Source: Terriglobia bacterium (GTDB lineage: Bacteria > Acidobacteriota > Terriglobia > Bryobacterales > Bryobacteraceae). From it: a DNA stretch of 41,140 nt. The position numbers were made by a program, and so were the translations under genes. The DNA lies in assembly GCA_025350105.1 (NCBI GenBank), contig JANXYJ010000165.1, forward strand, positions 1 through 41,140, in the 5' to 3' direction. The number at the start of each line of letters is the position of its first letter. Positions within the stretch are counted from its first letter, which is position 1. The notes under the pieces are model-generated. The model was not told the origin of the DNA and made no database searches. It worked only from the letters and a program-made list of their open reading frames with translations. Below are positions 1 through 41,140 of this stretch, piece after piece.

Positions 1-167
1 GGCGTGGTGTCTATCAACACGTTGTAGCCGCCGTATTGCAGCAACACGGAGGGACGCAGACGATTGTCTTTCGGATCGGCAGACAGGCATACGGCGCAAT
101 CGCAGCCAATGGTGGGCACGCCGGTGCTGGTGCCGGAACCAAGGACAGTAAGGCGAAGTGGGCTCAT
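1..167 (-). CDS. MBL-fold metal-dependent hydrolase, PhnP-like (N-terminal part only)
   Basis: Only the first 55 codons lie in the window; the gene runs off the left edge. The protein starts MSPLRLTVLGSGTSTGVP and continues with IGCDCAVC. This is the typical N-terminus of COG1235 (PhnP-like) metallo-beta-lactamase-fold hydrolases: a GSGTSTGVP strand-loop followed by a Cys-rich segment. The metal-binding HxHxDH motif would lie outside the window. The ATG at 167 overlaps the stop codon of the DUF1844 gene by an ATGA junction, so the two genes are probably translationally coupled. The substrate cannot be told from this fragment. Family assignment is fairly firm. Confidence 0.8.
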   Translation of the reverse strand, partial: MSPLRLTVLGSGTSTGVPTIGCDCAVCLSADPKDNRLRPSVLLQYGGYNVLIDTT

Positions 168-520
168 GAAGTCGCGGCCGGTTCGCTGGCTGCTGCAGTA
201 CTTATAGCCGCAGATGCTGCCTCGGCTTTAGACTTTTCCATCACTTGCACGTAGCGGAAGCGCAACTCAGTAAGCGCATTTTCAATCAGACGTTGCTCTT
301 CCATGGAAAGATTGCCTTTGGTCTTTTCGGCAATCATGGACAACATGTCGATGGCGTGGCGGGCGGCCGGAAGATTAGGGCCGGCGTCCTTTTCCTCTTC
401 ATTCTGCGCAAAACCATACAGGCCCATTTGCATTTCGGCCTGGGCTTTCAGGGAGAAGACCAGGAACTCAAATGTGGGGGGGGGGAGAGGAAAGTCTGTT
501 GCGCTGGTGCTGGGGTTCAT
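164..520 (-). CDS. DUF1844 family protein
   Basis: A 118-residue protein with the DUF1844 core at about residues 15-90 (FEFLVFSLKAQAEMQMG, then a helical segment with ARHAIDMLSMIAEKTKGNLS and EEQRLIENALTELRFRYVQV). The family is small, mostly helical, widespread in Acidobacteria and Deltaproteobacteria, and of unknown function. The C-terminal 25 residues are Ala/Ser-rich and look disordered. The coding sequence contains a run of ten C residues (476-485 on this strand's complement) that encodes the Pro-rich stretch just before the domain. The start at 520 has no good Shine-Dalgarno sequence at normal distance (a GGAGG lies about 17 nt upstream), so the start is not certain. It is followed immediately by the MBL-fold gene. 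Confidence 0.8.
   Translation of the reverse strand: MNPSTSATDFPLPPPTFEFLVFSLKAQAEMQMGLYGFAQNEEEKDAGPNLPAARHAIDMLSMIAEKTKGNLSMEEQRLIENALTELRFRYVQVMEKSKAEAASAAISTAAASEPAATS
476..485. repeat. G10/C10 homopolymer inside the DUF1844 gene
   Basis: Ten consecutive G on the plus strand (C on the coding strand) lie about 12 codons after the DUF1844 start. A gain or loss of one base would frameshift the whole domain. Such tracts can be phase-variation sites, but they are also prone to sequencing error. Confidence 0.9.
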
Positions 521-660
521 GTTGGTGCTGGTAGCGCCTCCGTTTCTCTAGTTTAGTTTAGCGAATGAGTGAAGCGGGCCGGAGAAGGCGAGTTCAGCGG
601 ACCGTCGGCAGCGGGAAAGAAGGGACGGTCGCGACTGGCCCCACTTTGCAAGCGATGCGG

Positions 661-695
661 AAATCCGGGAGCAACTGCCAGTTGCTCCCGGATTT
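661..695. other. Perfect 17-bp inverted repeat (hairpin)
   Basis: Bases 661-677 are exactly complementary to 679-695 around a single central base (678). The stem is AAATCCGGGAGCAACTG and its complement. It lies in the 253-bp gap between the divergent DUF1844 and DUF2203 genes, so it does not sit at the end of either gene. A short T run (693-696) follows on the plus strand but is too short for a convincing terminator. It could be an operator, an RNA hairpin in a leader, or a remnant of a dispersed palindromic element. Nothing else stands out in this gap. Confidence 0.9.
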
Positions 696-773
696 TGAGG
701 CCACGGCGGCGCTTCCTGGTAAGATCGGTAGCGTAGATGTAACATTTCTGGTCGACTTCGCCCCTCTCCCTAC

Positions 774-1268
774 ATGCCGCGTTATTTCACATTGACCGAA
801 GCGGAACGCATGTTGCCCCGCGTGGAACGTGCGCTACGCGATGCGCTGTTTCAGAAATCGGAATACGAGGCGGCGGACCGGCAACTGAATCAGGCCATGG
901 AAAAGATCCGGATGGCGGGCGGTTCCCGAGTGAATCCGGGACCGCTGCTAGCCATCCGGGCACGGCGTGATTCCAATGCCAGGGCCTTGAAGGAAACCTT
1001 CGAATCGATCGAAGAAATCGGCGTGCTGGTGAAAGATCTGGAGATTGGCCTGATCGATTTCATCACGCGCTACCGGGGACGCGACGTGTGCTTGTGCTGG
1101 AAACTGGGCGAAGAGGGCATCACGCAGTGGCATGGCATGGAAGAAGGCTTCCGCGGGCGCAAACCGATCGACGCAGAGTTTCGTGCCAAGCACCGCGCGC
1201 GCAATGAGGGCGACGATGACAATGGGGATGACGAAGAAGGCGAGCCTAGCGGTGGCAGCGCCAACTGA
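774..1268 (+). CDS. DUF2203 family protein
   Basis: A 164-residue protein that matches DUF2203 over about residues 3-130. It begins YFTLTEAERMLPRVERAL, has a long helical middle, then the family hallmark VKDLEIGLIDFITRYRGRDVCLCWKLGEEGITQWHGMEEGFRGRKPI. No biochemical role is established for the family. The tail (about 145-164) is acidic and low complexity (GDDDNGDDEEGE). The start codon follows directly after a C/T-rich stretch with no Shine-Dalgarno sequence, so translation may be leaderless. It stands alone on the plus strand upstream of the DUF507 gene, which has its own promoter-like sequence. Confidence 0.82.
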   Translation: MPRYFTLTEAERMLPRVERALRDALFQKSEYEAADRQLNQAMEKIRMAGGSRVNPGPLLAIRARRDSNARALKETFESIEEIGVLVKDLEIGLIDFITRYRGRDVCLCWKLGEEGITQWHGMEEGFRGRKPIDAEFRAKHRARNEGDDDNGDDEEGEPSGGSAN

Positions 1269-1304
1269 TGGTGCACGGGCGTACCACGCAGGGCCCGGTC
1301 TAAA

Positions 1305-1334
1305 TTGACACCCGTCGGCTACGGACCTTAGACT
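1305..1334 (+). promoter_or_regulatory. Candidate sigma-70-type promoter for the DUF507 gene
   Basis: TTGACA at 1305-1310 and TAGACT at 1329-1334 are separated by 18 bp, about 44 bp upstream of the DUF507 start codon. The -35 box is a perfect match and the -10 box matches at four of six positions. This is pattern recognition only. Confidence 0.5.
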
Positions 1335-1377
1335 GGAGGAATCGGTCATTAGTTGTTAAAGCAGGGATCGGAGAGGA

Positions 1378-1968
1378 ATGCTTCTCGCACACGAACTTGT
1401 CAGCTACATCTCGCGTCAAACAGTGGGGAAACTGAGCCCACAGTGGATAGAAACCAACGATCCACGCATCGCCGCCGAGTTCATTGCCAGCGTGATCGAC
1501 ACCGATTTGGCGGTGGAAGATCAATTGAATGACGAAGTGCGCGAGAAGTTGAGCGAATACTCCGAGTACATGCGCAAGGAAGGCGTGAGTTACCAGGACA
1601 TGTTCCGCAAGGTAAAAAACACGCTAATTACGCAGCGCAAAGTGATTCGCGCGGCGGGCCGGGATTCGGGCGACGCCATGAAGCTTTCACGCGATAAGAT
1701 CAATGATCTGTCGCATAAAGTGGTGACTGCGTTGCGCAAGAGCCGCGATTTCCGTTTGAAGCGCGAGCCCAACGAAGTGCGGCTGGAGCTGGTAAAAGTA
1801 ATGACCGAACTGCTGCAGATGGAAGAAAAAGTGGACCGCGCCGCACGCACCAAAATCCGCACGCAAAAGCGCGAGATCGGCGAAGGCACCGAGGAGTGGG
1901 ATTTGCTGCACAAGCGCTACTACGCCGAGGAATTGAAAAAGATCGGGATCGATCTGGCCGCGCGGTAG
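1378..1968 (+). CDS. DUF507 family protein
   Basis: A 196-residue, highly charged helical protein resembling DUF507. It appears to hold two related halves: residues 1-95 (LLAHELVSYISRQTVGKL, then DPRIAAEFIASVIDTDLAVEDQLNDEVREKL) and about 100-190 (KLSRDKINDLSHKVVTALRKSR, then EVRLELVKVMTELLQMEEKVDRAARTKI). Each half has a helix starting in the LS/H region and a following acidic helix, so an internal duplication is likely. The C-terminal EWDLLHKRYYAEELKKIGI is also typical. Function is unknown. A purine-rich GGAGAGGA directly precedes the ATG and a candidate promoter lies upstream. The gene is not obviously co-transcribed with its neighbours for function. Confidence 0.8.
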   Translation: MLLAHELVSYISRQTVGKLSPQWIETNDPRIAAEFIASVIDTDLAVEDQLNDEVREKLSEYSEYMRKEGVSYQDMFRKVKNTLITQRKVIRAAGRDSGDAMKLSRDKINDLSHKVVTALRKSRDFRLKREPNEVRLELVKVMTELLQMEEKVDRAARTKIRTQKREIGEGTEEWDLLHKRYYAEELKKIGIDLAAR

Positions 1969-2014
1969 AGTCTCAGGCAGGAGTCTTCGATTCTCAAAAG
2001 CGACCGACACTCCT

Positions 2015-2641
2015 ATGGCCAAGTCTGACGCTCCAGTTTTCCGATTTCGCCTTGGCCCGCCTCCAGCGCCACAAAAAACGGACCGTTTGAATGATCCCGA
2101 TTTAAAAGGCAGCGCAATAAACATCTGGATCAATTCCAACCAATTTCTCTACAGCGCTGGCTACCGTCTCGCAGCTAAAAATTTAACCGCCCAGTTGCTG
2201 AAAGATACGTCAGATAAAGCGGTTCTGTTCTATCCAATTTTCTTTCTATATCGCCACCACATTGAGCTCCTTCTCAAGCGGATGATTCGGAACGCTACTC
2301 GTTTGTTAAATCAAAATCTGACGGAAGAGCAAAGGCATAGATTGGGAAGGCATAAAATCGATGACCTTTGGATGGATCTAAGTCCGATGTTGGCTGGACT
2401 TTCTTCATCATCTGGCTGCGACGAAGCGGTTTTGGATGGAATTAGCTCGTACATCAAACAAATCGCTGAGTTAGATCCGGATGGGCAACGCGCACGTTAT
2501 TCCCACACCACGAGAGGAGATCAGTCAATGTCAGCGGATAACCCAATGGATTTTGAAAACTTTACACGTTTCATGGAAACGCTTGCTGATTGCCTGGAGT
2601 ACATCGATACGGGGCTAGACGGCTCCGTGTCCTGCACGTAG
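2015..2641 (+). CDS. Hypothetical helical protein, possibly HEPN-like
   Basis: A 208-residue protein that I do not recognise with confidence. It is predicted to be mainly helical. The segment FYPIFFLYRHHIELLLKRMI (about residues 72-91) followed by a GRHKIDDLW element (about 110-118) resembles HEPN-type or related uncharacterised proteins, in which a YRHxxELxLK helix is followed by a H-x-L-xxLW helix. A late RYSHTTRGD motif is also seen in such proteins. No catalytic assignment can be made. Base composition is clearly more AT-rich than in the flanking genes, with codons such as ATT, AAT and TTT that neighbours avoid, which suggests recent acquisition. No good Shine-Dalgarno sequence precedes the chosen ATG. 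Confidence 0.6.
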   Translation: MAKSDAPVFRFRLGPPPAPQKTDRLNDPDLKGSAINIWINSNQFLYSAGYRLAAKNLTAQLLKDTSDKAVLFYPIFFLYRHHIELLLKRMIRNATRLLNQNLTEEQRHRLGRHKIDDLWMDLSPMLAGLSSSSGCDEAVLDGISSYIKQIAELDPDGQRARYSHTTRGDQSMSADNPMDFENFTRFMETLADCLEYIDTGLDGSVSCT

Positions 2642-2668
2642 CCGTACTCACGTTAGAATCTAAAGGAA

Positions 2669-4189
2669 ATGCAATTTCTCGCTGAAAGCCTCATTGAACT
2701 GATCACCCAGACCTCCACCAACTTGCCGCCGGATGTGCGCGCTGCCATGGCGCAGGCGCTGGGGACGGAGACGCCGAACACGCAAGCCTCTCAAGCGCTG
2801 AATATAATCGCGTCCAACATAGATATGGCGCAGGAGGGCGAAGGGCCCATTTGCCAGGACACGGGCATGCCTACGTTCGTGGTGCATACGCCAGTGGGCG
2901 TGAATCAGATCCTGCTGAAGAAAGCGATTAAAGAGGCTGTGGCGGAAGCCACCAAACGCGGCAAGCTGCGGCCCAATTCAGTAGATTCACTCACCGGCAA
3001 AAACAGCGGCAACAATTTGGGCGCGGAGACTCCCGTGATTCACTTCGAGCAGTGGGAGCAGGACGAAATCGAAGTCAAGCTGATTCTGAAAGGCGGCGGC
3101 TGCGAGAACAAAAATATCCAGTATTCCCTGCCCTGTGATTTGGAGCACATGGGCAAGGCCGGCCGTAATTTGGAAGGCGTTCGCAAATGTATTTTGCACG
3201 CGGTGTGGCAAGCCCAAGGCCAGGGTTGCGCACCCGGTGCGCTGGGTGTGTGCATTGGCAGCGATCGCGCGCACGGTTACGTGCTGGCCAAGGATCAGCT
3301 GTTCCGGACGCTGGACGATACGAACTCCGTGCCGGAGTTGGCGGCACTGGAAAAAGACATCGTCGAGGAAGCCAACAAACTGGGCATTGGCACCATGGGC
3401 TTCGGCGGCAAAGTATCGCTGATTGGATGCAAGATTATGGCTGCGAACCGTCTGCCTGCGAGTTTTTTTGTGTCGGTGGCCTACGATTGCTGGGCGTACC
3501 GGCGGCTGGGCGTGAGGTTAGATGCGCAGAACGGGGCGATTACAAAATGGCTGTATCGCGATCCGGCGCGGGTGGTTGAGAAAATGACCACCGGTGCTGG
3601 GTTCCCGTTGAGTGGCCGGGAAATTATTCTGCGGCCCCCGATTAGCGAAGAACAAATTCGCGCACTGAAAGTGGGTGACGTGGTGCTGATCACCGGCGAA
3701 TGCTACACCGGCCGCGACGCGGTGCACGCTCATTTAATGAATAACCCCCTACCCGCCAGGGTTGATCTTCATGGTGCGGTGCTGTATCACTGTGGGCCTG
3801 TGATGATGCAAGATGGCGAAAAATGGACCGTGAAGGCGGCGGGACCCACCACCAGCAGTCGCGAGGAACCGTATCAGGCCACCATCATCAAGAATTTTGG
3901 TGTGCGCGCGGTGATCGGCAAAGGCGGGATGGGAGCGAAAACGCTCGCTGCGTTGCAGGAACACGGGGCGGTTTATCTAAACGCAATTGGCGGCGCGGCA
4001 CAATATTATGCGCGGGCGATCGACCAGGTGCTGGGCGTGAGTTTTTTGGATTTCGGCATTCCTGAAGCCATGTGGAAGCTGCACGTGCACGACTTCATCG
4101 CGATTGTGACCATGGATGCGCACGGCAACAGCCTGCACGCCAAGGTGGAGCAGGAAACCGGCGAAGAGCTGGCGGCGCTGAGGGGATAG
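2669..4189 (+). CDS. fumA: Fumarate hydratase, class I (Fe-S dependent, fused alpha and beta domains)
   Basis: A 506-residue single-chain class I fumarase, which interconverts fumarate and malate in the citric acid cycle using an oxygen-sensitive [4Fe-4S] cluster. The N-terminal (alpha) domain spans about residues 1-285 and includes EGPICQDTGMPTF, KGGGCENKN, GVCIGSDR and the GTMGFGGK loop. The C-terminal (beta) domain, about 300-505, includes GEILRPPIS-like, VVLITGECYTGRDAVHAHL and GKGGMGAKTLAAL, with YLNAIGGAAQYYAR. Candidate cluster ligands are C62 (in CQDTG), C187 or C195, and C274, from position relative to known class I enzymes. An AAAGGA lies just upstream of the ATG. It is convergent with the M48-like gene, with nine bases between the stop codons. 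TtdAB-type tartrate dehydratases are related, but the fused length favours fumarase. Confidence 0.92.
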   Translation: MQFLAESLIELITQTSTNLPPDVRAAMAQALGTETPNTQASQALNIIASNIDMAQEGEGPICQDTGMPTFVVHTPVGVNQILLKKAIKEAVAEATKRGKLRPNSVDSLTGKNSGNNLGAETPVIHFEQWEQDEIEVKLILKGGGCENKNIQYSLPCDLEHMGKAGRNLEGVRKCILHAVWQAQGQGCAPGALGVCIGSDRAHGYVLAKDQLFRTLDDTNSVPELAALEKDIVEEANKLGIGTMGFGGKVSLIGCKIMAANRLPASFFVSVAYDCWAYRRLGVRLDAQNGAITKWLYRDPARVVEKMTTGAGFPLSGREIILRPPISEEQIRALKVGDVVLITGECYTGRDAVHAHLMNNPLPARVDLHGAVLYHCGPVMMQDGEKWTVKAAGPTTSSREEPYQATIIKNFGVRAVIGKGGMGAKTLAALQEHGAVYLNAIGGAAQYYARAIDQVLGVSFLDFGIPEAMWKLHVHDFIAIVTMDAHGNSLHAKVEQETGEELAALRG

Positions 4190-4198
4190 CGTAATCCG

Positions 4199-6325
4199 CT
4201 AGCGGCCGGCCCCTGCTGGAAGATACTTGAGCACATCTTTCAGACGCGGCCGCTCGCGGGCGTCGGCGGTGGTGGGATGTTCCACCGGCGGCAGTTCCAT
4301 CTTGGGCAGTTCCATCTTTGGCTGTTCCCTGTTTGGCTGTTCCATCTCTGGCTGTTCGGTGGTCGGGCGTTCCCTGACCGGCTGCTGAACGGCGGGCCGT
4401 GAAATGTTTGGCTGGGGGCGCCCGTCAACAGAAATCGGGTCCGGTGAAATTAGGTCCGGTGAAACAACGGTTGCCGGTTCGGAATGGTTTCGCACGCTGC
4501 TGGACGGTGCAACCGGCTCCTTTGCCGAGTCCGTGCGCGATGACAAATCGGCGCGGGTTAGATTCAGGACGAAAGGGGTAACCTCAAAAGGCATTTTCTC
4601 GCGGGCGGAAAGCAGTGAGATCGGGCGCGATTTCACCAGTTCAATTTTGTTATTCCACGAATTGAGCTTGATGCGCGAACCGAGCGGGAGAGCCGCAATC
4701 TGCTCCAGTTTGCTTTGTTCGAGCGGCGGCGCCGCCGCAGCGAACTGTTGGAGGCGCGCCAACGCCTGATCGTCGGAAACCTGGTCCCCTAAATTAGGCC
4801 GCAGCAACATAGGGAGCAGCTGGCTATGGGCCGCCAGCTCTTTCAAAAAGAGTCCAGAATTGGACGTGTTTTGATACGGCGAGGCCTTCATGATCTCAAT
4901 GGTTTTAGTGCTGGCCGAAATCATTTCATCGGCGGGCCTGGCGAAACGAAAGCGCTGCAGCAGTTCGGCATCGCTCAACATGGTTTGGTTGTTGAAGGCG
5001 AACTGGGTTTGCGTACGGTGGCCCAAGGCAATGTGAGAAAGCTCCGCCGATAGCAGCAGGGCCAGGCTGGATTCGTCGGGCAGCACGTCGATCAATCCGC
5101 GGCTGATGACGATGGCGTGCCCGATGGCAAAGGTCTCCATGGGGGTGGTGAGCAGGACCCTGCAATGCGCCTCAATGTTGAGATGCCCCGCAATAATCAG
5201 GTTGTTGACCACGGTATCGAGCACGGCCTCCACCGGCCCTGGAGGAGCCAACAGTCCACCTTTTTCCAAACGGGCGAGCAGGTTTTCCTCCGCCTGTTTT
5301 TCCCAGTTGCGCTGGCTTTCGAGCGGCGAAGCGTCGGGAGTCATCTGTTCGGCGGTACCTTTGTCGCCTTCGATCAGGATGCTGGCCAGCTCTTCCATTT
5401 TGCTGGAAGGAGCCGCTTCATAATCCCAGATGCGCGATTGCGCTTTGAAGCGCGGCAATTCTTTGCGGCCATCGGCGGTAACCGTACCTTCCTCCTCAAC
5501 GTAAACCTGCGCGGGAACCCAAACCGCGCCACCGATGTTCATTCGCCAGCTATCGAAGTGAAAATACAATTCCGGATTTCCACCTTTAGGAATGGGCGCG
5601 GGAACATAAGTTCCGTTGAAATGAACGATGGCGTAGTCGCGGTCCTCCACCCAGATGCGGCCGATGAATTTTCCCGGCTGGTTGCGCATGACCGGCGCGA
5701 CGTCGAACACCAGGCAACGTACCTCGCCCAGAAATTCGCGGCGGACATATTCGAAGCGATACGTCTGGCGATTGAACTCCTGAAGATCGAGCGCGGTCAT
5801 CTGCGCAAAGCCACGCGCCAGGAAGGTGAGCGATGGGCCTTTCGGGGGCGCTGGACGGAATAGCCCGCGCCGGCCAGGCTTGGGCACCGCATCGGTGCGC
5901 TCCAACAGCGGCTCATAGTCCAGTCCGGAATCCAGGCGGAAGCGGCCCAGGAAGTAGTGGTCCTTCACCGGATGGGTTTCGCCTTCCTTGGTAGCGCTGG
6001 TTTCCTGAATGTAGGTTTCGATCAAAGGAGCGTGGGTACGGACTGTCTGCAGGAACAGAGCCTCACGCGCAACGATGCGGTCCAGCACCTGGGCAACGGC
6101 CTGATCGGCGCGCTCAGTCTTATCTACGGCCCGTTCAGCGGCAAGCGTGGCCCCCCCGGAGAGACCAAGGAGGATGAGCCCAAGGAAAATAAGCCCAGGC
6201 AAGATGAACTCAAGCAAAATGACCCCAGGCAAAACGAACCCAATCACGAGGGGGGCGAGGAAGCGGGGCGCGAGGCTGAAGATCACTTCTCTCATAGCGT
6301 TTTTTCTCCGGTGAATCTGATTCAT
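4199..6325 (-). CDS. Secreted/membrane protein with degenerate M48-type peptidase domain
   Basis: A 708-residue protein from the ATG at 6325, chosen because GGGGA lies 7 nt upstream; an in-frame TTG at 6364 and ATG at 6295 are alternatives. A very hydrophobic N-terminal segment (about residues 25-57) should target it to the envelope. A beta-rich region (about 110-305; RIWVEDRDYAIVHFNGTY, then YFHFDSWRMNI and WVPAQVYVEE) resembles the outer-membrane-lipoprotein-sorting-like fold often paired with peptidases in Acidobacteria. The M48-like region (about 365-490) has AFAIGH-like and LLLSAELSHIALGH, where the zinc motif HEXXH is replaced by AELSH, so the first zinc ligand is missing. The downstream Glu ligand region is also unconvincing. 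It is probably catalytically inactive or has another role. Both the hydrophobic segment and the C-terminal tail are built from 15-bp tandem repeats. It follows the TonB-like gene on the same strand. Confidence 0.72.
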   Translation of the reverse strand: MNQIHRRKNAMREVIFSLAPRFLAPLVIGFVLPGVILLEFILPGLIFLGLILLGLSGGATLAAERAVDKTERADQAVAQVLDRIVAREALFLQTVRTHAPLIETYIQETSATKEGETHPVKDHYFLGRFRLDSGLDYEPLLERTDAVPKPGRRGLFRPAPPKGPSLTFLARGFAQMTALDLQEFNRQTYRFEYVRREFLGEVRCLVFDVAPVMRNQPGKFIGRIWVEDRDYAIVHFNGTYVPAPIPKGGNPELYFHFDSWRMNIGGAVWVPAQVYVEEEGTVTADGRKELPRFKAQSRIWDYEAAPSSKMEELASILIEGDKGTAEQMTPDASPLESQRNWEKQAEENLLARLEKGGLLAPPGPVEAVLDTVVNNLIIAGHLNIEAHCRVLLTTPMETFAIGHAIVISRGLIDVLPDESSLALLLSAELSHIALGHRTQTQFAFNNQTMLSDAELLQRFRFARPADEMISASTKTIEIMKASPYQNTSNSGLFLKELAAHSQLLPMLLRPNLGDQVSDDQALARLQQFAAAAPPLEQSKLEQIAALPLGSRIKLNSWNNKIELVKSRPISLLSAREKMPFEVTPFVLNLTRADLSSRTDSAKEPVAPSSSVRNHSEPATVVSPDLISPDPISVDGRPQPNISRPAVQQPVRERPTTEQPEMEQPNREQPKMELPKMELPPVEHPTTADARERPRLKDVLKYLPAGAGR
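4275..4394. repeat. 15-bp tandem repeat, 8 units, C-terminal tail of M48-like gene
   Basis: Eight consecutive 15-bp units such as GGCAGTTCCATCTTG and GGCTGTTCCATCTCT. They encode pentapeptides of the form x-x-E-x-P (TTEQP, EMEQP, NREQP, KMELP, KMELP, PVEHP), giving a Pro/Glu-rich tail. Central units are best conserved and outer units are diverged. Confidence 0.92.
4431..4460. repeat. 15-bp tandem repeat, 2 units, M48-like gene
   Basis: GAAATCGGGTCCGGT is followed directly by GAAATTAGGTCCGGT, with a diverged third copy after. It encodes SPDLI/SPDPI in the same protein, just upstream of the 8-unit array. Confidence 0.8.
6159..6248. repeat. 15-bp tandem repeat, about 6 units, encoding the N-terminal membrane segment
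   Basis: Units such as ATGAGCCCAAGGAAA, ATAAGCCCAGGCAAG and ATGACCCCAGGCAAA run head to tail. On the coding strand they give hydrophobic pentapeptides (FVLPG, VILLE, FILPG, LIFLG, LILLG). The membrane-targeting segment of the M48-like protein is therefore itself a minisatellite. Confidence 0.9.
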
Positions 6326-6376
6326 GGCAAGGTCCCCAATTGATCGACAATTTTTTTCATTCAATCTTCCTTTTCC

Positions 6377-6396
6377 GTTCGGTTCGGTTCAGTTCG
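6377..6396. repeat. 5-bp tandem repeat, 4 units, between the TonB-like and M48-like genes
   Basis: GTTCG, GTTCG, GTTCA, GTTCG run in tandem in the gap between the two genes. The unit length is not a multiple of three, unlike the repeats inside genes. It lies upstream of the probable M48-like start and could affect spacing in the leader. Confidence 0.75.
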
Positions 6397-6410
6397 ACAA
6401 CTGCTCGCAC

Positions 6411-7424
6411 TCAATAGGCAAGCTGAAACACGATGTGCACAATGGCAGTGAAATCCACCGGTGCTCCGGATCTCTCGGCGGGCCGGAAGCGGATGGACTG
6501 AGCCGCGGCAATGGCATTTTCATCCAAGCCGTACCCCAACCCGCGAATCACCCTAAGAACACGGGCCTGGCCCGCTGCACTGAACATTACCTCCAATAGC
6601 GCTTCTCCTTCGATCTGCAACCGGCGAGCCTCCGCCGTATATTCAGGTCTCGGCCTGCTGAGAATCTGCAATGATTTGCTATCGGCTGAGGGCGCCAGCA
6701 CCTTGACATCGGTTTTGGTGCCACCCATTTCCACCGCGGGAAATGCACCCGGCTTGGCATTGCCGTTGTTGGTGGCGGGTTTAGCAGGGGAAACGACGGC
6801 TAGGGAAAAAGATGTACCCGCCGCCAGGCTGCGTGGCGCGGAGGCCGCGGCATCGCGTGGATCGCCGGTGGCTGCGTTGGCCCCGAAACTGGTCGATCGG
6901 ATCGCGCTTTGGGTAACGCCTTGAGTGACCACGGCAGGCGCCGAAAAGGCGGCCGCCAGGTTGTCCGTTTTGAGCGGCGGCGGCGGGGCGGTGGCAAAGC
7001 GAGGGAATTCTGCCCCGGCTGACGCCAGACGCACAGGTTCCAGCTCGACGCTGGGTTCGCGAGGTAGGGTAAGGCTGGCAACGGGAACTGGATCGGGTTT
7101 AGGCGCCTCGAATACTCGAGCGGTGGAGCGAGTGGTAGGCGGGGCCGATACCGGATCGGCGTCTCGCAAAATGGGCAAGCGCGTTGGGATAGGTTTCGGG
7201 ACCGGCTGGGGAAGAGCGTGGCCGGGTGGCAAGGGGCGGATAACCGGAGAAGACAGCAAAGTGACCCGGATCGGACGCTCTGCCACCGCCTGAATGGGCC
7301 GATAGAAATGCAGCGTGAATAGCCCGAGGACAGCCGCGGCGTGAATGCCAACGCTCGTCAAAAGGGAGCGGAGGCGGAACCCGCGCTGGGTTAGTATCGG
7401 AGCTGAGCTCGCAGTTTCGAACAC
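6411..7424 (-). CDS. TonB family protein (energy transducer-like)
   Basis: About 337 residues from a GTG at 7424, which has AGAGG 9 nt upstream; the open frame reaches a TTG at 7493 with no ribosome-binding site. Layout is typical for TonB: one N-terminal membrane helix (SVGIHAAAVLGLFTLHF), a long periplasmic Pro-rich stretch (PQPVPKPIPTRLP), and a C-terminal TonB domain (about the last 85 residues: SRPRPEYTAEARRLQIEGEALLEVMFSAAGQ, then IRGLGYGLDENAIAAAQSIRFRPA and a final FTAIVHIVFQLAY strand). Such proteins couple the proton motive force to outer-membrane receptors, but acidobacterial genomes hold many paralogues, some with regulatory roles. No ExbB/ExbD is nearby. It precedes the M48-like gene on the same strand. 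Confidence 0.85.
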   Translation of the reverse strand: MFETASSAPILTQRGFRLRSLLTSVGIHAAAVLGLFTLHFYRPIQAVAERPIRVTLLSSPVIRPLPPGHALPQPVPKPIPTRLPILRDADPVSAPPTTRSTARVFEAPKPDPVPVASLTLPREPSVELEPVRLASAGAEFPRFATAPPPPLKTDNLAAAFSAPAVVTQGVTQSAIRSTSFGANAATGDPRDAAASAPRSLAAGTSFSLAVVSPAKPATNNGNAKPGAFPAVEMGGTKTDVKVLAPSADSKSLQILSRPRPEYTAEARRLQIEGEALLEVMFSAAGQARVLRVIRGLGYGLDENAIAAAQSIRFRPAERSGAPVDFTAIVHIVFQLAY

Positions 7425-7536
7425 CTGATTCACCCTCTCGCACAACGAAAATATCGGCGCGGGAGGCGTGTTCCCCAAGAAGGAGCGATGCAACCGCGCA
7501 ACCGGTTATTCCATCGGCAGAAAGACGGCAGGAGCT

Positions 7537-7923
7537 TCAGCCCGATAAGTCCGTAAAACGGCTGATCATCCACCAGATGAGGAGTACACAAGCCACCGAA
7601 CCGGTGGCGAAAAGAATGATCCCGGTTAACGCGGGACCGTCCCCTTGCGCGCCGCGCAGGCGCAGGGGGGTCAGCCCGAACCAAGCCTGGCGCGCCCGGC
7701 AATCGTGACAGCGAAGAATGTCGGCACCGAGGGCATCGAGGCCGGCATCGAGCATGCCCTTACGGCGCGAACGGTGCACGCGAACCGACCCGCATTTCGG
7801 GCAGTGCCGGACCAGAGCTTGCGCCGGTTGGCTGTACAAATCATCGCCGAGAGCGGCCTGCCAAAGTTCGCTGTGGCGGTTGGCTGCCAGCTTGCTATCG
7901 CCTGCGAGAGTGCGAGATTGCAT
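7537..7923 (-). CDS. Small zinc-ribbon membrane protein, function unknown
   Basis: A 128-residue protein with two Cys pairs (CPKCGS at about 42-47 and CHDCRAR at about 72-78) that form a probable zinc ribbon, and one C-terminal membrane helix (LTGIILFATGSVACVLLIWWMI, about residues 99-120). I do not recognise a named family. The start is supported by GGAG 8 nt upstream. That Shine-Dalgarno is part of a perfect 10-bp palindrome (CTCCTAGGAG, 7932-7941), which also covers the stop codon of the upstream TPR gene. It is probably co-transcribed with that gene. Confidence 0.65.
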   Translation of the reverse strand: MQSRTLAGDSKLAANRHSELWQAALGDDLYSQPAQALVRHCPKCGSVRVHRSRRKGMLDAGLDALGADILRCHDCRARQAWFGLTPLRLRGAQGDGPALTGIILFATGSVACVLLIWWMISRFTDLSG

Positions 7924-7934
7924 GATAAATACTC

Positions 7935-9548
7935 CTAGGAGGGATTGTGCTTTCGAAGGTTAGAGTGGTTAGCTGTAGCGCTGGGCCCGCCCGGAGCCGT
8001 AGCCATCGCTACCCCGTATAACACCAACGTTCCCTGTATGGGGAGGGAGCCTTTCGCCCGCCGCAGAACCAGTTGCAATCGGTAAAGAGACAGCTCCCCG
8101 TTTTTCGCCTTTATCGCGGGCGGCAGCAGAAGACTGGCAGCCCCCTCACAGACGTCTGGTGAGGCTGGGCCGGATATGGTTGGGGCGGATCCGGATACGG
8201 TTGGGGCGGATAAGGATGGGCTCAAGGGCGCGAGGTGGGAGTGAGGGAGTGGCCAACGGCCGACCGGGCTCTCCAACTCCCAGGCAAGGCGAAACGTACA
8301 AGGATCCTCTCGCTTAGCTGAGCTTGGTAGATCGACTGCCCTGCCCGGCTGCACCGGGTCCATGGATTGCATGGGGGATTGCATGGCAGCGGGTTGCGGG
8401 CCAGGGGTTTGCCGGGCCGGCTGCAACCTGAAATGCCATTCCAATTGGGCGCGGGCCGTGCCGATGGAATCAAAAATGACCAGCGGCTGTTCCAGCAAGA
8501 TGGCTTGGTCCGGCTGATCCCCGGTAAGCTGAAATTCTAATCTTCCCGGGGCCCACTTGGAGCGAATTCCCATAGGAGAATCTAAGCGCCAATCAAAGCC
8601 CTGAGCTGAGGGTTCTTTTTCAAACCGCCCGTTCACCAGCCTGACTGCGGATCTGGAGTCCGTCCCCAGGGTTTCGCTTGAACCAGGCAATCCATTCCAA
8701 ATTTTGATGGCGCCGGAAACCTGACCCGAGGAAATCAACCGTGTGGTCAGATGCGACAAACGGATGATGTCATCGGAGTCGAGACCCGCACCCGTGGAAT
8801 CCCTGGCAACTTTCGCGGCGCTGGCTTCCATCCACAGTCCAAGGGCCACGGCATCGCACCAACGCTGCTTATCGATCAAATAGTCGAGATAAGAATGTAC
8901 CAGGACCGGACGGTACCCTAAGCTTTGGATCAATCGGGTCAGGTCATCGTGACGAGGAGGGGACCAGCGATCCGCCAAGTCAAACCATGGCCGCAAATCC
9001 TCGGTTCTGGCAACGGAAAGTGCCCGCGTGGCGGACTTCCAAAACTGCGGGCCGTCCCGTTGACGAAAAGCGAAGTTCGCTCGGGCCCAGGAAGACAGAT
9101 ATTGCCGATCCACCGTTTCCGCCATGGCAAAAGCGGCCGCGGCGGTTTGGATTTGGCCGGCATGTTCATAAGCCAGGCCCAGATTAACCCAGGCCAGGCC
9201 GTCGCGGGGGTTAAAGCGCAAAGCCTTTTCTAATGAATGAATTTCGCTCTCGGATGCGGAATCGCTTGGGTTACGGCGGGCCAAGTTCGCCCGTTGGAGC
9301 CAAACGCGTTCGTCTCCCGCAGGTTCGTTTGGAGCCCCGGTGGTAAGGCTGAGGGACGACCCGGTCGCGTTTTCGATCTGCCATTCGTTCCAGACCAAAC
9401 GTCCGTTTTGAAACAGCACCAACAGAAAGAGGGAGACCAGGGCGAACCGGGTGGCCCAAGCCCCGGAGCTTAGCGTCCGATAACCGGGGAGGCCTAGTTT
9501 CCCGGGCCCCCAGCTGGTTTGACCGCCTCTACGATAAGTGCCTAGCAT
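7935..9548 (-). CDS. TPR-containing membrane-anchored protein, last genes of the polysaccharide locus
   Basis: A 537-residue protein with a single N-terminal membrane helix (FALVSLFLLVLFQNGRLVW, about residues 35-55), then TPR-like helices (WLQRANLARRNPSDSASESEIHSLEKALRFNPRDGLAWVNLGLAYEHAGQIQTAAAAF spans roughly 83-141). The second half (about 300-500) is beta-rich, with FDWRLDSPMGIRSKW and LEFQLTG followed by VIFDSIGTARAQLEWHFRLQP, resembling a carbohydrate-binding-like or jelly-roll segment. Similar proteins often follow O-antigen ligase genes in acidobacterial and related exopolysaccharide loci and may act in assembly; that role is inference. Two short in-frame tandem repeats lie in the C-terminal region. 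It follows the FecR-like gene by 21 bp. Confidence 0.62.
   Translation of the reverse strand: MLGTYRRGGQTSWGPGKLGLPGYRTLSSGAWATRFALVSLFLLVLFQNGRLVWNEWQIENATGSSLSLTTGAPNEPAGDERVWLQRANLARRNPSDSASESEIHSLEKALRFNPRDGLAWVNLGLAYEHAGQIQTAAAAFAMAETVDRQYLSSWARANFAFRQRDGPQFWKSATRALSVARTEDLRPWFDLADRWSPPRHDDLTRLIQSLGYRPVLVHSYLDYLIDKQRWCDAVALGLWMEASAAKVARDSTGAGLDSDDIIRLSHLTTRLISSGQVSGAIKIWNGLPGSSETLGTDSRSAVRLVNGRFEKEPSAQGFDWRLDSPMGIRSKWAPGRLEFQLTGDQPDQAILLEQPLVIFDSIGTARAQLEWHFRLQPARQTPGPQPAAMQSPMQSMDPVQPGRAVDLPSSAKREDPCTFRLAWELESPVGRWPLPHSHLAPLSPSLSAPTVSGSAPTISGPASPDVCEGAASLLLPPAIKAKNGELSLYRLQLVLRRAKGSLPIQGTLVLYGVAMATAPGGPSATANHSNLRKHNPS
8170..8211. repeat. 21-bp tandem repeat, 2 units, TPR gene
   Basis: Two 21-bp copies (8170-8190 and 8191-8211) differ at one position and share CCGGATA, GGTTGGGGCGGAT. 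They encode a Ser/Pro/Ala-rich linker (APTVSGSAPTISG). A third, diverged part-copy follows. Confidence 0.88.
8364..8387. repeat. 12-bp tandem repeat, 2 units, TPR gene
   Basis: GGATTGCATGGG followed by GGATTGCATGGC, encoding the repeated MQSP/MQS in the same protein. Confidence 0.8.
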
Positions 9549-9569
9549 CTTGGGCTGCCAGCTGCCAAA

Positions 9570-10616
9570 TTAACGACTTACGGGGGTGGAACTACCGCCA
9601 ATCGCTCCACTGGCGGCGAGACCACCCACCACGGCAGCGGCGGCCACTCCCCCCACAATTGCAACCGTGGTCAGGCCAACGCCCAGTACGGTCGCACCTG
9701 CGGCGGTGCCGCCAGCAGCAGCGCCACCTGCGGCTGCTCCACCGGCTGCAGCTCCACCGGCCGCACCACCTCCGGCTGCAGTACCGCTGGCTGCACCACC
9801 GCCCGCGGCTCCGCTGGTTCCCGATGCGCTGCCCGCCGGCGCTGCGCCGACCTGGGCCAGTAAAGTGACGTTCGAGACACGCACCAGTTGCGAGGCGTCA
9901 CTCACCGGCGCGGCCGCCGGATCGAGTGCTCCGTTAATGGAAACCCGCTGGCCGGCCAACTTCTCCAAATTCTTGCCGACAGCTACATCCTTGCCCACCA
10001 CTTCCATGGTGACGTGGGTGGTCTCGTCGGTCATCACCATGTGGCCGCCGGCTTTCACACTCAGCCGCCCAGAAATACGCGTGAGGGTTGAGGTGGCCTG
10101 CGGTTCAAAGGCCATGGCTGTGCCAGGAATCAGTTTGGCTACCAAAAGGCCATTGGAATTCAAAATGCGAAAAGATCCCTTCAGAACCTCCACCTGAACC
10201 TTGTTGGCCCCCGCCAATCGAACCCGGCCCGTTGAATCACCGGTCTCAGGCTGAACGGTTAGCCCCCTCGCCTGCAAACGGACACCCACTGTCTTGGCCA
10301 TATCGCCCTGGCCGCGTTCGAGAACCAGATGGTCGCCGAAAATCTGCCCCCTCGAATCCGCCCCCAAGGTTAATCTTGCGCCGCTGGCCAGTTCCACCGA
10401 GGAAGGCGTTCCAGCCGTTTCTAAAGTCGAACCCTCAAACAGCGTGGCATTGCCGCGCACGGTCATATTATTCATCCGAAATGACCCGTTGGTCATCACG
10501 GTGCCAATCGCCGGACTGGCCGCAGGCAGGGGAACGCCCGTGAGCATCAGACTCACAATCATGGGCATCACCAAAGCTTGCTGCAGATTAGATATTTTCA
10601 TGCTGGGTACTTTCAT
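9570..10616 (-). CDS. Secreted FecR-like protein with Ala/Gly-rich repeat tail
   Basis: A 348-residue exported protein. A signal-type hydrophobic segment lies at about residues 12-33 (ALVMPMIVSLMLTGVPLPAA). The middle (about 35-235) is beta-rich with features of FecR-like domains (GTVMTNGSFRMNNMTV, then VELASGARLTLGADSRGQIFGDHLVLERGQG and VEVLKGSFRILN). The tail (about 258-305) is Ala/Gly-rich, from 15-bp repeats, and is followed by a membrane-spanning segment (VLGVGLTTVAIVGGVAAAAVVGGLAA). The start is well supported by AAGGAG 8 nt upstream. It overlaps the end of the ligase gene by 29 bp. Role is unknown; a cell-surface or periplasmic part in polysaccharide handling is inferred from position only. 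Confidence 0.7.
   Translation of the reverse strand: MKVPSMKISNLQQALVMPMIVSLMLTGVPLPAASPAIGTVMTNGSFRMNNMTVRGNATLFEGSTLETAGTPSSVELASGARLTLGADSRGQIFGDHLVLERGQGDMAKTVGVRLQARGLTVQPETGDSTGRVRLAGANKVQVEVLKGSFRILNSNGLLVAKLIPGTAMAFEPQATSTLTRISGRLSVKAGGHMVMTDETTHVTMEVVGKDVAVGKNLEKLAGQRVSINGALDPAAAPVSDASQLVRVSNVTLLAQVGAAPAGSASGTSGAAGGGAASGTAAGGGAAGGAAAGGAAAGGAAAGGTAAGATVLGVGLTTVAIVGGVAAAAVVGGLAASGAIGGSSTPVSR
9694..9813. repeat. 15-bp tandem repeat, 8 units, FecR-like gene
   Basis: Eight imperfect 15-bp units such as CCACCTGCGGCTGCT and CCACCGGCTGCAGCT, encoding A-A-A-G-G type pentapeptides. Part of the similarity comes from low-complexity coding, but the 15-bp register is kept. Confidence 0.75.
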
Positions 10617-12096
10617 CGAACGCTCTCCTTGGGTTCTCTTGTCTCTCTCTTGTTAGTGCGTTTGGGGAAGGGGTCCTCTCACCCTCAGCTTGGAGGATTC
10701 CGGCTAGCGCGAATATCCAAGCGGTTAAACCTATTTTTGCAAAGGGGTAATCCACTAAGCCGTGCAGGAAGATGGCGACAAGGCCAACACCCCAGCGGGA
10801 CCGGATGGCAGGGAAGGCCAACGTCACCGCTAGCATCCCCCAAAGTGCGGCAAAGGGAATACCTCCTTCGGCGGACCATTCCAGCCAATCGTTGTGTGCG
10901 TGATCCACCAGCGCCCCGGCATCGAAGCACGCATAGGCGGGATAGACCTGGGGAAAGGTCCCCAGGCCAAAGCCAGCGAGGGGACGCCGGTGAATCATGG
11001 CAAGCGTAGATGCCGCGATTTCCCTGCGGAATTGGAAGGGATCCGCTTCCCGGAGGCGTTCGCGCAGGGGGCTGAAACCCGCAATCGATATCGCCACCAA
11101 CGTGAAAGTCAGAAAACGTGCGGCGGGACGGCGCAGCCAGGTAACCGCACCGTATCGGAGCGCGAAGCTTTGCCGGACACTGCTGCGGCCTGTCCGCGTT
11201 CCTGTTGAGGCTCGTGTCCCCATGCTGGTGGGACCGCTCCGGGGCTTTCGAAGCAAAATCAAACAAAAGACGGTCTCGCTCAACAACAGTGCCGCACCGG
11301 CGCGGGAAGCCGATGCCAGTCCCGCCGCCAGCATACAAGCCGGAACCCACAGCGGGATCGTGGGGAGGAAGATCATCTTGGGGACGAACGTTTTTGAAAA
11401 TGGTGGGCGCCAGGCACCCCAGAACGCCACCGGAAGGCTGAGCTCCAGAAACATTGCGAAATCATTCCGGCTCAAGAACATCCCCCAGCTGTCGGGGTAG
11501 GGGCTGGGGAATATCCAAAGAATTGCCCCTGGTGAAGTGAGATTGGCGAGCACGCCCACGACGGCGGCCACAAAACCCAGCCACCCGAAAGCGCGCAGAA
11601 AATTTTCCCGCAGACCGCCTAAGCCCGCACCCGCAAAAATACCTGCGCCCGTGAACAGGGTGGCGAAGCAGGCCGTCCAATGCAGGCTTGCCACCATCGT
11701 AGCGTAGCGGTATTCAGTCCAGGAAAACGTGTATTGCACCCAACCATAACAGGCGATGGTAGCTGCCAAAATATGGCTCACGGAAAGCGCAGGAAGCACC
11801 CCCGGCCGGCGCACGACAACCGCGATGCTGAGGGCCAAGATCGTGAACGAGTAGGCCCAGCGAAACCAGGGGCCTGGGCTTGAGATCGTGAAGGTCGCGG
11901 CTGCCGCCGAGGTAAAAAATACCCACCCAGCCAGCGTGTTCCAGCCCGAGGGGTCCCGTCGCCTGCCCTTTTCCGGTTTCCGGCGGGCCCGATTCATCCG
12001 AACCCATTCCATCCCGCGAACAGGCAGCGCAGCCACACCGGCGGTAACCGGAGATCCGTCGCTGCGATCTCGATCAATCTGTCTTATCCGGGGCAT
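10588..12096 (-). CDS. O-antigen ligase family membrane protein (Wzy_C)
   Basis: A 502-residue polytopic membrane protein with about ten hydrophobic helices. It carries the family signature in the large periplasmic loop and after: GFGLGTFPQVYPAYACFDAGALVDHAHNDWLEWSAEGGIPFAALWG, with the conserved HAHNDWLE motif at about residue 415. Members are either O-antigen ligases (WaaL) or polymerases. Since a separate Wzy-like polymerase is present at 19769-21280, this one could be a ligase or a second polymerase. The N-terminal 45 residues are basic and cytoplasmic; internal Met codons at 12012 and 11997 are alternative starts and no site has a strong Shine-Dalgarno. It starts 9 bp after the dehydratase stop. 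Confidence 0.8.
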   Translation of the reverse strand: MPRIRQIDRDRSDGSPVTAGVAALPVRGMEWVRMNRARRKPEKGRRRDPSGWNTLAGWVFFTSAAAATFTISSPGPWFRWAYSFTILALSIAVVVRRPGVLPALSVSHILAATIACYGWVQYTFSWTEYRYATMVASLHWTACFATLFTGAGIFAGAGLGGLRENFLRAFGWLGFVAAVVGVLANLTSPGAILWIFPSPYPDSWGMFLSRNDFAMFLELSLPVAFWGAWRPPFSKTFVPKMIFLPTIPLWVPACMLAAGLASASRAGAALLLSETVFCLILLRKPRSGPTSMGTRASTGTRTGRSSVRQSFALRYGAVTWLRRPAARFLTFTLVAISIAGFSPLRERLREADPFQFRREIAASTLAMIHRRPLAGFGLGTFPQVYPAYACFDAGALVDHAHNDWLEWSAEGGIPFAALWGMLAVTLAFPAIRSRWGVGLVAIFLHGLVDYPFAKIGLTAWIFALAGILQAEGERTPSPNALTRERQENPRRAFDESTQHENI

Positions 12097-12105
12097 GGGG
12101 TTGAC

Positions 12106-14325
12106 TCAAGCGTTGGCCGCCCGGCGGAAGCGCGGCTCCAGCCGGTCCGGCCGGCCAGGCGAAGTAGCAGTTGACAAAACTCTGCGCAGAATCGGCGCGC
12201 TGGGGCTGTAATCGGGAATCATGTCTTTGAGCAGCATAATCGTGGTGGCCAAGTCCCGGGCTGCGACGCAGGCATGCAGCGCATTCAGGCGCTCTTTCAT
12301 TCCTGGAATGACGTTACGGCTGGCGGCGGGGCTGTGCGCGGCAACTTTGCCGAACCCCAACACGCCGCCCACCTGCCCGGCAGCCGCGGCGCTGGCAATG
12401 CGAGTACGATAAACCCGGATTTTGGGATGCGGCGTGGACTGGGTTTCTTCCTCCGAGGTGTGCAGTTCTTCAAACAACTTTTCGCCGGGCCGGATACCGG
12501 TGAAGGAAATCTCGATGTCCTGTCCAGGGCGCAGGCCACTCAATAGGATCATCTTCCGCGCCAGATCGACAATCTTGACGGGATCGCCCATATCGAGCAC
12601 AAAAATTTCCCCGCCCTGGCCGAGCGAAGCAGCATGCAGCACCAATTCCACTGCTTCAGGAATGGTCATAAAATAGCGGCGCATGTCCGGATGAGTGATG
12701 GTTACCGGGCCACCAGCGGCAATCTGGCGCTTAAATAGCGGAATCACGCTGCCGCTGGAACCCAAAACATTACCGAAGCGCACCGCTAAGAACCGGGTGG
12801 CGGCAGCGGAGTGATTTAGGTCATGACTGGCCACTTGTGGGTTCGCCAAGCCCGCGCTTTCTGGCAGGCAAAGCGTCTCTTGCAGGCAAAGCGTCTCTTG
12901 CAGGCAAACCATTTCGGCCAGACGCTTGGTGGCACCCATAACATTGGTGGGGGCCACGGCCTTGTCGGAGCTGATCAAAACGAACCTTTGCACGCCGCTG
13001 GCGCAGGCGGTCTTGGCGAGTTGCTCCGTTCCAAAGACATTATTCTCTAAGGCCTCAAACATTTGCGTTTCCATCAAAGGCACGTGTTTGTAGGCGGCGG
13101 CGTGATAAACGGTATCGGGCCGGTAAGCGGCGAAAATCTCCCGCAGTCGATGCGAGTTTTGAATGTTACCGATCTCCGGGTAGAAGTCCAGCTCTGGGAA
13201 CGATTGGCGGATTTCCTGATCGATCTGATAGAGCGCCGCCTCGGAGTGATCGAAACCGATCAATGCCCGCGGACGGGTGCGGGCAATCTGGCGGCACAGC
13301 TCGCTGCCAATGGAACCGCCGGCGCCGGTAACCAGCACCACTGGCGGCGGTTTGTCTTTACCACCAGCAGCGCCAGCACTGCCCGCGTGCTTGGAATCTT
13401 GGATTGGTCGCAAGCTGACCGGCGGCCGGCCCAACAAATCTTCAATGCGCACTTCGCGCACCTGATCGAGCAGGCCTTTCTTCTCGATCAATTCGGCCAG
13501 CGGGGGGATGCGCTTGGTGGCCGCCCGAGCCAAATGGCATTGTTCCAGAATGCCAGCGATTTCCGAGCCGCTGGCCCTGGGCAAGGCCAACCAGACTTCG
13601 TGGACACCCAGTTTCTTGACCGCCGCGGCCAGCGATTCGCGGCCCCCCACCACCCGCAGACCGCTAAGGCACAGGTGCCGCTTGGCGGGATCATCGTCGA
13701 CAAAACCCACAACCTCCACCGCCAGTTCGCGATGGGCCCGGATATCGGAAAACACGGCACGCCCGGCTTTGCCCGCCCCATAGATGAGAATGCGGCGCGA
13801 GAGCAGACGGTCAGTGAGTGAACTGCCGCCGGGGTCATCGCTATGGCCACCAGGACCTTTGCCGGCATCTCTTTTTACCTCAAACTTCTGGCCTTCAAAC
13901 CATAGCCGGACTGCCGCCCGCGCCAGCGCCATCAAAGCCAACGACAGCAGCCAATCGAGAACGTAGACCGAGCGGGGGAAAGCCCCCTGCCAGCGCCAAT
14001 AGCCGATGCACCCAACGCACAGGGATGCCGCAAAACAGGCTGCGGTCAGTCGCAACAGATCGTCGAAACTAAGATACTTCCAGGCCAGATCGCGCAGCGA
14101 AAAAAGGCGAAACACAATCAATTTGGCAGCCAACACAAATGGAACCAAGGCCCACAGCATGGTCCTGTATTCGAGGTCCGGGTGAAACTCGAAGCGCAGC
14201 CACACGGAGGCGATGAGAGCGGCGCCGGCCAGAAGCAAATGCGCCAACTCCGAGAGCTGGCGCCGATAAAGGGGCCAATGGAGGAAAAGCCGGCGCGAAC
14301 CGAGTAGAAGCAGAGGGAAAGACAT
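12106..14325 (-). CDS. NDP-sugar 4,6-dehydratase, membrane-bound (CapD/WbpM/PglF type)
   Basis: A 739-residue protein with four N-terminal membrane helices (about 1-140), a CoA-binding-like Rossmann domain (YGAGKAGRAVF at about 182) and a C-terminal extended SDR domain. The SDR domain has the NAD motif TGAGGSIGSELCRQI (about 333) and VYHAAAYKHVPLME, then ISSDKAVAPTNVMGATKR (about 451-468). MGATKR carries Met in place of the usual catalytic Tyr, as in WbpM/PglF-type retaining dehydratases, with the preceding SS of SSDKAV. The expected reaction is UDP-GlcNAc to UDP-2-acetamido-4-keto-2,6-dideoxyglucose, which the downstream aminotransferase could use. An unusual insert of about 35 residues, including an exact 18-bp duplication (CLQETL twice), sits right after the active-site helix. 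Confidence 0.88.
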   Translation of the reverse strand: MSFPLLLLGSRRLFLHWPLYRRQLSELAHLLLAGAALIASVWLRFEFHPDLEYRTMLWALVPFVLAAKLIVFRLFSLRDLAWKYLSFDDLLRLTAACFAASLCVGCIGYWRWQGAFPRSVYVLDWLLSLALMALARAAVRLWFEGQKFEVKRDAGKGPGGHSDDPGGSSLTDRLLSRRILIYGAGKAGRAVFSDIRAHRELAVEVVGFVDDDPAKRHLCLSGLRVVGGRESLAAAVKKLGVHEVWLALPRASGSEIAGILEQCHLARAATKRIPPLAELIEKKGLLDQVREVRIEDLLGRPPVSLRPIQDSKHAGSAGAAGGKDKPPPVVLVTGAGGSIGSELCRQIARTRPRALIGFDHSEAALYQIDQEIRQSFPELDFYPEIGNIQNSHRLREIFAAYRPDTVYHAAAYKHVPLMETQMFEALENNVFGTEQLAKTACASGVQRFVLISSDKAVAPTNVMGATKRLAEMVCLQETLCLQETLCLPESAGLANPQVASHDLNHSAAATRFLAVRFGNVLGSSGSVIPLFKRQIAAGGPVTITHPDMRRYFMTIPEAVELVLHAASLGQGGEIFVLDMGDPVKIVDLARKMILLSGLRPGQDIEISFTGIRPGEKLFEELHTSEEETQSTPHPKIRVYRTRIASAAAAGQVGGVLGFGKVAAHSPAASRNVIPGMKERLNALHACVAARDLATTIMLLKDMIPDYSPSAPILRRVLSTATSPGRPDRLEPRFRRAANA
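12865..12908. repeat. 18-bp tandem repeat, 2 exact units plus 8 bp, dehydratase gene
   Basis: CAGGCAAAGCGTCTCTTG is present twice without mismatch (12865-12882 and 12883-12900), followed by the first 8 bases of a third copy. It encodes CLQETL repeated in tandem. Perfect identity suggests a recent duplication. Confidence 0.95.
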
Positions 14326-14366
14326 AAGAATTTGGGGGAGCTATTTACGGGATTCAGGGGAGCAAT

Positions 14367-15146
14367 CTAGGCACTGGTGGCTTTTTGTTGGGCCTGATTT
14401 TGCTGAGCTTGATCGGGATAGGCAGACACCACCTGGCTGGCCCCCGGCGGCGGGTAGGGCAGCAGAGCTCGCTCGCGCCGAGCCACGCTGCAGAGCAAGA
14501 CATCGGCTCCCCATTGCTCCAGCAACTGCCCGGCTCTGGAAAGCGCCAAGGGTCTGGAGAACAACGAGATGGAGCTGAGCGCCAGAATTTTCACGTCAAC
14601 CAAAACCGATCGGTTGCGTACGTACAGCAACGCCATGCGGCTTTTCCAGGGGCGGATGATCTGGTTGTAGAGCAGGTCTGGATTGGCCGCGCCCCGCAGA
14701 ATCTCGCCTTCATCGGAAAACACAATCGAGGCGAGATCGGTAATGCCGGGAGACACCGCCAGCATGCCTTGTTCCTCGTTCGTATAGAGCGCCGCATCGG
14801 CGGGCACTTGGGGACGAGGACCGACCAGGCTCATCTGGCCTGCCAGAACGTTCCAAAACTGAGGTAATTCATCGAGTTTGGTCCGCCGCAACCAGCGTCC
14901 GGCCCAGGTAATACGAGGGTCTCCCGCGGAGGTGGAATTGACGCCGGTTTTCCAGGCGTCGACGCGCATGCTGCGGAACTTGAGCATGCGGAAGGATTGG
15001 CCATGGCGGCCGATCCGCACCCCGCGGTACCAGGGGGAATGACCGTCGCCGCACCAAATAAGGAACGCGATGAGTGTCAGGAGCGGGCTGAGGATCAACA
15101 GTGCCGGCAAGCTGATGGCGATATCCAGCAATCGTTTTGTGTGCAC
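14367..15146 (-). CDS. Initiating sugar transferase (undecaprenyl-phosphate phosphoglycosyl transferase, PglC-like)
   Basis: A 259-residue monotopic membrane enzyme that would transfer the first sugar phosphate to undecaprenyl phosphate. The GTG start at 15146 is preferred: AGGA lies 5 nt upstream, it removes a 79-bp overlap with the E1-beta gene, and it puts the canonical KRLLDIAISLPALLILSPLL re-entrant helix at the N-terminus. Core motifs follow: FRMLKFRSMRVDA, RITWAGRWLRRTKLDELPQFWNVLAGQMSLVGPRPQ. It lacks the four-helix N-terminal domain of WcaJ-type enzymes, so it belongs with the small PglC-like forms, which often take a diamino- or 4-amino-sugar donor. That fits the neighbouring dehydratase and aminotransferase. 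The tail has a two-unit 15-bp repeat (QAQQN/QAQQK). Confidence 0.87.
   Translation of the reverse strand: MHTKRLLDIAISLPALLILSPLLTLIAFLIWCGDGHSPWYRGVRIGRHGQSFRMLKFRSMRVDAWKTGVNSTSAGDPRITWAGRWLRRTKLDELPQFWNVLAGQMSLVGPRPQVPADAALYTNEEQGMLAVSPGITDLASIVFSDEGEILRGAANPDLLYNQIIRPWKSRMALLYVRNRSVLVDVKILALSSISLFSRPLALSRAGQLLEQWGADVLLCSVARRERALLPYPPPGASQVVSAYPDQAQQNQAQQKATSA
14383..14412. repeat. 15-bp tandem repeat, 2 units, sugar transferase C-terminus
   Basis: TTTTGTTGGGCCTGA followed by TTTTGCTGAGCTTGA, encoding QAQQK and QAQQN near the C-terminal end. Confidence 0.78.
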
Positions 15147-15163
15147 GGGTTTCCTGTTCCGTC

Positions 15164-16213
15164 CTACGCCGTCCGCGCGGCCCGCTGTTTGCGGTTGCCG
15201 GTGACATTCGGCACAGGCACTGCTTGGCGTTGCGCATCCCATTCAAGCGCCATCCAGGCGGCGGCCGCGATGTCGGCGGCAACCGGATAATAAGCCTTTT
15301 CTTCTTCGCGGCTGGTGGGGGCCGGGACATCCGGCAGCGTAACCCGGCCAACCGGTGCCCGCAATTCCTGAAAGGCAAGTTCCGAAATTTCAGCCGCGAT
15401 TTCCGCCGCCGCTCCAGCCGTCCGCCAACCGGAGTCGGCCACCACCGCAAGCCCGGTTTTGCGCACGCTGGCCGCCACAGTCTCGCGGTCCCAGGGTTTC
15501 AAGGTGCGCAGATCGATCACTTCGGCGTCAATGCCTTCCTGTTCGAGCAGTGCGGCTGCCCGCAGGCTTTCGGCGGCCATCCAGGAAGTCCCAATCAGGG
15601 TGATGTCGGCACCGGTGCGCCGCACCGCCGCTTTGCCCAAGGGAACCGTATAGGCTTCGGCCGGTACACCGCCGGTTTCCGCATACAGCCAGCGGTCGTC
15701 GATATACAGCACGGGATTGGGATCCTCGAGTGCGGCCATCAGTAGGCCCTTCGCATCGTACGGCGTCGAGGGCATCACCACTTTGAGCCCAGGCACGTGC
15801 ATGAACATGGCATGGAGAGCCTGCGAGTGTTGCGCGCCTTGCTCTCCTCCCCGATTGATCACCGCGCGGATGACTAATGGGACTGTCACCTTGCCGGCGA
15901 ATAAATAGGACCAATTGGCGGCTTGATTGATGATGGGATCCACGGCTAACAACATGAAGTCCATGCGGGGGTGAAAGACGATGGGGCGCATGCCCGCCAG
16001 GGCCGCGCCAATGGCCATTCCCGTGACCGCGTTTTCCGAGACGGGACTGTCGAGGATGCGGTCCTTGCCAAAATCGCGATCCAGGTTTTCGAGACTGGAG
16101 CCCGCATACCAGGGGCTCCATAGTCCCTGACCGAGCACCAGCACCCTGGGATCGCTTTCCAGCAGTTGCGCATGGGCTTCGCGGATGGCTTGGGCATAAC
16201 TTAGTTGGCGCAT
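15164..16213 (-). CDS. TPP-dependent dehydrogenase E1 component, beta subunit
   Basis: A 349-residue protein of the 2-oxoacid dehydrogenase E1-beta/transketolase family. It shows the pyrimidine-binding domain (LSYAQAIREAHAQLLESDPRVLVLGQGLW, then DSPVSENAVTGMAIGAALAGMRPIVF; the Glu in SEN is the conserved activating residue) and the C-terminal transketolase-like domain (LIGTSWMAAESLRAAALLEQEGIDAEVIDLRTLKPWD). It would pair with the alpha subunit encoded just upstream, with a 13-bp gene overlap and a strong GGAGG Shine-Dalgarno inside the alpha gene. No E2 or E3 gene is in the window. In a polysaccharide locus the pair more likely makes or attaches an acyl or short carbon unit during sugar synthesis than serves central metabolism. 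The substrate is unknown. Confidence 0.85.
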   Translation of the reverse strand: MRQLSYAQAIREAHAQLLESDPRVLVLGQGLWSPWYAGSSLENLDRDFGKDRILDSPVSENAVTGMAIGAALAGMRPIVFHPRMDFMLLAVDPIINQAANWSYLFAGKVTVPLVIRAVINRGGEQGAQHSQALHAMFMHVPGLKVVMPSTPYDAKGLLMAALEDPNPVLYIDDRWLYAETGGVPAEAYTVPLGKAAVRRTGADITLIGTSWMAAESLRAAALLEQEGIDAEVIDLRTLKPWDRETVAASVRKTGLAVVADSGWRTAGAAAEIAAEISELAFQELRAPVGRVTLPDVPAPTSREEEKAYYPVAADIAAAAWMALEWDAQRQAVPVPNVTGNRKQRAARTA

Positions 16214-17274
16214 AAAACCTCCGCTAGCGCTGCTTGCCGATGGGCTGAGGGTATGGCTCCGTTGCTGCCGTCTGCTTGGTTAGCTCCGGCGGTTTCTGCG
16301 TTAGCCCCCGCGGCCGCCGCGTAGACAAATTGCCCCAGGCGGGTGGGCGAAGGGGCCGGCGCCTGGCGCGCTGCCTGCATGGCGCGGTCGATTTGCCGGG
16401 CGATGGCCTGTTCGCGCGCGGCCAGATCGGCGACGCCGTGATCGATCAGATAATCGGCCACGCGGCGGATCGGGTCCTGGGTCATCCACCCGGTCAATTC
16501 GCCGCGCCGCTTTACGCCGACGTCCAGGTCGTAGCTGGCACCGACATGCCCCCTCCAGCGGAAAGTCCGGCATTCTAGCAAAGTGGGACCAGCTTGCGCG
16601 TGGGCACGTTTAACCGCCTTGCGCGTCGCTTCATAAACGGCGCCGACATCGTTGCCATCTAAACGGAAGCCCGGAACGGAATGAAATTCCCCGGCCTTGT
16701 GAAGATTGTCGGCAACCCGCCGCAGCTTCCAGTGCATGTGGCTGGAGTACAGGTTGTTTTCACAAACGAAGATCACCGGGAGACGGTAGAGCGCCGCCAG
16801 ATTCATGGATTCATGTACGTGACCCTCTTCAAGAGTGCCGTCCCCAAAGAAAGCCACCGCTACGTTTTTTTCGCCGCGCATTTTGTAGGCCAGTGCCGCG
16901 CCCACCGCGAGCGAAACGGTTCCAGCCACGATTGGAACGGTTCCCAAAATTCCCTGCTCCTTCGCCACCAGATGCATGGACCCGCCGCGGCCGCCAGCGC
17001 AACCCGTGGCTTTGCCCAATATCTCGGCGAACAAACCTTCGAGAGGCCCTCCCTTGGCCAGGTAGTGCCCGTGCGAGCGGTGCCCGCCCCACACTGTGTC
17101 TTCGGGTGTCAACGCTGCGCACACTCCGGCCGCCACCGCTTCCTGCCCTACGCAAAGATGGCAGGGGCAGCCCACTTCGGCTTTCTCCACCATCTCGGCT
17201 ACGGCTTCCTCGGCCCTGCGAATCAGGGTCATGATCTGCCAACGCTCCAGATACCACTTGGTCGAACACTTCAT
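16201..17274 (-). CDS. TPP-dependent dehydrogenase E1 component, alpha subunit
   Basis: A 357-residue E1-alpha protein. Recognisable elements are RRAEEAVAEMVEKAEVG, the VGQEAVAAGVCAAL helix, HRSHGHYLAKGG, the GGRGGSMHL loop and the thiamine-diphosphate motif GDGTLEEGHVHESMNLAALYRLPVIFVCENN (GDG to NN, about residues 143-173). The start ATG shares one base with the stop codon of the upstream aminotransferase gene (TGATG), implying coupled translation of aminotransferase, alpha and beta. The C-terminal 45 residues are Ala/Pro/Gly-rich and hold an in-frame 21-bp duplication (AGANAET/AGANQAD). Acetoin, pyruvate or branched-chain specificity cannot be read from sequence. Confidence 0.86.
   Translation of the reverse strand: MKCSTKWYLERWQIMTLIRRAEEAVAEMVEKAEVGCPCHLCVGQEAVAAGVCAALTPEDTVWGGHRSHGHYLAKGGPLEGLFAEILGKATGCAGGRGGSMHLVAKEQGILGTVPIVAGTVSLAVGAALAYKMRGEKNVAVAFFGDGTLEEGHVHESMNLAALYRLPVIFVCENNLYSSHMHWKLRRVADNLHKAGEFHSVPGFRLDGNDVGAVYEATRKAVKRAHAQAGPTLLECRTFRWRGHVGASYDLDVGVKRRGELTGWMTQDPIRRVADYLIDHGVADLAAREQAIARQIDRAMQAARQAPAPSPTRLGQFVYAAAAGANAETAGANQADGSNGAIPSAHRQAALAEVLCAN
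16279..16320. repeat. 21-bp tandem repeat, 2 units, E1-alpha C-terminus
   Basis: Two 21-bp copies that start GTTAGC and share GTTAGCNCCNGCGG, encoding AGANQAD and AGANAET. The copies are diverged in the second half. Confidence 0.65.
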
Positions 17275-18518
17275 CAGTTACATCCTCTTTCGTCGCGATC
17301 ATGGTTTGTACAAGTGGGGTTTGCACCAGCGGGCGTGCCGCCGAATTGCGGGGCTCGGGCACCATAGAATTCCGCGACGGCTGCGGCGATCCGGTCCACT
17401 TCGGTTTCGCCCAACCACACATGCATGGGCAGCAGCATCACCCGCTCAAACAGTTTTTCGGTACGCGGCAAATCGGCGGTTAGGCCGAGTGAGTGAAATT
17501 GATGGACCGCTTTCCCGCCCCAAGGCAGCAGAGTTCCCATCCCTTTCGCTTGCAGAAACGCACGCAGGCCGTCGCGCTGCTCCGCTTCGATTTCGTAATT
17601 TTGAAAGACGTCAAAGTGATCCAGACTGGCGGGATCAGAACCGACGGATCCGGCTTGCGGCGGAGGCGGCAGGACCACTTCGCTGATGTGGCTCAATTGT
17701 TGTTGATAGCGCGCGGCCAAAGCCCGGCGTTTGTGGATGGCCTCGTCATATTTCGCCAAACGGAAGTCGAGAATGGCCGCCTGCAGGTTATCCAGCCGCG
17801 AATTCAGGCCCCAGCCGCGGACTTCGCCGTCGCTGCCACGGCCGTGATCGTGCAAAGCAATCGCGCGTTCGGCAACCGAGGCATCGTTGGTGATGACCGC
17901 GCCACCGTCGCCGAGGCAGCCCAGCAGCTTTGCGGGAAAAAAGCTGATGGATGCCGCTGCGCCAAATGTTCCAGCGCATTGGCCCTGAAAACGGCTGCCC
18001 AAGGCTTGGGCCGCATCCTCCACGATGGCCAAGCCATGCTTCCGTGCCAGTGCGCCGAGGGCCGCCATATCCGCCGTGCGTCCGTTCAACTGGGTGGGCA
18101 AGATAGCCACGGTGCGCGGGGTGATGGCGGCCTGGACCGCGGCGGGATCAATCAGGTGATCGGCGCCGCACTCTACCGGCACTGGCACACAGCCGGCAAA
18201 GTGAATCGCCGCGGCGGTGGCCACCATGGTGTGCGAGGAAAAAATGATCTCGCCACCCGCGGTTGCCCTTCCCAGGCCGAGCCCGGCGGCCCGCAGCGCG
18301 ATGATCAGGCCATCGGTGGCGTTGGCAACCCCGATTGCATGCTTGGCGCCCAAATAGCGGGCCAGGTTGCCCTCGAAACGCTGCAGGTCCTGCTGCAAGA
18401 TGAACGCCCCGCGCTCACCTACGTCGCAGAAGATCCGCAAGAGTTCTTCTCGATCAGACAGAAAGACTTGAGGATAAGGGAAAAAAGGAATGGAAGGAGC
18501 TAGGGTTGCTGTTGGCAT
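17274..18518 (-). CDS. DegT/DnrJ/EryC1/StrS family PLP-dependent sugar aminotransferase
   Basis: A 414-residue aminotransferase fold type I enzyme. Seen in order: RYLGAKHAIGVANATDGLIIALRAAGLG, IVEDAAQALGSRFQGQ (Asp that contacts the PLP pyridine), and SISFFPAKLLGCLGDGGAVITND, with the Schiff-base Lys in FPAKLLG at about residue 203. GLNSRLDNLQAAIL is also conserved. It likely aminates a keto-sugar nucleotide, plausibly the 4-keto product of the dehydratase at 12106-14325. Its gene is translationally linked to the E1 pair (stop/start overlap), so the three products may act on one branch. The start has CAGG 7 nt upstream, 3 bp after the stop of the preceding glycosyltransferase gene. The extension after about residue 395 is poorly conserved. 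Confidence 0.86.
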   Translation of the reverse strand: MPTATLAPSIPFFPYPQVFLSDREELLRIFCDVGERGAFILQQDLQRFEGNLARYLGAKHAIGVANATDGLIIALRAAGLGLGRATAGGEIIFSSHTMVATAAAIHFAGCVPVPVECGADHLIDPAAVQAAITPRTVAILPTQLNGRTADMAALGALARKHGLAIVEDAAQALGSRFQGQCAGTFGAAASISFFPAKLLGCLGDGGAVITNDASVAERAIALHDHGRGSDGEVRGWGLNSRLDNLQAAILDFRLAKYDEAIHKRRALAARYQQQLSHISEVVLPPPPQAGSVGSDPASLDHFDVFQNYEIEAEQRDGLRAFLQAKGMGTLLPWGGKAVHQFHSLGLTADLPRTEKLFERVMLLPMHVWLGETEVDRIAAAVAEFYGARAPQFGGTPAGANPTCTNHDRDERGCN

Positions 18519-18521
18519 GTT

Positions 18522-19772
18522 TTAGCCTGCTGTGGTTGTGGTTCGAGCTTTTGTAGTCCGGGTGGGCACAGCTGGAATATTGTTCGCTGGCGCCTTTCCG
18601 CTTCTGGCCCCTGGTTGTAGACGATGGGCCGCAATCCGGGAAGATCTGCGCTCGAACAGGACCGAGGCTGCTTCCAGAATCCCAGCGATACTGCCCGCTC
18701 CATAGCTCAGGTGCAATGCAGAAAAAACGATCGGTAAGCGCAGCAGTTGGGCAAAGCTCTTTTGTTTGCGTGCAGCCATTGCCGACACCAGCAAATTGGT
18801 GCCTAAATAAGATCCGGCGACCAGCGCCAATGGCCATGGCGTCCACAGGAGAGCACCACCGCCGGCGAGCAGCGCGCTGGCGAAGCACAAGGGAATCAGG
18901 TGGCGCAGGGAAACCGGCACCACTTCGCTATAAAGAAACGGCAGGATGGCCCATTGGCCGTTCGCGAAATTGTGCCGGCAAAACTGGCCGAAGCCGGTGC
19001 GCGCGTAGTAGTCGCAACGGATCGAGGGCACCAGCAGCGTCCGCCCGCCGGCCGCCTGCAACCGGCGGCTGAATTCCATATCCTGGCTGCGCCGCAGGCG
19101 GGGGTTGAAGCGGCCAATCCGATCAAAAATCGGGCGCCGCCAGCAACCGCCGAACACGGTATCCACCCAGACTGAGGCATCATTATTACTTCCCTGTTCT
19201 ACGGTGTTACTTCCCTGTTCTCCGGTGTTACTCCCCTGCCCTAGGGTGTTACTCCCCTGTTCAACGGGGTTACTCCCCTGGCCAAGAGTGCGAAAGCGCG
19301 AATTGCCCACCCCGAAACGATGACTGAGCACTGTCACGATGGCCGGTGCGAATAACCCGGGCCCGGCGGGAACCGTACGCATGGACCCGCCGACGTTATC
19401 CGCGCCGGTCGACAACAGGTAGCCGACACATTTTTCGAGATAGTCCGGGGCCACGCGGGCGTGCGCGTCAATGCGCGCGATGATGGAACCGCGCGCGGCG
19501 TCAATGCCCAGGTTGAGGGCGCAGGGAGTAATTCGCTGGGGATTGTCGAGCAACCGCACCCGCGCGTCGCGATGCCGGTATTGGTCGATCAATTCGCGGG
19601 TCCCGTCACTGCTACCGCCGTCGATCACCAGCACTTCCATGCGGTCCGCCGGATAGCTTCCTAATAGAATCGAATCCAGGCAGCGCGACAGGGTGGCAAC
19701 TTCATTGCGGCACGGAATGATCACCGAAACGAATTCCGCCAGGGCCTGCCGGTCTATCCCGTCGCGCTTCAT
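18522..19772 (-). CDS. Glycosyltransferase family 2, ExoA-like, with a QGSN repeat insert
   Basis: A 416-residue inverting GT-A enzyme with membrane helices near the C-terminus. N-terminal motifs: VSVIIPCRNEVATLSRCLDSIL, VLVIDGGSSDGTRELID, GIDAARGSIIARIDAHARVAPDYLEKCV (DAH replaces DxD), and FNPRLRRSQDMEFSRRL as the acceptor-side ED-like motif. This is the succinoglycan ExoA type. Between VGNSRFR and VWVDTVFGGCW, where relatives have a short loop, five 7-residue repeats ending in QGSN are inserted. Three or four hydrophobic helices occupy about residues 290-370. The start has GAGG 6 nt upstream and overlaps the wzy stop by ATGA. Confidence 0.86.
   Translation of the reverse strand: MKRDGIDRQALAEFVSVIIPCRNEVATLSRCLDSILLGSYPADRMEVLVIDGGSSDGTRELIDQYRHRDARVRLLDNPQRITPCALNLGIDAARGSIIARIDAHARVAPDYLEKCVGYLLSTGADNVGGSMRTVPAGPGLFAPAIVTVLSHRFGVGNSRFRTLGQGSNPVEQGSNTLGQGSNTGEQGSNTVEQGSNNDASVWVDTVFGGCWRRPIFDRIGRFNPRLRRSQDMEFSRRLQAAGGRTLLVPSIRCDYYARTGFGQFCRHNFANGQWAILPFLYSEVVPVSLRHLIPLCFASALLAGGGALLWTPWPLALVAGSYLGTNLLVSAMAARKQKSFAQLLRLPIVFSALHLSYGAGSIAGILEAASVLFERRSSRIAAHRLQPGARSGKAPANNIPAVPTRTTKARTTTTAG
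19184..19288. repeat. 21-bp tandem repeat, 5 units, glycosyltransferase gene
   Basis: Five exact-length 21-bp units (19184-19204, 19205-19225, 19226-19246, 19247-19267, 19268-19288) built around TGTTACTTCCCTGTTC or TGTTACTCCCCTG. They encode five heptapeptides ending in QGSN, inserted in the catalytic domain. Confidence 0.95.
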
Positions 19773-21280
19773 CTACTTCCTCTAAAAGCAGCCGGGCTAA
19801 AAGCAGTCTGGGGCATAACCTCGCCGGCGGCCCAGGACTGGTTCAGCATCATCTTGTGCCGTTCCGCTCTCGACGGCCCTCTTCGCGGTCGGCAGGCGAA
19901 CGCCAGCACCCCCAGCGGAATCAATAAACACTCGAGGAGAAAGCCCTTGTAGCCTTCTGGCCCCGAACGGATCAAAGGCGGAAGTCCCGCGGCAAACAGC
20001 CAGGGCCCGATCACCGCCGCCAAGCGGAACAGCAGCCCTGTGCGGCGGCCGATTCTGCGCTGAGCGCCCAGTGTCTGTACCCATAGAAGCCCCAAAACCA
20101 TGGCTCCAATCGCCACCCCGGGATAGCCAAAGTTCAGATACCAGCCGGTGGCGTGATGCAGCGAATACCCCTGATTTTCAATCGCCCCCACGCTCTGACT
20201 GTAGTAGAGGTAAATATCGGGTGGCCTTTCCGGCCATAACACGCGGGGCACAATCGAACAGGCCAGGCTGTACAGGCTGTAGCCGAACTTCGGCTCCGTG
20301 CCGGTGGCCAGAACTCCGTACATGGAAAAATGCGCCGCGAAGGCCTCGTTGCTGGACGCGACAAAATGGCCCACATCGGTCGATTCGCTATAGCGCTCGA
20401 GGAAAACTTCCCCGATGCGCGAAATCGGTGTGCCGCGAAAAAAGTCGATGGCAGTGAGAAACCACAAGCCTAAACCGAAGACCAACCCTAACTTGCGCCA
20501 GTCGGGCCGCCGCAAGGAACCCGCGTAAGCCAAAACCCCTGTGATCAAAGCCGTAAACACTTCGTTCTTGTTGCCCAAGACAAAGGTAAAGGCGGACATC
20601 CCACCCAGCAGGACGGCGTAAGCGGGCCAGACATAGCGGGGTGCTGCGTTCACAAAGAAGCGCGACCGGCTGCCCGCGGCAAGCGTGGCCACCCCAATGG
20701 CGGCGGGTACCAGCGCCACGCGATTCAATACCTGATGCAGAGTGAACCAGGGGCCGGTTTGCGCCCGCGTGTACCAATAGGCAGAGGTGTTGAGCGCCCA
20801 TGCAGTGCTGAGTTTTTCGCGAATGACAAGATAACTGGCCAAACCCGCCAGGATTCCGATGATCAGAATGGGCTCATGGCGCAAGACCAGGCGCGGGAGT
20901 TCCGTATTTACGCGCATCGCGTTGGGGCTTTGACGTCCCCGGTTCCCCGTTCCCGGGAACAGCGTCGTCCGGGCCTGGTGAGGCAACATGAAGAGTAAGG
21001 TCAGCTGCACCACGATGATGAAGCCTGCGTAGGTCGCTAGCGTCGCCATGTAAAAGCCGTCCAGCGCCAGCGGAAACATTTTGTATTCGAGATAGTGATA
21101 GTGCTGGCCGCTTGATCCGCCCAGTTTGTCGATCACCACAAACCATGCGCCATAGAGAGACCAATAGTAGAGAGCACATATTCCGACCAGGATGCCCAGA
21201 TCGCCGGTTCGGCGGTAGAGTCCGGCGGCCAGCAGCATGATGACCGCGGTGACCAGCGTAAGCAGAGTGAAGTATTCCAT
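19769..21280 (-). CDS. wzy: Oligosaccharide repeat-unit polymerase (Wzy-like)
   Basis: A 503-residue polytopic protein with about 11-12 hydrophobic helices and the long loops usual for O-antigen polymerases. Recognisable family traits are the N-terminal FTLLTLVTAVIMLLAAGLYRRTGDLGILVGI, the central GNKNEVFTALITGVLAY, and the periplasmic ESTDVGHFVASSNEAFAAHFSMYGVLATG region followed by RVLWPERPPDIYLYYS. Sequence identity among Wzy proteins is always low. The ATG at 21280 is preferred over a TTG at 21325, because a 41-bp hairpin lies between the upstream stop and this ATG. The only Shine-Dalgarno-like bases (CAGGC) fall inside that hairpin stem. Confidence 0.78.
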   Translation of the reverse strand: MEYFTLLTLVTAVIMLLAAGLYRRTGDLGILVGICALYYWSLYGAWFVVIDKLGGSSGQHYHYLEYKMFPLALDGFYMATLATYAGFIIVVQLTLLFMLPHQARTTLFPGTGNRGRQSPNAMRVNTELPRLVLRHEPILIIGILAGLASYLVIREKLSTAWALNTSAYWYTRAQTGPWFTLHQVLNRVALVPAAIGVATLAAGSRSRFFVNAAPRYVWPAYAVLLGGMSAFTFVLGNKNEVFTALITGVLAYAGSLRRPDWRKLGLVFGLGLWFLTAIDFFRGTPISRIGEVFLERYSESTDVGHFVASSNEAFAAHFSMYGVLATGTEPKFGYSLYSLACSIVPRVLWPERPPDIYLYYSQSVGAIENQGYSLHHATGWYLNFGYPGVAIGAMVLGLLWVQTLGAQRRIGRRTGLLFRLAAVIGPWLFAAGLPPLIRSGPEGYKGFLLECLLIPLGVLAFACRPRRGPSRAERHKMMLNQSWAAGEVMPQTAFSPAAFRGSR

Positions 21281-21290
21281 TTTGTTTTTT

Positions 21291-21331
21291 GCCTGTTTGT
21301 TTTTGCTGGAACCGGCCGCAAACAAACAGGC
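21291..21331. other. Inverted repeat (12-bp stem) just upstream of wzy
   Basis: GCCTGTTTGTTT at 21291-21302 is exactly complementary to AAACAAACAGGC at 21320-21331, with a GC-rich 17-nt loop that can pair further. It fills the gap between the GT4 stop (21335) and the wzy ATG (21280). No T tract follows on either strand, so it is not a classical terminator. Its 3' arm includes the only ribosome-binding-like bases, so it may limit translation of wzy or be an mRNA processing or stability site. Confidence 0.85.
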
Positions 21332-21334
21332 TTG

Positions 21335-22432
21335 TTAAACCTGCGCGCATACAAAAACGTGTTGAGCGGCTTCCAGGTAAATTTCTCGCAGTTCTTTGGC
21401 AATCCGGGTGGCGGAAAACGTTTCCAGGTCGGCGTCGAGCGGCGCGGCCCTGCCGTCACCGCGCCCGGCTGTAATGACTTCATACAGCGCCTGCCCCAGC
21501 GCTTCCGGGTGATCCGCCACCAAGCGGCTTTGGGGACAGTGGGCCAATCGCTCCTCTGTATCTCCCACCCTCACCGCCACCACGGGCACCCCGCAGGCCA
21601 AGGCTTCCTGCACCACGGTGGGGGACCCCTCGGTAGCACTGGTGAGCAACAAGCAATCGACCGCGTTCATGAACCAGGGCACCTGCGCGGGATCGAGCGA
21701 GCCATCGATTTCGTGTAAACGGAGATCGGGAATCCGCCGCCGGGCACAGGCGGCTGCCTGGCGCGCCAGTGCAGGCCGCTTAATCCAGGCACTCCCTCCC
21801 GCATTGAACAGTGCAACCGGCTGCTCCAGATTCCAGCCCAGTTTCCGGCGGGCCAGCGCCCGCGGCTGAGGAAAAAAAACGTTGGTGGCGACGCCGCTCG
21901 GCAGAATGCAGGAGCGCTGCTGGCGCCACAGGAGCTTGTCCCTCAATTGGCGGCTCACGCAAATGATTCTGGTGGCGCGCAAAGCCGCCACTTGCGAAAT
22001 CAGGCAGCCCACCCGGGAACGAAAGCGATCCCAAAGCGGCGCCGATGGCGGGACCGGATTCAAGTCTCCTCCGCGAAAGGTGATCACCAAAGGATGAAAC
22101 GGAGCAGCCACCGCCGCAAACAACGCGGTAACCGTGCCAAAATGAGCGTGAATCACCTGCGGCCGAAAGCGCCGGATCAAACGGCGGAATGCCAGCAGCC
22201 CCTTGCAGAGACCCCAGGGGGAAGTACGCGTACGCAGATGAAACAGCTCCACGGCAACATTTTGTCCGGCCATGGCCTCCGCCTGGCGCCGGGCGAAAAT
22301 CATCGAGTTACCCACCGGTGGGCCGGGTATGACAAACACGACGCGCAGCAGCGGAGCAGCGGCAGCAGTTGCTGCCTGCGGCAGCGCACCCAGCAAGGAA
22401 CAACCAGCGGATTTTGCAGTAGCAGGGGTCAT
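21335..22432 (-). CDS. Glycosyltransferase family 4 (GT-B)
   Basis: About 365 residues from the ATG at 22432, 23 bp after the preceding gene's stop; the open frame extends to 22522 but would overlap that gene. The N-terminal domain has RVVFVIPGPPVGNSMIFARRQAEAMA and VIHAHFGTVTALFAAVAAPFHPLVITFRGGDLN. The C-terminal nucleotide-binding domain has VALFNAGGSAWIKRP, DCLLLTSATEGSPTVVQEALACGVPVVAVRVGDTEE, the E-x7-E motif typical of GT4 retaining enzymes. It probably adds an internal sugar of the repeat unit at the cytoplasmic face. Donor and acceptor are unknown. Confidence 0.85.
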   Translation of the reverse strand: MTPATAKSAGCSLLGALPQAATAAAAPLLRVVFVIPGPPVGNSMIFARRQAEAMAGQNVAVELFHLRTRTSPWGLCKGLLAFRRLIRRFRPQVIHAHFGTVTALFAAVAAPFHPLVITFRGGDLNPVPPSAPLWDRFRSRVGCLISQVAALRATRIICVSRQLRDKLLWRQQRSCILPSGVATNVFFPQPRALARRKLGWNLEQPVALFNAGGSAWIKRPALARQAAACARRRIPDLRLHEIDGSLDPAQVPWFMNAVDCLLLTSATEGSPTVVQEALACGVPVVAVRVGDTEERLAHCPQSRLVADHPEALGQALYEVITAGRGDGRAAPLDADLETFSATRIAKELREIYLEAAQHVFVCAQV

Positions 22433-22455
22433 GAGACTGAATCCAGTAGTGAGAG

Positions 22456-23505
22456 CTAGAAGCAGGAACGGCGCATCGGGGGACAGGCTGTAAAGATGGC
22501 CCAGCGGGCTACTTTTCCCCAACTCAAAAGGCTACTCGGATGACCGCGTAGCAGGCGAAGATATTCGGCGAACGCGCCCCGGAAGTCGCCCGCCAGCAGA
22601 CGATGATCGGCCTGCTTGAGAGCGGCACGCAGGCATCTGTCCGTGGCCCCCATGCCTTCTGCGGCCCCGGTTATGTCCGCCGCCCCGGTTATGCTTCCCG
22701 CGCCGCTGCCGGCAGGCAGGACGGAGCCGGCTTGCGCGGCGGGCGATTGCAAAGAATGCCCAGCCAAACGCAACGCCTCCGGTACATCCTCCGGCTCCCG
22801 GTTGCGTCGCCGGTGAGCCAGAAACTGCGCCGCCCAATGCACTTGCGCTTGCTCCCTGGCACGGCTGCTGCTGACAGAACTGGCGGTAAAACAATAGTGA
22901 TAGAGCGGTGCCACCAGATTCACCACCGGACCACTTTCCGATAGCCGCCAGAAGAAATCGTAGTCCTGGGAGCAGGGAAAAGCCTCGCGGTAGCCTCCGA
23001 TCTGGCGGGCAACATCGGCACGAAACAGCACCGAGCCGTGCACCATCGGATTCCCTTCGTAGAAGGCATGCCGGACGCTCATGGCATCTTCCGGCAAACG
23101 GGTAGGCCATAGCGGCCGGCCGTCCTGGCGATGCATCCAGGCATTGGTCCCACAAGCTGTAATTTCTTCCCCCTGGCCTGGTTCGGTGGCCCGCCTCATC
23201 TGGCACTGCAGGCGATCCGGGTCACTCCAATCGTCGGCGTCCTGGCGCGCAATCCACTCGCCTCGCGCCAGCCCCAAACCGCGATTTAAAGTTCGTGTCA
23301 AACCGCGATGCGGTTCAAGTTCCAGGCGGATCCTCCGGTCCGCGGCCGCAAGGGTTGCTAATTCCTTTATCGTTGCCGAATCGGTACTCCCGTCGTCGAG
23401 AATGAGGAATTCGAAATCCGCCCAACTCTGCCGGAGGATCGACTCAATCGCCCGCCGGAGTTCATCTGGCCGGGCGTTATAGACGCTCATCAATACCGTA
23501 ATCAT
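22456..23505 (-). CDS. Glycosyltransferase family 2
   Basis: A 349-residue GT-A enzyme: ITVLMSVYNARPDELRRAIESILRQSWADFEFLILDDGSTD at the N-terminus, then NRGLGLARGEWIARQDADDWSDPDRL (DADD nucleotide-metal motif, about residue 90) and GGYREAFPCSQDYDFFWRLSE (ED-like catalytic region). The C-terminal third is variable and includes an 18-bp tandem repeat (SITGAADITGAAEG) and a final helical part (RLLAGDFRGAFAEYLRLLRGHP). The start region is part of a 17-bp triplication; the ATG at 23505 overlaps the stop codon of a 6-codon reading frame (MITVAA) made by the second copy. Confidence 0.85.
   Translation of the reverse strand: MITVLMSVYNARPDELRRAIESILRQSWADFEFLILDDGSTDSATIKELATLAAADRRIRLELEPHRGLTRTLNRGLGLARGEWIARQDADDWSDPDRLQCQMRRATEPGQGEEITACGTNAWMHRQDGRPLWPTRLPEDAMSVRHAFYEGNPMVHGSVLFRADVARQIGGYREAFPCSQDYDFFWRLSESGPVVNLVAPLYHYCFTASSVSSSRAREQAQVHWAAQFLAHRRRNREPEDVPEALRLAGHSLQSPAAQAGSVLPAGSGAGSITGAADITGAAEGMGATDRCLRAALKQADHRLLAGDFRGAFAEYLRLLRGHPSSLLSWGKVARWAIFTACPPMRRSCF
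22643..22696. repeat. 18-bp tandem repeat, about 3 units, glycosyltransferase gene
   Basis: Units at 22661-22678 and 22679-22696 share CCCCGGTTATG; a diverged unit precedes them at 22643-22660. They encode the ITGAAD/ITGAAE stretch in a non-catalytic part of the protein. Confidence 0.8.
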
Positions 23506-23544
23506 GCTGCCACCGTAATCATGTTCTTACCGTAATCCTGTTTT
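23494..23544. repeat. 17-bp tandem repeat, 3 units, covering a start codon
   Basis: TACCGTAATCATGCTGC, CACCGTAATCATGTTCT and TACCGTAATCCTGTTTT lie head to tail. On the minus strand each unit reads (ATG or AGG)ATTACGGT, so the glycosyltransferase start region has been copied twice upstream. The unit length is not a multiple of three and two of three copies are outside the gene. Confidence 0.93.
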
Positions 23545-23575
23545 CGGGGAGACCACACTTTGTAGGAGGTTTGCG

Positions 23576-25486
23576 CTACCACTTGGCGTTCCAGCGGCGC
23601 GCCCAGCGCGCGAATACGAGCAGGGCCCACAGCCTCTGCCCGCGCTGATTCCTCTGCATTCTTTCCGTCAACAAAGGGCAAGGCAACGCTTCGGCGACGG
23701 CGGCAGACAAAGGCCCTTGCAGCCAAGCTTCGATGGGCGCGCCAAATCCGCGCTTGGGCCGGTGCAGGACTTCCGGCGGCAACTCCCGCTCATAGGCTTT
23801 GCGCAAGAGAACCTTTTTTTCCGTTCCCTCCACCAGGTCCTCGTCCGGCAAAAACTGGGCCCATTCGACGACCCTGTGATCCAGAAACGGCGCCCGCCCC
23901 TCGATGCCAAACGCACCCAACGCAATATCGGTTTTGTAATTCAATCCGTTGGCCAAAGGCAACGACCGGTCGCTCCACATTGCCCTCTGCAGGGCCGAGG
24001 CGGAAGGGAAATGCCCTGCAGGGTTCAGGCAACCGAAGTCCGCTTCGGCAAGGAGGCCCGCTGCCGGGGATTCTTCTAGAAATTGAGCACGCTCCGCTCT
24101 GCGAAAGAGGACCTTCGACTCCACATAGACCGCTTCGGCGCCGCGGCCATCCAGCAATCCGGCGCCCGCTGCCGCTCGCTTGACCCATTGCTTGACGCCG
24201 ATGTGTTCATAGTGCCGGTAGCCGCCAAAAACCTCATCACCGCCATCGCCATTCAGGATGACTTTGTAACCGGGGCGCCCTTTTTCCCGCTGGTGAAGCG
24301 CACCGGCCAGCGCCAGACAGCCAAGCGCGGAACTATCGGCAAAGGGCTCGTCGTAATGCGAGACCATCTGGTCCAGCCTCGCCGACATACTAACGACAAT
24401 TCTCGCAGGCAGGCGCGGGGCCGGGCTCACATACGGGCCCGATCGCCCAACTTGCGGGCGGTCCGCGTGCAACTCCAGAACCTCATGCTTCAGCCCTAAT
24501 TTCGCGGCCAGTGCACGGGCAAATGGCACCTCGCTCTCGTCCGTATTCCGATCGCCATCGAATTCGTTGTCGAACCGAACCGTAAACGTCTGCGGCCGGA
24601 TGTCCTGTTTTACGCATTCGGCGGCGATTACCGCCGAATCCACTCCTCCGCTGAGCGCCAGCGCGACCGGAACATCCGCCCGCAAGCGTTCACCCACAGC
24701 GATCTGCATCCGGTGGCGCAACTCGCCCACCCGTTCAAGCAACGTCTCGCCGACCTCCTCGCGCCGGGCATTTTCCGGATGCCACCATTTTTCAACTTGA
24801 GGAGCAGACCCTCCCCGGCCATGTCCTACCCGACCATTTCCTCCCCAACGAAGCCGCAGTAGATGGCCCGCTGGCAGCTTTCGACAGCCCTGAAAGGCGG
24901 CCAGGGGCGCCGGAATGTAGCCCAGCGCCAAATAGGCGTCCACGGCGCGAGGGTCTAAACGTCCCTCATGAAAGCCAACCAATGCTTTTAGTTCGCTGGC
25001 AAATGCAAACTCGCGGCCATCCCAGAAATATGCCAGCGGTTTTTCACCCAGACGATCCCTCACCAGGATCAATTCGCGTTCGCGGGCATCCCACAAAGCA
25101 AAAGCAAACATGCCAGCGGCGCGCTGCAGCGTATTCTCCACACCCCACACCGCGCAGGCCTCCAGTAATACTTCGGTATCCGTCCCGCTGCGAAAACGGG
25201 CGTCCAATTGTTTTTTCAATTCGAGATGGTTTAAGATTTCCCCGTTAAATACTATGGTCCAACGCCCGTCGCGCGAGGTCATCGGCTGGCTGCCAGCAGG
25301 ACTGAGATCGAGGATTGCCAAACGGCCATGGCCCAACGAAATTTCACCGTCGTAAAAAAAGCCCTCGCCGTCCGGCGCCCGATGTTTTTGCAGAGCGATC
25401 ATTTCACTCAGCGCGGTTCTCACCGAGTTCGCCACCTGACCGGTTTCCGGGGCCGGGGCTTGCAGAATTCCAGCGATGGAGCACAT
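23576..25486 (-). CDS. asnB: Glutamine-hydrolysing amidotransferase, asparagine synthase (AsnB) family
   Basis: A 636-residue protein with an N-terminal glutaminase domain (Cys2 as nucleophile after Met removal; HRAPDGEGFFYDG, LGHGRLAILDLSPAGSQPM, IVFNGEILNHLELK) and a C-terminal ATP-pyrophosphatase domain (LALSGGVDSAVIAAE at about 280; GDGGDEVFGGYRHY at about 410; FLDHRVVEWAQFLP). Inside a polysaccharide locus such proteins usually amidate a uronic acid carboxyl group and do not make asparagine; a UDP-uronate epimerase is encoded in the same locus. A small 15-bp repeat encodes an extra Gly/Arg loop before VEKWW. The start is 15 bp downstream of the preceding GT2 stop. Confidence 0.87.
   Translation of the reverse strand: MCSIAGILQAPAPETGQVANSVRTALSEMIALQKHRAPDGEGFFYDGEISLGHGRLAILDLSPAGSQPMTSRDGRWTIVFNGEILNHLELKKQLDARFRSGTDTEVLLEACAVWGVENTLQRAAGMFAFALWDARERELILVRDRLGEKPLAYFWDGREFAFASELKALVGFHEGRLDPRAVDAYLALGYIPAPLAAFQGCRKLPAGHLLRLRWGGNGRVGHGRGGSAPQVEKWWHPENARREEVGETLLERVGELRHRMQIAVGERLRADVPVALALSGGVDSAVIAAECVKQDIRPQTFTVRFDNEFDGDRNTDESEVPFARALAAKLGLKHEVLELHADRPQVGRSGPYVSPAPRLPARIVVSMSARLDQMVSHYDEPFADSSALGCLALAGALHQREKGRPGYKVILNGDGGDEVFGGYRHYEHIGVKQWVKRAAAGAGLLDGRGAEAVYVESKVLFRRAERAQFLEESPAAGLLAEADFGCLNPAGHFPSASALQRAMWSDRSLPLANGLNYKTDIALGAFGIEGRAPFLDHRVVEWAQFLPDEDLVEGTEKKVLLRKAYERELPPEVLHRPKRGFGAPIEAWLQGPLSAAVAEALPCPLLTERMQRNQRGQRLWALLVFARWARRWNAKW
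24811..24854. repeat. 15-bp tandem repeat, about 2.9 units, AsnB gene
   Basis: CTCCCCGGCCATGTC, CTACCCGACCATTTC and CTCCCCAACGAAGC in tandem, encoding the Gly/Arg-rich loop GNGRVGHGRGG between the two domains' conserved parts. Confidence 0.75.
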
Positions 25487-25501
25487 AACGGGAAACGTTC
25501 C

Positions 25502-26521
25502 TTACGGCGGGCTTACGGTTTCGCGCAGTCCGTCGGCTGCCGGCAGGTTGCCAGAACCAGCCAGAGGCCAATGCTCAATCAGCCATGAGCCCAACGTTTC
25601 CATCCATTTCGGAAGCGCCCGCCCCACACCATAGGCCAGAGACTGCCAAGCCACTGCGGCAGCAGCCTTGTGGCCGGAGCGAACCCGCGCGCAAATGGTT
25701 AAGGCCAGGCGGGCCCGCACGTTTCCATTCCACAAACACCGGGTTAAAACCCTGCGAACTGGCTGCCGCGGCCAAAGCTGTCCTATGGCGCGGTCCACAA
25801 TTTCGTAGATCTCGCACTGCATGCGCGCACTGCCCACCCGGTTGCTCCAATTACCCGGATGGCGGCGGTTCAAAACGCCATGCCGGGGCAGCAGGACAAT
25901 GGCAAACTCCATGGCCGCGCGCACAAACCAGTCAGTATCGGCCAAAGCAAAGCGCGGATCAAACAACCCCACCTTTTCCCAGACGGCGCGCCGCATGACG
26001 ATCGTCGAGGGATGAAAGGGCCAGTCGTAGTAGCGAATCAGATAACGAACCAAAGTCTTGCGGTTGACCGGCAGCGGCTGGTTTGAACGCAGCCGGCGCG
26101 GTTCCTGACGGCTGACGGCGGCATTTTCGAGCAGGTCCACAAATCCGGAGTGAACCAAGCCAGTTTCCGGATGCGCTTCAAGGTAGTCGACTGAGGCCTG
26201 CAAATGACCGGGAAGAAAGCGGTCGTCGTCCGAACACCAGGCTATATAGTCGCCCGTGGTTGCCTCGATCGCGCGGTTCCAGTTCCCCACCCCCTTGGAG
26301 TTGCAGGGCTGCCGGATGTATTTGACGTTGCTGGCCTGCGACGACCCGGCCAGCCATTGTTTGAAAAGAACTTCGGTGTGGTCGGTGGACGCGTCGTCGG
26401 AAATCACGACTTCTTCGGGTGCAAGCGACTGCGCCAGCGCAGCCTCCACGGCCTGTCTGGCCATGGCCGCGCGATTGTAGGTGGCAATCGCCACTGAAAC
26501 GGTTTTGCGGGTTGCCGTCAT
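25502..26521 (-). CDS. Glycosyltransferase family 2
   Basis: A 339-residue GT-A enzyme: VSVAIATYNRAAMARQAVEAALAQSLAPEEVVISDDASTD, then KGVGNWNRAIEATTGDYIAWCSDDDRFLPGHL (DDD metal motif, about residue 98) and GLFDPRFALADTDWFVRAAMEF. The C-terminal 90 residues are basic and helical, probably membrane-associated. Donor and acceptor are unknown. The ATG overlaps the stop of the wzx gene by 4 bp (ATGA), so the two are probably co-translated. Confidence 0.86.
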   Translation of the reverse strand: MTATRKTVSVAIATYNRAAMARQAVEAALAQSLAPEEVVISDDASTDHTEVLFKQWLAGSSQASNVKYIRQPCNSKGVGNWNRAIEATTGDYIAWCSDDDRFLPGHLQASVDYLEAHPETGLVHSGFVDLLENAAVSRQEPRRLRSNQPLPVNRKTLVRYLIRYYDWPFHPSTIVMRRAVWEKVGLFDPRFALADTDWFVRAAMEFAIVLLPRHGVLNRRHPGNWSNRVGSARMQCEIYEIVDRAIGQLWPRQPVRRVLTRCLWNGNVRARLALTICARVRSGHKAAAAVAWQSLAYGVGRALPKWMETLGSWLIEHWPLAGSGNLPAADGLRETVSPP

Positions 26522-28032
26522 CGCAGATTCCAGCTAAGAAGGCTGACCGCCCCCACCAATCCCAATCCGCCCAGCCAACTCAGCGCCGCGCGACGGTCCA
26601 AAATCATCCGGTAACGGAAACGCAAAGCCGCACCGCACAAAATCAGATGCACCGCGTACATCAAAACAAAAGCCACGCTGGCCGCCGTAGCTGCCCCCAA
26701 TGGCAGAGTGAGCAGCACGCTACCCAGCGCCAGGGTGGCGTAGGCGGCGAGATCAGCCGCGAAAAACATCTTCATATCCCCGGCCGCCAAAATAGGAATG
26801 GAGAGAATCCAACTGCCCACCTTCAGGTAGTCACCCAGCAGGGTCCAACGCAGAAACGCCGCCCCCGGACGGAATGCCTCGGCGTAGAGAATCTGCAGCA
26901 GCCACGGTTTGGTCAACGCCATTCCTGCAATCACTACCGCGGCGGTCAATGAGCCGGCCGCAAGTGTGTTTGAGACTTGCCGGGCTTTCTCTGGCGCTGC
27001 GGCGATGCGGGCCACCGCCGGCAGATAGGAGGTCTGCATCGAGGCCAACACCAGAGCGGCTTGATTCATACTGATATTCCAGGCCGCGTCCCACTGCCCT
27101 GTAACCGCCAGCCCCTGGGACGATGTGATACGACCGCGCACGAACAAAAGCACTGCCGACGACAGCAGCCCACTTATGGCAAGCGAAGCCGCAATCGAAG
27201 AAAAATGCAGCGCCGCGTGGTTGGACCAGATTCGCCCCGCACCACAAAACCATTCCTCCAGCGTCTGCCGGTAGCTTTGGAGTGCGAAAATCACCGCAAG
27301 CAAACTGGCCAGCGCCGAAAGGCCCATCATCAACAGAAGAGCTCCCGCGGGCCACGGGCCAGAACCTCCGTTCCGCATCCCGACAAGGAATAATGCCGTT
27401 GCCAGAGTTGCCAGTCCAGCAACGACTTGAACCAGAGCCAAACGCCCGACGCCACCCAGGGCCGTCAACAAGGCGCTCAGGAACACAAACCCGCTCGATA
27501 GCGTAACGGGAACGCTGAGACCGATGAGTGCGTGCGCGCTCAGTCCCGCGCCTTTGGGATCTTTGGGCCATATGCCGCTGCCTAGCAAACCGAGTCCGCT
27601 GCCCAGCAAACCGGCCACCACCAACAAAGTGAGTCCGGCGAACAAGCAGGCCAGGGTCCGCAGGTATTCGCGGCGCGGCGTGCCGCTCAGTGCACTTGCT
27701 CCTTGCACCAGCGCGGTCTGCCCATTGCCGGTTGCCACCAGCACAGCGATCTGCCGCGACTGTTGCAAGGTAGCCCATAAAGCGACCGATCCCGGGCCGG
27801 CAAAAACGGCCAATACTTTGGTCGCAAGCGCGCTCAGTGCACCACTGGCGAGCGAAGCTCCGCCAGCCTTGGTCATGATTGCCAGCATCCCGTTGCTTGC
27901 CAGAATTCTTCTCAGACAGGCCCACATTCCGGTCTCGTAGGACGGTGTCAGCCAAGGCAGATTGGTATGGATCAGCTGCGGCCGCACGGTCGTGTCTCCA
28001 TTCACCGTCGTTTTGTGCGCAGCGCCTGGCAT
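26518..28032 (-). CDS. wzx: Polysaccharide repeat-unit flippase (Wzx-like)
   Basis: A 504-residue protein with about 12 hydrophobic helices of the MATE/PST polysaccharide flippase type. The N-terminal part of the core reads MTKAGGASLASGALSALATKVLAVFAGPGSVALWATLQQSRQIAVLVATGNGQTALVQ, close to WzxE-like proteins, and the second half has QWDAAWNISMNQAALVLASMQTSYLPAVARIA. It would move the undecaprenyl-linked unit across the inner membrane. The 35-50 residues before the first helix are an unusual polar extension; internal Met codons are alternative starts, though GGGG lies 8 nt before the ATG at 28032. A 21-bp duplication encodes GLLGSGL/GLLGSGI within a membrane segment. Confidence 0.85.
   Translation of the reverse strand: MPGAAHKTTVNGDTTVRPQLIHTNLPWLTPSYETGMWACLRRILASNGMLAIMTKAGGASLASGALSALATKVLAVFAGPGSVALWATLQQSRQIAVLVATGNGQTALVQGASALSGTPRREYLRTLACLFAGLTLLVVAGLLGSGLGLLGSGIWPKDPKGAGLSAHALIGLSVPVTLSSGFVFLSALLTALGGVGRLALVQVVAGLATLATALFLVGMRNGGSGPWPAGALLLMMGLSALASLLAVIFALQSYRQTLEEWFCGAGRIWSNHAALHFSSIAASLAISGLLSSAVLLFVRGRITSSQGLAVTGQWDAAWNISMNQAALVLASMQTSYLPAVARIAAAPEKARQVSNTLAAGSLTAAVVIAGMALTKPWLLQILYAEAFRPGAAFLRWTLLGDYLKVGSWILSIPILAAGDMKMFFAADLAAYATLALGSVLLTLPLGAATAASVAFVLMYAVHLILCGAALRFRYRMILDRRAALSWLGGLGLVGAVSLLSWNLR
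27575..27616. repeat. 21-bp tandem repeat, 2 units, wzx
   Basis: Copies at 27575-27595 and 27596-27616 share CCGCTGCC(T/C)AGCAAACCG and encode GLLGSG twice in a predicted membrane helix or its turn. Confidence 0.88.
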
Positions 28033-28113
28033 TGTTTCAGCCCCATTCTCTTCGTATTCTATGTTTCGGCGTATTCTTTGTCGTCTTCCCGGCTGTATTC
28101 TCGGCCGTTCCGA
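28033..28113. other. 81-bp gap between aminotransferase and wzx with degenerate GAATAC repeats
   Basis: On the minus strand GAATAC occurs three times (and GAATGG once) at irregular 17-24 bp spacing. It looks like an old, decayed tandem repeat. No terminator is visible. The wzx ribosome-binding site is at its downstream end. Confidence 0.45.
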
Positions 28114-29400
28114 TCATTCCCGTCCGGCCGTTGCAGTGTGCGTCGTCCATGCGGATGATCGCGGCGCCAGTTGCAGGCACGCTTGCCGCGTCACTGCAAT
28201 CACCTGGCTTACCTCTTCCTCGGTTAGGTGGGGATGCAATGGCAGACTAAGCTCGGTGTCCGCAAGGCGCTCGGCCAAGGGAAAATCGCCGCGAACAAAA
28301 CCAGTGTCCTGATAGGCTTCCGACAAATGCGGCGGTTGCGGATAGTGAATCAGAGTGCCCACACCTTCGGCTGCGAGCCTTTTCATCAGCCGCTCGCGCT
28401 GTGGGTGGTGCACGGCAAAAATATGCCAGACCATATTGGCAGATCTATGCGTATTGGAAGATCTATGCGTATTGAGAGATCCATCCGTTTGGTGATAAGT
28501 ACCCGTATTCTGCCGGTCGTCGGACGCCTGCGGCAGAACCAGATTCGGGACATCGACTAGTTCCCGCAAATAGCGGCGGGCAATCTCGTCCCGGCGGGCA
28601 TTCCAACGATCCAGATATTTAAGCTTGACGCGTAAGATTGCGGCCTGCAGCGAATCGAGCCGAGAGTTCACACCCCGAACTTCATTGAAATATTTTTCGC
28701 GCGAACCATAGTTGGCCAGTACCCGAACCCGATCGGCAATCTGTGCATCATTGGTCACCACCGCCCCAGCGTCGCCCAGCGCACCCAGGTTTTTGGTGGG
28801 ATAGAAACTGAATGCCGAAGCATCAGTTTGGAGTTCATGAGCGATCCCGTGCGCCTGCGCGGCATCCACCAGGAGACGCAAGCTTCGGCGCCGTGCAATT
28901 TCCCTCAGGGCCGGCATATTGGCGCAGCGCCCATAGAGATGCACGGCGAGAATCGCCCGGGTGCGCCGGGTCAACGCCGCTTCAACGCGGTTGGGGTCGA
29001 TGGTAAGCGTTTGCGCATCTGGCTCCACCGGCAACACCCGTGCCCCCACCGCCGAAACGGCTAGCCAAGTGGCGATGTAGGTGTTGGAGGGTACGATCAC
29101 GTCATCCCCCGCACCGATGCCGCACGCCCGCAGCATCAACACCAGAGCGTCATATCCGTTGCCGGTACCCACCGCTTCGCCGGCTCCACAGTAATCGGCA
29201 AACTCGCGTTCAAAACAGTTGACTTCACTGCCTCCGATATAACGTCCGCTGTCGAGGACTTTCGCCACACCGCGATCAATTTCCTCGCGGACGCCGGTTA
29301 CTGCCAGCCCCAGATCCTGGAAGGGAACAACGCCAGGAACACAGGAGCGAACTACGGCCGGCATAGCTTCTCGAATCATTTGCGTTCTGTCTTGGTTCAT
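28114..29400 (-). CDS. DegT/DnrJ family aminotransferase, FdtB/QdtB-like (3-keto sugar amination)
   Basis: A 428-residue PLP enzyme. Motifs: VPFQDLGLAVTGVREEIDRGVAKVLDSGRYIGGSEVNCFEREFADYCG, GNGYDALVLMLRACGIGAGDDVIVPSNTYIATWLAVSAVGA, LLVDAAQAHG (pyridine-binding Asp) and FSFYPTKNLGALGDAGAV with the PLP Lys in PTKNLG at about residue 213. The N-terminal pattern is that of dTDP-3-amino-3,6-dideoxyhexose aminotransferases (FdtB/QdtB), and the adjacent gene encodes the matching ketoisomerase and acyltransferase. Near residue 315-335, before VWHIFAVHHPQRERLM, an insert from an 18-bp repeat (SLNTHR/SSNTHR) interrupts a normally short loop. Confidence 0.86.
   Translation of the reverse strand: MNQDRTQMIREAMPAVVRSCVPGVVPFQDLGLAVTGVREEIDRGVAKVLDSGRYIGGSEVNCFEREFADYCGAGEAVGTGNGYDALVLMLRACGIGAGDDVIVPSNTYIATWLAVSAVGARVLPVEPDAQTLTIDPNRVEAALTRRTRAILAVHLYGRCANMPALREIARRRSLRLLVDAAQAHGIAHELQTDASAFSFYPTKNLGALGDAGAVVTNDAQIADRVRVLANYGSREKYFNEVRGVNSRLDSLQAAILRVKLKYLDRWNARRDEIARRYLRELVDVPNLVLPQASDDRQNTGTYHQTDGSLNTHRSSNTHRSANMVWHIFAVHHPQRERLMKRLAAEGVGTLIHYPQPPHLSEAYQDTGFVRGDFPLAERLADTELSLPLHPHLTEEEVSQVIAVTRQACLQLAPRSSAWTTHTATAGRE
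28438..28509. repeat. 18-bp tandem repeat, 4 units with decay gradient, aminotransferase gene
   Basis: Units at 28438, 28456, 28474 and 28492. The first two share AGATCTATGCGTATTG exactly, the third keeps AGATC, and the fourth only CGTATT. They encode the SNTHRS-type insert. The gradient suggests new copies at one edge. Confidence 0.9.
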
Positions 29401-29439
29401 GCGGGGGATGACTCTCGCTTTTCAATGAGCCGGTTCACG

Positions 29440-30591
29440 TTAAGCAGACTTCGCTGCCAGCGCTGCCGCCGGTCCATCCGCTGGATTTGAGACGGACACG
29501 TACAGGTTTGGAGGGGAGGAAACCGCCGCCAGGTAATCATCCAGGTCCCGGATATAATCTTTTTCACGATAAACATCGGAGGCCAGAACCATCAGTACGG
29601 CGTCGGCGGAATATTTGTACTGTGTGGTCCACACCATCGCCGGAACAAATAGCCCCATTTCCGGGCGATTCAAAACAACTTCTTCTCCACGTTCCCCATC
29701 AAATAGACGCACTGCGCAGCTGCCATGCACGCACACCAGGAACTGCTGGAGCGTCCGATGCGCATGTTCGCCGCGGACTTTTCGATTTGGCACGCCAAAA
29801 ACCAGGAAGTAACGCGCCGGGAGAAAGGGTAAGGCCTGCTCGACTTCCGCAAAGGACAATTGTCCGCGGGGATCACTGATCTTCGGCAGCGTCACCAGCC
29901 GGGATCCGCCCACCATAACCCTAGTTCCAGCCGATCCGGTAGGCCGGAGTGGCTGATGGGGGCCGTTGCCGTCGTCAGCCGGGGCAAAATGCTGTTGAGC
30001 CAAATCGTTCTTGGGCAAATCGCTCTTCGGTAAATCGCTTTTCGCCAGATGGTTTCGAGGCAAATCGGCTTGAGCCAAGTCGCGGCCATCCACATAACCG
30101 CGAACCGCTGCCGGGTTGCCTACCACAATGGCGCGAGGCGGCACATCGCAAGTTACCACCGCTCCGGCGCCTACCATCGCGCCGGCACCGATCGTGATGC
30201 CCGGAAGAATGGTCGCGTTGGCTCCGATCGAAGCGCCCTTGCGAACCAGGGTTTTCGAAAACTCCCGCGGCCGCCGGCGGCTGCGGGGGAAAGGATCGTT
30301 GGTAAAGGTCACATTGGGGCCGACGAAGACGTCATCTTCAATTGTCACTCCGTCCCATACTTGAACCCCGCACTTCAGCGTCACCCGATCACCAATGCGA
30401 GCGCCGCCTTCGACGAAAGTGTGGTCGCATAAATTGCAATCGGCTCCGACCTTGGCGCCGGGCAGAAGATGGACGAAAGCCCAAACCCGCGTGCGCGGGC
30501 CAATTTCGTCCGTTTCGACCAGGCTTTGCGGGTGCCTAAAAAACCGCTCAGGCGCGTGCGTAACCGTAGTCTGCATCGTTCCATTCGCCAT
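29440..30591 (-). CDS. Bifunctional sugar N-acyltransferase / dTDP-4-keto-6-deoxyhexose 3,4-ketoisomerase (WxcM-like)
   Basis: A 383-residue fusion. Residues about 12-165 form a left-handed beta-helix acyltransferase (hexapeptide repeats; CDHTFVEGGARIGDRVTLKCGVQVWDGVTIEDDVFVGPNVTFTNDPFPRS), as in FdtC/QdtC. Residues about 225-360 form a cupin-like ketoisomerase (ISDPRGQLSFAEV, YFLVFGVPNRKVRGEHAHRTLQQFLVCV, His at 276 and 278), as in FdtA/QdtA. The same fusion is known in Xanthomonas WxcM. With the adjacent aminotransferase it gives the isomerase, transaminase and acylation steps for a dTDP-3-acylamino-3,6-dideoxyhexose. The linker (about 171-203) is a pentapeptide-like array from a 15-bp repeat. 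Start: AGGGA 8 nt upstream. It overlaps the epimerase gene by 44 bp. Confidence 0.9.
   Translation of the reverse strand: MANGTMQTTVTHAPERFFRHPQSLVETDEIGPRTRVWAFVHLLPGAKVGADCNLCDHTFVEGGARIGDRVTLKCGVQVWDGVTIEDDVFVGPNVTFTNDPFPRSRRRPREFSKTLVRKGASIGANATILPGITIGAGAMVGAGAVVTCDVPPRAIVVGNPAAVRGYVDGRDLAQADLPRNHLAKSDLPKSDLPKNDLAQQHFAPADDGNGPHQPLRPTGSAGTRVMVGGSRLVTLPKISDPRGQLSFAEVEQALPFLPARYFLVFGVPNRKVRGEHAHRTLQQFLVCVHGSCAVRLFDGERGEEVVLNRPEMGLFVPAMVWTTQYKYSADAVLMVLASDVYREKDYIRDLDDYLAAVSSPPNLYVSVSNPADGPAAALAAKSA
29983..30087. repeat. 15-bp tandem repeat, 7 units, inter-domain linker of the WxcM-like gene
   Basis: Seven units (e.g. AGCCAAATCGTTCTT, GGGCAAATCGCTCTT, CGGTAAATCGCTTTT, AGGCAAATCGGCTTG). They encode ADLPR, NHLAK, SDLPK, SDLPK, NDLAQ, which match the A(D/N)Lxx form of pentapeptide repeats. 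The array joins the two enzyme domains. Confidence 0.95.
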
Positions 30592-31726
30592 CGGCTTGTC
30601 CCTCTCTTTGTCGTGCTTCCTGTCGTAATTCGTGTGCCAATCCTTGTTGATCTCCGTGTTGATCTCCGTGTTGATCTCCGTTTTCCTCTAACCGCCCGTT
30701 TTCAGGTCCGTAGAAATCGCGATACCAGTGCGCGAAATCTTCGATTCCCGTTTCGAGCGTCGTCGCTGGCCGGAAATCTGTCGCCAGCCAAAAGTCTTCC
30801 ACGTCGGCGTGCGTCACAGGCACGTCACCAGGCTGCATCGGAAGGTAGCGCTTGATGGCCGGACGGCCCAGGGCCTTTTCGAGCGTTGTGATAAAACTGA
30901 GCAGGGGCACCGGCGAACTGTTGCCAACGTTAAACAGACGATACGGCTGCGGCTGCCGCCCGCGCGCCGCGATGCGCACAACGCCCTCGGCGATATCATC
31001 CACATAAGTGAAATCGCGCTGCATGTTTCCATAGTTGTAAACATCGATGGATTCACCGCGCAAAATCGCGGCGGCGAAACGCATAGGAGCCATATCAGGC
31101 CGGCCCCAAGGCCCGTAAACCGTAAAGAACCGGAGACCGGTGGTGGCCATCCCGAACAGACTGGAATAGGAGTGCGCCATGAGTTCGTTGGCCCGCTTGG
31201 TGGCGGCATAGAGCGAGACCGGTGAATCAACCCGATCGGCGACTGCAAACGGGACCTTCAGGTTGCCTCCGTAAACCGAGGACGAAGACGCATAGATCAA
31301 ATGGTCCACGCCGTTGCGCCTTGCTCCCTCCAGAACGGAGACAAAACCCATTAGGTTCGCCTCGGCGCAAGCATAGGGGTTTTCCACTGAGTAACGGACG
31401 CCGGCCTGGGCCGCTAGGTGGATCATGGTAGAGAATTTCTCCCGCTCAAACAGCGCCTCCATCGAAGGCCGGTCTCCGATGTTCATCTCCACAAAGCGGA
31501 ATCCCGGATGGGGCGCAAGACGAGCCAACCTGGCCTGCTTCAAGCGGGGGTCGTAATAGGAATTCAGATTGTCAAGCCCGACAACACTGTGCCCTTGTGC
31601 CAGCAAACGCTGAGCAACGTGATACCCGATGAAGCCGGCGGCACCGGTCACCAAAACCGGCTCCTTAATGAGAACAGGCCCAACTGGCCGAGTGATAAGC
31701 ATTGATCCACTGCTAGGGTTGTCCAC
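30548..31726 (-). CDS. NAD-dependent UDP-glucuronate 4-epimerase-like protein
   Basis: About 392 residues from a GTG at 31726 (GAAGG 7-8 nt upstream); a TTG at 31747 and an ATG at 31702 are alternatives. Extended SDR fold: LVTGAAGFIGYHVAQRLLAQGHSVVGLDNLNSYYDPRLKQARL (the YYDP motif marks the UDP-glucuronate 4-epimerase/LpsL group), MIHLAAQAGVRYSVENP, SSSSVYGG, SLYAATKRANELMAHSY (catalytic Tyr and Lys), LRFFTVYGPWGRPDMAP. It would convert UDP-GlcA to UDP-GalA, a possible target of the AsnB-type amidotransferase. After the domain end (YRDFYG) an extra tail of about 50 residues starts with a 12-bp repeat (GDQH) and then overlaps the next gene by 44 bp, which suggests loss of an original stop codon. 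Confidence 0.86.
   Translation of the reverse strand: MDNPSSGSMLITRPVGPVLIKEPVLVTGAAGFIGYHVAQRLLAQGHSVVGLDNLNSYYDPRLKQARLARLAPHPGFRFVEMNIGDRPSMEALFEREKFSTMIHLAAQAGVRYSVENPYACAEANLMGFVSVLEGARRNGVDHLIYASSSSVYGGNLKVPFAVADRVDSPVSLYAATKRANELMAHSYSSLFGMATTGLRFFTVYGPWGRPDMAPMRFAAAILRGESIDVYNYGNMQRDFTYVDDIAEGVVRIAARGRQPQPYRLFNVGNSSPVPLLSFITTLEKALGRPAIKRYLPMQPGDVPVTHADVEDFWLATDFRPATTLETGIEDFAHWYRDFYGPENGRLEENGDQHGDQHGDQQGLAHELRQEARQREGQADGEWNDADYGYARA
30646..30681. repeat. 12-bp tandem repeat, 3 exact units, epimerase C-terminal extension
   Basis: GTTGATCTCCGT occurs three times without mismatch, encoding GDQH/GDQH/GDQQ. Weaker 12-bp periodicity (TGTCGTGCTTCC, TGTCGTAATTCG) precedes it. Confidence 0.95.
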
Positions 31727-31751
31727 GGAAATACCTTCTAATGGCAAGCGC

Positions 31752-33530
31752 CTAAACGCCGGTTTTTTCGATCAGCCAGTTGCCCAGGGCCAAATGCTCC
31801 AGGCCGCTGCGCAGAAATACATCCAGTGCTTCGCTGGCCCGGTAGACGATCGGTTCACCGTGCAAATTGAAGGAAGTATTGAGCACGATTCCTTCGCCGG
31901 TGATGTCTTCGTATTCCTTCAGCATGGTGTGGTAGCCCAAGTTGTGCTCAGCGCGCACCTCATGCGGACGGGTGGTGAAATCATATGCGTGCTGTGCCGC
32001 GCTAAACACGGCCCGTTTTTCCGGGCGGGAAGGGAAAGCGAACATCATGTAGGGCGAGGCCACCGGCTTGGGTTTGATGTAGTAGTCGTCAGCCCGCTCG
32101 GCGAGCACCGATGGCGCGAAGGGCATCCAAAAATCCCGGTTCTTCACCATCTGATTGATCACCCGGACCGCCACCGGCGAATCCGCGCGCGCCAGAATCG
32201 AGCGGTTACCCAGCGCGCGCGCGCCAAACTCGACACCGTCAGCGGCTCGCGCCACAATTTTTCCCCGCGCCAGCCATTCGGCGGTTTTACGGGCCACCTG
32301 ATGCGAATAGCAGGCTTTGAACTTGCCGTGTCTGCCAGCAGGGCTTGAACTTGCTGCCTGCAATGCCTGTTCCACTTCGGCGTCGGTGATCGGATCTCCG
32401 AAATAAATAGGGCCTAATGGGCGAATATCCTGGCCGCCTTGCGCCCCAACCCAACAGGCCGCCCCTATGCTGTTGGATTCATCGCCGCAGGAAGGAAACA
32501 CATACAGGTCTTCGAGCTCTGGGATTTCGAGCATTGCCAGATTGGCCTTGACGTTCATGAATACCCCGCCCGAACAAGCCACCTTGTGGAGTCCGGTTTC
32601 GCGGATGGCATTGCGCACCCAGCGCACCAGCATGTTTTCGATAAAACCCTGAATACCGGCTGCAATCAGGTCAAAGCGCTGTCCTGAGAGGAGACGGCTG
32701 AGAAAATCAACGGACGAGTACATCGACGGAACACCAGGGGCTCGCTGCCAGGTCATTCCGTCGCCACTGAACGTGAACAGCCGCGTAAAGCGCTCCCCAG
32801 CCGCCCCCACTCTGTGATCTCCGGCGACATAGGGCGCCAGTCCCATCACTTTATATTCGTGTTCCTGCGGGGACATGCCCAGCCATTGCGTGACCGAAGC
32901 GTAAAGGCGTCCGATCGAATCATGCTCGGACACCTGCGCGATCCGCCGCAGTTCCGCTCCCGCGGTAGCTCCTGGGTCACCAATACTCACCGTCGCCGAC
33001 AGACGGTCCCCGGAACCATCGCAGGTGAGCACCAACGTTCTTTGGCTACTGCCGGTCCCACGCCAAGGCCGTGTGTAGTAGGCAGCCGAGGCGTGCGCCA
33101 GGTGATGTTCCACCGGAACCAACTGTTGTGCAGCCAACCCTAATTCGCCCAGACGGTGCTCGCGGACTTGCGCTTTTCTGCGCCGGTAGACGTGATCGAC
33201 GATCGTGTCTTTAAAGGGCTGTTTCAGACGGCTGGCCAAGGTGGCCGAACGGCGATAATCCGTCAGGATCGTATCCCGCTGCCACTGGCCGTAATTCATA
33301 TACAAGCCGTTCAAAGCGACTCGCGTGTCGCCCGTGACCGCGCTGCCTCCAGCGAGTTTCTGGGCCGCCCGCAAGGCGTTTTCCGGCGCGTCTCCCTGGT
33401 TTTTAATACGCGTGAAGCGTTCTTCCTGCAGGGCCAATTCCACCTGTCCATTACGGATCAATGCCGCCGAGGCGTTATGGCCGTCATGAACGCCAATAAC
33501 AATTTCGGGGGCAGGGGCTGGCGCCGCCAT
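31752..33530 (-). CDS. Carbamoyltransferase, NodU/TobZ family
   Basis: A 592-residue protein with the two-part layout of O-carbamoyltransferases. The N-terminal Kae1-like ATPase part has IGVHDGHNASAALIRNGQVELALQEERFTRIKNQGD, PVEHHLAHASAAYYTRPW and LTCDGSGDRLSATV; the CGGVFMN-like block appears as KVACSGGVFMNVKANLAM. The C-terminal YrdC-like part has GVEFGARALGNRSILARADSP, MVKNRDFWMPFAPSVLAERADDYY and NTSFNLHGEPIV. It uses carbamoyl phosphate and ATP to place a carbamoyl group on a hydroxyl, here presumably a sugar of the polymer or its nucleotide precursor. The start ATG shares one base with the Wzc stop (TAATG). A Shine-Dalgarno (GAGG) lies within the Wzc end. Confidence 0.9.
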   Translation of the reverse strand: MAAPAPAPEIVIGVHDGHNASAALIRNGQVELALQEERFTRIKNQGDAPENALRAAQKLAGGSAVTGDTRVALNGLYMNYGQWQRDTILTDYRRSATLASRLKQPFKDTIVDHVYRRRKAQVREHRLGELGLAAQQLVPVEHHLAHASAAYYTRPWRGTGSSQRTLVLTCDGSGDRLSATVSIGDPGATAGAELRRIAQVSEHDSIGRLYASVTQWLGMSPQEHEYKVMGLAPYVAGDHRVGAAGERFTRLFTFSGDGMTWQRAPGVPSMYSSVDFLSRLLSGQRFDLIAAGIQGFIENMLVRWVRNAIRETGLHKVACSGGVFMNVKANLAMLEIPELEDLYVFPSCGDESNSIGAACWVGAQGGQDIRPLGPIYFGDPITDAEVEQALQAASSSPAGRHGKFKACYSHQVARKTAEWLARGKIVARAADGVEFGARALGNRSILARADSPVAVRVINQMVKNRDFWMPFAPSVLAERADDYYIKPKPVASPYMMFAFPSRPEKRAVFSAAQHAYDFTTRPHEVRAEHNLGYHTMLKEYEDITGEGIVLNTSFNLHGEPIVYRASEALDVFLRSGLEHLALGNWLIEKTGV

Positions 33531-35896
33531 TAGTGGACCTCCTCTTTCGCGTTCTTGTCTTGCTTGGAGTCTGCTAAAGCATCCGACTCACCATCTTCCT
33601 CGACCGACTTGTAGTAGGACCGATAATAGCCGTAGTAGTAGTAGCTGTCGCTCAAGTCTTTGTGAACCTCATTGAGTACCAAACCCACGACCTTCGCGCG
33701 GAGTCGTTGCAGGATGGCCAGCACGCTACCCACCGCCTTGCGGCTGGTCTGTCCGGCGCGAGCGACCACAACCACCCCGTCCACGGCAGTCGCCATCTGC
33801 AGCGGTTCGGCGAAACCGAGCAATGGCGGAGCGTCCAGAATCACCAGATCGTATTCAAGGGCAGCTTCTTCCAGGAGTTCCGTCATCCCGCGGCCCACCA
33901 GATCCGAAGCCCGCCGCGAAGGCGGCCCCGCGGGCAGTATTTCCAATTCCGGCAGACCCTCAATACGCAGCAACCCTTCGCGCCACGGAATTTCTCCCAG
34001 GAGCACGTTCGACAATCCCACCACGCTCGGCAAGTTGAACTTCCTGTGCACACTGGGACGCCGCAGATCGCCGTCAATGAGCAGCGTCCGCCGGCCCTGC
34101 TCAGCGTGAGCCACTGCGAGATTGGCCGCCGTGGTGGTCTTGCCTTCCCCGGGCGATGCGCTGGTCACCAGCAACGAACGATAGCGCCGGTCAAAATTGG
34201 CCAGCAAAATCGAATTACGCAAGGTACGAATGGACTCACCGAACCCGGAGATCTCGCGTTCCTCTGTCGGCCCCGTCCGGCTCTGCAAACTGGCGAGCGA
34301 CCCCGCACCCTCCGCTTTCATCATGGGAAGGCTGCCAATCACCTCCGTGCGCAAGGTGCGAGCCACCTGATCCGGATCGCGCACTGTCTTATCCAACATG
34401 TCCGCCAGCACCGCTCCTGCAACTCCTAGAAGCGACGAGAACAAAAGGGCAAGGAGACCGTTCAGAGGGATATCCGGATAAACCGGCTTCAGCGCCAAAC
34501 GGGCCGGATCGGCAATCCGCACTGCGTTGCTTTGGAATCCGGCGTTGATGCCGGCCTCTTTGATTTTGCGGACCAGTTCCTGATACAGCGTCTTGTCCGC
34601 GTCCGCCTCGCGCTTCAGTGCCTGATAGTCGAAGGAATGTGCATTCACCTGGTCAAATTCGGCCTTAGCTTCCGCCACCGCACCGCGCACCATCGCTTCC
34701 CGGCGTTCGCTTTCGCGAAAACCGGTTTCCACCCTCCCGGCGATCTGCTTGCCCGCCAATTCCACGGCGTTTTCCACTTCCTCCAGTTGCGCCGAGGCCT
34801 TGCGATACTCCGGATGATTCACTCCGTAATGCGACTTTACCTCGGCAAAGTGCTCGCGGGTTTCGTTGGCGTGTTCGATTAGCTTTCGCATACTCTCACC
34901 CTGTGGGGTGGCCAGCAAGGCTTCCGGCAAACCCCCATTGACGCTTTGGAACGCCGCTTCCTGCCGTAAGCGATCCGCCTGCGCCGACGTGTATTCGGTA
35001 TTAAGCTGCAACAGGCGCGCCGAAAGAATATTGGTCTTTTCCTCCGGATTGATCACGTTTAGTTCGCGTTCAAACTGGGACAGAGCCTTGCTTGACTGCT
35101 CCATCTTCACCTTCAACTCGTCCATCTGCTTTTCCATGAAATTGGAAAGGCCAGCCGAGCTGCGGATGCGAATCTCATAAGAACGTTCCAAGTAGGATTG
35201 TGCGATGGCGTTGGCTGCGTCGGCCGCCAACCGCGGATCAGCCGAACGGTAGCTGATCTGCAACAGGTATGTATTGGGGGGGCGGATCACGCGCAACCGC
35301 TTGAGGGTTACGGGGGTCTCCTCCCCCCGCGCCGTCAATGCGGAAATTTGCCCCTCTTCAGAGCGGAGGTGAAACTGCTGTTCCACTGGCCGCAAGACGG
35401 AGTCAGATTCCACCAGTTTGATTTGCGTTGCCAGAAACTGATCCGCATCATTGGTCACGGTGCGGGCCGATTCCTCGCCGATCACCCCCACCGGTGTTTG
35501 CCGGTCGATGTCCACGGTCGCCGTCGATTCATAGATGGGAATCAGCCGAGCCGAAATGATCACGGTGACCAGAACTGAGGCCAGTACAAATCCCAAAATT
35601 CGCCACCGATAACGTTTGACGATCCAGAGATATTGCGAAATCGGCAGCCGGGAGTCGTTGCTGTCTTCATCCAAAAAATCGAGCGAGGGCACGTAGGGCG
35701 CCGGCACCCTTGCCGCTTGGGCCCCGCCTAGCATCGAACTTCCCTGTAAGAGACCGCCCTGCAAACCACCGCCCAAACCATGGGCTACCGGCAGCGAATC
35801 TGCGTGATTATCGTTGCTTCCGGTTGGCCGCTCCATTCCGTTCAATCGCTCCATTCCATCCATACCGTCGCTGGATCCTCTCTCCCCACGCCTCAT
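33530..35896 (-). CDS. wzc: Polysaccharide co-polymerase and BY-type tyrosine autokinase (Wzc)
   Basis: A 788-residue inner-membrane protein. Residues 1-90 are an extra cytoplasmic extension. TM1 is at about 99-120, followed by a Wzz-type periplasmic domain (121-475, with a coiled-coil part around 250-440) and TM2 at about 479-500. The cytoplasmic kinase has Walker A SASPGEGKTTTAA (about 579-591), Walker A' LLIDGDLRRP (605-614) and Walker B LVILDAPP (about 685). The tail SDSYYYYGYYRSYYKS is the Tyr cluster for autophosphorylation. It regulates chain length and export with Wza, and would be dephosphorylated by the CpsB-like phosphatase. The N-terminal extension carries 15- and 18-bp repeats. 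It overlaps the wza stop by ATGA. Confidence 0.93.
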   Translation of the reverse strand: MRRGERGSSDGMDGMERLNGMERPTGSNDNHADSLPVAHGLGGGLQGGLLQGSSMLGGAQAARVPAPYVPSLDFLDEDSNDSRLPISQYLWIVKRYRWRILGFVLASVLVTVIISARLIPIYESTATVDIDRQTPVGVIGEESARTVTNDADQFLATQIKLVESDSVLRPVEQQFHLRSEEGQISALTARGEETPVTLKRLRVIRPPNTYLLQISYRSADPRLAADAANAIAQSYLERSYEIRIRSSAGLSNFMEKQMDELKVKMEQSSKALSQFERELNVINPEEKTNILSARLLQLNTEYTSAQADRLRQEAAFQSVNGGLPEALLATPQGESMRKLIEHANETREHFAEVKSHYGVNHPEYRKASAQLEEVENAVELAGKQIAGRVETGFRESERREAMVRGAVAEAKAEFDQVNAHSFDYQALKREADADKTLYQELVRKIKEAGINAGFQSNAVRIADPARLALKPVYPDIPLNGLLALLFSSLLGVAGAVLADMLDKTVRDPDQVARTLRTEVIGSLPMMKAEGAGSLASLQSRTGPTEEREISGFGESIRTLRNSILLANFDRRYRSLLVTSASPGEGKTTTAANLAVAHAEQGRRTLLIDGDLRRPSVHRKFNLPSVVGLSNVLLGEIPWREGLLRIEGLPELEILPAGPPSRRASDLVGRGMTELLEEAALEYDLVILDAPPLLGFAEPLQMATAVDGVVVVARAGQTSRKAVGSVLAILQRLRAKVVGLVLNEVHKDLSDSYYYYGYYRSYYKSVEEDGESDALADSKQDKNAKEEVH
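35737..35781. repeat. 15-bp tandem repeat, 3 imperfect units, wzc N-terminal extension
   Basis: AACTTCCCTGTAAGA, GACCGCCCTGCAAAC and CACCGCCCAAACCAT keep a 15-bp register and encode Gly/Leu-rich GGGLQGGLLQG. Similarity is modest. Confidence 0.55.
35829..35864. repeat. 18-bp tandem repeat, 2 units, wzc N-terminal extension
   Basis: CGCTCCATTCCGTTCAAT followed by CGCTCCATTCCATCCATA, encoding GMERLN/GMERPT close to the start codon. Confidence 0.82.
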
Positions 35897-36858
35897 CGAT
35901 TCACTCCCAGAACCACCGCCCCCGAAGCGGTATTGGAGGCGAAGCCGATGGCCCTCTCCAGTGCCGTCATCGCCAATCGCCGGCCGCGGTTATCGGGGAT
36001 ATAAAGAATGTCATTGGGCGACAAATCAATGTCACTCGCCTTGCGGTCCATGATTTTTTGCAGAGCCACCACCACTTCCTTGGGGGCCTCTCTCGTGGAA
36101 CCATCGTGGGCGGAGCCAGCATTGTTGACCGCGCCGCGCCGGTAAATGTACGCCGATTTTTGGGCAAACGGCGACAAACCTTCCGCTAACGCCAGGGCTT
36201 TCAGAAGCGACATTCCTGTGCCATCATCCGCGCGAAACGCTCCCGGTTTCTTGACATTGCCCACCACAAAGATCTTGCCCACCGGCGGTACCCGCACTTC
36301 TTCTCCGCCTTCCAGCAGCACGTTCCAAACCGGGTCGGCCGCCTGGATCAGTCCTTGGACCGGAATCCGTTCCACCAGCGGAGCGCCGCCGTAACGGCCT
36401 GGCCGTGTGATCAGAATCTCGGTCCCGGCGTCTTCGCTTAACCCCTGGGCCCGCGTGATTGCCTCCAACAAAGTGGTCTTTCCCATCGCCTGGAACGTTA
36501 AGGGCGACCGCACCGCCCCCACGATGTTTACCGGGCGGCTATGGTACTCAGCAATGGTGACGGTGACCTGCGGACTCACCAAAATGCCCCTTTGGTCCAG
36601 CGCGTTGGCGATCAATTCTTCCAACTGCGCCGGCAGCATCCCCTCCACCGCCAGCGGTTCACGTAGCATGGGAATCCGAATCCGTCCGTCCTCGCTAACC
36701 CGTAAGGTCCGGGTAAATTCCGGCGCGCCGTAGACCGAAACCGAAAGCAAGTCGGACGGCCCCACCGGCAGCGCGGGCAAATTGGCGCTGGACTCCGCCG
36801 GGGCAGGCTGACCAAACCCCAAGGTCCCCATCAGTAACAGCAAAATTAGTTTTGACAT
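35893..36858 (-). CDS. wza: Polysaccharide export protein (Wza/OPX family)
   Basis: A 321-residue exported protein with a short signal peptide (KLILLLLMGTLGFGQPAPA, about 3-21). No lipobox Cys is seen, unlike classic Wza. The Poly_export domain (about 28-115) reads LPALPVGPSDLLSVSVYGAPEFTRTLRVSEDGRIRIPML, with QLEELIANALDQRGILVSPQVTVTI. SLBB-type domains follow (VNIVGAVRSPLTFQAMGKTTLLEAITRAQGLSEDAG; KIFVVGNVKKPGAFRADDGTGMSLLKALALAEGLSPFA). The end (ALERAIGFASNTASGAVVLGVNR) may be the membrane-interacting helix. It forms the outer-membrane or periplasmic part of the export channel and works with Wzc, whose gene overlaps by 4 bp. Confidence 0.9.
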   Translation of the reverse strand: MSKLILLLLMGTLGFGQPAPAESSANLPALPVGPSDLLSVSVYGAPEFTRTLRVSEDGRIRIPMLREPLAVEGMLPAQLEELIANALDQRGILVSPQVTVTIAEYHSRPVNIVGAVRSPLTFQAMGKTTLLEAITRAQGLSEDAGTEILITRPGRYGGAPLVERIPVQGLIQAADPVWNVLLEGGEEVRVPPVGKIFVVGNVKKPGAFRADDGTGMSLLKALALAEGLSPFAQKSAYIYRRGAVNNAGSAHDGSTREAPKEVVVALQKIMDRKASDIDLSPNDILYIPDNRGRRLAMTALERAIGFASNTASGAVVLGVNR

Positions 36859-36897
36859 AGTTGAAAATTGCTTTGCGCAATCCTTTTCGTTAAACCT

Positions 36898-37551
36898 TCA
36901 CGCACTCACGGCACGCCTGAATCCGGCGGCGACGGGCACTACCGCGTCCGCATCCATGGTTACCGCAACCGACCGTTGCAGCAGTTCCACCGCGATCACC
37001 AATTGATAACCGGCGCCATCGCGCAACAGTTGGCCCTCCACGCCCCGCAGCGGACCGCGTTCTACCCGTACGCGATCACCGGGCTTCAGGTGCGGCCAGG
37101 GACGCAGGGCAGCGCCCGCTGCCATCGCGGTTTGAATCGACTGAATTTCCCCTTCGGAAATCGCCACCGGGACGCCACCGAAGCCAACCATCCGCGAAAC
37201 CGACGGCGTATTCAGCACCAGGGCCCTCTGGTCCGCGTCTTCGCCCACTGAAAACCGGCAAAACACGTAGCCGGAAAACAGGGGCAAATCCAATTCCTTC
37301 ACCCGGTCCGACCAACGCTTCCTTACGCGATAGGTAGGCGCCAGTGCCTGAAACCCCTTGAACTCCAGCGCGGCACGCACCGCTTGTTCATGCTGATGCT
37401 TCACGCTGAGCGCATACCACGCTTGGGCTTCCGCGGCGCAGCGCTCTTTCGGGCAGAGCTCACGCATTGTGGGTCCCAACCTTTTGTATCCCAACGAGGC
37501 TTCCTCCGAATTTACGCGCGGATCCAATCCGCGCAGCGAAATCTCCCGCAT
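36898..37551 (-). CDS. NusG-like transcription antiterminator (UpxY/RfaH/LoaP type)
   Basis: Up to 217 residues. The NGN domain begins at WYALSVKHQHEQAVRAALEFKGFQALAPTYRVRKRWSDRVKELDLPLFSGYVFCRF (about residues 45-100), followed by TPSVSRMVGFGGVPVAISEGEIQSIQ and a KOW domain (LKPGDRVRVERGPLRGVEGQLL, about 154-175). Specialised NusG paralogues of this type travel with RNA polymerase and let it read through long polysaccharide operons, which fits its place at the head of a nearly 28-kb locus. The first 40 residues are not conserved. Internal starts are possible at an ATG (37467, GGGA 6 nt upstream) or a TTG (37494, GGAGG 8 nt upstream). Confidence 0.86.
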   Translation of the reverse strand: MREISLRGLDPRVNSEEASLGYKRLGPTMRELCPKERCAAEAQAWYALSVKHQHEQAVRAALEFKGFQALAPTYRVRKRWSDRVKELDLPLFSGYVFCRFSVGEDADQRALVLNTPSVSRMVGFGGVPVAISEGEIQSIQTAMAAGAALRPWPHLKPGDRVRVERGPLRGVEGQLLRDGAGYQLVIAVELLQRSVAVTMDADAVVPVAAGFRRAVSA

Positions 37552-37768
37552 CGAAAACAGCCGCTCACTACACCGATGCGCAGGAGCATTTTCGTATCCG
37601 GGTTACGCTATGTTTGTGCTGGCCGGAGGGGTTTTCTCTCAGCGTGGTGATTCGGGCGCATTTGCTTTTTGTGCCCCAAAATGAAAATGCCTCACCAAGA
37701 CGGGACGGCTAACCGGCGGGACTTAATCCTGCGTGGAACCCCAAGCAGAAATGTCTAAGATAATTGCC
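37552..37768 (-). other. 217-bp leader region between cpsB-like gene and antiterminator gene
   Basis: This is the longest non-coding gap in the polysaccharide locus. It contains no open frame with coding character and no match I can defend to a known riboswitch or an ops element. GC-rich and A-rich blocks alternate, and several short self-complementary stretches exist. It is the most likely place for the main promoter or for a recruitment element of the NusG-like protein, by position only. Confidence 0.5.
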
Positions 37769-38539
37769 CTAGCGCCAAAACTGATACCACTTGCGCCCGT
37801 TCGCCGGATTGTGCCCATAGGGCAATTCCACTTCACCACCGCTGAGGGTTGCGCGTGGATTGTCGACACACAATGTCTTGGCGTAAGCTTCGCCGCGGTG
37901 TTCGGCCAACCACGCATATGCTTCCTTCATGGAAGGCGTGCGGAACTTCACGTCGTGCGCGTCGCTGGCAATGAAATGGACCAGTTCACGATCCAGCAAC
38001 TGACGGGAAAAATCGGCGGCCTTCTTGCCGAAATTTCCCAATAGGCTTCCCGCCGTCACCTGCACCAAAGCGCCGTTGGCTACCCATTCGGCGATATTGT
38101 CAATACGCTGCCGCAGCAGGGAATTACGTTCGGGATGGGTGATAATTGGCACCATGCGCGCGCTTTGCAGCCGCTCAAAAATCTGGGCCGTGTTGTGATA
38201 GATAATCAAGTCGGAAAACTCCACCAGCAAATAGCGATGACCGTTGATGGTGTACTTACGCGGATTCTTGATGGCGTCTTCTATATTGTCGAAGCTCAAG
38301 TGGAAGTCGCAGCCCTGGTACAGCCGCAACTTGCCTTGCATGGATTGGTTTAGATCCTTGATCTGTTGCTGAATCACCTGCGGATCATAGGTATAAGACG
38401 AGTTCGCATGCGGGCTCGCCACCAGATCGGTGGTGCCCGATTCCACTGCGATTTGTAGCATCGCCAGCGAATCCTGCACCGTTTTTGCCCCGTCGTCCAT
38501 CCCATGAAGGACGTGGCTATGAATATCGACCAAGTACAA
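37769..38539 (-). CDS. cpsB: PHP-family protein-tyrosine phosphatase (CpsB/YwqE-like)
   Basis: A 256-residue metal-dependent phosphatase. PHP motifs are visible in order: VDIHSHVLHGMDDGAKT (metal-binding His pair), ASPHAN, VEFSD, ITHPERN (about 134-140) and IASDAHD (about 191-197). Members dephosphorylate the Tyr-rich tail of capsule kinases, here probably Wzc. The start codon is TTG at 38539, with the first metal motif following at once, so an upstream start is excluded. No Shine-Dalgarno is seen. Only 11 bp separate it from the divergent CCA-enzyme start. It is the first gene of the minus-strand polysaccharide locus. Confidence 0.9.
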   Translation of the reverse strand: MYLVDIHSHVLHGMDDGAKTVQDSLAMLQIAVESGTTDLVASPHANSSYTYDPQVIQQQIKDLNQSMQGKLRLYQGCDFHLSFDNIEDAIKNPRKYTINGHRYLLVEFSDLIIYHNTAQIFERLQSARMVPIITHPERNSLLRQRIDNIAEWVANGALVQVTAGSLLGNFGKKAADFSRQLLDRELVHFIASDAHDVKFRTPSMKEAYAWLAEHRGEAYAKTLCVDNPRATLSGGEVELPYGHNPANGRKWYQFWR

Positions 38540-38550
38540 TCATAACGGGA

Positions 38551-40008
38551 ATGAAACTGAATCTGCCACTGGCTCTGGAAAACGCAATCCGGGAACTCAC
38601 CCAAGCCGGCTTCCGCGCGGTGGTGGTGGGTGGAGCGGTTCGCGACGCCTTGCTCAATATTCCCGTGAAGGATTTTGACGTCGAAGTCTACGGAATTACT
38701 TACCATCAACTGGCCACGCGGCTGGCATCGCATGGCCGGGTTGATCTGGTCGGGCAGAGTTTTGGCGTGGTGAAACTAACCGTAAACGGAGCAACGTTTG
38801 ACCTCTCCGTTCCCCGCCGTGATAGCAAAACCGGCCTGGGCCACCGCGATTTTTTAGCCACGTTTGATCCTTCCATCACGCCGCAAGAAGCAGCATCCAG
38901 GCGCGATTTCACCATTAATGCCATGGCCTACGATCCCGTGGCGAACCAACTGCTGGACTTCTTCGGTGGGGAAACAGACCTGCGCGAGAAAATCCTGCGT
39001 GCCACCAGCAGCGCCTTTTCAGAGGACCCACTTCGAGTTCTGCGCGGCATGCAGTTCGCTTGCCGTTTTGATTTGACGATGGATCAAGAGACCGCCGCCA
39101 TGTCGCGCGCGATCGCCGGTCAATACGTCACATTAGCCAAGGAACGCATCGCCGAAGAGTTCATGAAGTGGGCCTTGAAAAGCGTTCGGCCAGGCCGCAT
39201 TGCCCAATATCTGCGTGAAACCGGCTGGCTCATACATTTTCCGGAAATCGCCGGTTTGTTCGGCACGCCGCAGGATCCCCAATGGCACCCCGAAGGCGAC
39301 GTCGGCGTGCATACGATGTACGTTTTGAACGAGGCAGCGTGGATCGCGGAACGAGATGGCTTGAATGGCGATGATCGCGCCGTACTTCTATTCTCCGCAT
39401 TGGCGCACGACTTCGCCAAGCCCGCGACAACGCAATTAAGAGCCCGTGATGGCGGCCCCAATCGCTGGACCTCGTGGGGCCACGAAGCCGCAGGCGGACC
39501 CATCGCCCGCGCGTTTCTGGAACGCATCGGCATCAAAGCGTCGATTGTCGACCCGATCGTCAAGTTGGTCGAAAATCACCTGGCGCATCATCATATATCG
39601 CCTCACTTAACACATCAATCAACGGAGCACCCCAGCACGAATTCACAGGACGAACACGCCATCACCGCCCGCACCGTTCGGCGTTTAGCGCTGCGCCTCG
39701 CTCCCGCCAACATTGAACAACTCGCGCGCCTGATTGAAGCCGACGCCAGCGGCCGGCCACCACTGGAAAAAGGCCTGCCCCCCTCGGCCGCCAAACTTCT
39801 CGCTGCCGCGCAAGCCCAATCCGTCCACGCCCAACCCCAGCCTCCCCTGATCCTGGGCCGCCATGTCATGCCCTATTTCGACGATCGCCCGGGAGAGCAC
39901 ATCGGCCGCATCACGCGTGCCGCATATGAAGCGCAAACCGACGGCGCGTTTTCAACCAACGAAGAAGCGATGCGGTGGCTAGCGGCGTATGTGGAGCGGG
40001 TGATCTAA
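38551..40008 (+). CDS. cca: CCA tRNA nucleotidyltransferase / poly(A) polymerase family with HD domain
   Basis: A 485-residue enzyme from the ATG at 38551; the open frame begins earlier, at 38485, but that part lies antisense to the cpsB-like start. Head domain: FRAVVVGGAVRDALLNIPVKDFDVEVYG (GGAVRD and the catalytic DxD), SFGVVKLTVNGATFDLSVPRRD, RRDFTINAMAYDP, SSAFSEDPLRVLRGMQFACRF. An HD domain follows (HTMYVLNEAAWIAERDGL, then SALAHDFAKPATTQ at about 305). It adds or repairs the CCA end of tRNAs. The stretch at about 355-375 (HHHISPHLTHQSTEHPSTNS) is a poorly conserved insert. It is convergent with the subtilase gene, with a hairpin between. Confidence 0.9.
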   Translation: MKLNLPLALENAIRELTQAGFRAVVVGGAVRDALLNIPVKDFDVEVYGITYHQLATRLASHGRVDLVGQSFGVVKLTVNGATFDLSVPRRDSKTGLGHRDFLATFDPSITPQEAASRRDFTINAMAYDPVANQLLDFFGGETDLREKILRATSSAFSEDPLRVLRGMQFACRFDLTMDQETAAMSRAIAGQYVTLAKERIAEEFMKWALKSVRPGRIAQYLRETGWLIHFPEIAGLFGTPQDPQWHPEGDVGVHTMYVLNEAAWIAERDGLNGDDRAVLLFSALAHDFAKPATTQLRARDGGPNRWTSWGHEAAGGPIARAFLERIGIKASIVDPIVKLVENHLAHHHISPHLTHQSTEHPSTNSQDEHAITARTVRRLALRLAPANIEQLARLIEADASGRPPLEKGLPPSAAKLLAAAQAQSVHAQPQPPLILGRHVMPYFDDRPGEHIGRITRAAYEAQTDGAFSTNEEAMRWLAAYVERVI

Positions 40009-40027
40009 CCGCCGCAGTGCTTTTGCG

Positions 40028-40060
40028 GGAAGTGGCATAGAAATTCCACGATCCACTTCC
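40028..40060. terminator. Candidate bidirectional terminator hairpin
   Basis: GGAAGTGG (40028-40035) pairs with CCACTTCC (40053-40060) across a 17-nt loop, in the 57-bp gap between the convergent CCA-enzyme and subtilase genes. A short T-rich stretch (TTGCTTT) follows on the plus strand; none on the minus strand. Confidence 0.55.
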
Positions 40061-40065
40061 TTGCT

Positions 40066-41140
40066 TTACTCACCGGCAGTAGCCGTTAGCGCGCTGGTGG
40101 TGGTGGTGCCCCAAATCACGCTGGTGGCCGACGCCGACGTGGTGCCCCAGATTACGCTCTGCGAAGATGGCGACATGGTACCCCAAATCACGCTGGTGCC
40201 CCAGATGACGCTGCTTCCGCCTACCAGGACGTTGGTACCCCAGATCACTTGCGTTCCCCAGATCACTTGCGTGCCCCAAATCACTTGCGTGCCCGTTAGA
40301 GACAAGTTGGCCGTATTGGTCGACGGGTCAAACGTTGCGGTGGGCGAGACGGCGCTTCCGGTTGCCAGTTCGGCATTCGCCAGGGCGGCGCTGGTATCCA
40401 AATAGCCTGCACCGACGGTGAAGATATCGTAGTAGCTGGTATAGGTGATTTCCGTCGTAGGATCGGTGGCGGAGCTCGAAACCGGAAACGTCTTCGAGGC
40501 CGTTTTCATCAGGCGCGCCTTCACCTGATCGGGCGTCAGCGCCGGAGTCTTGTGCAGCAACGATGCTACAGCGGAGCTCACCACAGGAGTAGCCATGCTG
40601 GTGCCACTCATCGAGATGTAACTGTTCGCGGGGTTTGAACTGCTGCTGTACGAATAGAGCCAAGTCGCAATGACGTTGTTGGGATAGGCAGTTACCAGCG
40701 TGGTTCCAGGCGCTTCGACGGAAATGACTCTATTTCCAGGTGCCACCAGGTCCGGTTTCACCACGTGATCGATTAGCGTCGGGCCCTTCGAACTATAGCT
40801 GGCGATCAAATCGTCGTTGCGCGATGTGGTGCCCATTGCCTTCATTGCGCCCACCGTAATCACGTAAGGATCGTTGCCCGGTGCCAAAATCGTGCCGTAA
40901 CCGTAATTGCCCACGGAATTATTCCGGCCTTCGTTTCCGGCGGCGACCACCACGGTGATGCCAGCCTGCCAGGCCGCCTCCACCGCTTGGCACAGAGGAT
41001 CGTTCAAATAACTATCCATCACCGGGCGGCCCAGAGACAGGTTAATCACTCGAATGTTGTAAGTGCTCTTCAGCGCAATCGCCTGTTGAATCGCACTGAT
41101 CACGCCGCTATCGGTGCCGTTGCCGTTGGCGTCCAGCACT
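40066..41140 (-). CDS. Subtilisin-like serine protease (S8), C-terminal part, with VIWGT repeats
   Basis: At least 358 residues; the gene continues beyond the right edge, so the catalytic Asp and His and any signal peptide are outside the window. Present are VINLSLG, the oxyanion-hole Asn region (ITVVVAAGNEGRNNS), VKPDLVAPGNRVISVEAPG and the catalytic Ser in SYISMSGTSMATPVVSSAVASLL. After the catalytic domain the chain ends in a Thr/Ser-rich tail with seven copies of VIWGT, a form often seen in acidobacterial subtilases. It is presumably secreted or surface-exposed. It ends 57 bp from the CCA enzyme. Confidence 0.9.
   Translation of the reverse strand, partial: VLDANGNGTDSGVISAIQQAIALKSTYNIRVINLSLGRPVMDSYLNDPLCQAVEAAWQAGITVVVAAGNEGRNNSVGNYGYGTILAPGNDPYVITVGAMKAMGTTSRNDDLIASYSSKGPTLIDHVVKPDLVAPGNRVISVEAPGTTLVTAYPNNVIATWLYSYSSSSNPANSYISMSGTSMATPVVSSAVASLLHKTPALTPDQVKARLMKTASKTFPVSSSATDPTTEITYTSYYDIFTVGAGYLDTSAALANAELATGSAVSPTATFDPSTNTANLSLTGTQVIWGTQVIWGTQVIWGTNVLVGGSSVIWGTSVIWGTMSPSSQSVIWGTTSASATSVIWGTTTTSALTATAGE
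40106..40288. repeat. 18-bp VIWGT-encoding repeats at the subtilase C-terminus
   Basis: Seven copies of GT(N)CCCCA(A/G)AT(C/G/T)AC encode VIWGT (on the minus strand). Three copies (40235-40288) are directly tandem at 18-bp spacing, and the others are separated by Ser/Thr-rich spacers. Confidence 0.9.

Follow-up and report, generated by a model that had tools for sequence, protein, structure and literature searches.

Frame-keeping tandem repeats in a polysaccharide locus of a Terriglobia bacterium probably stem from a genome-wide process of short duplication

Introduction

Among small insertions, short tandem duplications form a major class. In bacteria, minisatellites or VNTR loci form head-to-tail arrays that are in frame if coding and lie in loops or tails, and phase-variable simple-sequence contingency loci have short units that switch the frame. 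A polysaccharide locus of a Terriglobia bacterium, studied here as a stretch of 41,140 nt (the window), harbours tandem repeats in many of its genes. The initial annotation offered two readings of them: the lineage as a whole may tend to duplicate, with selection for frame as the filter, or a diversity mechanism may tune linker lengths in surface-polymer enzymes. The question is thus whether the repeats belong to the locus or to the genome.

Results

Arrays in the window

The TRF census of the window (strong arrays having a score of at least 50 and a period of at least 10, after clustering) yielded 12 strong arrays, 11 of which lie wholly in genes (Table 1). Arrays had been announced in at least fourteen genes. 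Ten genes harbour strong ones, i.e. those coding for the M48-like (two arrays), TPR and FecR-like proteins, the 4,6-dehydratase, the GT2 at 18522, AsnB, DegT, the WxcM-like protein, the epimerase and a subtilase not named previously. The repeats of the sugar transferase, wzx and second GT2 genes are weak, E1-alpha has just an 8-bp two-copy match (score 32) and wzc yielded no TRF hit down to a score of 30. Of the three arrays claimed for the M48-like gene, the third was not resolved as a separate strong one. A Pfam search with the FecR-like protein gave no match.

Table 1. Tandem repeats in the window (positions of the whole stretch)
Feature	Gene	Position	Strand	TRF score	Remarks
15/30-bp array, C-terminal tail	M48-like (4199-6364)	4290..4373	-	87	Period divisible by three
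15/30-bp array, close to N-terminus	M48-like	6161..6243	-	93	
21-bp array	TPR (7935-9548)	8170..8217	-	77	
15/30/42-bp array	FecR-like (9570-10616)	9695..9817	-	101	Gly/Ala-rich
18-bp array	4,6-dehydratase (12106-14325)	12860..12908	-	91	Exact run
Weak repeat	Sugar transferase	14383-14413		41	
21-bp array, 4.5 copies	GT2 (18522-19772)	19186..19280	-	134	Residues 165-196
Decayed 18-bp duplication	Second GT2 (22456-23505)	22658..22693	-		2 mismatches
17-bp array across gene start	Second GT2	23494..23542	-	63	Classed as edge
15-bp array	AsnB (23576-25486)	24810..24846	-	53	
Weak 21-bp duplication	wzx (26518-28032)	27572..27613	-		3 mismatches; no TRF row
18-bp array	DegT (28114-29400)	28434..28492	-	76	
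15-bp array	WxcM-like (29440-30591)	30001..30044	-	60	
12-bp array, C-terminal tail	Epimerase (30548-31747)	30631..30681	-	75	
18/36-bp array	Subtilase (40066-41139)	40103..40294	-	117	VIWGT-type peptide repeat; Peptidase_S8

The periods of all 11 wholly genic strong arrays (12, 15, 18, 21, 30, 36 and 42) are divisible by three. The claim that this applies to every coding unit holds for the strong arrays but not for coding two-copy matches whose units measure 7, 8, 11 and 14 bp (scores 30-38). Units are unrelated from gene to gene, as judged by eye. Two repeats had been placed outside coding sequence. The 5-bp one (6373-6396) is indeed intergenic, but it is weak (score 34). The 17-bp array instead spans the start of the second GT2 gene; it contains ATGATTACGGT in two copies and a diverged form in a third, one copy lacks an ATG, and the ATG of the gene is at 23505.

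Like minisatellites, the window has head-to-tail copies, of units longer than about 9 bp, in numbers above chance. In five rounds of dinucleotide shuffling, the window and three other stretches together produced just three arrays in 505,700 bp (0.06 per 10 kb), and the window arrays are thus far above chance. The frame switching of phase-variable contingency loci was not found, as all 11 strong coding arrays are in-frame.

Arrays as insertions

We aligned 17 genes with orthologs from four relatives, or from one or two of them in some cases. All six strong arrays so examined lie in, overlap or directly adjoin insertions private to this genome. The 4,6-dehydratase array (residues 473-489) overlaps a private insertion at residues 486-494, and those of AsnB and DegT also overlap private insertions (residues 298-319 for DegT). 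With a single ortholog compared in each case, the epimerase array is inside an insertion (residues 348-375) and the WxcM-like array adjoins insertions. The array of the GT2 at 18522 has no counterpart in the aligned orthologs; its residues have pLDDT values below 50 and are unstructured in the predicted model. The decayed duplication of the second GT2 sits within a private insertion (residues 255-287). Insertions of at least four residues number 39 private to this genome versus 14 found only in relatives, a contrast overstated by the small number of relatives. No counterparts of the strong arrays examined are present in the syntenic loci of the relatives. Those arrays are therefore insertions in loops and tails.

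Abundance in the genome and in relatives

At one TRF setting throughout, the window has 2.92 arrays per 10 kb. The same genome, whose assembly comprises 206 contigs, has 117 arrays in 616,134 bp (1.90 per 10 kb) over 40 other contigs, a systematic rather than random sample (contigs chosen by number, each taken whole or for its first 20 kb) that includes two stretches (5,261 bp) made entirely of N, left out of the duplication counts below. In 18 genomes of the same genus, which are distantly related (in the seven compared, full-length PolA is 67-71% identical), we found 25 arrays in 615,328 bp (0.41 per 10 kb). Arrays are present in 80 of 866 sampled genes of this genome, as called by a simple script rather than a trained gene finder, and in the sampled stretches their TRF density is highest in non-coding DNA. 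The arrays are thus real, but they are not peculiar to the polysaccharide locus, to which the initial annotation had implicitly confined them.

At copy identities of at least 80%, there are 173 duplications in 0.99 Mb of this genome versus 18, about one-tenth as many, in 0.96 Mb of genus mates (53 of 54 stretches used in the duplication, unit-length and microsatellite counts). In non-coding DNA, the figures are 50 and 1. Three Actinoplanes loci have 2.27 arrays per 10 kb and so equal this genome by TRF density, but their 61,758 bp include just one perfect duplication with a unit of 12-18 bp; at least one such duplication is present in 36 of 58 stretches of this genome.

Unit lengths

Perfect single duplications concentrate at units of 12-18 bp. 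With overlaps removed, 66 of this size are present in 992,505 bp of this genome versus three in 958,325 bp of relatives (74 versus four when overlapping runs are counted). Non-coding duplications with units of 8, 9, 10 and 11 bp number 1, 0, 1 and 1, against 1.8, 0.5, 0 and 0 in shuffles. The lower size limit is not perfectly sharp, since coding 10-bp duplications exceed those of shuffles (6 versus 0.8). Microsatellites of 1-9 bp show no excess over genus mates, i.e. the short-unit signature of slippage instability was not found.

Frame filter and gene classes

Determining unit lengths modulo three, as the initial annotation had suggested, gave a clear result: 86 of 100 coding but 18 of 50 non-coding units are multiples of three (at least 80% identity; Fisher P 9e-10). 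Together with the scarcity of duplications in genus mates, this strongly supports its proposal of a lineage-wide tendency combined with selection for frame.

Expected numbers of coding events were derived from the non-coding supply. In the sampled stretches, out-of-frame coding events are at 0.04 of expectation and in-frame events at 0.49. Among stretches named after a flagged gene that they flank, the labels applying to whole stretches, the in-frame ratio is 0.43 for glycosyltransferases and 0.18 for housekeeping/repair genes, a difference that is not significant (P 0.11). The glycosyltransferase set is made up of ten stretches (187,271 bp) that surround such genes outside the window; its non-coding density is below that found elsewhere (4 in 13,211 bp, plus 8 edge events). 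The proposed absence of arrays from housekeeping genes is borne out in the window for the fumarase, DUF507, DUF2203 and PolyA_pol/HD genes. Elsewhere, housekeeping/repair stretches have five in-frame events in 140,907 coding bp, about one-third of the genome-average coding density.

In the window itself, 40 kb of coding DNA contain 12 in-frame events, two of which belong to one array. This is about threefold the density of both sampled and glycosyltransferase stretches (Fisher P 0.002 each), in a stretch chosen for its repeats. Relative to the neutral prediction of 8.0 events, the ratio is 1.51, which is not significant (P 0.11). Uniform tolerance would not predict this threefold density. Copies within coding arrays differ 137 times at codon position 3, versus 80 times at position 1 and 78 times at position 2. 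This third-position excess indicates mild purifying, not diversifying, selection.

Duplication ends and repair genes

Matches between duplication ends were analysed for clean single duplications. For units of at least 13 bp, there is no end match in 10 of 18 (56%), similar to the 54.6% of simulated blunt duplications, and the match is at most 2 bp in 13 of 18. It reaches at least 3 bp in five of 18, versus 6.2% in simulations, and in eight of 26 when units of at least 12 bp are included, a set that omits 12-bp units without end match. Hidden third copies or microhomology may lie behind this minority. The junctions of 37 events revealed no clear motif, and hairpins in repeat units show no excess over random genomic segments.

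The genome encodes Ku next to a complete LigD, which comprises phosphoesterase, ligase and primase-polymerase domains. Of the 18 genus mates, 15 have Ku as well, all of low array density; it was not found in G002, G003 and G012, of low density too. As array density within the genus does not follow the presence of Ku, the burst of duplications is not explained by it.

In 16 of 19 genomes, full-length MutS passes the cut-off, the exceptions being this genome, G002 (65% complete) and G010. In two genus mates, G003 and G011, anmK and leuC are beside mutS. These two genes were not found in this assembly either, one of the searches having no positive control; thus, the absence of MutS may be an assembly gap. 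MutL (full length), PolA and RecJ are present. We did not adopt mismatch-repair loss as the cause, given that possible gap in the mutS block, the full-length MutL, the unraised microsatellites and the low density of G010 (0.29 arrays per 10 kb), as well as loss of PolA or RecJ, as both are present. In the PolA columns of the seven relatives of usable length, 24 changes are private to this genome versus 11-18 for six relatives.

Discussion

The repeats of the window very probably result from a genome-wide, lineage-specific, size-limited and frame-filtered duplication process. A mutational process specific to the lineage would generate tandem duplications of ~12-18 bp anywhere in the genome. Within genes, selection would remove those that are out of frame, and in-frame duplications would persist in proteins able to tolerate an additional loop or tail. 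Since survival requires such tolerance, arrays would be sparse in housekeeping genes and could accumulate in tolerant polysaccharide genes. Some duplications would expand to three or more copies and then decay by substitution. As the molecular step, breaks with 12-18-nt staggered ends might be filled in and joined by Ku and LigD; the sizes and ends of the duplications and the microsatellite counts make this a tentative, though reasonable, proposal. Taken as a whole, the combination of a ~12-18-bp tandem duplication process, a frame filter and end joining is the likely explanation.

Could the locus rather have its own diversity mechanism, in which copy number tunes how long the loops and linkers of surface-polymer enzymes are? 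The threefold excess of the window over sampled stretches is the point in its favour. However, the enrichment does not extend to polysaccharide genes generally, as the in-frame coding density of the other glycosyltransferase stretches is at the genome average (0.86 versus 0.98 per 10 kb). Nor is the total of the window significantly higher than neutrality predicts; four relatives have 3, 0, 0 and 1 arrays in their syntenic stretches, and copy differences show no diversifying selection, all of which makes such a mechanism very unlikely. An artefact of assembly or sequencing is extremely improbable. A draft in so many contigs might mis-resolve tandem repeats, but such errors would ignore the reading frame, and the copies have frequently diverged. 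It is also improbable, if slightly less so, that the duplications are footprints of mobile elements, i.e. target-site duplications remaining after precise excision. They are limited in size and mostly blunt-ended, like such footprints; yet unit lengths are not fixed but span 12-18 bp and beyond, no junction motif is clear, and arrays contain three to five copies of one unit.

The most serious alternative, which we consider possible but rather unlikely, is classical replication slippage between pre-existing short direct repeats 12-18 bp apart, with weakened control of slippage. It would account naturally for arrays growing to several copies, and both the minority of duplications with end matches of at least 3 bp and the missing full-length MutS agree with it. 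In contrast, most end matches are of 0-2 bp, units have a lower limit near 12 bp, and repeats of 1-9 bp, on which a slippage mutator should act most, are not raised. Against the MutS argument stand G010, which lacks full-length MutS too but has a low array density, the possible assembly gap and the presence of MutL, PolA and RecJ. Joining of staggered breaks thus fits better than polymerase slippage, because of the lower size limit, the lack of end microhomology in most clean single duplications and the absence of a microsatellite excess.

Short tandem duplications arising by fill-in of staggered breaks and non-homologous end joining are established for mammals and plants (PMC5730883, PMC8355091). 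In both settings, short tandem duplications have little end homology, and this genome has genes for Ku and for a joining ligase that contains a primase-polymerase domain. In contrast, the eukaryotic cases are experimental, and ours is a bacterium with a 12-18-bp size window. In a survey of prokaryotic satellites with at least four copies (PMC6749651), bacterial repeat lengths are mostly multiples of three, with some outlier species. Multiples of three predominate among coding units here as well; however, the 12-, 14- and 16-nt units of Burkholderia reported there come from 6-8-nt microsatellites, which are not raised in this genome.

The arrays resemble bacterial minisatellites in being head-to-tail, frame-keeping and located in loops and tails, but they differ in being widespread among sampled genes and densest in non-coding DNA; their units are unrelated, and recent single duplications are numerous. 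With phase-variable contingency loci they share their location in surface-polysaccharide genes, but the strong coding arrays stay in frame. No earlier report of such repeats in Acidobacteria was recognised in the open-licence literature; one Acidobacteria genome paper used TRF (PMC3174227).

The contrast between coding and non-coding DNA provides a direct estimate of tolerance for in-frame insertions: about half are retained in sampled stretches and less than one-fifth in housekeeping/repair stretches, with no visible purging in the polysaccharide locus. More speculatively, and with less confidence than we have in end joining as such, the process might be active and homology-independent: an enzyme could nick both strands 12-18 bp apart or leave such a stagger, LigD and Ku would fill and join the ends, and in-frame duplications of 4-6 residues would arise proteome-wide. 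If true, homology-independent duplication would be a steady supply of raw material for loops and linkers. The repeats in polysaccharide genes seem to be a conspicuous portion of what an unusual mutational habit produces across the genome, not a device special to these genes. With many recent, size-limited duplications that are missing in genus mates, and with no microsatellite mutator signature, this bacterium would be a natural system for studying how proteins gain loops, where the 12-18-bp length originates and whether bacterial end joining can make such duplications.

Tandem arrays in the polysaccharide locus

The window contains 12 tandem arrays (TRF, score ≥50, period ≥10). Eleven are wholly intragenic, with periods divisible by three in all 11 cases; the remaining one has a 17-bp unit and extends across the start of a GT2 gene. 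When the window and three other stretches were dinucleotide-shuffled, arrays almost disappeared (3 in 505,700 bp); thus, the core observation of the initial annotation, tandem arrays in the genes of this locus, is real. Its gene list does not hold for wzc, in which TRF reported nothing down to a score of 30. The proposed E1-alpha array comes down to an 8-bp match (TRF score 32), that of the sugar transferase gene is present but weak (score 41), and the duplications in wzx and the second GT2 gene exist but are decayed.

The second GT2 gene has had its start (ATGATTACGGT) copied by the 17-bp duplication, giving an extra upstream ATG 17 bp away in a different frame; a diverged third copy has no ATG. 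This duplication may affect initiation. The C-terminus of the subtilase harbours a peptide repeat of the SVIWGT/QVIWGT type, which could represent an older protein repeat instead of a random duplication.

Features discussed in the text (G000, source genome of the window)
Feature	Location	Coordinates	Strand
GT2 gene with 21-bp array	window	18522-19772	
Second GT2 gene	window	22456-23505	
17-bp duplication at second GT2 start	window	23494-23542	-
Subtilase C-terminal repeat	window	40103-40294	
Array-dense stretch (L023)	contig C11	1-20000	
Stretch with large repeats (L031)	contig C91	264-2111	
Ku gene	contig C187, locus L207	8007-8927	-
LigD gene	contig C187, locus L207	9320-11836	+

Genome-wide distribution and size specificity

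We sampled 40 other contigs of G000 (first 20 kb or whole; 616,134 bp, two stretches totalling 5,261 bp being all N). TRF detected 117 arrays: 66 coding (period divisible by three in 59), 32 non-coding (13) and 19 at gene edges. Array density is nearly fivefold higher in non-coding than in coding DNA (5.49 vs 1.18 per 10 kb). The 18 same-genus genomes yielded 25 arrays in 615,328 bp, and with further sequence the totals are 0.29, 0.53 and 0.55 per 10 kb for G010, G002 and G001, respectively. In three genomes from another family of the same order, each sampled for 40 kb, there are 0, 5 and 1 arrays; one of them, G029, comes fairly close to G000 in density (1.25 per 10 kb). Three Actinoplanes loci (L083, L084 and L092) show a G000-like density, with 14 TRF arrays in 61,758 bp (2.27 per 10 kb), and therefore array density alone is not unique to G000. 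The unit lengths of these arrays are scattered, with one perfect 12-18-bp duplication.

Within G000, stretch L023 is denser than the window: its 20 kb include nine arrays with units of 12-16 bp, four of which fall in the first 1.5 kb. L031 harbours large repeats of 147, 158 and 57 bp close to the contig start, which are of a different kind from the short duplications.

Perfect duplications were defined as match runs at distance p, of length ≥p and <2p. With overlaps removed, those with 12-18-bp units number 66 in G000 (992,505 bp) and 3 in its 18 genus mates (958,325 bp); the counts are 74 vs 4 without overlap removal, and zero in shuffles. They occur in 36 of 58 G000 stretches and comprise 39 coding (33 in frame), 18 non-coding and 9 edge cases. 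When up to 20% mismatches are allowed, the totals over all unit lengths are 173 vs 18, with units most often of 15 bp and some longer than 30 bp; because substitutions reach longer duplications sooner, the upper size bound is less secure than the lower. Non-coding duplications of 5-9 bp are at about shuffle level in G000, with one each at 10 and 11 bp. Coding DNA has an excess at 6 and 9 bp in G000 and its relatives alike, and a further one at 10 bp (6 vs 0.8 in shuffles) that the relatives do not share. Microsatellites of 1-9 bp show no rise over genus mates, with 24 vs 19 homopolymers of at least 8 and 9 vs 51 dinucleotide runs. Thus, the process is size-specific rather than a general repeat instability.

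Frame selection and tolerance

The initial annotation offered two readings, a lineage-wide duplication tendency filtered by frame selection or a diversity mechanism tuning the linkers of surface-polymer enzymes. The former is better supported, both by the excess of duplications over genus mates and by the frame: at ≥80% identity, periods are multiples of three in 86/100 coding vs 18/50 non-coding events. We estimated supply by pooling non-coding events outside the window (50 in 83,796 bp) and taking one third as in frame. The sampled stretches kept 54 in-frame events (109.9 expected) and 9 out-of-frame events (219.8 expected). The corresponding values are 15 (34.6) and 4 (69.2) around other glycosyltransferase genes, and 5 (28.0) and 1 (56.1) around housekeeping and repair genes, the difference between these two groups not being significant (P 0.11). 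Such arrays are not peculiar to polysaccharide genes. The window has 12 in-frame events vs 8.0 expected and no out-of-frame events vs 15.9, and thus in-frame events are not purged there; the in-frame excess over neutrality is not significant (P 0.11), and two of the 12 events belong to one array. Its in-frame density is higher than in either the sampled or the glycosyltransferase stretches (P 0.002 for both comparisons), but caution is needed here since the window was picked for its repeats. In 80 in-frame ungapped coding arrays, copies differ 80, 78 and 137 times at codon positions 1, 2 and 3, with 90 synonymous and 146 non-synonymous codon changes. The copies thus appear to be under mild purifying selection, not diversification.

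The locus is largely syntenic in the relatives G003 (L047), G011 (L050, overlapped by L082) and G008 (L111), and partly in G012 (L051). Among the 17 window genes covered by ortholog alignments, all six strong arrays (dehydratase, GT2, AsnB, DegT, WxcM-like and epimerase, the last two compared with one ortholog only) lie in, overlap or directly adjoin G000-only stretches. The GT2 array site is empty in the other eight aligned proteins, from several phyla. In the AlphaFold2 model of this protein (mean pLDDT 80.1), residues 165-196, exactly the array, have pLDDT values below 50 between confidently folded parts. As initially proposed, the arrays are in loops and tails, where they are tolerated insertions.

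Possible origin of the duplications

Clean single duplications, i.e. two perfect copies with dissimilar flanks, were examined for exact matches beyond the unit. Among 18 with units of at least 13 bp, the match is 0 bp in 10, 2 bp in 3, 3 bp in 1 and 6-9 bp in 4; for comparison, 54.6% of simulated blunt duplications have no match and 6.2% have ≥3 bp. With 12-bp units added, the match is at most 2 bp in 18 of 26 and ≥3 bp in the other 8; in this set the threshold hides 12-bp-unit events without end match. Most clean cases are consistent with blunt duplication independent of homology; in a minority, end matches exceed chance, from microhomology or third-copy remnants. No clear junction motif was found among 37 events, and no hairpin excess among 71.

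The low end match of most clean duplications, the minimum size and the lack of a microsatellite rise favour staggered breaks that are filled in and joined, rather than slippage. Staggered breaks, once filled in and joined, would generate short tandem duplications. In mouse cells, tandem duplications at such breaks require Ku80 and Lig4, and a pair of nicks on opposing strands is proposed as the trigger (PMC5730883); PMC8355091 reports primase-dependent fill-in, and according to PMC3898472 NHEJ polymerases of prokaryotes are able to extend annealed breaks. G000 encodes Ku and LigD in adjacent, divergent genes; LigD has all three domains (phosphoesterase, ligase and primase-polymerase). Ku is also present in 15 of 18 genus mates, and therefore the lineage-specific factor lies beyond Ku, candidates being a source of staggered ends or the loss of an accurate repair pathway.

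Full-length MutS scored above cut-off in 16 of 19 genomes, the exceptions being G000, G002 and G010. MutS loss was not adopted as the cause: G010 is array-poor, G000 has a full-length MutL, and the mutS neighbours anmK and leuC, which form with it a block conserved in G003 and G011, were likewise not found in the G000 assembly. The missing MutS thus reflects either a gap in the assembly or a larger deletion, which, if real, would remove mutS along with part of leucine synthesis. In PolA of G000 (L135), 24 changes fall at columns that do not vary in seven relatives, about half of them at residues 414-519; the same test on six relatives gave 11-18.

Minisatellites in general are well known. In searches of open-licence papers, we found no description of such a combination of density, size window and apparent homology independence in a bacterium. 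The arrays represent a burst of tandem duplications of 12-18 bp that spans the genome, is specific to this lineage and is subject to frame selection.
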